Assembly: GCA_001574975.1 (NCBI GenBank)
Contig: KQ965858.1
Coordinates: 1 to 64,000 of the forward strand
DNA: 64,000 bases
Source: Gonapodya prolifera JEL478
Lineage: Eukaryota; Monoblepharomycota; Monoblepharidomycetes; Monoblepharidales; Gonapodyaceae
Reading direction: 5' to 3'
The notes under the pieces are model-generated. The model worked only from the letters and a program-made list of their open reading frames with translations. It did no database searches and had not been told where the DNA came from. A program made the position numbers and the translations under genes. Positions 1-64,000 of the stretch are shown one piece after another. How positions within the stretch are numbered: position 1 is the stretch's first letter; each line of letters starts with the position of its first letter.

Positions 1-220
1 GGTAGGCGTCGTGACCACAGTAGCCCTCGGAACCGGTCAATATATAGCACATGTACTAGACGAACAACAGAGCTATTCCATACTCAAAACTAATCTTACC
101 CTAACGACTAACTCCCGTAGTAACCCTACTACAGGGCCTTGACTGGTCATTGATGGAAGCTGCACAAGAAATGTCTGATAGCTGCAGTCATTTCATGAAC
201 CTGGTATCGCAGCAAGGTGA

Positions 221-1735
221 CTATCTCCCATATCCCATATTGCTCCGTCTGTTATCACTCACCAAAAACTGCTCCCCAGCCACGCCCACGCCCAGACTGC
301 TGTATTCGAGCCCATGTACCACAAGTACACCCTGTGCAACGTCATTTGGTACAACCTTGCACTTCAATGCAGCAGACAGGATTTGAAGTTCAGTTACAAG
401 AGGCACCCAGAATTTCAGGCTGTTCCTACATTGGGACTGGTGAGGCAATTGTTGGGGGTTGATGGGGTTGGATTTGAGTGAGATTTTTAATGTCAATTTG
501 GATTTGGACAGCCAGCTATTGAGCATAATGGGAATGGGTGGTGTCACACAGTCAATGCCCATGTTCCTCCCTGGCTTCCATGTTCTGGACTAATTGTCAA
601 CCAGCATTTGTCCCCATATGGCTGAATTCAATGCCTTGGGCCAAGACAATGAATGAAAGCATCCTCCAGATCACCTATATAGTCCAACCAGCTCTGGCCA
701 TTTCTTACACCATGAGGGTATCTTGACATAGAGCAAGGTAGTCACAGTCATTGTAACCAGAGCACTTTCAAAATCATCAGGTGAGCTCAATCCTGGCTCT
801 TCATTGCTACCAATGGAGCTCCATGCCTCATCCATTCTGCCATTGTTGTTATCCTCTGATAGGACATCTTGCACAACCTTCAGGAAGTTCACAACACAAT
901 CTTGGGATGTGTGACTCTTCATGTCTGCCAGCATCCTCTCTTGCCTGCCCACGTTCCTCGAAACACCAGTGTAGAACAGAGAGTGTGTGAAGTCTTTGCA
1001 GTTGCTTTCAATTGCCTGACTGAGAATGGATGCATAGGCTATGTCAGCAGGATAATGTTTGGTGTAGATAGTTGCACTGACGTGAGTGAAATTTGTCAGA
1101 CATAAATTTGAGACCTGGGCAAGGATCTGCAAGTCACATTTGCAATGGGCTCCTCTTGTTAGAGTGTTTACTCACATATCTCTACTTGCATGTAGTGCAT
1201 CAGCTCTTTCGACTTGGTTCCACTCCTGAATATGTTCAGGCAGAGGAACAGGAAGAGGTAAAGCAAAAAGATCAGTGGTAAGGTCTCTGGAGAATGCTTG
1301 CTGGAGCTTCATGTCTCAGAAGGAGTTGCGGATGGTGGGCTTCAGCAAGAGCGACAATGGGGTGATGGATTTGGCAGAAGCATTATGTGGATCCGCAAGG
1401 ACAAATTTAACAATGATTTGTTTCACTGTCTGGGCAAAACTTGTGGATACTATGTGTGCAGGAGGAGGCGGGGATGTGTTCTGGCACCAGTTGTCTGTTC
1501 AATGCATAAAGACTTTGGATTGAAGGTTGATATCGCTCTGAGTGCCGTCCCTTCTCTGCTCCCGCACAGCATTGATCATGATGCAACCCATTTCTGCTCT
1601 CTCAAGCATGCCCAATGCATGGACTTGCATCTGCTCAGCTTGTTTAGTGACTTGCAATGCAACCTTCAAGACATGCTGCTGACGTTTCCTCTTGCCAGTT
1701 GATGGGGCATTTTGCTTCACCTCATTGCTACCCAA
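221..1735 (-). pseudogene. Unrecognised decayed reading frame, about 500 codons in one frame
   Basis: On the minus strand a single frame runs from an ATG at 1735 to a stop at 221. It has protein-like composition (a Lys/Arg-rich start, then mixed polar and hydrophobic segments) and only a handful of in-frame stops. The best open stretches are 1499-1735, 671-1132 and 221-562. Because the same frame is used throughout, decay of one former protein or exon is more likely than chance. I recognise no domain. It could be a host gene, a gene with short unmodelled introns, or part of a transposable element; no terminal repeats were found to settle this. No recognisable gene lies upstream of 221. Confidence 0.35.
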
Positions 1736-2001
1736 CCTAGGGGTGCTCTGTGAGACCTGTGCGCTGCAGGACCACGTTCATATATGAGTGACACAAAGCA
1801 TACATAGCAGGTGTGACATAGTCTTACCTGCAGGACCACAACACCAAACGTGGGCTGTGCCCTGCAGGGGAGAATATATATACTAGGGAACTGTTCCATG
1901 CTGTGCCACCTAAGGTGCCTTGCCTTAACAGCACTGTGCCACACACTCAGCCCCTATCCGTGCTGTGCCACACTCCACCCCTCACAGCCATGTAAGTGGC
2001 T

Positions 2002-2023
2002 GTCACCCAGCAGGCTGGGTGAC
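2002..2023. repeat. Perfect 9-bp hairpin
   Basis: GTCACCCAG and CTGGGTGAC flank a 4-nt loop. The surrounding 1.75-2.05 kb also holds repeated short words: CTGTGCCAC three times within 1900-1980, and CTGCAGGACCAC twice at about 1764 and 1829. This could be the end of a small non-autonomous element, but no flanking duplication was found. Confidence 0.4.
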
Positions 2024-2025
2024 AC

Positions 2026-2578
2026 TCATGGCTTGCAAAAAGCATCTCTCATCCATGACTGAACAGGGGTGCAGTGGGGATGGGGCACCAAAACCGGATC
2101 CATGACAGAGGATGCTTTGAAGGTGTGAAAGGGCTCAATTGAAGAGATGGAAGGTGGTTCAGGTGGAGGGGTCACATTATTCAAATTCATTGTTGAAGTG
2201 GCAAAGAGATCGTATTTAGTAAGCCTCTTGTAGTTCAAGGAGGAATCAAAATGAATATCCCTGAAGCAGCTCATGGTGTAGTGAACGTTCTCTTTGCTGT
2301 TCGCACCACAACTACTCAGCCGAATTCCACAGCAACACCCTCCGAGCAGACCTAATCAACAATTGAATGAATTTGAAGCAATAAAGAGGTATTGTAAAGA
2401 GTTTGAACTTGATTGGGGCTGGTCTCGAAAAACCCATTTGTTCACACAACAAAAACCCAACAACTTGTTGTCCAATTGGTTGATTTCTTGAACGACGCAG
2501 TTGGTTAGATATATTTCTTTGCCTCTGGGGTCCTTGACCAGTGGTTGTCATCCTTTTTTGCGCGTGTGACGTTCCCAA
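2026..2578 (-). other. Two short open stretches, possibly the 5' part of the decayed frame downstream
   Basis: Two minus-strand open stretches, 2312-2578 (88 codons, Arg/Gln-rich start) and 2026-2274 (82 codons, with a Pro-rich patch), lie just upstream of the decayed frame at 221-1735. 2312-2578 is in the same frame as it. They may be earlier exons of the same lost gene. I recognise no domain and cannot exclude chance. Confidence 0.2.
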
Positions 2579-3034
2579 GTGGTTTCACAGGCGGAAGAGG
2601 TGACTTGAACGAAACCACCAAATTGGGCGTTGATGGGAGCGATTGAGGGAGTTTGAATGTATGCAATGTGACTGTTCAAGAAAAGGTTGAAGAATTCTTG
2701 AGTTTTGGGTGGTAAAGATTCGGTGGGAGGGTCAGGCTCAGCGTCAACTCCTCTCCTTCAAAACACCTCATCTTTTGAAGTGCATGCCTAAATTGTGTGC
2801 CAAAATCTCTGTCAGTGATTCAATGTCAGACAAGGAGGACTCCAATGAATATAAATCTGTTCATTGATTGAAGAAATAAAACTACAAGAAAACATAGCGT
2901 AAAGCAAAGTGGCTCTCAATAAGTGACAGCAAAAAGAGAGGAAGAGGGAGCAGAAGTTATCATGGGAACCAGTCAGGTAATACATAAAATATTAATTCTA
3001 TATAGCAAAATTAGATTCCACTCCTAACAAGTTG
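2579..3034. other. Intergenic, nothing recognised
   Basis: About 450 bases, AT-richer than the rest of the window, with no sustained reading frame and no repeat that I can see. It forms the upstream flank of the tRNA gene; T-rich and A-rich runs lie at 2860-3010. Confidence 0.6.
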
Positions 3035-3106
3035 GGGGGTGTAACTCAGGGGTAGAGTGTTCGCTTCGCATGCGAAAAGCCAGGGGTTCGAATCCCCTCT
3101 CCTCCA
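3035..3106 (+). tRNA. tRNA-Ala (anticodon CGC)
   Basis: A full cloverleaf of 72 nt folds here. The acceptor stem GGGGGTG/CTCCTCC has the G3:U70 pair that marks alanine tRNAs. The D arm is ACTC/GAGT. The anticodon arm is TTCGC-TTCGCAT-GCGAA with CGC at 3067-3069. The variable loop has 5 nt and the T arm is AGGGG-TTCGAAT-CCCCT, carrying the TTCGA motif. The discriminator is A, there is no intron and CCA is not encoded. One T-T mismatch (6:67) sits in the acceptor stem. Confidence 0.95.
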
Positions 3107-3149
3107 CACATTTTGACCGCGAATAATGCGTTGACCTCCTTTCGAAATG

Positions 3150-3615
3150 AATCTACCATCCGGGGCGCCGCCCCGGACATTTTAGATATTGATTGATTAT
3201 TGATTAAGTGTTGCCTTTTAATCTCTTTTGGCGCTGTCTACGCTGTCTATCTGCCGGGGCTCCGCCGGATGATACAGACTTCAAAGACAACAACTGTTCC
3301 AGTTGTATATGACAATCTCATTCTTCCGGACGTAGGAGACGGTCGATACAATGATAAATGCTGTTCTTTTGGCAGTGTCGCTGTCCGGGGCGAAGCCCCG
3401 TCGGTCACCGACACCATCACGACAACGATGGTTTGAGTTATTCCTGACATCATTTTTCTGCTGGGGCCTTGCCCTGGGCATCAGTGACTACTGACACAGT
3501 GAGATGTTATGTTCTTGCTGTCAGTGTCGTTGTTCGGCGGCTGCAGACACGAACACAATTGGTTACTATAGTTCTTGACATTCTCTGTCCATCGGGGCTT
3601 CGCCCCGGGCAGCAG
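3150..3615. repeat. Cluster of five GC-rich hairpins downstream of the tRNA gene
   Basis: Five short GC palindromes are spaced about 75-130 bases apart in otherwise mixed sequence: 3160-3176 (CCGGGGC, 3-nt loop, GCCCCGG), 3254-3268 (CCGG repeated around GGGCTCCG), 3386-3400 (CGGGGC-GAA-GCCCCG), 3461-3477 (imperfect, loop CTT) and 3593-3607 (CGGGGC-TTC-GCCCCG). Short words such as CTGTC and GTGTCG recur beside them. The stretch from 3107 to 3818 holds no gene. The hairpins resemble the GC clusters or double-hairpin elements known from some fungal mitochondria, but this locus looks nuclear. Confidence 0.7.
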
Positions 3616-3818
3616 AAAGGTGCAACGCAACGACTTTTACTTCCCATTGTTCATCTTCGAAATGGGGATACCATCACTTGGTCTTCGAGGAATCGCTGAG
3701 GGGGCGAGTTGACAAAACCAGTGAAATCCAAATTACGTAGTAATTTCACAAGTCTTATCTGTATACATATAAAATCCCCAGAGAGACAATACGTACAAAG
3801 GTGGAAGCAGACAACACT

Positions 3819-4500
3819 TCAAAATTTCTTGACAATGATAACGTTGGTGTTTGCGTTTGTTGCGAGGTATTGCGATACTGATCCCAGGAGTGCCCTTGAA
3901 GTTTACACACACAGCCATGCTTGTCAAGTCAAAAGGAAGAGTGAAAACGGCTTCCTCGATTTACCTCTTCACGGTTCCCAGCCCGCGGCTTCCAACGATA
4001 ATCGCGTCCGCATTCAGCTTGTCAGCCCGCTCCGCGATTGTTTCGGCAGAAGGACCCTTTATCACCTCGCAGCTGAAAGTAATATTCTCTAAGCCGAGAC
4101 TATATGTTGCCTGGAAAGGTTGGCAGGTTGAATGAATCACGAACAGTGAAGAAGCGTCGCTCTGCCCCACGTCATCGTCGCTGCTAGCTACTCACATTCA
4201 GGTTTTGCAACTTGGCGTGCGCCAAGTTGACAACTTTCCTCTGCATGTCCGAAATGACATCCGCGCTCAACTCCGCGCTGACTTTCCCCCCCGACCCCAA
4301 GTCCTGAAGGGCGCGCACACGTGAGCAATCAAGAGTGATGTCAGAGTGCAAGAGCGTCGTCCAATCACCTTGCTCGCGTGAATGAACACAACGGTGTCTC
4401 CGGATTTTATGTGGGACCTCAATCCCCACTCCACCACTGCGTTGCCCTTGAATGCTTCGTCCGAAATCTTGTCCAAGCCAATGATCACTACGCGAGGCAT
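3819..4500 (-). CDS. Universal stress protein (USP family), 153 aa
   Basis: Four exons (4369-4500, 4196-4303, 3965-4110, 3819-3894) join in frame to a 153-residue protein, the usual size of a single USP domain. The first beta strand and start are MPRVVIIGLDKISDEAF. The ATP-binding signature G-2x-G-9x-G-S is complete in the stretch GSRGLGTVKR-ALLGSVSQY, split between exons 3 and 4. The C-terminal strand NVIIVKK closes the Rossmann-like fold. Family members bind ATP or AMP and act in cytosolic stress responses, usually as dimers; that role is inferred from the family. The gene is 173 bases downstream of the exporter gene on the same strand. Donors are GTGATT, GTGAGT and GTAAAT. Confidence 0.85.
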
Positions 4501-4673
4501 TCTGTTTGTGATACGTGACTCCGTGGATGATAGTCGTTGAAATGATGGAACCGCTTTGATCGGTTCCCGCCTCTTCCCGAAGTCTGTGACTCATAATTCA
4601 TATAAAAGCAATTCGCATTTTTCATAATCTACGAAATCAACGCCATGCAACGCGAATATTTTTCTTTTCGATC

Positions 4674-7600
4674 TCAGTATCCAGGCACCCTGAACCTCTT
4701 CCGTCTCCGGGCAATAGGATAAATCAACAAGTGGGCAGAAAACAAGCCCACGAGGATGCCTATGGATACATCCAGAACCATTGTCACGAGCCGTGTGCCA
4801 CTTGCAATATCGTCGTTGAGGAGGGCCATGTTGGCGCGGACGGAGATACCACCGGGCACAAGAAACAAGATACCGGCGAGCATCGGCGCAACCTATTTGG
4901 GAGCTCCACATTACAGAAAACCCGAGCACTGTGTTGTTTCGAGGAAAAACTCACGGCTGCGTCCCCTGTCAACCTCCCGTACAAGTTCCCTCCAAGCCCA
5001 ATCACAAGCGCCGCCAGGGCATTGTTCGCACTGGTGTCGAACTTTTCCGCCGGGAGGAAAGTAGTCACTAAAAACCCCGCCGCAGTCACGACGGCCATAA
5101 TGGGGAACTGGCGCGGGTGGGCTTCGAGGAGAATGTAGAATGCCAGACACACTGGAAGGAACATGAGAAGCTGGAAGCGGGAGTCTACTGGCTGGCATGC
5201 GGGGACAGGTTCGATCGATCCGACTGCCCAAGAAGCGATGTTGGACCCGATGGAAAGACCGTAGCTGTGATGAGGAAAAAGACAGTCAGTTGTATTCAGC
5301 ATGTAAACGTACCTTTTACTCACCCAATCATGACAGAAATAAGCATGGCATGAAAGAGTCTTACCGACCCGATAATCAGATTCCTAGACGCCACCTCCAT
5401 CACACCAACCTAAACACACCATCAAGCGCAACAAAAAACCCAATGAGCCTCACACACGCACCCCAACACCCCTTGCCGCATGCGACAAACTCACCGTGAT
5501 CATTAACCCAGGCAGCAGCCACACCGTCCCGCCCATGGTCATGGCCAGGAAGCAGACGCCCCGGACGTACCGCTCCATGATCTTCGCGACAAGCCCGACC
5601 ACAAGCGCGCCCGAAAACTCCATCAGGTTGCCGTACCGGCTCCATCGCTCGCCGGCCATGCAGAGCACCCCGACGAGCGCGCCGAGGGCCGCGCATACGC
5701 CCTGTCCAAACGCGCGGGACGGGAGAAGGCTCTATCAATATAAACCGCGCAGATTCCGTTGAACAACCCATCCCATCCCGTCACACCCACCATATCAATC
5801 CACGATCCCCCAAAGAACAGGGGCGCCGCGAGCGCGGAGCACACTGTATGCGAGAGCAGCTTGGACCAGACGGGCCACAGGGGCGGTGCGTGGACGATGA
5901 GCGAGAGCGAAGAGAGGAGGTGCGGGAGGTCGTGGGAGTATTTGGGGATCGTGGTGGCGAGTTGGTTCACTTGGGCGAGGCGCCAGACGTCTGAAGGAGC
6001 GGAGGAAGGGGTGTTTGGGGTGAGGTGAGGTGAGGTAGTTGGGGAGAGAGATATGGGGTGGGGAGGGAAGAAAAGACGTACCGTAGCCAGCGCCGCACCG
6101 GAGAAAGTGCGTTTCGGACGTGTGTGTCTCCGGGTCGCCAAACGTGACCAGAATCATCGTGGGGAGGTACGCGAACTATTGCCGCCGCAGTCACTGTGAC
6201 GTCGCGGAATACCTTCGTTGTACAAATATTGCAGACTTACTTGAGCTTCAATCCCCAACTCCACACAACACTTCCTCATAAAATGCTCCAGCCTGTACGT
6301 CGGACACCCGTAGCTGTACAGCGCCTTGCCCAGCCGCAGCACGAAGCTCTGCTTTGCGAGCAAGTCCGAGATCGTGGCGGCCAGACGCGCGCGGACCGCT
6401 GCGGACGCGTCAGGGGAGTGCGTGTAGGAGGAGGTGTAGGTGTCGAGCGGGAGGGGCAGGGGAAGGGCGGAGGCCGAGGCGGCGGACAGGGAGGACCCGA
6501 ACCGGTCGTGCTGCACCGAGTGGGGCCCCGGGGTGGGAGTGTCGGTTGTGGGCGAGGATTCGGAATCGGAGTCATGCGGCGTCCACCGGGCGGGCCTGTG
6601 CACGCCCGATAGGGACAGGTCGGCGAACCACCCGAGGTTGGCCATGTCGAATTGGTGCGGCGTCGTGGAGAGGAGGGATGACGCGCCGCCTACCACACCC
6701 CCGTTGGGGTTCATCCCGGCGGCCCAGGGGTCAAGCGTGGGCGACGTGCTCGCGCCCCTGTTGATGAGAATCCCCGCCTGCCCCCCGTGGTGCTGCTGCA
6801 TGGCGGTCGCGCTGGGGGCCAGGAGGGGATCCGTGACGGAATGCGCGTACACCGACTCGGTCACGGTCGGGGAGTGCGTCGAGTGCGGGTGGTCCGAATC
6901 CTCGGCCGAGGATGACCATCCTGCAGACCGAGGCCTGAGCGGGGGTGGCAGGCCGGCGACGGAAGTGGGGTCAGGGCTGTGCGATTTGGACCGTGGTAAG
7001 GACGGGAATGGGAATCCGCCCGCGCCGAGACCGGAGGCGGGACCAGGACCAGGGGAGGACCGCAGACTCTCCATGGCGGCCGAGGCCAGCCATGGCGTGC
7101 TTGGGATTTGGAGCGGGAAGGTGAGCGGTGGGAGGGGTAGGAGGTCTGCCGCCGCTGCTCCCGGCTGTGTGGGTGGAGGAGTGTGTGGGGGAGGAGTGTG
7201 TGTAGAGGGAGAGTGGGAGTGGGAGTGCGAGTGCGGCGTCGGTTGGGAGAATGAGCGGTCCCGGATAGGTGTTGCGCGGATGGGTGTTGGTGCGTGCAAG
7301 GGTGGTTTGGAGCGCGCATGCGCGTGCGCGGTGACGGATGGAGGGAGAGCCGCGGCGGGTGGCGCAGAGGGGAGACAGGTCGATGTGGTCGGTCCGGACT
7401 CCGCACTCGAGGCCTGCCTGGTGTCAAGCTCCGCAGGTGCAGGTGCAGGTGTGGGGAAGATGGACGAGGCGCCCACGACTGTGACTTTGAGGGTGGGCGT
7501 TTGAATGCGGTCTGTGGCTGGTGGGTGCGAGTCCGGGAAATGTACGGCTGGAGTCCGGTTTTTGACAGGTTCGGGGTCTTGACCAGAACCGTGAGCAGTC

Positions 7601-8043
7601 TGCGTCGGTTGGCGTGTGTCATGGTGGTTGAGCAGCGTCCGCAGAAACGATGTGTGTCCGTCAGCCCCGGAGGCTGCCCCGTGGGTTGCGGGTGGAGCAT
7701 GTGGAGGGTGAGTCGAGACTTGCGTCTGGAGCGTGTGCGTCGGCAGCGGGGCGTCGTGTCGCGCGGGAGGTTGCGCGTGCTGCATGTAGCCCAGCATGAG
7801 CGACAATACGCCCTGGGTGCGCGGGCGGTGCAGGCGTCGCGACAGCTGGCTTCTGTGCAGCTGCTGCCCCTGCCCCTGCCCACTCCGCCCGTTTCCCGCG
7901 CGCGTGGAGTCGAGCGACACGCCGCGGCTTGAGAAGCATTCGTCGTCGTCAGTGTCGTGGGTGGAAGCGACGGAGGATGCGCTTGCGGATGTCGTCGTCA
8001 GTCCGCGCAGAGACCCCAGCATCGCGGGCAGCATCGTCGGCAT
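4674..8043 (-). CDS. ThrE/DUF1212-type membrane exporter (Prm10-like), 972 aa
   Basis: Seven exons (6241-8043, 6082-6175, 5791-5990, 5495-5701, 5324-5409, 4955-5264, 4674-4892) keep frame and give 972 residues. The first about 540 residues are low-complexity Ser/Pro/His and probably disordered and cytosolic. The ThrE domain follows: LRLGKALYSYGCPTYRLE opens it, then FAYLPTMILVTFGDPETHTS, GSWIDM joined to GALVGVL, and the second half with LFLVPGGISVRANMALLNDD. The family forms about ten membrane helices and in bacteria exports threonine and serine. The fungal relatives (Prm10/YJL108C type) have no firmly known substrate. Exon 3/4 was joined at GTGGGT because it restores the family spacing between SWID and GALVG. 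The long N-terminus is typical of fungal members. Confidence 0.85.
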
Positions 8044-8754
8044 GGCTGCATGAATTCAGCCGGACTCTTCCTCTTGCGTGGATCGTCTTTCTCGTGTTCG
8101 CGCGTGTCAGTGCGGACGCGCAAAGTTCCGCTTTTCCTTTGGTGCTGGAGTGTCTGAGGTGTGGTGGTGGCCACAGCTGGTACATAGGTTGCATCCACTC
8201 TGTCCCGAAATGGAAAGCATTCTAATTTTTGCTGAGTCTTGAAATACGGCAAGGCAATTGTTTCTCTGAAAAGGCTGGGAGGGAGGCTCGCGAGCGTGAG
8301 AAAAGCAACGTCGAGTCGCGGACAAACTACGCAACACTGCTCATACACTCTCCAACACTTTCGACGTTAATTTTCATGGTATCGCACGCTGCTCTTGGGT
8401 CCATGTCTCCAAAACCTCCCGATTATACGTCTATCCCTTCCCTGGATTATTGGATTGAACAATGTAACTCTGCAAACGTCTCTTTTATTGCTGACAGCTA
8501 AAACAATAAAGCGAAAAGAAAAGGGGTGGGGTGGGTGGTTGCCTTTCCCAAGAGTCTAACGCCGAAGACTGAGGTTCACTTGATTCGCTCACCCAAACCC
8601 ACCATGAAGGAAAACGATCTGCAAACTCCCCGACCCTCTTGTGCGTACCAATGCCACAGGGTGCTGCTGAACGGCCGAACCTACTTTGCCAAGAGTTCGC
8701 TGACCATGGCTAAACAGGTGCACCCGCCCATTCATCTCGTGCGTTTCTGCCGAG
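8044..8754. other. Intergenic region between exporter and RTA1 cluster
   Basis: About 700 bases with no sustained coding frame. The left part is the 5' region of the exporter gene on the minus strand. From about 8640 on, the sequence resembles the regions upstream of RTA1 copies 2 and 3 (shared TTTGCC... and GGCTAAACAGGTGC-like words), so the duplicated unit begins here. Confidence 0.6.
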
Positions 8755-8761
8755 TATAAAA
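8755..8761 (+). promoter_or_regulatory. TATA box of RTA1 copy 1 remnant
   Basis: TATAAAA lies downstream of the conserved upstream block, at the position where copies 2 and 3 also carry TATA-like boxes. Confidence 0.5.
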
Positions 8762-8915
8762 GTTGCGCATATCCTGCAAATGGGTGCTCAATGCGTACTC
8801 TCCACTCTCCACTCTTCTCTAGACACCTCCAATCCCTCCCTCCCGTCCCGCTCATCCCTCACCTCCCGTCCCTCCTCCCTCTTCCCTCCTCCCCCACTCC
8901 CCCCACCCCACCCAG

Positions 8916-9255
8916 CATCACCCTCCTCGGCGAATCCTCCTCCCCGATCCGGTCCCGCCTCGTCGTAGGCATCTTCGTCGTATCCGACTTCGTCTCCTTC
9001 CTGATCCAAGTATCCGGCGCGGGGCTGCTCCTGTCCTCCACCAACATCAAAACAATCGACACGGGCGAAAGAGTTCTCGTCGGAGGGCTCGTCGTGCAGG
9101 CGTTGTCCACGGGCCTGTTTTTCAACGCCGCGGGTATCCTCTGCATCGTCCACCCGGCCGTGTACTTGCGCGTCCCGGAAAGGGGACCGTTGAGCAGCAA
9201 CAAGAAGGTGAGCCCGAGCGAGATGGAAAGGAAGCAAGTAGAAGAGAGGGTTTAG
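8916..9255 (+). pseudogene. RTA1-like gene, copy 1: truncated remnant
   Basis: This is the left member of a tandem triplication. Only the part matching exon 5 onward survives (start after CAG at 8915). It reads SSPIRSRLVVGIFVVSDFVS, then GERVLVGGLVVQALSTGLF joined straight to FNAAGILCIVHPAVYLRV. The helices between these blocks, the intron and the RSIFRVAEFS motif found in copies 2 and 3 have been deleted. The exons for the N-terminal helices are missing upstream, although the promoter block is still there. A functional transporter is not expected. Confidence 0.75.
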
Positions 9256-10003
9256 AATATTGTAGAGAGATTGCTCATGTGTTTTACACTGTAAAGAGCT
9301 CACGTTGGCACAATCGTATTGACGAACTTTGATCTCCAAATTTTTCTCACCGAATCACGCCCAGACACTGCCCGTGCAGTGAGTCCGCGGGCTCCTTATT
9401 GCATCCATTCACACCCAAAATGAAAAGTATTCATGACCCAATTCCAGCAGCGTCAATACAATCACATCGTGCTGCAATTGCCAGCTGGCTCGCTGAAGAA
9501 CAGCTGCAATGTACGCACAAGTGCCAGATCAAGTGCTCCAACGCTCCACCGAAAATGCCATTTCACAGACCACGTTTTTACTTTTAACTAGACTCGTTCA
9601 GAAGACGTGAAGGAATTCTGGCGATACGTCAACGGACTCATTTCTCGAAAGATGAGAGGGAACATTGCCAAGGATGCGCCTGCCAGCCCCTGGTGCATAA
9701 CTCCCCGAGCCGCGGACAAACCACGCAACTCTCTGCTCGTAAACTCTGCGACCCTCTGCGCCTGCCAAGGCCTCAGCTGCTTTGGTCCGGCGGAACCTGC
9801 TTTGCCGGGCGTACACACGCATATGGTTAAACAGGTGCGCCCGCGCGTTCATCGCTTTGTTGTTCCCTCAGTGCGCCCTCAGGGCCATTCTGGCAGGCAC
9901 AACAAAGGGACATGTGGGGCTATATAAGCCGGCTCATCTTCAAACCGCTACCACTTCACTTTCCATTACTCCACTTCTCATTTCCCTTCCATCTCAAAAC
10001 AAC
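9256..10003. other. Intergenic spacer between RTA1 copies 1 and 2
   Basis: No gene. The first 100 bases (GTTGGCACAATCG at about 9303) match the 3' flanks of copies 2 and 3 at about 11273 and 13288. The last 250 bases match the other upstream regions. Together they show that the duplicated unit is about 2 kb and includes both flanks. Confidence 0.65.
9920..9926 (+). promoter_or_regulatory. TATA box of RTA1 copy 2
   Basis: TATATAA lies 84 bases before the start codon at 10004, the usual spacing for a fungal TATA promoter with a short leader. Confidence 0.6.
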
Positions 10004-11204
10004 ATGTCTACCGACTGTGAGTCTGCAGCATCCGTCATCCCCGCCTGCCCTCTAGGGACCAACACATACAAATCTTGTCTCGCTAGGGAGCGCAACGTTC
10101 TTCCACTACGAGCCAACCACATTCCTTGCCTACTCCGCGCTCGCGGGATTTGCACTCGTGGCAATCGTGCACATGGGGTACTTCTTCACTCACCGATCCT
10201 TCTTCATGTGGCCGTTTGTCGCAGGATCTCTCAGTGAGCGCATCTTTTCGTCCGTGTGCCCTCGACGAGCCTTGGCCTGACAAGGAGATCTTGCACCGCC
10301 CAACCTACCAGTGGAGTGTGTCGGCTTCGGAGCGCGAATCTTTGCCATCAACAATCCCTTCGAGTCCAAGTACCATGAGTGGACGCTACTCCTGCGACCT
10401 ACGCTTGGTCCCTTCTGACATCCCACGTCGTGACGGTGTCGTCGTGCGCGTTCATGTTCCCGCTTCCGCTCAGACGCTGCCCAGCATGGTCTGATTGTTC
10501 TTGCCCCGGTTTTTTTCTCGGCCGGCTACTACGTCATCCTCTCCCGAACGTAAGTCCAGTGGTACAATATCTCACACCCCATCCTTCTCACTCCGCCGAG
10601 CAGCATCAACCTCCTCGGCGACGCCTACTCCCCGATCCGCAGCCGGCTCGTCGTAGGCATCTTTGTCTCGTCTGACCTCATCTCCTTCATCATCCAAGTA
10701 TCCGGCTCCGGCCTCCTCCTGGGCTCCACCGACATCGACATGATCAACATTGGCGAAAAGGTCCTCGTCGGGGGGCTGGTCGTGCAGGCCGTCTCCACCG
10801 CGCTGTTCCTCCTCTTGGTTGTCGTCGTGACCGTGAGAGCGAAGGACCTTCAAGGGTCGTGGAAGCGTATCATTGCCGTTCTGCTGTTGGGCGCTGTTCT
10901 CATCTTGGTGAGCTTGCTGCACTTCATATTGTTACTACTACCACCCTCCACTCAATTTCTCACACGCCGGCCTACCGTGACCCAGGTCCGTTCCATCTAC
11001 CGCGTCGCCGAATTCAGCGGTGGCTTCACGGGTCCCTTGGCACTCAACGAGACGCTCATGTACATTCTCGACATTCTCCTCATGTTCAACGCCGCCGGGG
11101 TGCTCTGCCTTGTCCACCCGGCCGTGCACTTGCGCGTCACCGAGCGCGAACCCCTGCGCCCGAGCGTGGACCCGAGCGAGATGGAAATGAGTGGAAGCAA
11201 GTAG
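10004..11204 (+). CDS. RTA1-like seven-helix transporter, copy 2 (altered splice donor)
   Basis: Exons by alignment with copy 3: 10004-10016, 10087-10233, 10312-10374, 10474-10549, 10604-10907, 10986-11204; the expected product is about 273 aa. The exon lengths equal those of copy 3 (13, 147, 63, 76, 304, 219), which supports both models. The protein carries the RTA1 family motif RSIYRVAEFSGG and seven hydrophobic segments. The family (Rta1, Rsb1, Pug1) sits in the plasma membrane and is linked to lipid or drug efflux. Odd point: the donor after exon 3, GTGAGT in copy 3, reads ATGAGT here (10375), so the intron may be skipped, retained or spliced from another site. The gene may therefore be failing. 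Confidence 0.75.
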
Positions 11205-11446
11205 AGAAGAGGAGAACGCTAAAAAGAGAGTAGAGAGATTGCATTGTTTTTTTCTATATTGTAGCGAGCTCGCGTTGGCACAATCGGATTGGTGAACTTT
11301 GATGTCCAAAATTTTCTCATCGAATCTCACTCAGACACTGCCCTCCGTCTGCACCCATTCTTTTACATACTTCAACTCTGGTGCGATCCCCACCGTGAGC
11401 TCTACAAGGCCAAAGTCATCTCCACCCAACGGCGCAGTATGCGATG

Positions 11447-11555
11447 GTGGTCCCTGTGATTCATCGAAGGGAAGTTCGTCATAAAACCCGCGCCTTTCGT
11501 CGCACCGAAAACACGGTTGCTACACACGTCACGCGGGTACGTCAGAAAGAGGCCT
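11447..11555 (+). repeat. Upstream block shared with the GH16-like gene (copy A)
   Basis: Starts GGTCCCTGTGATTCATCG and ends near CGGGTACGTC; it matches 14556-14670 over about 110 bases with small gaps. It lies about 400 bases before RTA1 copy 3. Confidence 0.6.
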
Positions 11556-11873
11556 TCTGCATGAACGAGCCCAGCTAAAAGCAAAAACGTGGTTTGTGCA
11601 GTGAACGTCGCCGTAACGTCGAAGCACTCCGTCATTTCTGGAACAGATGGGAGGGAACATTGCCAATGATCTGCGCCTGTACAGCCCCGGGTGCATAGCT
11701 CACCCAGGCGCAGACCGACCACGCAAGTCTGCTCGTATGCTCCGCGACCTTTTTTTGTACCGAGGTCCGGCGGAACCCGCTTTGCCGCACCATGGCTAAA
11801 CTGCACCCGTCCGCTCATCGCTGTTGTTCAGGGCAATTCTGCCGAATACAGCAAAGGGGGCGCATGTCTGCCC

Positions 11874-11880
11874 TACATAA
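11874..11880 (+). promoter_or_regulatory. TATA-like box of RTA1 copy 3
   Basis: TACATAA lies 82 bases before the start codon at 11956, at the same offset as TATATAA in copy 2. Confidence 0.45.
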
Positions 11881-11955
11881 GCTTGCTCTTCGTCCCATCG
11901 CCACCTCTACACTTTACATTTCCCAATACACTTTTCATCTCCCTTCCACCTCAAC

Positions 11956-13187
11956 ATGTCTGTCGATTGTGAGTCTACAGCACGCGTCCTCCCCACCTGC
12001 TCTCTACGGGATCAACACACACCAATCTCGTCTCGCCAGGGAGCGCAACGTTCTTCCACTACGAACCAACCACATCTCTCGCCTACACTGCGCTCGCGGG
12101 ATTCACAGTCCTGGCAATCGTTCACGTGGGGTACTTCTTCACCCATCGATCCTTCTTCATGTGGCCGTTTGTCGCGGGGTCTATCAGTGAGACGCTTCTT
12201 TTCGTCCATGTGCCCTCCACGAGTCTTGACCTGACTCTGGCCCCAACCAGTGGAGTGCGCCGGCTTCGCTGCGCGCATCTTGTCCATCAACAATCCTTTC
12301 CAGTCCAAGTATTGTGAGTGGACGCTACTCCTTCGACCTGCGCTTGATCCCATTCTGACATCCCACGTTGTGATCTCGGACGTCGCCCATGCCCATGCTC
12401 ATCCTCCCGCTCCCGCTCAGACGCTGCCCAACACGGCCTGATCGTTCTTGCCCCCGTCTTCTTTTCCGCCGGGTACTACGTAATCCTTGCCCGAACGTAA
12501 GTCCGTTGGTACCTTGTGTCGTCCGAGGTCTCTTATCAACCCCACCATTCTCCAAACACCCACTCTCGTCCCCCACTCACCCCTCTCCCGAACCGCATCA
12601 CACCACAGAATTAGCCTCCTCGGTGACGCCTACTCTCCGATCCGCAGCCGGCTCGTCGTACGCATCTTTGTCGCATCTGACCTCATCTCGTTCTTGATCC
12701 AAATATCCGGCTCCGGCCTCCTCCTGGGCTCCACCGACATCAACAAGATCGACATTGGTGAAAAGGTCCTCGTCGGGGGACTGGTCGTGCAGGCCATCTC
12801 CACGGCACTATTCCTCCTGCTGGTCGTGGTTGTCACCCTGAGGGCGAATCACCTTCAGGGGTCCTGGAAGCGCATCAGTGCCGTGCTGTTGCTAGGCGCT
12901 GTTCTCATCTTGGTGAGGCTTGCCCTGGATTTTCCCACATTTCCCTTCACACCATCCCGCCCCATTAGATCCGATCCATCTTCCGCGTCGCCGAATTCAG
13001 CGGCGGCTTCACGGGCCCGCTTGCGCTCAACGAGCCGCTGCTGTACATCCTCGACATTCTCCTCATGTTCATCGCCACCGGGATGCTCTGCCTCGTCCAC
13101 CCCGCCGTGCACTTGCGCGTCACCGAGCGGGAGCCGCTGCACCCGAGCTTGGACCCGAGCGAGATGGAAATGAATAGAAGCAAGTAG
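11956..13187 (+). CDS. RTA1-like seven-helix transporter, copy 3 (intact), 273 aa
   Basis: Six exons (11956-11968, 12040-12186, 12251-12313, 12421-12496, 12609-12912, 12969-13187) all have canonical splice sites and give 273 residues, normal for the family. In order: a short N-terminus MSVDW, helix 1 in LAYTALAGFTVLAIVHVGYF, helix 2 near FFMWPFVAG, the conserved E in MECAGFAARIL, helices around APVFFSAGYYVILA and FVASDLISFLIQISGSG, LLLVVVVTL, the signature IRSIFRVAEFSGG, and a last helix in ILDILLMFIATGMLCL. Family members are plasma-membrane proteins tied to sphingoid-base release, porphyrin traffic or azole tolerance; the substrate here is unknown. It is the rightmost and best kept copy, and the one most likely to be active. 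Confidence 0.88.
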
Positions 13188-14770
13188 AGAAGAGGAGACT
13201 GTTAGAAAGAGATGGGAAAGAGGGTTCGGGTTTTTTCAGATTGCAGAAGTTGCAGCATATTTATTACACTTATACATTGAGCTCATGTTGACACAATCGG
13301 ATTGATGAGCTTTGCGCCCCATTTTTTCGAATCCAATCCCACTCAGACACCGCCCACTGACTGTGCGTACAAATTTGACATTGAACGGAGCTCCCAATCG
13401 CTACAATCGGAAGCTTGGATCTCCGATACATCGCTCGTCAAATTACGCTCAGACGCTGCCCTCTGTACCCATTGACACTTTGCTGCGAACACCATCGTGC
13501 TTCACGTTCAAAATTTACATTCACACTTCATATTTGCATTACATCTCCCGCCTTCTTCGTCGGTGCGCCCACCGTCCTACATCAAAGCGGGGGCGAGAAA
13601 CATCGTACTTTATGCGGCGGAATGAGCCCGACGTGGCTGGCGCTCTTGCCGTTCTACGATTGCCTTGAGCTGGCAGATGAGCGCATGTTCAGCACGGCGA
13701 ACGTGAGGTTCATCTCCTTCTCTGCCGGCCGCAGACCGCCAGCGCGACCGAGCTCCAACTCTCAGCAGAGGCACGCTAGTGCCCATATGACTTGATGTCT
13801 GCCGTGCTCTCCATCCACTCAGCCACAGCGTTGGTGGTGGAGCGCCGAGCGGGGATGGAACAGCAGCACATGATCATGCTGTTGTGGTGTCCAGTGTCTG
13901 GCCAGAAGCGTCCGCCATACAACTCCCACAAGCCGTAGACATTACGGAGTCAATTGTTTGCGTATTTTTGTTCAACGGATGGTGGAACGCTAACTGCCAA
14001 GGTTGTACTGTAACACAATGCAACACAGCAAGCGAAATTATACTGAGGGATTAAAAATAATGTCGTAAGGCTGGAATATGTGCACCGCAGCGAACGAGCT
14101 TTTAGTGCACGAAGGGAACGCATCCTCCCCGTCATCTCAAGACCATCGCAAGTGCGACCAATTCAACCTTTTCCTTCCACGTCAGGCGGTTGCGGTTACG
14201 CAAAGGTTCTTTTACGACGGGTATATTTCGGCAAGGGCAAAAGGCAAGAAGGGCGCGCGGTTCGGAGGAGATCGGCGACTGACGTGTTCAGGTAAAATGA
14301 ATTCCAGGTGTTTTATTGAGGAATATACAGATGGTGATGTGCTGCTCGTGAGATAACGATTGCTCAGCGCACTCGTACGGTGGTTTCTGCAGGATGCGAA
14401 CCGTTCTTTGACGTGGGTCTCACGTATATTGCATATTGAAGTGGCGGGACCCCTGAGTCCCCTGACACGCTCACGCATAAACTTCCACCAATGAGAAATT
14501 AACCCGAAGCAACGGAAAGCTGTGTCACTTGCACAGCCGTGATCATCGGTCACGGCGGTCCCTGTGATTCATCGGAAGTTCGGGGATAAAAAGACGACGC
14601 CGCTCCCTCTATCACGCTGAACCACATTTGTTGCACACACCGCTCGGGTACGTCGGAAGGAGACCTCCGAGGAGATCAATGTTTGGGGGGGGAGCGGAAT
14701 CCCTTGGATTTGTTGATCGCGGTTACTTTCGGTCAACGTTCTTCCTCACCCTCGTCACTCTCTGCGCAGG
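13188..14770. other. Intergenic region between RTA1 copy 3 and GH16-like gene
   Basis: About 1.6 kb without a supported gene. The first 200 bases repeat the RTA1 3' flank. Frames at 13312-13795 and 14078-14356 have no recognisable domain and look non-coding. 14556-14670 is the shared upstream block, and an ATAAAAA run at 14586 could be the TATA of the next gene. Confidence 0.5.
14556..14670 (+). repeat. Upstream block shared with RTA1 copy 3 (copy B)
   Basis: Second copy of the block at 11447-11555, here about 100-215 bases before the GH16-like start codon. Both begin GGTCCCTGTGATTCATCG and end in CGGGTACGTC plus a purine run. Confidence 0.6.
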
Positions 14771-15606
14771 ATGTTCAAACGTATTATCTTCGCTCTAACT
14801 GTCGCCATCGCGCTGGGATCTGGAGCTGAGTCAGCCAAGGTGGCGAACTTGACTCTCGTCACCCGTGCAGTAAGTCCGCGGAGCACTTGCTTTGCGCTTC
14901 AACGTGCATTCATTCCATCAACCACACCACCCTTTATCAGTGCCACGAAAACCGCATGACATTCCCCACTCCCGGCTGGGACCTCCAAGGTACCGGTGGC
15001 CGCCAGGGCCTCGCGACCGACTCGCAGGGCCGCTCGCAATGGGCGCTGCACAGCATCGGCAACGGCGGCGACGGGTGGTCGCGCATGCGGTACTCCCTCT
15101 ACACGTTCAACGGACACGCCGCCGCGTGGACCAACATCAAAGTCAAGGCTCGCGGCGCCCCCGACGGCGGGAAGAACTCCAACGCCTACCTCATCCAGAC
15201 CAAGGGCCAGTACAACAACGACGCAGCAGTTCAGGACGGCACCAAGGACGAAGTTGATATTTGGGAGTACTACGGCGGCCGCAATGACGCCACGTACAAC
15301 ATTTTCCGGAGGGGAACCACGCCGTCAGGGTATCCCAAGAGCTACTCCGTCTCCGACGCGTACAGCCAGGCATACACGTACGAGATCATCCTGGATAACG
15401 CCAAGCGCACCCTGGAGTACAACCTGTACAACGAGGCTGGGTCTCGCGTTGGACATCTGGTCGAAACTGACTCCGCGAAGGTGCCGTCGGAAGCGATGGA
15501 GCTTTTCTTGGGAATTTGGGACTGCCGTGGTAACAGCTGGTGCCCTGGATCGTTCAACGGTGACTCGTGGATGGGTGTGTTTGAAGTGTACGTTAAGGGG
15601 TGCTGA
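14771..15606 (+). CDS. Secreted GH16-like glucanase/transglycosylase, 254 aa
   Basis: Two exons, 14771-14869 and 14941-15606 (donor GTAAGT, acceptor CAG), give 254 residues. The start MFKRIIFALTVAIALGSGAE is a clear signal peptide, so the product should be secreted or wall-bound. DEVDIWEYYG at about residues 124-133 fits the GH16 catalytic signature E-x-D-x-x-E, with two glutamates and an aspartate correctly spaced. The beta-rich pattern around it (TYNIFRRGT, YTYEIILDNAKRTLEYNLY) suits a concanavalin-type jelly roll. Cysteines near both ends (CHENR, WDCRG, YVKGC) could form disulfides. GH16 enzymes cut or rearrange beta-1,3/1,4 glucans and related polymers; the exact substrate cannot be told from sequence. 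It shares an upstream block with RTA1 copy 3. Confidence 0.7.
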
Positions 15607-16212
15607 TTGAAAAACACTTTGCTATGTACTTCTTCCCTAAAAAAAATGATATTCTTTATTGAGAATATAGAAATTGCTGAAAATTGCCCGGAATATTAGG
15701 TCCACACATGGCAGTGTCGATTCTGACGTGACGCCCTTCACAACGTTTGGTACACGCTATATCTACACTTTCATACAGTTACACGAAAATACATTGTACA
15801 CCTGTGCACTGTGCACTGAGTAATATTTGCTACAACGAATATGAGCCGAGGAAGAAAGGAAAGCAACTCGTCAGTCATGAGTTCAATGTGTTTGCACATA
15901 GAGCCCCACCCGCTGTCATTCCACCACCCTCACGATCGACCCTCCTTCCACCTGCACCTTCTTCGCCATCGAGCAAATGGGCTTTGGTTGGTAGCGATCT
16001 TTTTGGGGGCTGGGTTGAAAAACTTGCGGACAGAACTTTCTTTCCAATGTATAACGACCTGTCGTTCCCTGTTGGCAAGATTCGCTAACAAGACCGATAA
16101 TGCCACTATGAGAGGCTACGCCGAAGTGGATACGAGGCGAGAAATGGGAGTCTGCTCCAGAGATACGCCTCCCGGAGGATCGCTTTCTTACAACAGAAAT
16201 CATAATCAACCG
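15607..16212. other. Intergenic, nothing recognised
   Basis: 600 bases downstream of the GH16-like gene. Open frames on both strands at 15747-16209 are short, overlap each other and show no domain. Confidence 0.5.
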
Positions 16213-16214
16213 TC

Positions 16215-16558
16215 ATGAGAAGTGATCAATCGAGATCCGCACTAAGATGGGCACCAAGTCTACCGCCATCTGGGCACGTTCTCGGATGCACACATCGTGG
16301 GGCGCCATGCTCGTCGACCCAGAAACATCGTCGGGCGCTTCATGGGAGTACGTTGCACTCGATGCGAGCCCGGGACTCGGATGGTTCACCAGTCTAATTA
16401 TTACCCTTGGGGTGGTGCAGCAACGTACGTGCTCAGTGAGTACGTTGCAGGTGTCCAGCCGGCAGACGGTGTGGCGGGCGTTGGCGTCAAGTCGTGGGTT
16501 GTGAAGCCCGAGTTTGGGCTTTTGATGGGGCCCAGAAGAGTACATGAAAGTGACGTTT
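16215..16558 (+). pseudogene. C-terminal fragment of an alpha-L-rhamnosidase-like six-hairpin glycosidase
   Basis: One frame reads GASWEYVALDASPGLGWFTS. After a one-base shift at about 16400 the next frame reads WGGAATYVLSEYVAGVQPAD and SWVVKPEFGLL. Together they look like the end of the catalytic barrel and the start of the C-terminal beta domain of GH78-type enzymes (the conserved W-G-x-x-x-T-Y-x-L pattern followed by V-x-G-V-x-P). There is no upstream catalytic region and no intact frame, so this is a relic. The family call rests on pattern memory only and is moderate. Confidence 0.45.
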
Positions 16559-16560
16559 AA

Positions 16561-17661
16561 GCAGTGCCATGGCAGAGGCGAGTTCGCGAGTCGGACCTGA
16601 GAAAAGTATCTTTGCGACGTTCTGGGTCGCACAGATTCGGGCGTTCTAGCGACGCAGCGATGGGAGTGATGTGGTTTGCTCGGTAGAATGTCGACAGGAA
16701 CCGCTGAACTACCAAATGCCAAATGCAACCTCACTTCCGGGGGTCTCTGCGTCCTGGCGTGCGCACGGCCTCCAGGCCATCCTCGTTGTGGTAGCGGTGT
16801 CTGCCTACTTTGTGGAAATGCGGCCATGAGCTGCGCCCGGAGAAGACATGGTCTCAGCGCACTGGCTTCCGGGTCTCTGCGTCCTGGCGTGTGTCAGCGC
16901 TGCCTGCACCCCTCCTGGGACGACTTTTTGGAGCCGGCTGGTCTCCACCACTGCGGTTGTGGTTGGCGATGGCCTTATGGTGGAGCGCAGCGCGACAGGC
17001 TTCCTCGGGGCGCGCTCTGCGCAACGGACGCGGGGCTGCTGCGTTGCCTGATTTATGGTGACGGCGAGAACCACGTCCGGCTGACTGTTGCGGTCGAACT
17101 GTCTTTATTTCTCAGTATTCAAACCAATGAAACAGTTCGTGGAGTCGTGGAGTCGCGAGCGCTCGTACACATCAGAACGCGGATCCAGGCTTGCCTTGAG
17201 TGCTCTATTCGAATTCATCGACGCATTTCCCGAAAGCAGAAGCACGTTAGTGAAACAAGTGCACAGATATTTGCAAACAACTAAAAGTATAAAGAAAGTT
17301 TGACTATTTGATTACACCTTCGTTCTGCGCGCCAGTAACTCTAGGCTCTGCACTCCATCGTTGTCAGAACTGCTTCAACAAAGTGCCTTCAATCGTCATC
17401 TCTACTTCATTTGGGAAAAAGCGGGGGTTGAAGGTAGCTGCCCGTGTGTGAAGAATGACTTTGTGTGCGGCCAATTTTAAAAAAAACACTGTGTGGAGCT
17501 GGAGGAAGGAGCGCGGCTTTTGGCATCCAAGTTGCAACAGTTCAGGAAGAAAAGAGAACCGCGTCGCGAAGTCACAACATTCAAGAGGAAGAATATTATG
17601 GAGTGTTGCGGAGAACATGGTGTGCTGAAAAGAGAATGGAACAACTGGCAGGGAAAGCCCT
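16561..17661. other. Intergenic region with a short direct repeat
   Basis: About 1.1 kb. CTTCCGGG plus TCTCTGCGTCCTGGCGTG occurs twice, at 16735-16762 and 16866-16892, about 131 bases apart. The region may be a partly duplicated, decayed coding stretch, but no domain is recognisable. A frame on the plus strand at 17493-17846 begins with a Glu/Lys-rich helix-like segment and overlaps the next gene on the other strand; I do not call it. Confidence 0.4.
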
Positions 17662-18153
17662 TCACCGGGCAGGAATATCGCCCGGTGCTGATCCAGGCAG
17701 ACTTTCAACTGCACTCGCTGGTGCCGTCGGGGGGAGAGCGTCGTCTCGAGCGAGTCCATGGTCATCTAAAAGTCCTCCACGCTGGTTTTCCATGGGTTGG
17801 TGGATTTGTTGCACCATGTCTGGGTGTGATCTTATGTAGTTTTTAAGCAGCTCCAAGGCAGCGGGCTGCTTTGTAAACAATGCGTTCAGAATCTGTCTTG
17901 CCAGGTCTTCTTCCACCTCCTCCTCACTTCGACCAACACCAGTGTAGCCGAAAATCATGGAACTGTGTAGCCCAGAAGACCATGCTCCCTGTTCTCCAGA
18001 ATTATGCCAGGAACCTCCAATGCGAGAAGATTTACAACGGTTGAGAGTGGCCGCTGCGGTTGGCACTTCGCCGAATGGGCGAACGCCGAGTGGAAGAGCG
18101 GGGGCGGTTGGGACGAGGGTGGTGGAGGCGGATGGCTCGGATGGAGGCGCCAT
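17662..18153 (-). CDS. Hypothetical protein, 163 aa
   Basis: An intact minus-strand frame with an ATG at 18153. The N-terminus is Pro/Ser/Thr-rich. The middle has an acidic amphipathic stretch, SEEEVEEDLARQILNALF, then LELLKNYIRSHPDMVQQIHQ, which looks like two helices. The C-terminus is again low-complexity. I recognise no family. An unmodelled intron is possible in the Ser/Gly-rich part. It is kept because the helical segment has ordinary protein composition. Confidence 0.4.
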   Translation of the reverse strand: MAPPSEPSASTTLVPTAPALPLGVRPFGEVPTAAATLNRCKSSRIGGSWHNSGEQGAWSSGLHSSMIFGYTGVGRSEEEVEEDLARQILNALFTKQPAALELLKNYIRSHPDMVQQIHQPMENQRGGLLDDHGLARDDALPPTAPASAVESLPGSAPGDIPAR

Positions 18154-18453
18154 GTTTTAAATAACGTGAAAGCGGTCGATTTTCAAGAGTGGTGAAGTGC
18201 CACATAGAACACAGAACGTCAACGGGATCAAAATGACTCGAGGTCTAAAATGTCGTTGTCAATCGTCGTCCACTAGAACACATCAAGTTCATCCCATGAG
18301 AACAACAACAACAGCAGCCAATGGACCGAAATAAGTGCATAATCATGAAGATTTTGAAAAAAAAAACCAGCAAAAAAATACAAAGAAAGCTGAGTATTCG
18401 ATGAGCTCTTCGTCCATATGCTGGAACTTTCCTCTCTACTCCTCGATGAACCA

Positions 18454-21400
18454 TTACACAACCACCATCCCACTTCCAGGCAACGCCGGCAAGTCCTTTG
18501 GCGGCCAGTACTGTGCCTCCATGCTCATGCGGCTGTGGTCGTGGTCCGCACCCAAGTCGAGATGCCCTCCGACGTCACTTTGGACTTCACTCCCATCCAC
18601 CACTTCCATTCTCGGGTCAGAGTCGACGTCCATCCCCTCGTGACCCACCACGATCTCTCCACCCTGCCCAGACTGCACACCAACGTCCCCGGCTTCTCCC
18701 ATGCCAGCGCCATGGCCACCGCCCTCTCCACCACCGCCCGCTGCCAGAGTCGCGCTGATCTCGCCAAGAGTCCTCCTCAGCGCTACCAAGTCCACCGCAC
18801 TGCGAGTCCGCCCGTCGGCATCTGCTTCCTCTGCCACCCCAGTACTATCACCGGGTGCCCTTCCATGAGCCCCACCACCACCACCACCCCTTCCCGCGAC
18901 CGCAGCGGCCGCCGACGCCAACCCCACCAACCCCGCGACTGCACCATCCACCCCACCGTCCGTTTCTGCGCCCGCACCAGCCCCGTCCTGCCCGCCTCCC
19001 TCGGCGCCGCCACCCGAGCCGCCCTCGACGTCCGCAAGCCGCCGCTGGGCCTCGGCGAGCTGCTCCAGAGCCCGGGACCGCGCGGTCTCGAGGTATGCAA
19101 GCCTGGCGTCGCGCTCGCGCTGCTCGGCGGCGAAGGTGCGGTGGGCGGAGCGGAAGAGGCGGCGCACGGCTGCGTTGCGGTGGATGAAGGCGTGGGCGTC
19201 AAACCTCACTCACACGCGACCTCGAAACGACACCATACACGCACCTCCCACGATCTTGCCGTACGCGCCCTCCCCGCCACCCTCGCCTGTTCCCTCCTCG
19301 TCGGCACCCAAGTCCGCAACGTGCAGTCCCAACGCCGCCGCGATGTGCTCGTGCAGCGGCAGTCCCGCCGCGGGAGCGTCGTCGGCGTCCGAGTCCGAGT
19401 CCAGCGAGGCCGTCGCGTTGGGAGCAGGGCGCTGCAGGTGCAGCGGTGTGGCGGTGGTAGGGGTGGTGTGGTGTGTTGGTGAGAGGCTTGATCACACCGC
19501 ACCCCGCCCTGAAACCAAAGCTCACCTCGGCCCTCTCAAACACCCTCGCCATCCCCGGATCCCCCACCGCATAATCCCTTGCCCTCACACCCGCGCGATT
19601 CTCCCCTCCCGGGTCTGCGCCCATGGACAGCAGCACCTCGGCCACGCCTTTATTCCCACCCCTTGCCGCGACCAGAAGTGCCGAATCGCCATTCCTATCC
19701 GCAAAGTCCACAAACGCGGCCACCTCACGCGCCGCCATCCCACCTCCACCTCCCGCGCGGCCCGCGCACCACCGCCGGACGCACCGGGCATAGTACCGCG
19801 CAGCCGCCGTCATGGTCCTCCCACCGCGCCCGCCGGCCGCCCCCGCGAGCGCTAGGTGGTGCAGCACGGTGCGGCCCTCGGCGTCTGCGGCTGGGAGGGA
19901 CGGCGCGAGGCGGCGTAGGAGGGAGGGGAAGCATTGGCGCTCAAATGCGTGCGCGCATTGGGCGGCCCGAATAAGGGGTGTGTGGCCCAGGAGGTTCGGG
20001 AGGGATGGAGTGGGAACGTGCGAGAGGAGGAGCGTGAGCGTGCGGGGGCGGGCGAGCGTGGCGCACCAATGCAGAGCTGTGTTGCCTGTTGGTGCGGTCC
20101 GGGGGGATGGGGGGGGGGGGGGGGTGAAGCCGAATTGTACATGTTGCGTGTGAACAAAACCCCACCACAAACCACCCCCCGACAAAAACCAACGACACGT
20201 ACCTTCCTGATCCAGCATCAAATCCACCACAACCCTCCGTCCCCTCGTCCCCTCTCCGCCATCAACATCCTCGACCGTGAGCATCTCCACAACCCTCGCA
20301 TCGCTCTCCTCACTCTCCTCCAGAAACATCTCCACCAGAACCTCGCGCTGCCTCTCCGCCATCGTCATGCCGGACCACCTGCCTGCAGCGGGGCGCGGCG
20401 TGCCGGGCTGCGGGAGGGGGATGGGGGAGCGGTGCCGCGCGCGTTTGGATGGCGGGTGCGGGGAGTCGACGTCCTCTGCCTCCGCCGAGTGAGAATGTGA
20501 GCCGCCTCGTGGTGTGGGTGGGGGCGAGGAGGATACGGGAGACGAGGACCGTGACGAGCCTGGCGTTGGGGGCGGGAGGGCGGTGCCCAAGGATGGTGGG
20601 GACGCGGGGGGTAATGGACCGGGTCCGTGCGGGTAGGAGAAGAAGCCCGAGGAGTATGTGGCGGGGGGCGGGAATGTGGGTGGGCCTGGCGGGTGGATTG
20701 GAGTGGAGTGGAGTCGCGTAGGTGAGGAATGTAAATTGGTAAGAGCAAGTTGCTTTGAACAGCATGTGCATGTGCAGATCCACAAGCGCAGCCCATCCGC
20801 CTGTCCCTTCACACGTCATTCACCGAGTGTAAAATTCCCGACACTCAAAATTCGCGAAGAATGCGCACGCTGATCCCATCCCATGCACCCTGGGCAATGC
20901 CCATCACCCACACCACAACACACCTCTCTGCCCAATTTGACCCTGCGCGCCACCCCACGCGGGCGTTCCTAGCGCGGACAAGGTGGGATTGTGGTACGCT
21001 TGCTGCTGGAGCGGGTACGGCGGTGAGGTCTGGTACGCGCCATACGCCTGGGCACGGTCGGACCACGCGGGCGAGGACGACGAGGAGGGTGAGAGTGGGC
21101 CCGTCGGCAGCCCCTGTGCCGCCGCCGCCGCCTGTGCTGCCGCCGCCGCCGCCGCAGAGGAGGACGCCGCCGACGCCGAGGGCCGTTTCGGCTGCGCGTG
21201 GTCCCTTGCCGGATCAAAGTCCAGCAGGGGCGCCACAAGGTCTTCGACGCCGTACCGCCGGGCCAAGTCCCGCCCTGAGTCGAGGGGTATCCATGTGCCT
21301 TGGTATTTGCCGTACCCGCCTTGGATTTTTTCGTGGAGGGGGTCTGTGGGTGAGATGGTGAGGGGGAGTGGGGGAGTGGAAGGGGTTAGCGAGGGTGAGG

Positions 21401-22066
21401 GAAGAGAAGCAAGAGCCATGTCCAGCAGATACGCGTATCAAATATTCGCCTCCGGCGGACTTCTGGGTCAGCGCTTAACGGCGCTTAGGTCTCGATATCG
21501 CTCCGCGACGTATACCTCGGTCAGCGGACAGCCTCGCTCCGCGGTGTATTCGCCTCCGGCGGACGCCTCGGTCAGCGCCGGAAGGCGCTGCGAGACGAGT
21601 CCTCCCTCCGCTCGCGTTGCTCGCTCCGGTCGGACACGCACCAGCGAGAACCTCGCGCTCTAGAATCTTTGTGCGTCTCGGCTTTGAAAACCCTGCCACC
21701 TTGAGGATCTGCGTCGCGTTGAGAAAGGCGTCTGACACTCTGCGCATGACCGCGACATCCTTGACGTGCTGGGTGCGTGGGAGTGAGTGGGAGTGAGTGG
21801 GAGTGAGGGGGGTGAAGATGGGTGAAGAGGGTGAGGGGCAACGTAGAGGAGGAGTGGGGGTTCGCAGGAGAAGACGAAGAGAAAGAGCACGAATGCGCAC
21901 CAGCTCATAAACAGGAATATTGGAGTACACGGCGCTGCAAAGGCGAGAGACGACGGCGTGGGGGTGAGCGACGAGCGACGCGAGATGAGCGTGAGGGTGA
22001 GCGTGAGCGTGGGCAGCGGCACAGCGGGGACACGCACGACTGGATAGGCCTATGCGACGCAGACAT
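18454..22066 (-). CDS. mbp1: APSES-domain, ankyrin-repeat transcription factor (Mbp1/Swi4-like)
   Basis: Exons 22038-22066, 21901-21934, 21642-21768, 20924-21343, 20203-20685, 19526-20085, 19245-19431 and about 18454-19207 (the last junction is uncertain). The APSES DNA-binding domain is at the start: [41 protein letters not shown], then [20 protein letters not shown]. Ser/Pro/Ala-rich linkers follow, then ankyrin repeats of the Swi6/Mbp1 type ([47 protein letters not shown]) and a C-terminal coiled coil ([17 protein letters not shown] onward). By family it is the DNA-binding subunit of the MBF/SBF complex that drives G1/S genes in the nucleus. Intron 3 (21344-21641, 298 nt) splits the APSES domain and contains an intron-resident repeat. 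The gene is divergent from THO7 with 228 bases between start codons. Confidence 0.9.
21446..21640 (-). repeat. Intron-resident structured repeat in Mbp1-like intron 3
   Basis: Read in the sense of the host gene it begins right at the donor (GTGCGT), continues GTCCGACCGGAGCGAGC, and holds two core hairpins: AGCGCC-4 nt-GGCGCT (21574-21589) and AGCGC-6 nt-GCGCT (21470-21486). CGCCGGAGGCG modules lie between. The first 33 nt after the donor are shared almost exactly with the ketosynthase intron. Confidence 0.85.
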
Positions 22067-22294
22067 GTGTGGCGCTGCGCTGTGTGTCGCGGTGTGTCGC
22101 GTGATGCGGGTGCGAGGTGCCCGGCGAGCGATGAGGAGCCAAGGGAGGGTGGTGGCCCGTGCGTGAGTGTGGCCGCAGTTTGTGCGACGTTGTTTGTGTC
22201 GCACCCAGACTCGTACGTGAACGACACCGCGTGAGAACGGACAACGACAACGGGAAACGGAGAACGGGAACGCCAACGGAGTCAGCAGCAGAAA
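22067..22294. promoter_or_regulatory. Divergent promoter between Mbp1-like gene and THO7
   Basis: Only 228 bases separate the two start codons, so both genes must share this region. It is rich in GCGTG/CACGC words; no clear TATA box is seen. Confidence 0.6.
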
Positions 22295-25103
22295 ATGGAC
22301 ACGACGATGGCAGACGCGGCCGCGGACACTGTGCCGGACGTCGACACTCCCCTCCCACTCGCACTCGCACATGGCCCGCCATCGCTGCCTCTGAGTATCA
22401 AGGACGACGGTGCGTGCGGCATTCGCGAGCGTGCTGATGCTTTGGTTTTCGTCTCACCCTCGACCAATCCATGTCTCGCTCGTCAACTCTCCCTCCTTCT
22501 GTCATTCCGTCCTCCCTTCTCCCCCACTCAACGACACCCCGACACAAAGACCTGCATAAACACAGACGCGCAGTCGCGGAGAAGCAGCCAAGAATACTCG
22601 CAAAGGCCACGGCCCGGTTCTTTACAAAACTCGCGGATCCTGCGTTCGACCCCGACACGGACCAGTGAGTGACTCGGTAGGATGGGGGTGCGGGGGTACG
22701 GGGGCTGAGCTCAAGAGTCCGCAAGAGGCGTCTGATCCATGATCCTACGTGGGGGTGGAGCGCCAAGTTCCCACACGACCGAGTGGAGTGTGACATACCC
22801 CACACTGAGCGCGTTCCATTGTTTGGGCACCGTTTCTCGTCAGGCGCATGGCATCATACGGCGCCGAGGGAGTGAGCTGCCGAGTGGAGTGCGTGCTGAA
22901 GCCCGAGGTGAAGGGTGAAGAATCAGCGAGGAGTGAATCACGGTGTCATATGCTTCTTATGCGGTGCGGAGCGAAGCTTCTTGTGTTCTTTTGGGTTGGG
23001 GGTGAAAGGGAGCTGAATGGCTATTTCGTCTCTTGCGATTTCATCGCTCCTGTCCCATTCGCCACGGAGTGAGCACCGCGAGCGCGAGCGGAGGAAGGAC
23101 TCCGAGGCCTAGGCGCCGCGAGGACCGAGCGAAGCGACGCTGTCCTTTCTCGGAGTCGGAGTAGCGTCGGGGTGCACGTCTCACTTCTGTCCTATCTCCC
23201 CCCCACACAGCACACTCCTCCTCCTCCTCGACGAGATCGACCAGATGGAAGCCCTGGCCACAAAGTCGCGTCTTGCGCACAAGGCAGCCGTCAGGGAGAT
23301 TGCGTCGTATCATAGGGCAGAGGCGGATGTTGGTGCGTGGGCGGGGGGGGCTCCGAGCGACGGAGGTCTGCGAGCACAGCGAGCAGGCCGGAGGAGCGAG
23401 ACGCGAGGCCGAAGCGCCGATAGGCGCTGACCGAGGCTGTCCGCCGGACGCGAGTGATCCGTGGAGCGGAATGTTCCTCTCGGAGCGATATCGAGGAGTC
23501 CGCCGGAGGAGAATACACAGCGGAGCGAGCCCGAGGCCTAAGCGCGACAGCGCTGACCGAGCTACACGTCGCGGAGTGACATCGAGGCCTAAGCGAGAGA
23601 GCGCTGACCGAGGAGTCCGCCGGAGTGGAATGTTCCTCGCGATCGATCCCGTGTTGGGTTGGGGCTGAGAAGGAAGACGCAAGGGAGCAAGCGAGAGGAC
23701 GGGATGGGAGTGGTGGTGGAGGAAGGAGGGGACAAGATCGGGAGGATGGACGACGAGGCGGGGTGGATGGAAGGATATGGAGTACTGGCGATAAGGACCG
23801 CGAAGAGAATAGCGTCACGATAACCGGATGAAATGTTGGAATGAAGGAGACTGCGTATGATATCGGTCTGAACGACTGCATGGGAATGGAAGGATGGTTG
23901 GAGCAACCCGATGAGTGTTCGCCAACAGGACGGGATGCGGTGGAAGATGGAGATGAAGGCGAAGAGAAACAATTGGGAGAAGGAGGTGGAAAGATGTTGG
24001 AGGATTGCAGATGCGGTCGGTCAGGAGGACCCATGGCAGTGGATGGAAAGGGAAGGCGAGAGGGTCGTAAAGGGACGAGACTCGGTTGCTGGATGGGATG
24101 GAATGGAAAACGAAGGAGGGAGGGAAGTCGAGGACTGCAAAGTGAACCACTTCACGTGAACAGCATCCGACTGACCGACTCGGATGGCCGTCCTGTCTCG
24201 TCTTGGCTCCTCTTCCTCGCTCCTAGGGGCACGTCTTGGCTCTGGCCCCCTTTAGCACCAGCAAACCTAACCTGTTCCCCTCCCTTCCTCCCCCTCCATT
24301 CCTTTCTCTCTCCCCGCTGTCCTCCCACCTCTTCCCCCACGGAGCCTCCCAAATCGACACCGCCCGCACCGACGTCCACATCCTCAACTCCCGCCTCATC
24401 GCTGCGCGGCAAGAACGCCGCAACAGGCTCGAGTACGACGCGGTCGCGAGGCAGGTGCTTAAGTTGCCGTCGAGGGGGGAAATTGAGGGGTGAGTTGTTG
24501 CAGAGGGGGGGGGGAGGAGTACCGTTGAGTGGAGAGGGAATGGGAAATGGGGAATGACAGCCGGGGTGGAAAGGGGTGCGGGTTGGAGTGGTGTTTTCGT
24601 CGGGATGGGGCGGGCGAAGGGCTCTCACAGGTGTGGATATCCGGACGGTTGGACGTCGGACGAGCGCCAAGGCAATGGTGCGCGACGAGGTGCAGGACGT
24701 CGGCCGCTGGCTGATATGAAGGCAACGGGACAGCGCGGGACTGGAAGTCGTTCCGTACACTGGTGTCTCGGTACGCGCCGGACAACTAACGTCCCCCCAA
24801 CCCCCACCGCCAACCTCCAGCCAAACCGCCGTCATCCAAACCAACCTCTCCCAACTGGACGCCGACCTGCGCGCGCTGCACGACGCGTGGGACACCCGGC
24901 GCAAACAGTTCCACCATTTCCTCCTCGCGGGGTACGAGCTTGCCGAGGGTGGGCCCGGTGGGGGCTTGAATGCGGGGGGTGCCGAGGCGGGGGCGGGGGC
25001 GGGGGTGGGAGGCCAAGGCCAAGGGCAAGTGGGGCAGGAAGGACAGGAGACGCAGGAGGAGGAGGAGGGACGGGTGGTTGAGGATGATGTGGCGATGGCG
25101 TAG
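22295..25103 (+). CDS. thoc7: THO complex subunit 7 (THOC7-like), 259 aa
   Basis: Five exons (22295-22409, 22550-22664, 23211-23332, 24345-24489, 24821-25103) give 259 residues. The middle part carries the THOC7 pattern: RAVAEKQPRILAKATARFF, LATKSRLAHKAAVREIASYH, a coiled coil IDTARTDVHILNSRLIAARQ, and after it DAWDTRRKQFHHFLLAGYEL. The C-terminus is Gly/Gln/Glu-rich. By family the protein is a coiled-coil subunit of the nuclear THO/TREX complex, which couples transcription to mRNA export. The introns are unusually large for this window: 140, 546, 1012 and 331 nt. Introns 2 and 3 carry copies of the intron-resident repeat. Some acceptors (AAAG, GGAG) are non-standard but are forced by frame and family match. 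Confidence 0.82.
23041..23165 (+). repeat. Intron-resident repeat in THO7 intron 2 (decayed copy)
   Basis: GAGCGCGAGCGGAGGA, GACTCCGAGGCCTAGGCGCC and GACCGAGCG words match the other copies in order and in the sense of the host gene, but the core hairpin is blurred. Confidence 0.55.
23340..23640 (+). repeat. Intron-resident structured repeat in THO7 intron 3
   Basis: It begins near the donor at 23333. Three core hairpins in sense orientation: AGCGCC-GATA-GGCGCT (23413-23428), AGCGC-GACA-GCGCT (23541-23554) and a weaker AGCG form at about 23592. Each is followed by TGACCGAG and then by TCCGCCGGA modules. The remaining 700 nt of the intron is purine-rich without repeats of this type. Confidence 0.85.
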
Positions 25104-25445
25104 TGTGGTGGTGGATGTCGTGGGTTGGTGGGGTGCGGTGTATATAGGAGGTTTCGGTGACGTGGGACGTGGGATGTGTGGAGGGACTTGAGCGTTTTTG
25201 CAACGGGGGCAGACGTCATGTCGAAGGGAGACAAGGCGAGGCCGACGGTGGACGCTGCGTGAACCGCGCTGCAATTATTTGTTGATACCACTGCATTTTG
25301 TTTTGGGTTGCATGAATAAATGGTTAGCCATGGTTACATTGTATGGAAATTGTTCGTGAAGGGGTGGAGGATGGGATCTAGGGGACGACGCGGACAAAAG
25401 TCATAAAACACATGTAGTCACATAAAACAATATAAATTTTATCCG
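25104..25445. other. Convergent 3' spacer
   Basis: About 340 bases between the 3' ends of THO7 and the GTPase gene. T-rich and A-rich runs (AATAAA-like words at about 25312) suit 3' processing from both sides. No gene seen. Confidence 0.6.
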
Positions 25446-27554
25446 TTAAGCAGCTACGTTCAGGGTGTTTGGCATGATCTGCCGGGCACTAAACAAATGA
25501 AACAACAAGATGAGGATACTGTTTGACACAGCCAAAGTAATCGTGCAAACCTTAAAACGCTGTGTGCGTGTTCGTCAGACATTTTTTGGAGATACTTTAG
25601 ATTGGCTGCCTCGGCAATTCGCTCAAAGTGGTTTTGATGCAACGTAATTGGAACACCCAACGAGTGAACTATTGCCTGCGACGCCTGAATGAACCCGTCC
25701 CACGCTGTCATTCTCGTGGGATTCGTGAACGATCGAACAACATCCGCGACAGCGTTCATCCAAGTTTCGAGATTTGAAGAACGCGAATGATTAACGTTGT
25801 ACATGATAGACCACCATCTCGGGGCCTCTTCCAAGGCAGTTCTGACAGTCGCAAGATGACCTTGGTTTGCAACTATTCTCATGGCGTTGATAACCATCAA
25901 ATCCAAGATGCTGTGAGATGAAAAGAAATAGTGCAAAGTCGGCTCAAGTGTGGACAACCAAGCAGAAACACACAATTGAATAATGATTCCTAAAGGCCCA
26001 AAGCCACTTGCGATGATGGAAGACGGCTTTAAGAGCTAGTACAAGCGGCTGACACCGTCATGGAACTCATCGGTACTCGGGGGGGAACTCACGTACCTCG
26101 AAGATCCTCCGGGCAAGGTACAACCTCGCCTTCAGACCTTGATCTGGATCAAGCCATACCATCTGAAGCTTTCGATCGATGGGAACAGTCTCCAGTAAAA
26201 CTTGTCTGATATCCTCCAACCCGTATCGTTCTGTTTTTAGTCAGAAAAGAATTTACGTTGGCAAGATCACATGTCAAATGTTTGATTCTAAAGCACTTAC
26301 TGTCAAAGTCGGCTATCGGTTCACAGAACAAACCTTCCGGGTTTGACTTTACCAGACCACTTTTGTCGTCAACAGGAAGGCTCTCCACATCCACTTCCTC
26401 CCCGCCAGAAGCATTGTCTGGTTGCCTTGGGTACGCCCATCCTTGTACAAGCAAGCACGAGGGGATAATTCTACGGTCTCCTTTTTTAAACATGCTTGAG
26501 ATGACGGGGATTGGGACGACGTCCTTCGTTGTGTTGCCCGTCTCAATACTAATAGAAGGGCTGTCAAGTATCGTCTGCATTTGAGTCTTGATTTTGATAA
26601 TGGCATCAAATTGTCGCTGCTCAAAAGTATTCAATGTTCTTGTGGTCGCGAGCTGAAATAGTTGAGAAAGTGAATATCTTGAATCACCAACTTGATCGGC
26701 ATGGCTCAGTACCTGAACAATGGGCATTCAGTGACAAAATAACAGGCAGTGCAAACAAAAAGTCGAAAAGGTATCAACTCAACTGCAATAAGCGCTGGAG
26801 ACTCTGTCCGAGTCCAACCAGCATTACAAAAGACCTTCTCAAGGCGTGCAAGTGTATGAAGAACCACGTCTTGCCTAATGTGATTGGCCGAAATGACCAG
26901 GATAACACAGTCTACCCCTTGTGTAAGTTTTTTGATGTCATTAGAAAGAACTAACCGAATCAGGGAGATTTGTCATGGGGAGAGAGTGGAAAGCCCTTAG
27001 CACCCATTCGCACGCGAGTCCTGAATTGTAAACCAACCTTGGCCTGCAGAATCTTTGGGCACTTCTTGAGAATTTGGCGAAGTTGCGCGCACCGATTCTA
27101 GTAGTCCTCGAGTGTCCACCAAGTCCAAGCCAACTTGATTACCATCTTCATGGGGAACTCGAATATGAAGCACTGATCCAGTATGTGTTTGAGATGAACT
27201 GGCGTTTACTTTGCACACGTATTTTCCAAACATGCAGTTGATGAGTGCGCTTTTCCCGGATCCAGTGGGTCCCACGACGAGAATCGTTGGAAATGGCTTT
27301 TTAAGAAGACTTTCCATGGTGTCGAGATTTTCCTTTGAGTGTACGAGGATGTGATTCGTGGTTTTTAGTCGTGTTGAGACCAAACTCTGATCACGAAAAC
27401 CGTCCGCACAAACCTTAGCCGTCCTTGCTTCCTGGCTGTCTCCACGAGAATACCAGTGTTGATGAAGGAACCTAACAAAGCTTGGCAGGATGGCATTCTG
27501 GAGTGCTTCCTGGCCCTGCGAAAGAGCATGATCCTGGACAGTTGATCCCATCAT
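25446..27554 (-). CDS. P-loop GTPase of the septin/AIG1/IRG-like superfamily, about 550 aa
   Basis: Exons 27038-27554, 26784-26950, 26301-26712, 26097-26230 and 25460-26035, with a possible last splice to a stop at 25446. G1 is GPTGSGKSALINCMFG (about residues 94-109), G3 is LDLVDTRGL, and a G4-like motif VLSHADQ lies after VILVISANHI. A long helical C-terminal region follows without a recognised domain. It belongs to the TRAFAC-type GTPases that act as switches; the substrate process is unknown. The second donor (GTTGAG) and the first (GTTGGT) are unusual but restore frame and the G4 motif. A single hydrophobic stretch near FGPLGIIIQL could touch a membrane. Confident as a GTPase, not as to which one. 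Confidence 0.75.
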
Positions 27555-29272
27555 GGTGACTTCAGAAAGTTCCCTGCGGTGATTGGGAGGAGAGAAAAGT
27601 AAGCCAGGGGGATGCGATCGGTCATTTCGAAGTCCAGGAGACTTGCATTTTCGAAAAGTGGAAGGATGAATGAACTGGCGTTGTTTCTGGCTGTGAATCG
27701 GCCACAGTTAGGTACGGCTTAGGTGTGATCAGAGTTGATAAGGTACAGTCGAGCGCTTAAGAAAACAGCAACCGCCATTCTTCCTTTGTCGCAGCTCTTC
27801 TAACATTGAAATCATGAAGAAAATTACCGTCAATTCCTCTGTTCCTTTCTTTTGTCCCATACATAAAATGTTTATTTTCGAAACACAAATACATGAAAAG
27901 ACAACAAAAAGCTGTGGAGGGGCCGAAATGAATGAATGAGAATAATGGTGTGACATCACTGTTGGGTTGTGTGGGATGAGGAGGATCGGATCAGCTTGTC
28001 AAGAAGGGCATGATTCGAAACTGAAAGGAACAGACGAGCTAGTACTTTGTAAATCCGGCCGCCACTGGGTGAGCTCCGATGGTGGTGGTGTCTCTGCGCA
28101 ACATAGACGGAATAAGGTTTGAATTGCGCCGAGGCCGCAGGGGGTCCGCAGGGAGTCCGCAGGCTCACGTTTTGAAAACATTTCGCCCTATGACATCGCC
28201 ACCCACGATGCACGTGTGCGGAGGTTCCACAGCAAAGCTCACTCAGAGCTATCGAGCGATTCCCATTCCCCTCAAACCTGTGACGGACTTCCATCGGCTG
28301 CAACCGAAGCCATCGACCAGCGCGCTGTGCTGTGAAGGCAACTCGCTCAATAGTGCAGCTTCACTGTGTCACGCCCGACCGCACACCATCGGATGGTGCA
28401 ACTACCCATCTCAGCGCGACCGGGGCCATATGCCGATGCCGTGACGGTTCCACCACTGACGTCCGACTTCGATCCCGTCGGCAAACGGTACAACGCCAGA
28501 TTTGCGCACGCGCCCGCGCTTGCAAGACGGTGAGTTGGTGCCGTGGTTTGACTCAGTTGACGGAAGATCGTCGTCGGGATGTGGGTAAAATCGTTATTCG
28601 ACCAACAGAACTATTCGTGTCACAGCAGGTGCCGAGTCAGAGTGGCAGAAATGCAGCTACAAGGCGAAGCGCGCGAATGGGACCATGATGTATACGCAGT
28701 GAATGTGGATTTCGTGCAGACGCTTGTTGTCACTTTGGTATAATTGATATAATCCGAAACATCGAGGTATGTACCGACACTGCTCCAGCCGGGCAAGGAA
28801 ACGAGCCAAAAACTCTTCCGCATCGTATGTACATTCGTTTGAGTTCCTTGCGTAGCGTCGTCGTTAACCTGCGTTCTCGCAGAACTTATCTCTTCTCCGA
28901 CGTAAACATTTGGCAGCCATCCCTGAATATCTTCCCTCGCGAGACGGTGGATATGTACGCCCCGATGATGCCCAAGTATTTCGAGCAGCTGGAAGAAGTT
29001 TGTCAGTTCAGAGTTGCAGTTGTCGATGTTGGGGGAGGTGGGTTGCATCAAATGAAGGTCTTTTTCATCCCCACTGACGTCATGGCACCGATACCAATTC
29101 GACCAGAATCTGAACACCACATAATTTACCTCATTCGCTCTATCACTCCTCCGCCACCGTACCCTCCTTACCGTCCTCCTCAAAGTACGGGAAACTGGGA
29201 TTCACACCTACCATACCGCAAATGTACACCATGCCTCTGTACCATCAATAGCCGCAGAGGACCGCACCAAAC
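27555..29272. other. Intergenic, overlapping weak frames on both strands
   Basis: 1.7 kb. The best frames are minus 28620-29183 (187 codons) and plus 28827-29540. They overlap on opposite strands, so at most one is real. Neither shows a domain I know. The minus frame looks somewhat more protein-like (aromatic and Asn-rich), but without introns or motifs I do not call it. Confidence 0.4.
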
Positions 29273-29985
29273 TTGGCGCCACTTGATGACCAGACTCGAA
29301 CACGGTGGTCGGTGCAATTGGCGGCTATTTTCAGGGGTGTTTACTTGGGGAACCGTCCTGGTGCCAGTGTCGGTGCCGAGAAACGGAAGAAGGATGATTA
29401 TGCCTCGGTGCGACAGGTCGTGCCATGCTATGGGTTCGGATATGGGTATTATGACTCGGTGGGTTTCGAAAGCACGACCCATTACTGATCAGGTTGAGGA
29501 GCGCAGTGAATTTCTTCACAGAGCGCGACTACTTTATTGAGCCTATCGTGGAGTCCGTTTTATGGACATGGATTTGGGTATGGTTGGATCGGCGGGTGGA
29601 ATGAGATCAAATGGGTCCTTGCTGTTCGCTGTCCATATGTTGTTTTTAATCAGAGTTTTGAATGCCCACGGAACTTATCGCCAAAAATCTCTCACGGATA
29701 TAGTAATGGGTATACTGGCAACGGAAGCTTTGGTCCAGGAGACGTCAGCGTTTCCGGTGGATACCCACAGTGTGATTGGGGATATGACACCGGAGGTTTT
29801 ACAGTAAGTTCAAGAAACACATACTCAAGCGCTCTATTGGTGAACCATAGTGACAAGTTATCCTTCTCCATTCCACCTTCCAGGAAGGGGATTTCGGAGA
29901 CGCTGGTTTTGGAGACGGAGCTGGAGATGGAGCTGGAGACGGAGGCGGGGACGGAGGTGGAGATGGAGGCGGTGGTGGTGACTAG
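29273..29985 (+). CDS. Gly/Tyr-rich hypothetical protein
   Basis: Pieces in different frames fit together through plausible introns. The part at 29273-29460 ends in CYGFGYGYYDS at a GTGGGT donor; PFYGHGFGYGWIGGW follows at about 29550, then SHGYSNGYTGNGSFGPGD at about 29690. After a GTAAGT...CAG intron, the last exon from 29884 encodes an acidic glycine repeat (GDFGDAGFGDG, then repeated GDGGG) with a stop at 29983. The repeated GYG/GDG composition suggests a structural or wall-related or disordered protein. Exon borders in the middle are not certain, and the true start may lie upstream. Confidence 0.45.
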
Positions 29986-30649
29986 TGTGGCGAGATCGAT
30001 CCTATGTTTGGGTCTTCTCTTTACGTAAGCCGAGGTCTTGGCTGCGCCAGGACTTCAATGATCGTCGATTGTACGTTGCACACTATTTGGTGCGAGGGCT
30101 AGTCGACTTTCTGGCACGCCAAACTGCAGTAACGCACCAGTTTACACTTACCGCACCTGTTCAGTTTCGGTGCGAGTTCCCACGGCGGTGGCTGGGTCAG
30201 TTCGGGGAAGTGGACTTCAAAATTTACCCATTGAAGGGAGTCATTTCCAGGAGAAGGATCCACTGGGTCCTTCCATATTCAAAATTGATATTCTTGTTCT
30301 GGTTGGTCTGTCTGGCCAACGTGGCACCCCATGCGGCGACACACCAGGGGGAACCACTTTGCCTTTCTTTCACTGTTTTTGCGGAATACAGGGTTGTACC
30401 AGGCAAAAAAAGTGCCACATTTCTTCACGAAGGAACTCGGAGTCGATGGAGCGACGGACCTCGCCCTGAAGGATGTTTTGGATGCGGGAATGGTACGGGT
30501 GGTCGGAGACGGTGGCCTTCACGCAGTCCCAAGTGATTTTACTAAAGGACAGTCCCTCCCTGAGGAGAAGAAAGCATAAGCTGAGAATATTGCCCAGGAC
30601 GTTCGCTTTCACATGTCGAATCGTGTTGGACGCCGCAAGGGTCCATTAG
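29986..30649. other. Intergenic, nothing secure
   Basis: Overlapping frames on both strands (plus 29985-30536 and 30331-30579, minus 30370-30612). No recognisable domain. It may contain the lost 5' part of the DJ-1-like pseudogene that follows. Confidence 0.4.
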
Positions 30650-31083
30650 CTCCTTGCCGGATACTTTGCGCAGACGCTGAAACCCTCTCGCAAAATCCTC
30701 GCGGCCATCTGCCACGGCGTGCAGCTTCTGTCGGCTGCGACGCGGGCGGAGGGGAAGAGGGTCCTGGCCGACGTCACAACAACGTCCCTTCAGTACTTTC
30801 AGGAAGAAAGCATCTACACGGTACGGGACTCCGTCGGTGGAAGAGGTGATCACGGCGCGGTTATACGATCCGGCGCAGTTTAAGAAGAGCATTGGGTTTG
30901 CGCCGTGAGTTGTCAGCTCCGGTGGGGGTTCGAACTTGATTAAGAAACTCACCCGTGGTTTGGTTCAGGTTCGTGGTGGAGGACTCCAAATAGAACTACC
31001 TGTCAGCGCGGTTCCCTGGAGATGCGGAGCTTATCGGCCAGAGAACCGTGGACGCTGTTCGGAGGGTGTTGTCGATGGAATGA
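30650..31083 (+). pseudogene. DJ-1/PfpI-family pseudogene (C-terminal two thirds)
   Basis: KILAAICHGVQLLSAA contains the DJ-1/PfpI nucleophile elbow (A-I-C-H-G). It is followed by EGKRVLADVTTT and VEEVITARLYDPAQF, then, after a GTGAGT...CAG intron, FVVEDSK and NYLSARFPGDAELIGQ, a typical fungal family ending. The reading frame shifts by one base near 30825, between the second and third blocks, and there is an in-frame TAG at 30988 right after FVVEDSK. No start region or N-terminal fold was found upstream. It is therefore a dead copy, probably of a ThiJ-like protein. Confidence 0.65.
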
Positions 31084-31672
31084 TTGACATGTCGACACTA
31101 GTTGAACTCGTATTAAGAACAGATTTTCAATGTAAACGAATGATATCTATTCAAGACAATACTTTTTCTTCCGTTTCAAAATGGAATTGAGATTATTATC
31201 CTTCGAAGTACTGGAAGGAGGAGGAGGTAGAGGAGCAGATCTTAAAAGATAAAGCAGACCATCGTCGCCATAGAATTTCTGTGATAATTGGATTGGAAAT
31301 GTTTCGCGTGGGTGAGGCCTCAAGCTTCAATGAAGCAGCACCATAAGATTAAATGTGGAAGGGACATGGCACGTCCTTCTTCCTACGTGATTTCTATGAG
31401 AGCGAACGGAATGGTAACGTGCTCTGCAAGCTCAAGCCCCAGGCAAGGAAGTGGGTTCTGCTCAATAAGTTTGGGTTTCTTCCCCGCCCCCCCCCCCCCC
31501 CCAGTGTAGGGACACAGTGATTTGAATTCATGCCAAATTTTGTGGCTCGCATAAGGTGGGAATGTCGTTGGTGGAATGACACATAAGTTCTGGCCAGGCA
31601 CGACAAGCTCGGTGCATGTGTCAGGGGTTTTGTGCACCATTCCACCAATACCCACTTCCCTTCCCCTCGACG
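31084..31672. other. Intergenic with a C-run
   Basis: Upstream region of BUD13. A run of about 13 C at 31489-31502 is the only notable feature; no gene seen. Confidence 0.55.
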
Positions 31673-32989
31673 ATGTCTTCGTCCTCGCTCCAGGCCTACC
31701 TGGCCAAAAACTACCTCTCTGGTCCTCCCTCCTCAAAGTCCTCCAAGCGCAAATCCAAACCTAAAGGCACGCTCACGTCGATCGTGGACGAGGACGCAGA
31801 CGACTGGAAGAAGCCGGCGAGGCGGAGAGAAGACGATGATGAGGATGCTCCCGTCGTTGTGATGGGCGTTTCTGGAGCGGTGGGGGAACGAGCTGGTAAT
31901 GGGAATGCAGAGGAGGCGAAGAAGACAGCGTGGAAGAGGGTAGGAGGAGGAGACAGTGGGTCGGACGTGGATGAGATGGAGGGAGCAACGATAGTGGATT
32001 TAGGGGGCGGAGGAGGGTTGGATGGTCGAGCGCAGCAACGGGGGCAAATCCCAAGACGACGACATGATTCTGATTCGAATGGCGAGCGCGAAGGCATGAC
32101 TGGGACTCGAGGCAACGCGAGCATTGGAGCGGGGAGGAGGCGGCACGATTCGGACAGTGAAGGGGACCGTAGTGGCGCGAAAGGGATGGAGGGAGAGGTT
32201 CGAAGGAAGAGGCGAAGGCACGATTCGGACAGTGAGGGAGAACAGGTCGCAGCAAAAGGGGAAAAGGGTAGAAGAGGATCCCCTCATGGGTCAGCGAGGT
32301 CTCCACCGCGGCGAAGGCACGACTCGGCTTCTCCTGAACATAACCCCATTGGTTCTTCCCGGCCCAATACCGCATCAGGCTCAGATTCACAAACCCTTCG
32401 CATGGCAGACGGCACTTCGGCTGGCTTGCAGCGCGCGGCGGACCTCGCTCGGGAGGCAGCCGCGCGGCGCAAGGAGGAGGATTCGCGTCTGCGGGCGTTG
32501 GACAGTCGACAGTCGGGGAAGGACGCTGCCACTGTGTACCGTGACAAGTCCGGTCGCAAGGTAAACCCTGCACTGGAGCGTGCGGAGGAACTTGAGCGAC
32601 AACGCAAGGAAGAGGCCGAAATGGAGAGGCAGATGCAATGGGGGCGTGGCGTGGCCCAGTTGAGGGAAGCAGAGGAAAGGAGGGAAAGGGCGCGTGGAGG
32701 GGCTGGACCGCTTGCCCGGTATGCGAACGATAGGGACATGAACGAAGACATGAAGTCTGTGGATAGGTGGGGTGATCCAATGGCGGGTATGGTGAAGAAA
32801 AAGGCCAAGGTCAACCGGCCTCTGTACAAGGGGCCTCCACCGCCGCCGAATCGCTTTGGAATTCTACCTGGGTACAGGTGGGATGGAGTGGACAGGTCCA
32901 ACGGGTTCGAAGGAGAGTTCTTCAAGCGGAAGAATCAGAATGTAGCGCTGAAGGAAGAGGCGTACAAGTGGAGCGCTGAAGATATGTAA
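31673..32989 (+). CDS. BUD13: Pre-mRNA-splicing factor BUD13 homologue (Cwc26), 438 aa
   Basis: A single uninterrupted exon. The start at 31673 gives MSSSSLQAYLAKNYLSG, the conserved Bud13 N-terminus, better than the in-frame ATG 57 bases upstream. The middle carries three or four RRRHDSDS-type repeats, a hallmark of animal and fungal Bud13. The C-terminal Bud13 domain is complete: NRFGILPGYRWDGVDRSNGF and ALKEEAYKWSAEDM at the very end. Bud13 with Pml1 and Snu17/Ist3 forms the RES complex of the activated spliceosome, which helps splicing and pre-mRNA retention in the nucleus. It is one of the few intronless genes in the window. Confidence 0.95.
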   Translation: MSSSSLQAYLAKNYLSGPPSSKSSKRKSKPKGTLTSIVDEDADDWKKPARRREDDDEDAPVVVMGVSGAVGERAGNGNAEEAKKTAWKRVGGGDSGSDVDEMEGATIVDLGGGGGLDGRAQQRGQIPRRRHDSDSNGEREGMTGTRGNASIGAGRRRHDSDSEGDRSGAKGMEGEVRRKRRRHDSDSEGEQVAAKGEKGRRGSPHGSARSPPRRRHDSASPEHNPIGSSRPNTASGSDSQTLRMADGTSAGLQRAADLAREAAARRKEEDSRLRALDSRQSGKDAATVYRDKSGRKVNPALERAEELERQRKEEAEMERQMQWGRGVAQLREAEERRERARGGAGPLARYANDRDMNEDMKSVDRWGDPMAGMVKKKAKVNRPLYKGPPPPPNRFGILPGYRWDGVDRSNGFEGEFFKRKNQNVALKEEAYKWSAEDM

Positions 32990-34692
32990 ATAGAGAAATC
33001 CCTTTTCGACCCGCATATTTTTTCGATTGGTCTCCCTAACGAATGGTCTGGTCACGAAATGATATCTTACTAGCGGTGAGCCAGTAGTGATACCTTGACT
33101 TCGATGCAGGGACTACGGTGGTGTAAATGTTGAATTTTGTGGTTTCGATTGTGCATCGGAACGATTTGTACACAAGCGATTTTGGGGCGATGTGCGAACT
33201 GTGGCACGGGTGCAGGGAGGCACTTGGACACCTCCGCCCAGTTTTCTTCGTCAAATATATTTGCACAATTCGTGGACGCGCACTCAACCTACAACGGTAT
33301 TCGATGATCCATTCGTGTATCTCATTCAAGGACCAAATGCGGATCGACGATGGATTGGAAAGCGGGGTGGACACTTGTGCCACGTCGATCCGGAACAGTC
33401 GCAACTGGAACGATCCTAGCACAATCCTATCGATATAATGAACTGGCCTTCACTGGAATGGTGGATTCACACCGTCCATGGTGGATTCACACTGTCCATG
33501 GTTGGTGATGTGGCGCCGATTGGCTTGAGGACGATAGCGTGATGAACATATTCGCAAAGAAGCATTGTCCTGGATAGATGTACACCGTGGACCAGTGTGC
33601 TCGCAAAATGGACGAGATTCCTGGAATTAGTTTCACTTATCGGATGGACGGATGCACACCTGCACCTCCCTTCAACTGAAGACACGATGGGCAACTGATA
33701 AATTCAGGTGTGTCTTCTATCGCGTTCCGCTCCTGCGAACACTGTCTCACTCCTTCAGCCACCCAGTTCTCCCGTGACATGCCTCGGGACGTCACCACCA
33801 CATCAGCAACCATTGCATGAATGAAATCTTCCTGTCTATCGCAGCCATCGCTTCACCGCGACATCCATTATGGGCGGGAGACGTTCTTATACGGATATAT
33901 CCGTGACCTTCGGCTGCTTTCCGGCCCTTTTCCGTGTGGGGGACCCGTTCTGGGCTGGACCCTATAATATCGCTTGCTACCTCATGACACTCCGTCCGAA
34001 CCTTTAGCATCGAGCTCCGGAAACATCGCGCAACGCGATCAATCAACTTAATGTGCGTCGATTAGACTTTCCGCGGAGTTTCATTGCAGCGTCGCGGTTC
34101 CTTTCGAGGCAGTCTCGTCGTGAGCGGAAGAAGGTTCGCCGACAATCGATGGAGCTTCATGACCGTCAAAGGACGGTGACATGCAAGCTGACGGTCGAAA
34201 AGAACTGTTTCTGGAGATTGCGCGTTGGATTCGGTTGCTATCATGCCTGGGAGGCCAAGCGGGAACTTTGACCATGCACTCGCCGCGTTCCATGAATGCT
34301 TTTCCCGGAAGCTGGATTACGCGACCCCGTCTATGGATTTTGTCCCTTGGTATTACAGGAAACGCGTTCTGGAGGCAGATTGGCGATTCTTCTCGTGAAG
34401 GATCGACCTCGGGGGTGGTCATTTGACAGAGCGTCGTGTTGACTCTTTTTTGTCTTGATCACCACACAGTCAAACCACTTGAGCCCCGGTATGAGGCCTC
34501 TTCCGGAGAGACGCTCTCCAACGCCAGATTCGTGGGAGACGGAAGTTGGAGGACTCAATGTTGAAGTTGCGTCAAGTGGTTCGGAGCAGGAACAGTCGGA
34601 CCATGACTCGAGGGAGTACGTGGAAACTGATGCGTTTCATTTTGCGTCTCCGTCCAAATTAATGACCAACGTATTGCAGAGGTCACGGGTCC
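32990..34692. other. Intergenic, 1.7 kb, with a 20-bp tandem duplication
   Basis: GTGGATTCACACCGTCCATG (33461-33480) is followed directly by a copy with one change (33481-33500). Several short frames are present (plus 33192-33419, minus 34081-34422, plus 34455-34769) with no domain. The last could hold an upstream exon of the SH3 gene, since it is Ser/Glu-rich like that protein's tail. Confidence 0.4.
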
Positions 34693-35950
34693 GTGCAGCC
34701 CACCCCTTCTACATTGCATCAAAGCGAAGCCCAATATGGAATCAACGTCACACCCCGCCAGCCAAATAATACCTCTTCACTCATTATCGAGTTTGCAAGC
34801 ATCTTCGTAGCGTGCTCTTTGTTGAGTACCGCATACGAGAACCACCTTGCAAGGAACTTTTCTCTGAGCACCGCGGTGGAGAACCTCCCAGCACAGATCT
34901 TTAGACTGATGACCGAAATCACGTCTCTCCGTGGAACGATCGATATTCTTACTTCCCAGTCCAACGTCCGTCGGCGTCCGAAGGCCAAGTTGGTCCACTG
35001 CCCCATGTACCCCATTGCGAATTACGAACCAGAGGAACGCGATGAGCTCGAGCTTGAAGTTGGCCAAGCCATCTTTGTTGAGTTTGAGTATTCGGACGGG
35101 TGGGGCTGGGTGAGTAATTTCCCCCAAAAAATTGGCTATTCGTGACAAGAATAACGTTTTCTTCTCTTAGGGTGAGAAGTGGGATAGACAGAAGAGGGGC
35201 TTTTTCCCACTCCGTTATGTGTCAGCAACTGTGACACCAATCATTCACGCCACGGTAGCTTTGGAGGAGCCAGGTACGGATTTCTCATTGCCGGAAGCAG
35301 TTCCGGATGACGAATCGATTCCGGATGATGAGTCGATACCCGATGATACAGTTTCACCTGCGGCGAGTGCAGTGCACTTCCCAGGAGCATTGGAACTAAG
35401 CACGTGGCCCAGGTTCCCCGAGGAAGGGGATGAACTTGGGACCCCTATCGCACTTTCATCCCCCATGGATGCTGGATCGCTCCCTCGTCCCGTGGCAGAG
35501 CCAAGTGAACTCGTAGCGCTACTTGATGCGACTGTGTCAGAAGTCAACGTTATTATCGACGGGGTTCCACCCACTGCGGAAGCAGTTTCTATCCCAGAGG
35601 ATACATCGGGTGGAAGCACCCATGCAGCTGATAAACGTGATGCAGAGAGTGTGGACGATCCCGACGAGAATGTTTCCTCCGCGGATTCTGTGATGGTGTT
35701 TGTGGTTTCAAGGGATCCTAGAACGCATACTGGACCGTCTGATGCAGCTGAGGAGGATATGGACGCGGACACCAACCCATCCTCACCACCAAGGAACACA
35801 GAATTGCTCCCATTACGTAATTCGGATGTCCTTCGTCGGGTTCATAGTGCACCGACCGTTTGGCCAAGCCACCGTACGAGCGCTGGTGCACCGGTGGGCC
35901 TTCTTTCGACCACTTTACCGTGCGTTACGTGCACGACTGTTCAGGCTTGA
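34693..35950 (+). CDS. SH3-domain protein with acidic disordered tail, 398 aa
   Basis: Two exons, 34693-35109 and 35171-35950 (GTGAGT...TTAG). The SH3 domain spans the junction at about residues 105-158: the ALYDY-like strand PMYPIANYEPEERDELELE, then SDGWGWGEKW after splicing and GFFPLRYV (the conserved W, G, P and Y). The first 100 residues contain a hydrophobic segment, IIEFASIFVACSLLS, that could be a membrane anchor. The tail of about 240 residues is Ser/Pro/Asp-rich with a VPDDESIPDDESIPDD repeat. SH3 domains bind proline motifs in actin, polarity or signalling proteins; the partner is unknown. The start is uncertain, as exons could exist upstream. Confidence 0.75.
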
Positions 35951-36540
35951 GAGAGCGCAACGGGAGAGGACTGTTGAGCACACTAGAGAATAGAGGGATG
36001 AGTGCGAATGGTTTTAATAATGGCGGAGCTTCGACAGCATTTTCAAGTTTCTTTGGGCGCACCTTTATCAAGAGCAGCAGCAAGAGCAGATCCACCCTTT
36101 TCTACCACTGAAACTTCCTATCACACTTACCCCTTTTTATGTAATCATTTTCCTTCCTCGAAGGGCTGGTGGGGGGGACACTAGAGCCCTTTTCGTATTT
36201 CGGTCGCCAGGTTTGCTTCCCTTCCCCATAGAGTGAAATAAAATTATATCTGTGCTACGCAATGACTTCATGCTTCCTGCCCTTTCTGGTGTTGTACCAT
36301 TACGCAGGTTGCTGATGTTAGGATGATGCGCTACGTCTGAATACTACATGACGAATGTAGTTATTTATAAAATGTCAGAAGGCCATGGAAAGGAAAGGAA
36401 CTTGGTAGAGTTCGACCGGGGTCCATGGAATTCTTCCGTGGCCGCAGTACCGTTACGAAATCCAGGATGAAACTGCCTTTTAAGTCTCAGTTTCGTTCCA
36501 TTGCTGCAAAGCGAAAACACATTCGAATCCGATCCATCAA
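35951..36540. other. Intergenic, nothing recognised
   Basis: 590 bases between the SH3 gene and the BAG gene; AT-rich 3' flank at 36100-36380, no gene. Confidence 0.55.
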
Positions 36541-38295
36541 ATGTTCTACTCTGGCTCTCCCCTCTACGCGTCGCCCGTCGCCCCCCTTGAGCAACTCCTG
36601 GGTTACTCTCGTCGCCCGTCGCCACCACAATCCTACTACGGCAACCCCCACGTTCGTCGCAGACAGCCATCCCCTTATGTTGGCGACTATCTCTACGCTC
36701 CGAGGGGCTACGTTTATGACGATGACGAAGAAGACTACGACGAGGGCTACGTCCCAGCTTTCCTTCCGAGCCCAAGGCAAATGCAGCATGCGCAGGAGCT
36801 AGCACGACAGCGGGCAGTGAGTTTCTTTTCACCCTTGACCTGTGGCACTGTTCTTGGAATGTGCGTGACTCACGTTGTTGTTTCCCATCTCCAGCTTCGC
36901 GAACAACAAATTCGCGAGGAAGAGGAGCGCCGCATGCGCTACCTCGAAGCCTTACGTCAACAGCGTCTTGAAGAGATCTACCGCCGCCAGCAGATCTTGG
37001 AGGAGCAGCAGCGTCGTGCCAGGAAGGGTGCCACCCACCCCCACGCTCATGTCGCACACGGGAAGCACACGGCACATCCCCAACACCCTCAGAAGTTTTA
37101 CCAATTCGCGACAGAGGACATGGATACGCCAATGCACTCGGTGTTCCCGCCTTCGCCAGACCTGCGCAAGCAGTCCCCACCACCAACCATCCCCGAGGAG
37201 CAAGTTGAACCACCTCGCGAAACTCGCACCGACACTCCTTCAGCGTCGCCATCCCCGAAACCCACCACTCCCACTCCAGTTGACCCCGATGTCCTCTCCG
37301 CCTCGGCAGCCACCATTCAACGCGCATACCGTCGTTACACTCTTCGTCGACAATTATCTCTCACCCTTCCTAAACTCGGGCAACTCCGCACCATCGCCGG
37401 AGACCTGGATCGTCTCACCTTCCTCCACCTCAAGGCTGCCCTGGGCGCCGATCGCGCTGCGAACGAGCCGGAGCGCAAGTTGGTGCTGGACACGGAAACG
37501 GGCGCCCCAGTCCCCGGTGTTCCAGAGAACAAGGCGTACCTGCTCATGGAAGATGGTCTTCTGAAGCTTTTGCTAAAGCTGGACGGAGTGGAGAGTGGCG
37601 GAATAGACGTCGTGAGAGAGGTGGGTTTGTTCGATTTGAACCTTGATTTGGAGACAGGAGCTAACTTTCTTCCTCTTCGTCTTTTTTTCCAGAAACGGAA
37701 ACAACTCGTCAAATCCGTGAATGTTGTCCTTGAACGTCTTGACGAACGTCGTGAGCGGGAGTGGAACGAGTCGAAGCGTGGTGCCAGTGCCACGAGCTCT
37801 GTCATAGTCGACGTCACTCCTGCTCCAGAGGTCACCGTCACGAACAACGACACCACGGAGGAGATGCACGATACCGACACACCCATGGAGACGGGCGAGG
37901 GAGAGCAGCAGAGCGTCGAGGAAGTCCTCGAAACTGGGAAGGAGGGCGAGGAGAAGATGGACGTGGACGAGGCTGAATTGACTGGGGAGGACGGACCAGC
38001 TGCGATGAAGACTGAAGAGCCGACGGTCGAGCAGTCTGCTGGGCCAACCACGACTCTTGCACCAGGCGACGGCATCGACACAACTTCATCCACTCTTCCC
38101 GCGGCACCATCGACACAACCCTCATCATCAGCGGCCTCTAACGCTGCGGATCTGGCTGCCGCTCCAGAGGATGAGCTGGACCCGGCGGACTTGGACTGGG
38201 TCCCACCAGATGTTGATGAGAAGCACCATGGGGTGGCGGGTTTGGTGGACAGAGAGGTCCTTGGAGTGGGGAGAGGCGCAGGTCTGGGGGCATAG
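36541..38295 (+). CDS. BAG-domain co-chaperone with IQ motif, 534 aa
   Basis: Three exons: 36541-36816, 36895-37620, 37693-38295. N-terminal Tyr/Pro-rich segment, then a long Arg/Glu/Gln coiled coil (REQQIREEEERRMRYLEALR), a Pro/Ser linker, an IQ motif AATIQRAYRRYTLRR (calmodulin-type site) directly before the BAG domain (DLDRLTFLHLKAALGAD ... KRKQLVKSVNVVLERLDER), and an acidic tail. An IQ next to a BAG is known from plant BAG5-7; BAG domains bind Hsp70 and act as nucleotide-exchange factors. Both introns (78 and 72 nt) are multiples of three and stop-free, so the unspliced frame stays open. The intron calls rest on clean GTGAGT/CCAG and GTGGGT/CCAG signals and on BAG helix continuity. Confidence 0.85.
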   Translation: MFYSGSPLYASPVAPLEQLLGYSRRPSPPQSYYGNPHVRRRQPSPYVGDYLYAPRGYVYDDDEEDYDEGYVPAFLPSPRQMQHAQELARQRAVSFFSPLTCGTVLGMCVTHVVVSHLQLREQQIREEEERRMRYLEALRQQRLEEIYRRQQILEEQQRRARKGATHPHAHVAHGKHTAHPQHPQKFYQFATEDMDTPMHSVFPPSPDLRKQSPPPTIPEEQVEPPRETRTDTPSASPSPKPTTPTPVDPDVLSASAATIQRAYRRYTLRRQLSLTLPKLGQLRTIAGDLDRLTFLHLKAALGADRAANEPERKLVLDTETGAPVPGVPENKAYLLMEDGLLKLLLKLDGVESGGIDVVREVGLFDLNLDLETGANFLPLRLFFQKRKQLVKSVNVVLERLDERREREWNESKRGASATSSVIVDVTPAPEVTVTNNDTTEEMHDTDTPMETGEGEQQSVEEVLETGKEGEEKMDVDEAELTGEDGPAAMKTEEPTVEQSAGPTTTLAPGDGIDTTSSTLPAAPSTQPSSSAASNAADLAAAPEDELDPADLDWVPPDVDEKHHGVAGLVDREVLGVGRGAGLGA

Positions 38296-38617
38296 TTGTT
38301 TCGTGGGAGTACATTTGCGATGCTGTTCTCTTCTTTGTACATAGCGTTTCGATATTTTTGAAATTTGATGAATGAAACGATAGATTGATTGATTCACCAA
38401 TTTCAAACAGTGCCGAACGAACCACGAAACACAAAGACCCTTTCATATCTTTGAATTGGTCAACTGGACGCCGGGAAAAAGGCAAAATCGTTTTGGGTGA
38501 ATTCTTGCCTTGGTCGGCATATAATATCTTCATCATCTTCGACTTTAATATAAAGAAATCTAGCTCTACCTCGTCAATAAATAGTGGGAGATGGTGTTGT
38601 GGGGTACCGCATCATAA
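38296..38617. other. Convergent 3' spacer
   Basis: 320 bases between the BAG gene and the MscS gene 3' ends; AT-rich, no gene. Confidence 0.6.
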
Positions 38618-41327
38618 TCATCTGGAGGAGACAGAAGCACCGAGCAGTTGTTGCAAATCCTTGCTAATAGATATTTCCGAGGTTGGTGGTGGTGTCGTTG
38701 GGAGGATCTGCAGCTCCTTCAGCAATTCTTTGATTTTGTGGATGAACTTATCTTTGCGTTGAGTCGCCTTTCCACCATCCTGGAAGTTGTCTGACAAACC
38801 AGCAACGTCAAACAGCCACACTTCGGAAGAAGGACTCGGTGAAGTCTCACCCCGATGGACAACACCGATAATAAGTTTGATGGTATACTTGGCACCATCC
38901 GCATCGAGCATAAGGACGTACGACGACCCATAGTCATGACGCTCTTTCTGTTATGTCAAAGCGATGGCGTATCTTGTAGTGCACGCGACGTCAGAAGCAA
39001 AAGTAGAAAGTACCTGAACCCAACTCTTCAACATCTCCCTCAGTTCCGCAACCTTCTTTACGTCCGTATCAAACGGTACATCCAAAGAAATGGATTGCGA
39101 CTGCGGGGCCGATCTTCGGACGTTGTAGATGAAGTTTTGGGACAAAATGTTGTTCGGAACGATCGCAGTCTGTTGGAAACGATTTCCAATGAGTCCCGAG
39201 CACAAGATGATTTAAAAGCTTTGAGCTCTACCAGGCCATCATCCTTTTTCAAAGTTGTAGTAAGAATATTCATCTCCATGACGGTGAACGTGAAGAACTT
39301 TCAAATGGTGTCGTAAGTGCCTCAAATGCATTCCAATCGGACGCTGATGCCCTTACAGTGCCCGACAGTTGGATCTGAATCAAGTCACCCACGTCATAAG
39401 GATGGGTAACGAACAGAAACACAACCGCCGTGAAAGTCGAACTCAGAGATGAACCTTTTTTTTTCTTGAGTGATAGTCGTGCTGAGCAAGAACAACTGTG
39501 AATACATACCAACAAAGTAGCTTGAGATCACAAGAAGGGTTGTGAGCTAGAAACAAATTCAATGGGAGTCGCAAAAATTGTCTAAAGCAACGGAAGGCTC
39601 ACTCACGGTAACGAACACAGATGAAAGGTCGACGCCGAAAACAAGAAGCCAGACAAAGAGGAGAATGAACACGGTCACCACGGTGAGTACCAAATTAAGC
39701 TTGGCCAGTGCCTTGTGCATGTCGGAAATGGATTTGGAGAGGTTCCGTCGTTCCTCAAAAATGTTGACAACGCTAGATCTCATTTCGCGTGCACTGATAC
39801 CCCCTTGACCATTTGTATCGAAGATTGCGAACGCTTTTTTAGCGACCCCGGGCTTATTGAACACCCGATAAAACTGCTCCACGCTGATTTCGGGCTTATC
39901 TTCTGGGCAAAGCCACTCGAAAATTTTGCGGGCCAATTTCCGCGCCTCGTCTCTTTCTGCGTCCACCTTCGCGATTCCCGAGGACGATGCTCCGCTTGTA
40001 GATTTTCCAGTGTCATCCAGTACCAAGTCTCCCGTTAACTTCACCAAATCCAAATCCACTGCAGGGAGGAACGTCTTGTAAAGTGGGCGAAGAGTTCTGT
40101 CCTCTCGAAGTTTTGTGACCGGATTTCCCAAGCTCGTGTTTAGTGCCTTGGGGGGTGCATCCACCGATTCCTTCTTTGGCAGTGATGTTGCCAAGTCGAG
40201 TCCTTCCAGGGTTATAACAGTTGCACTTTCCGTTCCAGTAAGAGTAGGTGCTTTGGGCTTCGCACGCTTCCGAGCTTCTCGCAAAGTATCAAGAACTGCA
40301 GAATCCATCAGCGTCTACATCAGTCACAATAATGAATGAAAAAAAAACAGGGATTCTTACCGTTCTCTGCGAATCGCAAGTTGGTTATTCTCTCACGAAA
40401 AGCAACCTCGTGAAACGAGCGGACAAACGAGTGGAACGCATAGCTCTTGAAGAAGAATGCGATCGCGCTGAACACGACCCCAAGAAAAATTCGAGTCAGA
40501 GTGTAGTTTGGACTGCAAGCGTCATCTTTGTTTAGGGCCGCGTTTTTGCACACTTTCCAAAGGCACGATTGGCGTTCCATAAAACTCAGGTAGTGAGGAT
40601 ACTCGGAGCTCACCTTGAGTCTGCAAAATCCAAATCCATATCCCATAATTGACGAGAGACCACATAGCCAATGTGACCCAGCCCTGCAAAGATTCCACTA
40701 ACTGGACGCGCTCCAAGTACCGCAGTCGTTTCATCCGCCACTTCCAAAGCTCGATAGCAAGATACACCAAAGAACGACAAACTCCCAAGGATAAAATTGT
40801 GATTCCCACGAACAGGCACCAGAGTGACAAGGCAACGTGCGAAATCTGCGTTTCTTCCGCAAATGCATACTTGGAGATGAGCGCGATTGGCAAAAGTATA
40901 AGGACCAGGATGGTATTGACGAATCTGTGGAGTGAAGTCGATCAGCCATGCTCCAGTCAACATGCTTCACATCCTCCCAAGAAACTCACAGCCATTGTCC
41001 TAGCGTCGACAAGCGATGCCAGAAAGGGAAGCACAGTTCGTCGCCCTCGATCTCATCGTCCCCAGTTTCTTCCGCGTGCTCTGGATCACCCTCGCTATTT
41101 TTGTCCCAATTGAATTCCTCTTCTTTCTCCTCGTTTGGCTGCGCTCCAAGCCGCATGGTCAATTTTTCGTCAGAGCTGTCCGTCGCCGATGCTCCAATCG
41201 TCCTGAATTTGCGTTGGGCGATGGGGTCGAAGTCTTCCGTGCTTGTGTCGTTTCGGTCCCGGTCTCCTACGATTGCGAGGCTGGCAAGCGCGAGTTCTTC
41301 TTCCAGTGCCTTGGATGGGCTCGCCAT
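38618..41327 (-). CDS. EF-hand MscS-family mechanosensitive channel, 718 aa
   Basis: Ten exons keep frame: 40990-41327, 40614-40924, 40361-40552, 39607-40295, 39510-39546, 39357-39454, 39232-39297, 39014-39169, 38851-38947, 38618-38790. In order: acidic N-terminus, several membrane helices (LVLILPIALISKYAF, LSLWCLFVGITILSL, WVTLAMWSLVNYGIWIW), an EF-hand FAIFDTNGQGGISAREM (about residue 370), further helices (LVLTVVTVFILLFVWLLVFG), the MscS pore and beta domain STFTAVVFLFVTHPYDVGD, IVPNNILSQNFIYNVRRS, and the alpha/beta C-domain ending NFQDGGKATQRKDKF. This is the layout of fungal Msy1/Msy2-type channels, which sit in ER or vacuolar membranes and link osmotic swelling to calcium. The EF loop has Gln where Asp, Asn or Ser is usual at position 5. 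Confidence 0.92.
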
Positions 41328-41645
41328 GTTGGATCGACAACGAGGGACGGGGAGAAGTTTGGCCTCGTTAACGCTTCAGTGCAGGTCAGGGCCATTCTCC
41401 CTCGCAAACCGAAGCATGTCAATTAGGGTAGCACAATTTCCCTTTTTGGACAAAAACAAGAATGCTATAACATTATTACATGAATGAGAAGCACCAATAT
41501 GGCTAGCTCATGTGGGGGTAGTCTCTATGTACAAAGGGGTTACTGCTAAAAAACAATGAAAGGCTCTGCATTATGCCGTCCGTTATCACGAAGGTTATCC
41601 AAGTCAGGCTTCTCCAGTTGCCACACATGCTCTCCACCACCACTT
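41328..41645. other. Intergenic, nothing recognised
   Basis: About 320 bases between the C2H2 factor's stop and the MscS start, same strand; AT-rich in the middle. It presumably holds the MscS promoter. Confidence 0.6.
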
Positions 41646-42788
41646 CTACTCTTGCAGATAGTCATCCCACCAAGCCGCTTCTCCCACACCAGAATCAAAT
41701 GTCGAAGTCGGAATGGTGAGGCTATGCTCCACAGCCGCCTGGGCGATGGGCTTTCTTATTTGAGGATACCGCCGTTCCAGCTGCTCCAAGTTGTTTCGAA
41801 GCATTTCCGCAAGCTGCACTTGGCCCTTCGCTCCCAGGAAGGTTGGCGGCGACAAGTTATGCGCAGGGACAGCCAACAGTCCAATATTCGCGGCCGACGT
41901 GTTTTCGAAGAAAAGGTCTCGGGGTTCCAGATTGTTTATCGGAGTCGGTGTGCCCAAGAAGAAGTCGTCCACGAAGCTTGGGGCAATCTGGGCATTGAGA
42001 GTTGGTGACGCCAGCATCACTGGTCCGGGAAGCTCCAGGCCTTCCAGCATTGGTATTGCAGGCACGGGTTCGAGTTCGGGTGTGTACGTGTACGGTGGGA
42101 GTGATGCCGCGACTACAGGAGACACAGAGCTCGAGCTGGCTGTGAGTGATGGCGACGGTAAGAACCTCGCTGATACACCAAAGAGAGGTGGCGACACTGA
42201 AGCCGATGGTGAGGGATACGGTGCCTGGCTCGCCCGGGATTCGCGACGCAAATTTCTTCGGGGAGTGGAGGATGAGAAAGCGTTCATTGCAGGCGCGACA
42301 GGGGTTCGGTTTCCTTGACATTTGCGCTCGTGGTTGTGGAGGCGGTCGGGACGTACGAAGCTGGAGTGGGTGCGCAGTCAGCTTCCGTAGGTCACGCGGA
42401 CGCAGTCGGCAGAATTGACTCACCCTTGCCTCACGCATCCACACCGACGACACGATGGGATCCCCGTGTGTGTAAGCTCATGTCTGTTGAGGTCGCCGCT
42501 TCGGTAGAATCCTTGGTTGCACCAACGGCAGATGTGCGTATGCTGGCGTTCGGGTTCGTGAATTTTCAGGTGTTCCTTCCCATTGAACTTTCTGTACGAC
42601 GATTCGGTAGAATGAGAAGAGAAAACAGATGGTTTTGTCAGAAAAACGGGAGCGACAATGCGAGGATGACAATGCGCAGCAAGGCAGAATCACCATGGCC
42701 ACCCTGGCAGAATGGATGCTCACCTTGTGAACTGTTGGTGACAGATGGGACAGACGAAAAGATTTGGAGAAACCTTGATGACGTCCAT
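41646..42788 (-). CDS. C2H2 zinc-finger transcription factor with three fingers, 315 aa
   Basis: Three exons: 42724-42788, 42424-42591, 41646-42360. The start is MDVIKVSPNLFVCPICHQQF. Finger 1 (CPICHQQF ... HLKIH) is cut by intron 1. Finger 2 is canonical C2H2 (CRWCNQGFYRSGDLNRHELTH) in exon 2. Finger 3 (CRRCGCV ... FVRPDRLHNHERKC) is cut by intron 2 and ends in Cys, making it C2HC. The rest is Ser/Pro-rich with a hydrophobic activation-like C-terminus. It is a likely nuclear DNA-binding regulator; the target is unknown. The two introns each fall inside a finger, so retention would destroy one. Confidence 0.82.
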
Positions 42789-43405
42789 TCCGCGATGCGT
42801 CAATCGAATTGATATTGTGTGAGAGGTGGGTGACCGAGATGAGCCAGCTGATAGGTTGCCTTAGGAGCAGCAAGATGCGGAGGTATCGACGGAGGTGGAG
42901 TGATGGCAAGACACTGCGCGCGTCTGGTGTGGAAAATGCAGGCTTTATGTGGGGCGAGAGTGGAAATGGGAATGTTCGGGCGAGTGACTTTATGTGTGCC
43001 TGCGGCCCGGCCGGCCAAGTGTGAGGTTGAGCTGAAACAAGAACGAGCTGAACACTTAGCCACACTTATGGTTGAGACTTAACTCGGCCAGCAAAAATTC
43101 GCATATTTATGCAGCTTTTTATCCACACGATTGGTCAATCCCGCCGACCAGTCAGGAGCAAGCTCGCAATCACCTCGATTCCATCCCGACCTGTCACCGA
43201 ATCGTTCTTATTGCTGGATAAATTTTATGAGTGCAAGACTGCGATGGAATTTGAAGAAAACGGATGCCAAGCATCCTGTCACACAAAAGCGCAGACGTGG
43301 CCACGACCCACAATTCAACCGAAGCACGTCGATGCATTTGCAATGAATTCTCCACTCCAACTACATGCACAGGGCTTATAGTGCCAAAAACAGCCGCAAG
43401 TTTAT
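42789..43405. other. Intergenic, nothing recognised
   Basis: About 600 bases between the ketosynthase stop and the C2H2 factor start, same strand. No repeat or gene seen. Confidence 0.55.
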
Positions 43406-46400
43406 TCACTCTGTCTTCTCCCACCCAATCACCTGTTCTGTCTTGTAATATGTGCCGCGCTGTTGAATCATGCTGTACGGCCTAAGTGGAGACACGTCAA
43501 GTTCCGCGGGGAGATGACCGCGAGTAGAAAGACTCACTTGGCATTGGGATATGGGAAATCGGCGTACCCAATGTCACCCTCGTCGTCAGGGACACTTTCC
43601 ACGATAACGTGAGCGTTGGTACCTTTGATATCGACACAACACACCGGGATTCTCAGTTGCTCCGGCTTAAGGTCTCATCACAACCACCACAACTCACCAC
43701 CAGCGCCGAAACTATTCACCCCGCATCGCACAACACCATCACGCCTGGGCAACTTGGTCATGCCCTTACCCGGGCAAATCCGAATCTCGTCAGGGGGCAA
43801 AGGCACGCTTTACGACGTGACGGCATGAGACCGAAACGCCCGAACACCGGCGCTCAAAAACCACAACTTACTCGGTCCTCGGACTCGTGAAGTGCACCAA
43901 CGGCGGCGCCTCGCCGTGCCTCGCGATAAGAAGCGCCTTGAGCATGGACGTGATCCCCGACGCCGCCTCGGAATGACCTTTTGCGAAGCCCGCCCATCAG
44001 CACACGGTACATCCACACCACCCCCACACCGCACGAAGCACCACTCAAACTCACCATACAAGCTCTTGATCCCGCCCACAAGCACGCCGGTCCCGCCTCT
44101 GGGCTTCGCCTCCTCCCCGCCGTACACGGCCGCGATCGTCTGTAGCTCGCGTTTGTCGCCCGCCTGGGTGCCCGTCGCGTGGAGCTCGACGTAGTCCACG
44201 GCGTGCGGGGCGAGCCCCGCGCGCTGGTGGGCGAGGCGGAGGACACGGGATTGGCCGTCGAGCTGGGGGTGGGTGGAGGTGTGGTGGGTGGGTTGACGAT
44301 GCCGTGTGAGATGAAGGGGGACAAAAAGAGAGGGAGCGTAACGTTCACTCACGCTAGGCGTGGCCATTTGCCTCCCTGTGCGTCCGTTATGTCCCGCCGC
44401 GGAGCCCCTCACGATACCCAAAATCCTGTCTCCGTCCCTCTTCGCAGCGCTGAGCCTCTTGAGTACAAAAGCGACCTGGCGTCGTAACGAACGATAGTGC
44501 GACGTACCACAACACGTGAGCGTTTTCCACCACACGAGCAGCAACGCTAGAAACCCACCGCGCCTTCTCCGCGGGTGTAGCCGGTAACGTTGGGCGTCAG
44601 GACAGGGCTATGGTACGTCGGGCTCAAAATCCTGAGGAGATCGATGTGGGCGTATGAGGACTAGTCGCCGCGAGGTAGTGTGAGTGTGAGTGTTGCTGAC
44701 GGGGGAAAGCAGAGAGGGGAGCGTGCGACTCACGGGGTTGGTGATCACGTTCACACCCGCCGCGATAGCGGTTTCGGATTCGTGAGACAGGATGGATTGG
44801 CAGGCGTAGTGGACGGCGGCTTATGGTGGTGGCGGTTGGGTGGGGGTTGGGCGGGATGGCAATTGGCGATTGATTACGCGGCGGAGGGTGGAGAGCGGCA
44901 GTCAGTCCCACACCACACCACCCGCATCTAACCCCCACTGAACTCACTCAAACTGCCCGAACACGCCGTGTCGACATTCACGCTCGGGCCCGACAGGCCC
45001 AGGCAGTGCGAGACGCGGTTCGCGATGGAGAAGGGTAGGTAGCCGAAGTTTGAGGTTGGGGTTGCGGGGTTCTGAGAGGGCGTGGTGTGTCAGTGCGTGC
45101 CCGCTTGGCACTCGATCCGTCCGGCCGAGCTGAACGACCCTCGACCACTCTTTCGTCGAGCCACGCTCAACATTCGCTCCCTCCATACCCAAACAACCAA
45201 CCCCAATGTCCAACCTCGCACACCCCCCCGTCCCCCCACCCGCCGCACAAACACACCTGCAACGCCACACTCGCCGCATCCGCGACCCCCACACCGACGC
45301 CCACGAACACGCCCACCTCCGCGCGCGCGGCAGGCACGTAGCGGGTCGAGGGGTCCCAGTAAGGGTTTGAGGTGGTTGTGGTGGTTGAAGAGGAGGTGGA
45401 GGTGGAGGGACGCGGTGTGCCGGCGTTGAGGAGGGATTCGAAGCATACGAGGAGGGCGAGGCGTTGGTGGGGGTCTGTGTGTTTTGGGGAGTGGGATAGG
45501 AGGGTCGGGATTGTCAACGGATGGTAAGGTATTCAAACAGTGCGTCTCGCAAGAGACGTGCGAACGGCGGCGTGAGAGAGCTTCTTCCACAACAAGTCCA
45601 ATTCCAAGTCCAATGTGGTGACCTCTCTGTTCTGCTTCGAATCCCGCTCCATTTCACTTGGCTCCATGAAAAACTTCAACTCCAATGGCGTGCAGAGTCT
45701 GCTTCACTCCCTACACCGTGATCCTTCGGGCTTGGGCCTTGTTCTCGTTCCGTTCCGTTCCGCGAGAGTATTCCCCTTCGCGACTGGATCATTCGCCTCC
45801 GGCGGAGGATTACGCTGTGTGTGGGACCGTCGCCTCATTCAGCACTCTCGCTCATTGGCCTCGAACTCGGACTCGCTCTGCGAGGGTATTCCGCTTCGTG
45901 CGGTGTCATTCGCGCTCCGCGGCACATGGAGTACGCTCCGCGAGAGTACATTCCGCTTCGCACTTAATCATTCACCTCTGGCGGACGCCTCGGTCAGCGC
46001 TTCGCGCTTAGGCCTCGAAGACGTCCCTCCGCTCGCGTTGCTCGCTCCGGTCGGACTGACTCACCCATGTCAAGAACCTCCTGCTCTGTCAAATGGAAAA
46101 ACTCTGGGTCAAACTTCTCGAGCTGGTCATCCGACAGAAAGGCGCCCCGGGGCAGTTTCTTCTTGTTGGTCAGCTGTGCCGGGTCCGCCGGGTTTTCCAT
46201 TGTGGTGTCGGCAGGCGCGGGAGCGATGTTTGTGTTCCATCGCTTGTTGGGGGCTGGCGAGAATATGGGCTCGCCGGCAGACAGGATGCGCCAGAGATCG
46301 TCGGGGGAGTTGGCCGAGGGCAGGCGGCAGGACTGGCGTGGAGTTGTGGTGGGTGGTGGGGGTTGGAACGAGAGAAACAGGGCGAGGGAGGGATGAGGAG

Positions 46401-46520
46401 GGGAAAGAGAGCGATGATGGGTGCAGAAATAAGCGAGCTGCTCACCGCGCCGATGATTGCGATAGGCTCGTCCCACGGGGGTAGGGAGGGGCGTGACTGG
46501 GGAGATTCAGAGACAGGCAT
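43406..46520 (-). CDS. Stand-alone type I beta-ketoacyl synthase, 526 aa
   Basis: Twelve exons keep frame: 46446-46520, 46065-46332, 45257-45474, 44948-45071, 44734-44819, 44559-44660, 44353-44475, 44055-44262, 43872-43977, 43698-43807, 43538-43622, 43406-43481. The whole protein is one KS domain: IAIIGASCRLPSANSPDDLW, GAFLSDDQLEKFDPEFF, active-site Cys in VDTACSGSL, then TGYTRGEGA, active-site His in YVELHATGTQAGD, the second His in KSLYGHSEAASG, and NSFGAGGTNAHVIVE near the end. All three catalytic residues are present. No acyltransferase, reductase or carrier domain is encoded, so it must work with partners or as a condensing enzyme on CoA/ACP thioesters. It is head-to-head with an acyl-CoA ligase. 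Intron 2 (590 nt) starts with the intron-resident repeat. Confidence 0.88.
45735..46058 (-). repeat. Intron-resident structured repeat in ketosynthase intron 2
   Basis: In the sense of the host gene it starts at the donor (GTGAGTCAGTCCGACCGG), shares its first 33 nt with the Mbp1-like copy, then shows GAGGCCTAAGCGC-GAA-GCGCTGACC (core hairpin 45996-46008), CGCC/GGAGGCG modules and several CGCGGAGCG words. Confidence 0.85.
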
Positions 46521-47093
46521 TGCAGATGTCGGAGAGAGGACAGAGCGGCCGAGAGCGATGCGATTGCAGACGCAGCAGAGAGAGCGAGTGGGAGCAGTTG
46601 CGTGGTGGACTCAGCGCAGGAGAGTGCCGCTGGGTGCGTCCTTTTTCGCACCGGGTTGTTGCTGGCCTCACGGAAGACGGGTAAACTCGAGTCCGAAGAC
46701 GTTGCGCGTTCGCACGTGCACATGCCAAGCACTCTCTGCGCAACGCTCGCTCTTCCTCTGCTGCTACTCCTGCGCCACCCAGTCCAGCGTGCCTCCGCAC
46801 TCTCCCCCTCCACCGCATGCAATTCTACACATCGCATCTCCCCGCGTCGCTGCACATTCCACATTACCCCACACCCCGCACTTTTACCTGCCAATAACTC
46901 AGCGTCCCTTCCTTTAGGTGCACTCGTGTGCCCTTTGCTCTCAAAAACCAGGTTCAATCGTCCCGCTGCTGAGCGCCCTTTATCGGCTGAACAACACCCT
47001 TTGTGCCGGCCAGTCCCCTCTTGACATAAACTCCACTGCCCCGCCCCCTCTCTCCCCCGTCTGCCCACTCCCCACCCACTCTCTTCACCGGAA
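46521..47093. promoter_or_regulatory. Bidirectional promoter of ketosynthase and acyl-CoA ligase
   Basis: 573 bases between two divergent start codons. No TATA box is certain on either side. A C/T-rich tract (47040-47085) lies just before the ligase start, common in fungal promoters. Confidence 0.55.
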
Positions 47094-50000
47094 ATGGTCC
47101 ACATCAAGGCCGCGTCGTCGGCATCGCTGCCAGACGCGCACGTCAACTGCGCGCACTTTGTCTTCAACTCACCTTACCTTGCCGGTGAGGACCTCGACGC
47201 CAAAACGGCCATCATCGTGAGTACTCTCCGTCCACACCCTCTCCCCCGCTGCTCTCCTCCTGCCCCCGCCGGATACCCCCGTGGCCCCACCCTCCTTTCC
47301 GTCACCATCGGGAACCGCCCTTCTCTCCTCTCTCCCTATCGACACTCGACACTCCTCGGAACAAACACGATTGGCTCATTGGTGACCTTCGTGACCACTC
47401 TGGACCTACGATGGCACCGCCCTGTGTTTCTTTTTTATTTTGGCCAATGGGAGACATGATCAGGGGCAGGGCCCGCTTTGCTTGACGCATATGATGGTCA
47501 CTCCAGAGAGAGAGAGCACGGATGGACCCAGTCAAAAAGGGAGATTTCACGGGATTTCACAGACTGAACTGAACCGTCTGCTGATGTGTTCCCGCCCACA
47601 TTCGGCATGGAAGGACTTGAGAGATTCTCATCGGGATTGTTTGCAGACTGGACTGAACCACATTATTCGTTGCGGAAGGACTCGGTTCTCAGCGGGATTG
47701 GTCACAGACTGAACCGTCTGATGATGTGTTCCCACACATTATTCGTCGCGGAAGGACTCGGTTCTCACCGGGATTGGTCACAGACTGAACCGTCTGCTGA
47801 TTTGCTCCCCACATGATTCTCAATTACCGGAAGGACTCGGTTCTCAGCGGAATCGGTCACAAACCGGATCGCCTGCGTCACACGACTGACCTGCCTGCTC
47901 ATGCATCCCACACCGTTCCCACCCCCCACCACCACCACCCGCAGGACCCCACCACATCCACCCGCCTGACCTACGCCCGTCTCTTCCACCTCGCACGGAC
48001 CTTCTCCCGGGGCCTTCTCGCCTTATTCCCCTCCGCCGTCCCCTCCTCCACCCCGTCCCCGTCTCCTTCCCCCGCTGGCACTCCCACAAACCGCATCGTG
48101 ATCACGATCTTCTCCCCCAACGACATCCTGTACCCCGTCGTGTCACTCGGCGCCATACTGTGCAACGACTACCTCGAGGGAAACGGCATGGGACGGGACT
48201 GTGTCGTCGTGAGCACGACCAATGCGGCGTTGACGAGCTATGAGTGCGCGAGCCAGTGGGGTGAGTTTTTGTGGGGAGGGGGGGAGGGGGGGACGGGGGG
48301 AGTGGGCTTTTGGAGGTGGGAAAGGCAGTGGTCGTGGTGTTTGGGATGGGGGGAGATAGACTGGAATGGATCTGAGGGTCGGATGGTCGTAGAAGTGGAA
48401 GTTACTGGCACCACGCCACCAAATCTTTCGACGAGGGAAGGCGATGGTGGTGGTGTTCGGGATCGCGTCATGGGGGGGGGGGGGAATGGGTGCGGTTTCG
48501 GTCTGATTGTCTCTTTGGCTGGGGACCTGGAAGTTGGAATGGAATGGATATAAGTCGGATGGACGTCGGAGAGGACACATAGACTGCCACGACACCAAGT
48601 GAAAGATATCTCATTTGCGCCCATGGGACCTTCTCGAAACGAGTCGAGCCGGACCTGGACTGTTTAATTGTCATCGGAAGTCGTCTTCTCACACCAACAA
48701 CCCTTTTCCCCCTTCCCCACTCCCACTCACACTCCCAGCCTCAACCTCGCCCGCCCTCCTGGTCGCGCACCCGTCCCTCCTCCCACGCGCGCGCGACGCT
48801 TGGTCCAAACTCGGCCGCGACTCCTCCACCATCATTGCTCTCGACGCCCCCGGGTGGTGCGTGGAGGATTCCCCGCCCGCGGGGCAGTACGACGCCGCGG
48901 CGGAGAGCGGCAAGAACGGCGAACGCACGATGGCGGAGGTCCTGCAGGCCGGCATGGCCGCTGCTCAGCGTGGAGCGGTGGCGCCGGCGGCGGAGTCGGA
49001 GTCGGCGGCAGTGCCCCACACCAACGGGACTGCCAACGGGATGACCAACGGGGCGACCAACGGCACGGTCGCCCACCCGCCGCTCCCCTCCCCCACGGCC
49101 TTCATCCTGTTCTCCTCCGGCACGACGTCGGGCAAATCCACCCCCGTGCCCATCACGCACCGCAACATCGTGTCCACGCTTCGGTCCCTTGTCGGAGCCG
49201 AAGTTCTCACCCCGCAGCGTGACGGTGAACCCGCGATAAGGCCCAAGAAGGATGTTGTTATGGTACGTGTGTGTGTGGTACGGGGGTTGTTGTGGACATG
49301 GGGACGTGGGGCTCATAAAGTTGCTGGACTCGGTCTCGTGTGCAGGGTGTGGTCCCGCTGTTCCACGCGTTCGGCATGTTCAATTTGTGCTTTACGTCGT
49401 TGTATTCCGTGAGTCTTTTGCAACTGTTCGGTGCCCTATCGTTTTCACATCAAGCACCTCGCGCAGGGCCTTACCATCGTCCTCTTCTCAAAATTCGACG
49501 CCAATCGCGTCGTGGACTCGATTGACGAGTTTAGCGTTAACATCGGTTTCGGTGCGTTTCCTGCCCCGGCAGGTGTGGTAATAGAGGGGCACGTCTTACT
49601 TTCAAAACTGACGTGTTTGTATTGTGTCGTAGTCGTGCCGCCCATGCTGCTCATGATGACCCGCGTCATGGAAAAGGTAAGCTTCATCTCTGCTCCCTTC
49701 AATTACCCCACCACCAACATACTCCCATTCGCTCACCCCCAGCGCACCACCAACTTTCATCCGACCCTGCGATGGCTCCAATCCGCTGCAGCTCCGCTCC
49801 TGGGCGAAGTCATCGCTGGCGTGCGAAGAGTGTTTGATCGCGATGTGTTGCGAAACGGGTTCGGGATGACGGAAATCGTGGCGACCATGATCGCCACTGG
49901 AGTCGGGGGTGAGTTTGTGAGCAAGAAAATGGTTCATTGGTCCCGTGCTGACACTTTCCCGTCCCCCGCCACCTCTGATCCGCTCCAGAACCCCTCTCGG

Positions 50001-50937
50001 AGGGCTTCGCCGGTCGGCTCAACCCCAACAACGAGGCCAAGATCGTGCACCCCGAGACGGGCGAGCATGTCGGGTACAACGAGCCTGGTGGGTCCTCCCC
50101 CGTAGTGGTGTCGTGTGGACCTTAGCTCACTGCCCCCTCCCTCAACCAACTGTGACCGTGATCCATTAAAGGCGAGCTTTACGTCCGCGGACCTCAAGTG
50201 ATTGAGTACAAGATGGACGGGTCCGTGATGGTGGACGCTGAGGGGTGGTTACACACGTAGGTTGAGTGTAGAGCTGATTTGTCGAAAAGGTGAATGTTGT
50301 GACCAAGTGCCATCTGTTTTGGAACAGCGGTGATGTCGCGACGGTGGATGAGACGAATAATTTTGTGATTCGGGATCGAATCAGAGTGAGTCCCGGTGGC
50401 TGTGGTTGTGGCATGAAAAGTGTTTCCTAACGAGTGGGTTTTGGTGCGGTAGGAAATGATCAAGGTGAATGGAATCTCTGTCGCTCCGGCAGACATCGAG
50501 ACGGTGTTACTGGATCACCCGTACGTGGTTGATGCGGTGAGTGCGCACCCCGTACTTCGCATGGTTTCATGTTCTCAAGGAGCGGTGTCACACCCATCCG
50601 TCCAGGCCGTAATATCGATCCCACACCCTTCGGCTGGCGAGTGTCCGAAAGCTTTCGTGGTAATGCACCCGGACAAGGTAGCGCCGTTGTACGAAGAGCA
50701 CGGAGGAGACGAGGAGAAAGTCCGTGGTGTGGTGCGGGATTCGCTCAAAGCGTGGTCTAAGGAGAGAATGGCCAGGTAGGTTTCCAGCGAGAATTGCGGG
50801 GGAGTTGCGTGCCGTTTCGGTGACGCATGCGGCTATTGTACAGGCATAAGCAGCCAGATGGTGGTATTGAGTTTGTGAAAGAGATACCAAAGAACCCCAG
50901 CGGAAAGATTTTGAGGAGGTTGTTGAAGGGGCTGTGA
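47094..50937 (+). CDS. AMP-dependent acyl-CoA synthetase/ligase, 636 aa
   Basis: Thirteen exons keep frame: 47094-47216, 47945-48260, 48739-49262, 49346-49408, 49467-49551, 49633-49676, 49743-49908, 49989-50087, 50172-50256, 50328-50385, 50453-50536, 50606-50775, 50844-50937. Adenylation motifs in order: phosphate loop FSSGTTSGKSTPVPITHRN, VPLFHAFGMFN, VVPPMLLM, GFGMTEI, GELYVRGPQV, the hinge FVIRDRIREMIKVNG, and the catalytic lysine in NPSGKILRR. Such enzymes activate a carboxylate as AMP then CoA ester (4-coumarate/medium-chain ligase group); the substrate is not readable. The C-terminus KGL is not a clear peroxisomal tag. A TNGTANGMTNGATNG low-complexity insert precedes the phosphate loop, whose usual Lys after Pro is absent. 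Divergent from the ketosynthase. Confidence 0.9.
47560..47880 (+). repeat. About 100-bp tandem repeat inside ligase intron 1
   Basis: About four imperfect units, each containing GAAGGACTCGGTTCTCA, GGGATTGGTCACAGACTGAA and CCGTCTGCTGATGTG-like words. They fill much of the 728-nt first intron (47217-47944), by far the longest in this gene. Confidence 0.75.
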
Positions 50938-51212
50938 AGGTGGTGAGACAAAGGATGAAAAATGCGGATATGTTATTTTATTGGAGGTCGTCGGTTCGTA
51001 AGTTTGGTGAGATCGGATATCGCAGTATATCATGATGGTTTGCATTTATTGAGTGGTGAACAGAAAGCAAATACGAATTCAAACATTCTATCACAGAATT
51101 GAATTGAATACAACAATTGCATTCATTGTTTCAGCTTTGGAGTTAGACTGACATGATACCGGACTGAAAGAGTCCAAGAAAGAAAGGGGAAACGAACAAA
51201 CTCCCGATCATT

Positions 51213-51743
51213 GTGGCCACAACAGACACGAAAATGGACGACATTCTGCCCATTCTGCGCTCACTTGCGGCAGATACGCTGTTACACACCGCGGAGGATG
51301 CGTGGTTTTCGCTGGCAGATCCGGACACGAGACGGTGCGCGGCGTTTTCCTCCCATTCTTTCCTGTACTCTTCTGACTACGATCTCAAATCAACAAGACG
51401 ATGCGCATGGCCTGTCCCTCGCTACATGTACGTGTCTACCCGCTCCTCTCTCCACCTTTCAACCTACACCTTGCCCTCCACTTACACCGCACTCAGATCC
51501 CCATCCGACCCCCCGGCGACACTTGCAGACCCCCTCCCCACGCACGATTCCCCAGATTCCCATCGCAACGATGACGAATGGGTCGTCGAGACTGTACAAT
51601 CCATCGAGCTCACCCGAGTGTCCAAGCGCAGCGACCACGCTGACGCTGACCCTGTCCGGGCAGGCAGCGAGGCAATGGTCAGGAGCACGCTCGAGACCGT
51701 GTGGAGGATGCAGTGTGCATCGAATTTACAGAAGGATACGTGA
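51213..51743 (+). CDS. Hypothetical protein, about 176 aa
   Basis: Open frame with MDDILPILRSLAADTLLHTA near its start (an alternative ATG at 51234), then a Ser/Thr/Pro-rich middle and an acidic end with SEAMVRSTLETVWRMQCA. No family recognised. It overlaps a short minus-strand frame (51143-51328) with one hydrophobic segment, and I cannot decide between them with certainty. Confidence 0.35.
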   Translation: MATTDTKMDDILPILRSLAADTLLHTAEDAWFSLADPDTRRCAAFSSHSFLYSSDYDLKSTRRCAWPVPRYMYVSTRSSLHLSTYTLPSTYTALRSPSDPPATLADPLPTHDSPDSHRNDDEWVVETVQSIELTRVSKRSDHADADPVRAGSEAMVRSTLETVWRMQCASNLQKDT

Positions 51744-52622
51744 GTTTGTGGAGAGAGATGTGGGTAACAAGAAGGAGGAACTGTAGGAAAAGCTGGACCC
51801 CACCAAACGCACTCTCTCGTGTGGTACCCAAGCTTGTCCGCTTAGCCACGAGAGAGGAGATCGGTCGGGACTGCACTCCTCTCTCATGGCCTCAAGGACA
51901 AACGAATCGATTAGGCATTCTCTTATGTTGGAGATGAGCGCTGCGCCATCCGAGTGGTGGCTCCGCGAATGACGAGAATAGTGATGTGCTGCATTTTTTT
52001 TGCGTGCGAGGTGAAAGTCTGGTGGATCTATGTAACCACAGTATTCTGATTGTTTCATACTTCCCCCGCCGTCCCACCGGCTCTGCCGTCTCACCCCTAT
52101 TGGCACCCCATATCAATCAATCCCCACCAAAAGTGCTAGAACCAACTTCCTCGGATGGAAACAAATCGTCGACCTCCTCCCCTGCAACAAAACGGTGCGA
52201 CACAATATTCGCCGGCGTATGAAACGCCTTGAGCGAATTACAAAGGCGGATCCATTTCGGCGGCGACAGCGACGGGGTAATGTTTCAGCGGGGGGCGGAC
52301 AATCGGCGACGTCTGGAGTCCCGGAGTAGTGTAAGCGATACCCGGTACGGACGGCGTCAGCGAGAACGCTTGACGTGTACCGCAAAGTATCATGGTGGGA
52401 GCGTGTGTCGGAGTGTATTTGCATTACATCTGAACTTGATCATTTCGAATATACGAACTTCATCCCTCAGGCAGCATTCCACCCTCCAAGGCCTGACTGA
52501 GTGAAAGAATAGGTACATTAATTATGACACAGCGAAAATCAATACAGAGAGCAAGCGAGAGTGGTACAGCATCCAGACAGTTCACTACCCAAGAGGAAGA
52601 CGGAGACAAATCCAAAAGCTAA
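51744..52622. other. Intergenic, nothing recognised
   Basis: About 880 bases with only short overlapping frames on both strands and no repeats. Confidence 0.45.
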
Positions 52623-53484
52623 TTGCAGTGGCCAATGAGGAGTGCAGCATTTATCAAACCTCATTGCATCCATATTACAGATTATTCCGATTGTAACATT
52701 GATGCCAGCATATGTACGAGAGTGCCCAAAGGGATTAATGTCAATTTGCGCGGTCATCTTTCTTCGATGCCCAACACGTCCCCTTGGGATGTTCCATCTG
52801 GCACCGACGTGTATGACTTGAGCGTGCTCATGTCGCCAAGTGCTCTGTACGCGATGGCACTCCACTCGGGTACGGTGGCTAGTTGGCCTTTGGTCAAGTT
52901 TGCAGAGAGGAGGCTGATCGACATTGCTGGTCACCCTGACAGCGACGCGCTTGTTTTTGGCAGAACGTCAATCGAAGCCTATTGTTTCATCCTTGATAAT
53001 CTGCCACCAAAAGACAGAAAAGGTCTTGAGCCTCGCTTCGTCAATGTCAAACGATGCACCGGTTTGGCACTGAGTAAAGAGGATGTACGAACACTCTTCT
53101 CTCACGCCAGCTTGGACGAAGAATGTGTTTCCGTGTTGGAAGGACTGTGGCGTGAAGTTGGTGACGAAACAGCTGTCCTTGATGCAGCCGCAGAAGTCTT
53201 GCTTTACAGAGTAAAGGACTCCACTCTTGACGTTTTTCTTGGCGTGGAAGACATGCCTGCGGGGGAGTTGAGCGACGGTGGACTTTTGGGGAAACTTTTG
53301 TCACACCAAGCACTGGCTTGACTCCCAAACCAGACAAAGGGTGTGGAGCTATGTAAATTTTGAGCTGTCTCCGGGAAAAGGACGTGAAAGGGTCCTCCGG
53401 ATTGCCGCGACAGTTGACAAAGAGGGAAGGCTTCCTGAGCGGGATCCACGATGGCAAACAGGGGCTCTGATCATAGCTAGGTGA
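52623..53484 (+). CDS. Hypothetical protein, about 230-280 aa
   Basis: A frame of 232 codons (52623-53321) of ordinary protein composition, with helices such as LYAMALHSGTVASWPLVKFA and LEGLWREVGDETAVLDAAAE. After about 53270 a second frame continues with protein-like sequence (RVWSYVNFELSPGKGRERVL ... LIIAR) to 53484. Either a short intron lies near 53270, the gene is frameshifted, or the second frame is chance. No family recognised. Confidence 0.45.
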
Positions 53485-53908
53485 GACGTACATCATATTA
53501 ATGCTCTTTCCCTCGATAATATTGAACCCACATCATATGCAGACCAGTAGTAACATAATCTTCCACTGCTCTATGCAAAAGAGCTACTGTATCTTTTCTC
53601 TCTATTGCAGGGGACAGGACAACAGAGTTCCGTGAAGCGGCTCCGTCCCCGTGCATATGCCCGCCGACATGGCGATGAATCACTCCGCTCAAAAGTTGAC
53701 CTCCTGCACACATCACACCTGACCTTCATTGTGGTTGGTAGCGGCGCCGTCCTTGGCGCGGAATGATGTCAACACACTTTCAAGTAGTAGGTTATCTGAG
53801 TGAGAAAATTGAGTAATACCATTCTTCCAGAGATGAATGGTCCCTGTGGACAAGATGCTGTGGTAAAGAAAGCTCACCCGACCGTCACGTGTGAGCCCCA
53901 CCGAACGT
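53485..53908. other. Intergenic, nothing recognised
   Basis: About 420 bases before the TBC gene. No repeats or clear core promoter. Confidence 0.5.
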
Positions 53909-56867
53909 ATGGACGCAGCCACACAGAACAGCGCAGTGGAGAGCGCGGAGACAGAAAAGGAGGCGCACGGAGGCGGCGGCGCGGCTGGGGCGGGCGTGGT
54001 TGCAGACCTGACTGAGAAGGCAACCGGCGGCAACCCACAGCATGCTGCCACGACGGACTCACCCTCTGCCCACGACGAGAAACATGTTCAGCCCTGGAAC
54101 TGGTCGCTGCCATCTCTCCCCGCCTTCTCCTCCCAAATCCAGCTGTCCTTCCTGCCTCAGAAAGTGCCCTCGCTCGCCATTCAACTCCCCTCCCTTCGCC
54201 TGATGCCTTCCCTCCAAATCACCTCCACATTCCCGCGCCTCTACGTTCCCTTTCTTCCCTACCTGCACAACCCCTCCCCCGCGTCTCCTCTGGACAGGCG
54301 GACACGAATCCTTGCTGCCGTCGAGGCGCAGGACATTCCAAAACTGCGTGCCTTTGCGCTCGAGCCCGGTGGTCTCATAGACGCAGAAGTGAGATCCCGG
54401 GCATGGCTCGTGTTGTGCGGGATACAAGTCCCTGTCACACTGCCGGCGTCCATTCGGGGAGACGAGTTGGACGCCCAAGACTCGGACGTGGATCGCAGGG
54501 AGTGTGACTCGATCGAAGACCCGCCGTCGGAGGCTCAGGAGTTGTTGGATGTTGTAGACATTCACATGGAGAAGATTGAGGTCGTGAAAGAAGAAATCTT
54601 GGAACGATGTACACCTGCAGACCACGCAGCTGGAACTCCACCTCTCGATAGCCCCACCAACAACAACTCTCAAGTACCGAAAGTTACGGACATCGACGAT
54701 ACGAAAGGGGACAGGCCGGAAGAAGGCGTGCCTGAAGCACAATTCACACCCATTGCCATACCACTCGACCACCAATCCAGCGATGACCCTGAGGTGTCAC
54801 AGATGCTTGGAACGGTCGATATTCAGATGGATAAGGTGGACGGTGTGGGCGAATCGATACTGGAACAACAGCAAGGGCGAGACGACGCCCGCTCTTCCCA
54901 TTCTGGTAGAGAACAGCAGGCTTTGGACCAGCAAAGCGCCTCCCACCCTGCCTCTACGCTAACCAACGACCGATTCACCCCGCGTTTCGGATCACTTCAC
55001 GTCAACGTCGAGAACGTGGTGCAGCGTGAGGGCACAGCGGGGATGTCAGACGACATTTTGTCACCGCCCCCGCCGTCCACACCGCCGTCGCCACCGCCAC
55101 CACTATCAAGTCCTCCCCCTCCCCCACTCGTAGAGTTGTTCGAAGAGACCAAGGTCGATGACGATGAGCCGTGGGAAGTTGCGGAGGAGGGACTTGAGTC
55201 CGGTGGCGAGGTCTGGAGCGAGGCGCGCGTCGCGGGGTCCGACACGGGCCAGGATGTGTCTCCGATTACGTCGCAGGGTGTGCTTTTGGAGCCCGATGTG
55301 GTCGTGGAGAGCTCTCCAGGGCATGACGGGACGCTGCCCAAAGCAGGACTCTTTGGCACTAAATCTGGGAAGGCTCGACACGACGGGGAAGAGCATGGCG
55401 GTGCTCTAACCCCTCATTTCAGGGAGGAAGAGCAGCGTGGCCACCTGGCCGGGTCGGCGTGGACCATGGTCACCCACTTACCTAAGGACACCACAGACCA
55501 GCACCTAACTGCTCTAGCGGATTCCACCGTCCCGCCTGATACACCCACCCGACCACCGTCACCCCCTTCCGACCCCTTCCTGCACCCCCTCCTGAGCATA
55601 CCCATGTCTTCCTATGCGGACGCCCAGCTGGCCCATCTCGTGTGGGAGGACGGCGCAGCGGCCGACGGGGGTTTACCCACTGTGAGGGATGCGCCGCAGG
55701 TACTGGCGGATGCGAGGAGGGGATTCGCGCAGTGGGGTGAGTTGGCGTTGGCCATTCGCTCGGTTGTTCCACAATGCTCTCACACTCCTTCAACAAGCCA
55801 CGCTCCCATCGCCCGCCCCCCCACTTCGCCGCCTTCTCCACCTACACTTATCCCTCGTTCTGCACGCCCGCCCCCACCTGCACTACTACCAAGGCCTCCA
55901 CTCTCTCGCGTCGCTCCCCATAGTCCTCTTCGCCGACCCTCTCCCCGCACTCGCACTCACCCTGTACCTAGTCGATGCCTTTGTCGCGGATCACGCCTTG
56001 CGTTCGTTCAGGGGAACTCTGGCCCACCTCGATTTGGTCCTTCCCTGCATCTTCTTGGCCGATCCCCCCCTGCACGCGGCGCTTCAAAGGGCCAAGCAAG
56101 GTGGCTGGCCAGGGCCGCACTCGGCGGTGCCATGGGTTGTTGCGATGTTTGCCCACGATGCGGCAGAGAGAGTGTGGGTCGAGCGCGTCTGGGACGCTCT
56201 GGTGGCACATACGGGGCCAGCGGGAGTGGTGTGGGCCGCCGTCGGGGTTCTCGTGGCCAGACGAGGCGAGATTCTCAATGTTGTGGACCCGCCGCCCCGC
56301 CCAGTTCCTCCCCCGGGGGCCCATCCGGACGACTCCGACTGGGACCAGGGTTTCGATCCGTCAGCGTTGCACAAGGTGCTCTCGCGGGACCCTTCGCAGG
56401 ACACGGACGCGGACGTTGTTGCGCAGTTCGCGGCGCGCATGGTCAGGACGCACTCCCCGGCGTGGGTCGTAGCATACACGCGCCCTGGAGGTGCCTACGA
56501 CGCGGAAGTGGCGAGGCAGGGGTTCGATGTGGACCCGCGCGTGCCCCTCGCCAAGGCCTCGGCGGTGGTGCGGTGGACGCCGCCTAATGGCACGCAGTCG
56601 TGGGATCCTGCGAAGGGGATGGAGTCGAGTAAGGGGGCATGTGAGGAGATGGACAAGTTCTATGCGTCTGTGGATGTTGACAGAATTGCCAAGGGTGGTA
56701 AAGGCAGATCCGAGGAGGACGCGAAGCGGTACGCGGGGTGGTGGTTCAGCGAGCAGAGGTACGCGGCGGTGGGCAAGGTGGCTGTGGGTGTCGGGGTGGC
56801 TGGGATGGTGGTCGGCATTGTTGCGTGGGGCGCGGGAATGTACATGCAAGGCAAAGTGGGCGTGTGA
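53909..56867 (+). CDS. TBC1D20/Gyp8-type Rab GAP with a large acidic insert, 965 aa
   Basis: Two exons, 53909-55736 and 55798-56867. The start was put at the ATG in 53909, since the upstream codon in frame is GTG. The TBC domain begins LDRRTRILAAVEAQDIPKLR and VRSRAWLVLCGI (RxxxW motif), as in TBC1D20. Then about 390 residues of acidic and Pro-rich sequence intervene before the domain resumes at LAHLVWEDG, VLADARRGFAQW, HLHYYQGLHSLAS (the Gln-finger motif YxQG) and VPWVVAMFAHDA. The C-terminus VAVGVGVAGMVVGIVAWGAG is a single membrane anchor, as in TBC1D20. Family members switch off Rab1/Ypt1 at the ER and early Golgi. The intron (61 nt) falls inside the domain. Confidence 0.85.
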
Positions 56868-57040
56868 GCTGGCCGCATGGTGGTTGCTGCATAATGTATT
56901 TGAGTCAATTTCTTGTGTTTGTTGCAATAATGACATTGCAAATGCGAACGAAGCGGCCCGTTTGTCAACTGTGCCTGCCTGTGCCCCCACTCTGTGGCCA
57001 TCACCTCCCTCATGTGCACCATTTCCCCGACAAAGCAGTA

Positions 57041-58086
57041 ATGCCCACGTATCCATTCTACCAAATCGATGCCTTCACATCGACTCCGCTCGGGGGAAAT
57101 CCATGCGCGGTCATCATGGACTGCCGCGACCTTTCTGACGAAACACGTCTCCGCATTGCAAAGGAGAACAATCTGTCAGAGACGGCGTTCGTGTACAGGC
57201 CAGAGCCTGAAGACGGGGACGCTGACTGGGTCGCGCGCTACTGGACACCAGCGGAGGAGATTCCCCTTGCTGGGTGAGTCTTCACAAGGACTTCCGGGCA
57301 TTGCATTCCTGGAGCTCATGCCACACAATCTCACTTTCTCTTATTGCTTCATCATTCTCTCGCCCTAAACCAAAAAGTCACCCCACGATCTCAACCATCC
57401 ACGCGCTCATCGACACAGGCCGCCTCAAGCTCACACCATCACTCACCGTCGTCCGTCTCGCACTCAAAGTCGGGATCATCCGCGTAGAAGTGTCCAGCAC
57501 AGGGCCCACAGCCAAGGACGTACGCTCCATCGTGATGTACCAGAAAAAGCCCCAGTTCCTCTCCACCCACGACCCCTCCGACGTCCTCCCGGCGTTCGGT
57601 CTCCCCCTCGACGCGTGTGCGCCGGGTTACCCGATCCAAACCGTCAGCACAGGCACGCCGCAGCTCATGGTATTCTTGAAGGACGCCGAAACGCTCCGCC
57701 GCGCCGTGGTTGATGTGCCTCGCTATGCCGCTCTCCGAGCCCGAGCACACTTTTTCTCCCCGCACCTGTTTGTCGCCCGCGGAGCAACCGAGGCAGGACA
57801 CACATTTGCGCGGCATTTTGGCGTCCCGCCAGATACGATGGAGGATCCCTTCACGGGCAGCGCGACGGGCGGGATGGCAGCGTACCTTGTGAAGCATGGC
57901 GTCATTCCCACAACAGTAGGGTCGGATGGGAAAAAGGTCGCGATGTTCAAGGCCGAGCAGGGGCACGATATGGGTCGGCCCGGAGAGGCGGACGTGCAGG
58001 TTGTGGTGGGAACGGACGACGACATCGAGACTGTTGCGGTTGGTGGGACCGCGGTGACGATTATTCGGGGTGAATTATTGCTTTAG
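57041..58086 (+). CDS. PhzF-family isomerase, 313 aa
   Basis: Two exons, 57041-57273 and 57378-58086, give 313 residues, the usual PhzF size. Start MPTYPFYQIDAFTSTPLGGN; the catalytic-Glu motif NNLSETAFV; then TPAEEIPLAG joined across the intron to HPTISTIHAL; and EDPFTGSATGGMAAYLVKHG in the second half. PhzF proteins have a diaminopimelate-epimerase fold. Bacterial PhzF isomerises a phenazine precursor, while most eukaryotic members have no proven substrate. No other phenazine gene is nearby. Part of its 3' end is duplicated at 60935-61057. Confidence 0.92.
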
Positions 58087-59196
58087 TGACTTGTAGAAGT
58101 GACTGGCACAAAACGAGAAATTATAACTTTTGATAGAGAGATGGAAAGGGCTTGGTTGGTTGCGCGGCGGGGTTCCAAACATCGGGGACAGAGTACACAA
58201 GTATATTGAGGATTCCGTCCTGAGTAGACTTAAAATGAAGATACAGCATAATGACCTGCTTTTGCGTGTGATTGCGGGTGTTGGGGGCCTGTGTTCAACA
58301 TTCCACCTGCACATGGGCGATTTGGGACGCTCGGGGACTCAGAGGAAGAGACAAGGAGAAAAGAGGTGATTCTGCAACATTTCCACTCTTATTGGAGCCT
58401 CCGGAAGCAATATCACTGAAGCATTTTGGACATTATGAAGATGTTTAATTTATTTCGAAATCCAGGAGACCTCTTTTGGAGGCTTGCCATTTAGTCGACC
58501 ACCCAGGAAAAACCAGGTGGAAGGAGGTGGAAGGGAGAGCAAAAGGTCTTGTGAGTCACCGGGAGATGCCAAGAAGCTACCCTTGCACCTTTTCAGACTT
58601 GAAATTCAATTGAGAGCCAAAGGCGACAAGAGAGAACGCAAAACTTTACTTGCAGAACTCATTCGATGTATAAATATCTCGGTAATGGCTCAATTTAAGC
58701 TCATGCGGCTAATTCATCCTCCAACGACTGGCAATTTCATTGGAAATAATGGCGCTAGCTATACCAAACTCATACCAAAAGGAATTGAGTAACTAATCTA
58801 TGTAATTGACTTCTCGAGTTGTAGTTTTTGCAACGTCGTACATTAATCTTTGAGACGGCACGACGTCAGAATGATAAAATGCGTTTGGATCCCGGCTCAC
58901 CCTTTCTCCCTCAGAAACCCTGACACCCCAACATTCCACCAAGCGACCACACACACCAGCAGCACCATCGAACAGCAAACCCTTACTACTGGCTCAGGCG
59001 GTCCACGCGCCCTTTTCGCCCACTCCCGCGCCTTTTGCCGAATTCGTACGCCTCGTCATCATCGTCCATCTCCGCAAACCCATCTGTCCGGACTCGCCCT
59101 CCCATCCAACCCTGTCCCTTGTTCACATCGACCCGAACATCGCCGCTCGCTGCCCCAACCCGCCTCGTCGATTCTGACAGTCCATCGCCAATAATT
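58087..59196. other. Intergenic, nothing secure
   Basis: 1.1 kb. A 102-codon plus frame at 58484-58792 is Lys/Arg-rich with no domain. A Ser/Pro-rich frame at 59036-59196 runs in frame into the RING gene start and may be 5' UTR or coding. Confidence 0.45.
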
Positions 59197-60678
59197 ATGC
59201 TGAGCTCCTCCATTGGCGCCGACAAGCGTAAGTGATGCTGTTGAAAGTTCGAGTTTCGCCATTTTTAACATTGATTGAACGGGTAGCCACACAAGAGAGA
59301 GCTATTACTCTGGAGGAGAAAAGCGCCGTGCTTCAGTATGTACTCACCGTGGACGAGCACCCGACATTGTGGACCTTCAAGCAATATTTGAAGCCTCTGG
59401 AGGCCAAGTGCATTGTCGGAGGAGTCGCGAAAGGGATGTACGTCGACGCCGGAATTGAGGTGGGTGTGTAGGGTGCCTCGGGTTGCGCTGGGGGTTTGAA
59501 AAGAAGAAATGGAGTGGGAGTGCTTGGAAGCTTCCGTACCAAATGCTGCCATTATGTGGTTTAACAGAGGGGCAGTTGCGGGGTACCGGGCCAGTCTTCG
59601 CCTAACGTGGTTTAACGGTGGCACATGGGGACTGGAGAACAACCCTCGAGAAGAGTTCTTGCTTCGAGTAATTCGGGGTGCAAGGGGGTGGGCAGGAATC
59701 TCTCCGGATGGGTCGAGGAGTTAAAACGCTGGATTGTTTCTGCATTTTCTGTTTCTTTTTTCGTGGAGTTGGAAGCTGATGCAACAAGCATCAAACATAA
59801 CCCCGATGGCATCTTAACCACCCGGTGCATTTCATAGAAGGATGAAACCGCCGGGTCTGACGCGGCTGTCGGCGAAGGTGCATCAACGCTTGTCGGCAAT
59901 GACGACACAGAGACCGAGACCCTGGCTGGTGATATCGCTGATGGTGGCGACGATCAGGTAGGCTTTTTCTTCTAAAGAGCACTCTTCAGAGTTTTAAGAA
60001 GAAAATCAGGGATCTACCCGCATTTTGGGAAGTCTTCTCAATCTCATTGATGTTGCTCCCTCAGGTGCTGACTCTGTCCGCGAGTCACCAGCCGACCGAT
60101 CTATGTGTTGCAATCGCAACACAAGTCCCCTACGGCGGCGATCGCTTGAGTGACGAGGACGCTGTGAGTATGTTGGATACCTTCTCCCCCATTTCCCTTT
60201 GAATTCCCAATATTGATCTCTGTCCTTACTAGGAAATGTAGGACTGCACCGAGACCAACGAATTGGCCCATCTGAAGAAGAAAAACCAGAGGTTTGCCCA
60301 CGCAGTGCTGACCGCGCAGGGCAACCGACTCGGGAAATGTGTGAGTATATTCGTTGATGTCGTTTATTGGCAACTTTGAAACCTGCCGTTAGTCGGCTTG
60401 CAACGACAACCTGTGGTCAGCGTTCACCCACGTCTACGATCCTTGGTACGTCCTTCATGGTCACTTTCGCGTTCACCTCTTATAGCAAATTTTTAATGAA
60501 AACGTCGTGATGTGTATCACAGTGGCCATCTTGTGTGCTCTGGCTGTGCTGGCGAACTGTTCTGCAATCAGTGTGACTGTACTGCTGCAAGCTCCGTGAG
60601 TGATAATCCACCACACTGCTCAATGCGTTGGTGCTTATATGTTTTCTTTCTTAGATCGAGATCCAGCCGATCATATAG
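59197..60678 (+). CDS. Small RING-finger protein, 223 aa
   Basis: Eight exons: 59197-59227, 59287-59459, 59838-59957, 60065-60163, 60242-60340, 60393-60445, 60523-60595, 60655-60678. The N-terminal part is helical (AITLEEKSAVLQYVLTVDEH) with a stretch EAKCIVGGVAKGMYV, then an acidic linker. The C-terminus carries a C3HC4 RING built from four exons: KCSACNDNLW, YDPCGHLVCSGC and FCNQCDC, with all eight metal ligands. It ends IEIQPII. RING domains usually serve as E3 ubiquitin ligases; no substrate module is recognised. The start at 59197 could be further upstream (an in-frame Ser/Pro-rich stretch is open). Confidence 0.8.
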
Positions 60679-61255
60679 TGCCGCGACTGTGTGCGTCATT
60701 CCAAAGCACCCACTCCATATACTGTAGATCCAATCTTATCATGCACACACTTTTCCAGTGTCTGGGTACGCGCTTCTTTTAAAATTTGCAAAACAAATCG
60801 TCTGTAATCTTTTTGAAAACATGGTATTGAATCACCGATTGACTCCAAAGAATTTGGGTAAACTGCAGAGCTATTCCTACTCCAATCTAATATCACACCC
60901 TTGTTACGTTTATCCCTTTGTAAAACCTGCAGTGTGAATGGACGAATGACAACAAGATCGAGACTGTTGCGCTTGGTGAGACGGCGGTAAAGATGATTTG
61001 GGATGAAATATTGCTTTTTTGACTTGTGATGGGAGTGGTGGCTGGCGCAAAATGAAAAAGTATTTATGTGACAGGGAGATGAAGAATGATAGTGTGGGCA
61101 GTGAGTCTTCTCCTCACCTCACATCAATCACTCAAACGAGTCACAAGCGATCATCATTTTGCGTCCCCAACGTTGCAAAAAATGAAGCCTGTCACGCCGT
61201 CACTACTCGATCGAGCTCCCCAGGAGATTATTGCAGGTGAAGCCCGATAGGATGA
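60679..61255. other. Intergenic region carrying a PhzF 3'-end fragment
   Basis: About 580 bases. No gene besides the fragment described separately. AT-rich at 60780-60930. Confidence 0.55.
60935..61057 (+). pseudogene. Duplicated 3' end of the PhzF gene (fragment)
   Basis: About 100-120 bases match 58011-58120 including the stop region: ATCGAGACTGTTGCG, GGCGGT, then TATTGCTTT, TGACTTGT and GGCGCAAAATGA follow in the same order in both. The piece encodes only the last 30 or so residues in altered form and has no start, so it cannot work. Confidence 0.75.
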
Positions 61256-61696
61256 ATGACGTCCGGTTCCCATCACCGAAATCCGTCTCTCCCAGACGCA
61301 AAGACCTCTCTGGTCCCTCCAAACGGCCGCAACGCGCCTGCTTCAAATGTACAGGAAGAAGAGGAGGACGAAGCCAAGGATGTGATCCCAGACGAGCCGT
61401 GGTCGTCGGAGCAGCGTGGCCTGGACATCGCAGACGACGTGCGTCCCGACATTCCAGACGAGCCGTGGTCATCTGAGCAGCGCTCTGGGGACGATTTCAG
61501 TCCTGCTCAGTCTGAGATCCCGGACGAGCCGTGGGCGTCGGAGCAGCGGGGAGTGGACGGGACGGGTGCGGAGAGGAAGAGCACGCCCCGTGGGGAGGTG
61601 GGAGGAGACGAAAAGCAGGAGCAGGAGCAGAAGGAAAACGAAGAGGAACAGGAGGAAGTTGACGAAGTGGGGCTATTTTACATTGCCAAATTGTGA
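61256..61696 (+). CDS. Acidic protein with three IPDEPWSSEQR repeats, 146 aa
   Basis: Open frame from ATG 61256 to a stop at 61694-61696. The centre has three near-identical units, IPDEPWSSEQRG, IPDEPWSSEQRS and IPDEPWASEQRG, 19 to 24 residues apart, followed by a Glu/Gln/Lys-rich tail. Ser/Thr/Pro-rich start. No domain known to me. It could be an exon of a larger gene. The exact amino-acid repeat, with many codons also conserved, argues that it is or was coding. Confidence 0.5.
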   Translation: MTSGSHHRNPSLPDAKTSLVPPNGRNAPASNVQEEEEDEAKDVIPDEPWSSEQRGLDIADDVRPDIPDEPWSSEQRSGDDFSPAQSEIPDEPWASEQRGVDGTGAERKSTPRGEVGGDEKQEQEQKENEEEQEEVDEVGLFYIAKL

Positions 61697-62034
61697 AGGA
61701 GTCGCGGTGCAATAATGCTCAGTGTGTTGTCATGTGTGAATCAAAATGCACTTTTCAGTTGACTCCAAATTTGCCCTTCCTCCCCCGTCCCGGCCCCCCC
61801 ATTCTGTGGGCATCATCGTATGACCTGGTCCGAATCCAACGCCCAATGCCCAACACCCAACGCTTCTTACGAATCAAATCTACCCCCCAAATTGCCGCCG
61901 CCTCAGAATACACCCCACCTCGTCAAGTTGCTGTAGTGCACAAGTCCCGCTACAATGCCCAACCCTCAAATCTTCATACGAATCAAATACACCCAAGTCC
62001 TAAAGGTCCCCGCCCAACCACCACATTCACCACC
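61697..62034. other. Convergent 3' spacer
   Basis: About 340 bases, C-rich, with a loosely repeated TACGAATCAAAT word (about 61870 and 61978) and CAATGCCCAAC (about 61839 and 61952), suggesting a diverged 110-bp tandem duplication. No gene. Confidence 0.5.
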
Positions 62035-63643
62035 TCACTTCTTCCCTCCCCTATGCGCGACGGTCGCGGTCCCCTGCGCGGTGGGCATGACGAGCATTTC
62101 GGCAATCACGACGTTGTCCGGTCGTGACGCGGCGTAGAGGATCGTGTCGGCTGTGAAGGAGAAGTGGGATTGGGGGTGGAAGTGGTGTGAGTGCGTGTGA
62201 GAGGTAAAAGACAGGCAGGCGACACAAGGGTGGCAAGAGGTAAAGGATAATTCGTCTCAGGCGGACTTCTCGATCAGTGCTCCGCGCTTAGGCCTCGCGC
62301 CGCTTCGTGGAAAGATCGCTCCGCTATGAATATTCTGCTCCGCAGGAACTTCGCCTCCGGCGCACGCATCGGTCAGTGCTTTCGCACTTAGGCCTTGGCG
62401 TCCTTGCTCCGCTTATATCCGTATCCTCGGTCAGCGCTTTCGCGCTTAGGCCTCGGTACTCGCTCCGCTCGGACGGCGTCGCTCGACAACACCCACCAAT
62501 GTCACCGGCACTCAGGGGCTCCATGCCCTCGTACACCTTATCCGCCCTGTCCTTATCCCCACTAAACCTAACAACCGAAAACTCGGTCTCGACCATCCCG
62601 GGCTGCACCTCGGTGACGCGCACACCGGTACTCATCAACTCAATCCGCAAACTTTGGGTCGCGGCGTTGACGAAATGCTTTGTCCCGCAGTACACAGACC
62701 CGTTCGCGTAGGCCTCGCGCCCGGCAATACTGCCGAGGTTGATGACGTGCCCCCGGTTGCGGGCGAGGAAGATCGGGAGGATGGCCTGCGTGACGTTGAT
62801 GAGCCCCACGACGTTGGTCTGCAGCATCGTGTGCACGGCTTCGGGAGAGACGGTGGATAAGGGGTCGAGTCCGATCACGAGGCCGGCGTTGTTGAGCTGG
62901 CATGGCATGCATGGGGGATGGGATGGTATGGGTGGTCAGGGGTGGTGGTCGTGGTGGCCAACAAAAGGGAGGGAGGCAAACTTTGTCGTCCATCGATGTA
63001 CGCCTCCGGCAGAGGTATACGCTCCGCGTAGGACAGTCGCCTCGGTCAGCGCTATCGCGCTTAGGCCTCGGGTTCGCTCCGCGGATTACTCGCCCCCGGC
63101 GGACAGCCTCGGTCAGCGCCTAGCGGCGCTTAGACCTCGATGCACGCTCCGCGTGATGGTCTCGGTCAGCGCTATGGTCTCGGTCAGCGCTATGGCGCTA
63201 AGGCCTCGGAGTCCTCCCTCGGCTCGCTCCAGTCGGACCGCTCGCCGCTCACCCACCCAACCCCGACCACCACCTACCAAGATGTCGACGTCTTTCAACT
63301 CCGCGGGCAGCTCCTCGACGACTCTAAACACGGCGGCCCTGTCCTGGACGTCCAACTGCGCCGAGTGGACAATCGAAGAGGGAAACTCGTCGCAAATCTG
63401 CGTCTCCAATTCTTGCAATCTGTCCTTCCTCCTGGCGGTCAGGATGACATTTGCGCCGTGCCGAGCGAATTCAAACGCGGTTGCCTGTCCGATGCCGCTG
63501 CTTGCGCCCGTGATGAAAGCTGTCTTTCCCTTGAGACGTGAGTAACCCGACAGCGAGGAGTGCAGTCTGTGTGGCGTGGATGCGGCGGCGAGCGGGTGGC
63601 GGAGACATGTGCGCAGGGCGTGTGGGGCAAATCGCACGCTCAT
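62035..63643 (-). CDS. Short-chain dehydrogenase (YMR226C/YdfG 3-hydroxyacid type), 293 aa
   Basis: Three exons, 63278-63643, 62497-62896 and 62035-62150. The N-terminus is Arg-rich without acids and looks like a mitochondrial presequence. Cofactor motif KGKTAFITGASSGIGQATAF; NNAG joined across intron 1; catalytic Ser in INLGSIAG and Tyr-Lys in SVYCGTKHF; VRVTEVQPGMVETEFSVVRF; last exon ADTILYAASRPDNVVIAEML. The best family match in my memory is yeast YMR226C and bacterial YdfG, NADP-dependent enzymes that oxidise serine and 3-hydroxy acids. Both introns (381 and 346 nt) contain the intron-resident repeat. Confidence 0.92.
62262..62490 (-). repeat. Intron-resident structured repeat in dehydrogenase intron 2
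   Basis: Near the donor (GTGGGT at 62496) in sense orientation. Core hairpins: AGCGC-GAAA-GCGCT (62433-62446), a compensated form AGTGC/GCACT (62375-62388) and a wobble form at about 62275-62288, each beside GGCCTAA and TGACCGA or a close variant. Confidence 0.88.
63001..63245 (-). repeat. Intron-resident structured repeat in dehydrogenase intron 1
   Basis: Core hairpins AGCGC/GCGCT with 4-nt loops at about 63048-63061 and 63186-63199, and a six-pair form AGCGCC/GGCGCT at 63115-63130. A 19-base piece (GGTCTCGGTCAGCGCTAT) is doubled at 63158-63195. The 5' module GTCCGACTGGAGCGAGC sits next to the donor side. Confidence 0.88.
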
Positions 63644-64000
63644 TTGTGCACAAGTCGACGTATGGAGGTGGGTGGTGTCCTGCGGTCACCCATCGGGATT
63701 GCATCGGAAGCATTTCCAGAGTTCCATTTCCACACACTCGCGCACCATCGGGCGACAAGTGCGTGTCCCAGAATAACATTTGTATTTCATGTAGCACTAA
63801 CAGAAGTGTAGTGTTTCACTCGCAATTGTAATTGTCATCGTTTTCCGTGCTGCAATTCTGCCATTATTACAAGCAAAACTCGTCCGGGTAAAGCGAGGGT
63901 CACCGGGGGGAGCAGTAGAAAGAAGAGTGTGGAAGGACGTCCGGAGGGTTTGATTTTCCCATATGCTTTCAAGTTCGGCACAGATCAATTCCGAGGCAAA
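63644..64000. other. Upstream flank of the dehydrogenase, no gene seen
   Basis: The last 357 bases. Promoter side of the minus-strand dehydrogenase. Short frames on both strands without domains. Confidence 0.5.

Follow-up and report, generated by a model that had tools for sequence, protein, structure and literature searches.

Why should a hairpin-bearing repeat lie almost only within introns, and nearly always in the direction of its host gene? The question is raised by a stretch of 64,000 nt from the water fungus Gonapodya prolifera JEL478 (contig C128), which we call the window. A sequence-only reading of the window had described five intronic copies and a decayed one, all sense to their genes, and had offered introner-like insertion or selection on a transcribed, structured RNA as the cause. 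Gonapodya prolifera is the most intron-dense fungus in one published survey, which interprets the high density as ancestral introns having been kept (PMC8476143). By term count, introns are unmentioned in the main text of the genome paper (PMC4494064).

All five copies could be recovered in the sense orientation. Short hairpin modules follow one another in each copy, often a module S at the 5' end and then units of the order LT-B-H-G. In the Mbp1-like (APSES/ankyrin) gene on the minus strand, intron 3 (21344..21641, 298 nt) carries element motifs at 21446-21635, and its S module (21619-21635) starts at intron position +7, directly after the donor hexamer. THO7 intron 3 on the plus strand (23333..24344, 1012 nt) contains motifs at 23404-23629 with the module order LTBHGBLTLTB; an example of the M1 hairpin core lies at 23535..23559 and reads GGCCTAAGCGC-GACA-GCGCTGACC(G), with a loop of the cGNNAg type. 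The decayed copy, toward the 3' part of THO7 intron 2 (22665..23210, plus strand), is visible as a single motif L at 23103-23116 within a region of similarity at 23083-23117. On the minus strand, the ketosynthase intron (45475..46064, 590 nt), which is the third in the present model and not the second as first numbered, has motifs at 45770-46056, with its S module (46040-46056) after the donor GTGAGTCA. The two dehydrogenase introns, also on the minus strand, hold the element at 62247-62474 in intron 2 (62151..62496, 346 nt; core hairpin at 62428-62452) and at 63000-63238 in intron 1 (62897..63277, 381 nt; core hairpins at 63043-63067 and about 63181-63205). The cluster assigned to intron 2, 62252-62717, is overlong by 243 nt because one weak motif sits inside the next exon. 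No intergenic cluster was seen in the window, in line with the sequence-only reading; one weak motif (6929-6942) lies in a predicted exon.

The host gene models differ in their support. The predicted THO7 and dehydrogenase proteins are identical over their full length (100%) to NCBI records of G. prolifera, so that THO7 introns 2 and 3 are confirmed, as are the two dehydrogenase introns. The dehydrogenase of a relative, Gonapodya sp. JEL0774, is 74% identical. For the Mbp1-like model, support comes solely from APSES-type homologues in a protein search, in which the best 120 of 1713 matches included no Gonapodya-named record, and the ketosynthase model is a prediction.

For placement beyond the window, we used a sample of 324 kb, consisting of the window and 40 regions picked via the core motif, with mostly predicted gene models from a self-trained gene finder. 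The 3-kb loci L001-L008 were excluded from every count; all except L001 overlap sequence counted already. The motif set gave 398 matches in the 324 kb as opposed to 31 in the same sequence reversed, and 62 strong clusters as opposed to one, far exceeding what chance would produce. Genome-wide, the 25-nt core gave 108 + 106 matches with at most three mismatches and 0 + 0 in the reversed control; roughly 2,000 element introns are expected overall. The gene finder placed 56 of the 62 clusters in sense introns. The six exceptions were re-read singly, as was L030, and the flanks were inspected for the sense calls among 20 sites; the remaining sense calls are those of the gene finder. One cluster, L013:6397-6497, was judged spurious by eye and dropped, leaving 61: 56 sense intronic, two antisense, two intergenic and one at a locus edge (L035:2874-2993) with no placement call. 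Both flanking exons exceeded the coding threshold for 42 introns with a cluster, including the antisense case L029. Some of the sense calls kept are weak, such as L022:8534-8691, which has two motifs and lies to 31% in a predicted exon.

The excess of sense over antisense clusters corresponds to a binomial p = 1e-14 under the assumption of independent clusters, some of which share a gene. In the 224 kb off the selected-site centres (window included), 26% of the sequence was called intergenic and 34% intron, although the intergenic deficit may be overestimated if the gene finder takes intergenic DNA for intron. The rule of intron-only and sense-only placement is thus very strong without being absolute genome-wide, and the many extra-intronic or antisense copies that would have spoken against it were searched for in the 324 kb and not found. 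None of the 89 confident introns shorter than 250 nt contained the element, and eight of the 28 confident introns of 250 nt or longer lacked it (window included in both). Element introns were found earlier in the gene (0.29 versus 0.47, p = 0.012), a shift that element-centred sampling may cause.

Within the intron, the element keeps to the donor side. In a sample picked by the S module, a donor closely preceded 19 of the 20 sites, compared with 4 of 20 controls, and in seven of the 20 the module began at intron position +8, 7 nt past the donor's first base and one base past the donor hexamer. For one site, L068, the donor had been known in advance; leaving this site out gives 18 of 19 donor-adjacent sites and 6 of 19 with the exact spacing. 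Among 48 element introns, similarity begins at the donor (median -1), partly reflecting the donor consensus itself, and the common sequence runs out 96 nt (median) short of the acceptor. What is left, 97 nt, is similar to element-free introns (median 110 nt). Similarity came within 22 nt of the acceptor in five of the 48. When whole introns were used as genome queries, the last 104 nt of a 381-nt intron were reached by none of 61 non-self matches (best 40 of 387 candidates), and the last 216 nt of a 622-nt intron by none of 64 (best 40 of 465 candidates). No 3' end motif common to the element introns was seen, and neither a definite 3' end nor a target-site duplication was delimited. The first 60 nt of introns are G-rich, with a skew of about +0.3, with or without the element.

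Paralogous genes indicate what the introns look like without the repeat. In the AKR and SDR families, all four element introns (183-450 nt) match element-free paralog introns at the same codon; the six paralog introns compared are 63-116 nt long and contain no motif matches. The C103 paralog intron at the first AKR site and the C43 paralog intron at the second SDR site fall outside this comparison. In two further gene families, with three introns, the element is present in both paralogs, and since this holds for two of four families, its absence from the AKR and SDR paralogs could also be a loss. The arrays themselves turn over. The paralogous P-type ATPase introns (421 and 236 nt) are 86% alike over their last 168 nt and differ in an internal block. 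The first introns of two carrier paralogs (328 and 434 nt) have no detectable similarity, yet both are arrays, one of them a 47-nt unit repeated 4.5 times. The array content was thus wholly turned over in one of three paralog introns compared.

The hairpin modules claimed for the repeat were borne out, and their loops have a distinct composition. In 55 element introns, 91 of 176 triloops were GNA and three TNC, C-G closing 90 of the 91 GNA loops, and 52 of 104 tetraloops were GNNA and four TNNC; one shuffle, taken as the control, gave 10 and 5 for the triloops and 5 and 7 for the tetraloops. The module loops follow the rule for ultra-stable DNA mini-hairpins, which is described as a GNA or GNNA loop with any N (PMC4686876); in the element introns, closure by C-G was counted for triloops only. 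Among the genome-wide matches listed (100 of the 105 B matches and 49 M0 matches), however, copies mutate at all loop positions including the first G, so that the rule fits the consensus modules and not maintained copies. As no purifying selection on the loop ends was seen among these matches, the view of every copy as a maintained RNA was dropped. The M1 stems tolerate G.T no better than A.C on the sense strand (30 versus 32 mispairs). Predicted RNA folding of the 55 introns showed no strand difference, with 27 more stable in sense, and for one element unit neither the DNA nor the RNA was predicted to fold with better energy than shuffles.

The outer M1 stem pair had 14 compensatory changes compared with a shuffle mean of 4.3 and maximum of 11, whereas the other four stem pairs stayed within the shuffle range. 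This covariation is weak evidence, because the alignment of 102 distinct sequences is loose and includes chance matches, and one of five pairs exceeds the shuffles. An intronic RNA or splicing structure, with hairpin chains kept for compacting long introns or aiding donor use, would agree with the outer pair, the donor proximity, the sense orientation and the hairpins. We nevertheless regard it as improbable, because the loops drift, fold energy is equal on both strands, the 89 confident short introns and some long ones do without the element, and an array can turn over completely between paralogs. Selection on structured RNA, as put forward in the sequence-only reading, found little support, with the outer-pair covariation in its favour. 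The other suggestion, an introner-like element, would make each copy a complete mobile intron that had spread through reverse splicing or transposition and given rise to a new intron. In its favour are gene-confined sense copies, similarity up to the 5' splice site and, in five introns, almost to the acceptor. TSDs or TIRs mark only some introner families. Fungal introners are described as having neither, and as showing a bias towards genes (PMC9860276). What largely refutes intron creation, and makes it very unlikely in our estimate, is that the 3' tails are mostly unshared (40 candidates being scored per whole-intron query) and that paralogs in two families have, in all four cases, an intron at the matching codon that lacks the element.

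Selection alone could also have produced the pattern, if an ordinary non-autonomous repeat inserts anywhere and its exonic, antisense and most of its intergenic copies are lost. In 11.5 kb, we counted 46 strong cryptic acceptors on the antisense strand and one on the sense strand. Human SINEs are reported to be sense-biased 20-200 bp from exons, and one explanation offered is that antisense Alus are selected against on account of a cryptic acceptor (PMC3088655). Antisense acceptors can account for the orientation but leave unexplained why the element is so rare in intergenic DNA, where copies should survive; the two intergenic clusters among 61 stand against 26% intergenic sequence. Neither would selection be expected to place the S module exactly one base past the donor hexamer at seven of 20 sites. 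We therefore consider selection alone unlikely, though less so than the other two explanations.

The reading we favour, and hold to be probable, is that a dispersed, non-coding modular repeat has spread into short spliceosomal introns that Gonapodya prolifera already possessed. The repeat is sense-oriented, confined to introns and close to the donor, the 3' tails are mostly unshared, some paralogs have element-free introns at the same positions, and modules turn over and amplify in tandem within introns. The arrays would occupy the interval from the splice donor to the branch-point/acceptor tail. Antisense copies may have been purged on account of the numerous strong 3' splice sites on that strand, and the near absence between genes suggests that insertion is coupled to transcription or splicing. 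Least certain is the spreading form: the sense-strand cGN(N)Ag hairpins shared by the module types point to single-stranded sense-strand DNA, perhaps in an R-loop or as a copy intermediate, and modules may have been gained when copying switched template between arrays. Going further, one might tentatively envisage a class of nuclear ssDNA elements that insert on the non-template strand of transcribed introns beside the 5' splice site, recognise or form cGN(N)Ag mini-hairpin chains, expand through template switching and make ancient introns longer while adding no new ones; we rate this unlikely.

Generic transposons are usually held responsible for the growth of introns, and introners for their gain. 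The Gonapodya repeat offers a clear example of introns being lengthened in an oriented way and not newly gained, since a single family seems restricted to the stretch between donor and branch point of pre-existing introns in one orientation, and it allows testing whether transcription or R-loops guide insertion.

Several known systems resemble the repeat in part. The GC-rich, mobile double-hairpin elements of mitochondria, compared here by description only, are likewise dispersed hairpins without coding capacity, whereas the Gonapodya element is nuclear, intronic and oriented. Bacterial REP/BIME palindromes with RAYT transposases, as they are generally described, share the short hairpin modules, mosaic arrays and high copy number; however, REPs are extragenic and alternate in orientation within BIMEs, while in Gonapodya the modules lie in introns and, with few exceptions, share a single orientation. 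Alu copies are also frequent in intergenic DNA. The sense bias of human intronic Alu/SINE copies near exons, as reported, is only partial, unlike that of the Gonapodya element (PMC3088655). Introners, in fungi and in general, are likewise described as dispersed, gene-confined, sense-oriented intron sequences (PMC4457414, PMC9860276), but the Gonapodya element lies inside an older intron, mostly excludes the intron 3' end and has element-free introns at the same site. The introner screen described in PMC9860276 requires similarity at intron ends, and such screens may well miss lengthening of the Gonapodya type, since the 3' end is mostly not part of the element. No description of the element was found among the matches listed in open-licence PMC literature, and Rfam has no family for it (window at the gathering score; 62150-63300 at E ≤ 5), in agreement with the earlier remark that no named element was known. 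A check for SINE ancestry (tRNA, 5S, 7SL) gave no Rfam match to the element, a search that decayed ancestry could escape. The only Rfam match in the window at the gathering score was a tRNA gene at 3035-3106.

The sequence-only reading described the same composite repeat, in sense orientation, in five introns of four genes of the window (Mbp1-like, THO7, ketosynthase and dehydrogenase), and proposed an introner origin or selection acting on the transcribed RNA. Our survey of selected genome regions bears the placement out, as 56 of 61 surveyed clusters of this element lie in sense introns. The 25-nt hairpin core pattern had 214 genome-wide matches at up to three mismatches, and the survey loci were drawn from the about 100 places listed (sites on contigs C2-C43, covered by twenty 10-kb and twenty 3-kb regions), giving 324 kb including the window. 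Genes were called with a self-written two-strand hidden Markov gene finder, which was trained on the surveyed sequences and used an intron-length penalty. Six module motifs defined 62 strong clusters, compared with one in the reversed-sequence control. The gene finder placed 56 of the 62 in sense introns, two in antisense introns, three in intergenic sequence and one mostly in a predicted exon. The six exceptions were read one by one; the 56 sense calls rest largely on the gene finder. One intergenic call was rejected on reading as a spurious pair of weak motifs. The final tally of 61 clusters is thus 56 sense, two antisense (L029:1485-1653 and L046:1485-1532), two intergenic (loci L024 and L027) and one unplaceable at a locus edge. 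Confinement to introns and sense orientation therefore hold as strong tendencies, although the antisense and intergenic copies contradict their strict form. The host of the L029 copy is presumably a CitE-like gene, and that of L046 seems to resemble a Sec61-beta gene; these two copies would reveal whether an antisense element disturbs splicing.

Over their full length, the predicted THO7 and dehydrogenase proteins are 100% identical to records of Gonapodya prolifera JEL478 (Monoblepharomycota), so that for two of the four window genes the exon-intron structure is confirmed. All ten predicted proteins of element-bearing genes that were compared with Pfam had a family match, and in seven at least one element intron fell within the reported domain span. 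The element intron of the EF-hand protein lies outside the domain, and for the carrier and HlyIII-type proteins only the best domain stretch was reported, from which the intron position is not readable. In 42 cluster-bearing introns, the antisense case L029 among them, both flanking exons had a coding score above 5, although the gene models are imperfect (one misplaced acceptor in the L013 gene, misplaced exons in L030).

The 42 confident element introns have a median length of 355 nt, as opposed to 110 nt for element-free confident introns (n=174). Across 48 element introns, the shared similarity begins at the donor (median -1), which is partly the donor consensus itself, and stops a median of 96 nt upstream of the acceptor, extending to within 22 nt of it in five. 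Taking the shared span away leaves 97 nt, roughly the size of a normal intron. For the 5' module S (GTCCGACCGGAGCGAG), an independent sample of 20 sites was taken, comprising 19 new exact 17-mer matches and L068, whose donor was known beforehand; L064 and L065 appear to be copies of one duplicated gene. An above-threshold donor was present within 75 nt upstream of S at 19/20 sites versus 4/20 in the control, and at 7/20 sites S began one base past the donor hexamer, 7 nt downstream of its first base (18/19 and 6/19 without L068). No common 3' end was seen among the element introns. Two whole-intron genome queries, of 381 and 622 nt, gave only partial non-self matches (up to ~300 nt, 69-97% identity) among the 61 and 64 reported; none of these reached the last 104 and last 216 nt, respectively, with 40 candidates scored per query out of 387 and 465. 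In the fetched loci and the window, introns with or without the element have a G-rich first 60 nt (skew ~+0.3) and a C-rich last 60 nt (~-0.5). The tail of one intron (L036:1170-1619) contains more than 60 consecutive G residues, perhaps an assembly artefact.

The suggestion that the element is an introner, which would have created its host introns, is opposed by the mostly unshared 3' part of the element introns and by paralogs that carry element-free introns at the same codons. In the aldo-keto reductases, a 450-nt element intron has 63-nt and 73-nt counterparts at the same codon in paralogs, and a 211-nt one has a 65-nt counterpart, likewise at the same codon. In the short-chain dehydrogenases, 330 nt stands against 67 and 67 nt, and 183 nt against 116 nt. 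None of these six paralog introns contained element modules; therefore, the element either joined pre-existing introns or was cleanly lost from the paralogs, and under either scenario the intron exists independently of it. In two further gene families, whose paralogs are closer, three intron pairs were compared, and both members of each pair carried arrays. The P-type ATPase introns (421 versus 236 nt) have the last 168 nt in common at 86% and, by eye, the 5' start, whereas the internal module block differs. The arrays of one carrier intron align at 77% over 332 nt. Another intron of this carrier gene gave no alignment, one copy holding a 47-nt unit with element modules in 4.5 head-to-tail copies (L074:808-1020; 95% matches), a recent local amplification. 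Modules are acquired, lost and multiplied within the introns themselves.

Perfect hairpins in 55 element introns had GNA triloops in 91 cases versus three TNC, of 176, with a C-G closing pair in 90 of the 91, and GNNA tetraloops in 52 versus four TNNC, of 104. The corresponding counts were 10/5 and 5/7 in a single shuffle control and 3/4 and 1/7 in element-free introns. The element loops fit the rule published for extraordinarily stable DNA mini-hairpins, namely GNA or GNNA with any N (excerpts of PMC4686876). As several different modules follow it, the loop rule looks built into the source element. The third position of the element GNNA tetraloops is mostly a pyrimidine, in contrast to RNA GNRA loops. 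However, loops listed genome-wide had mutations at every position, the first G included, RNA fold energy revealed no strand bias between sense and antisense in element introns, and one element unit folded no better than its shuffles, all of which cautions against over-reading the loop rule.

Element bodies (11.5 kb) contain 46 strong acceptors on the antisense strand and one on the sense strand. Antisense copies directly after the donor would therefore probably disturb splicing, which can explain the sense orientation; human SINEs have a partial version of such an orientation effect, for which acceptors in antisense copies have been offered as the reason (excerpts of PMC3088655). The donor-to-branch-point interval would be where an intron of 65-110 nt could tolerate an insert. 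The acceptor asymmetry leaves the scarcity of intergenic clusters unexplained: in the 224 kb that was not chosen around selected sites, which includes the window, 26% was called intergenic, as opposed to 2/61 clusters. Our preferred reading is consequently that insertion is coupled with transcription or splicing. The G-rich intron starts and the DNA hairpin rule on the sense strand suggest that single-stranded non-template DNA may have been the substrate or form of insertion.

In 160 kb outside selected sites, eight clusters were called and one was judged spurious, leaving ~1 per 23 kb, or very roughly 2,000 clusters in the assembly (47.56 Mb, 207 contigs). In this sequence and the window, clusters occurred in 0/89 confident introns below 250 nt and in 8/28 above. 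Among the open-licence PMC papers listed for introners, Gonapodya introns or repeats and oriented intronic hairpin repeats, none describes the element in its title or the opening of its abstract. Gonapodya is absent from the main text of PMC9860276 and PMC4457414, as are introns from the main text of the Gonapodya genome paper (PMC4494064). Excerpts of PMC8476143 give G. prolifera the highest intron density among 263 fungal species (4.5 per kb) and interpret the Chytridiomycota pattern as ancestral intron retention.

The window also contains gene-like tandem blocks at 8913-13237 (mutual identity 62-88%), at least two of which have similar predicted exon patterns. At 47612-47875, a long intron, the first of a predicted gene, holds four tandem copies of a 48-nt unit (60-98% identity with the reference copy). 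The sole Rfam match in the window at gathering score is a tRNA gene at 3035-3106.
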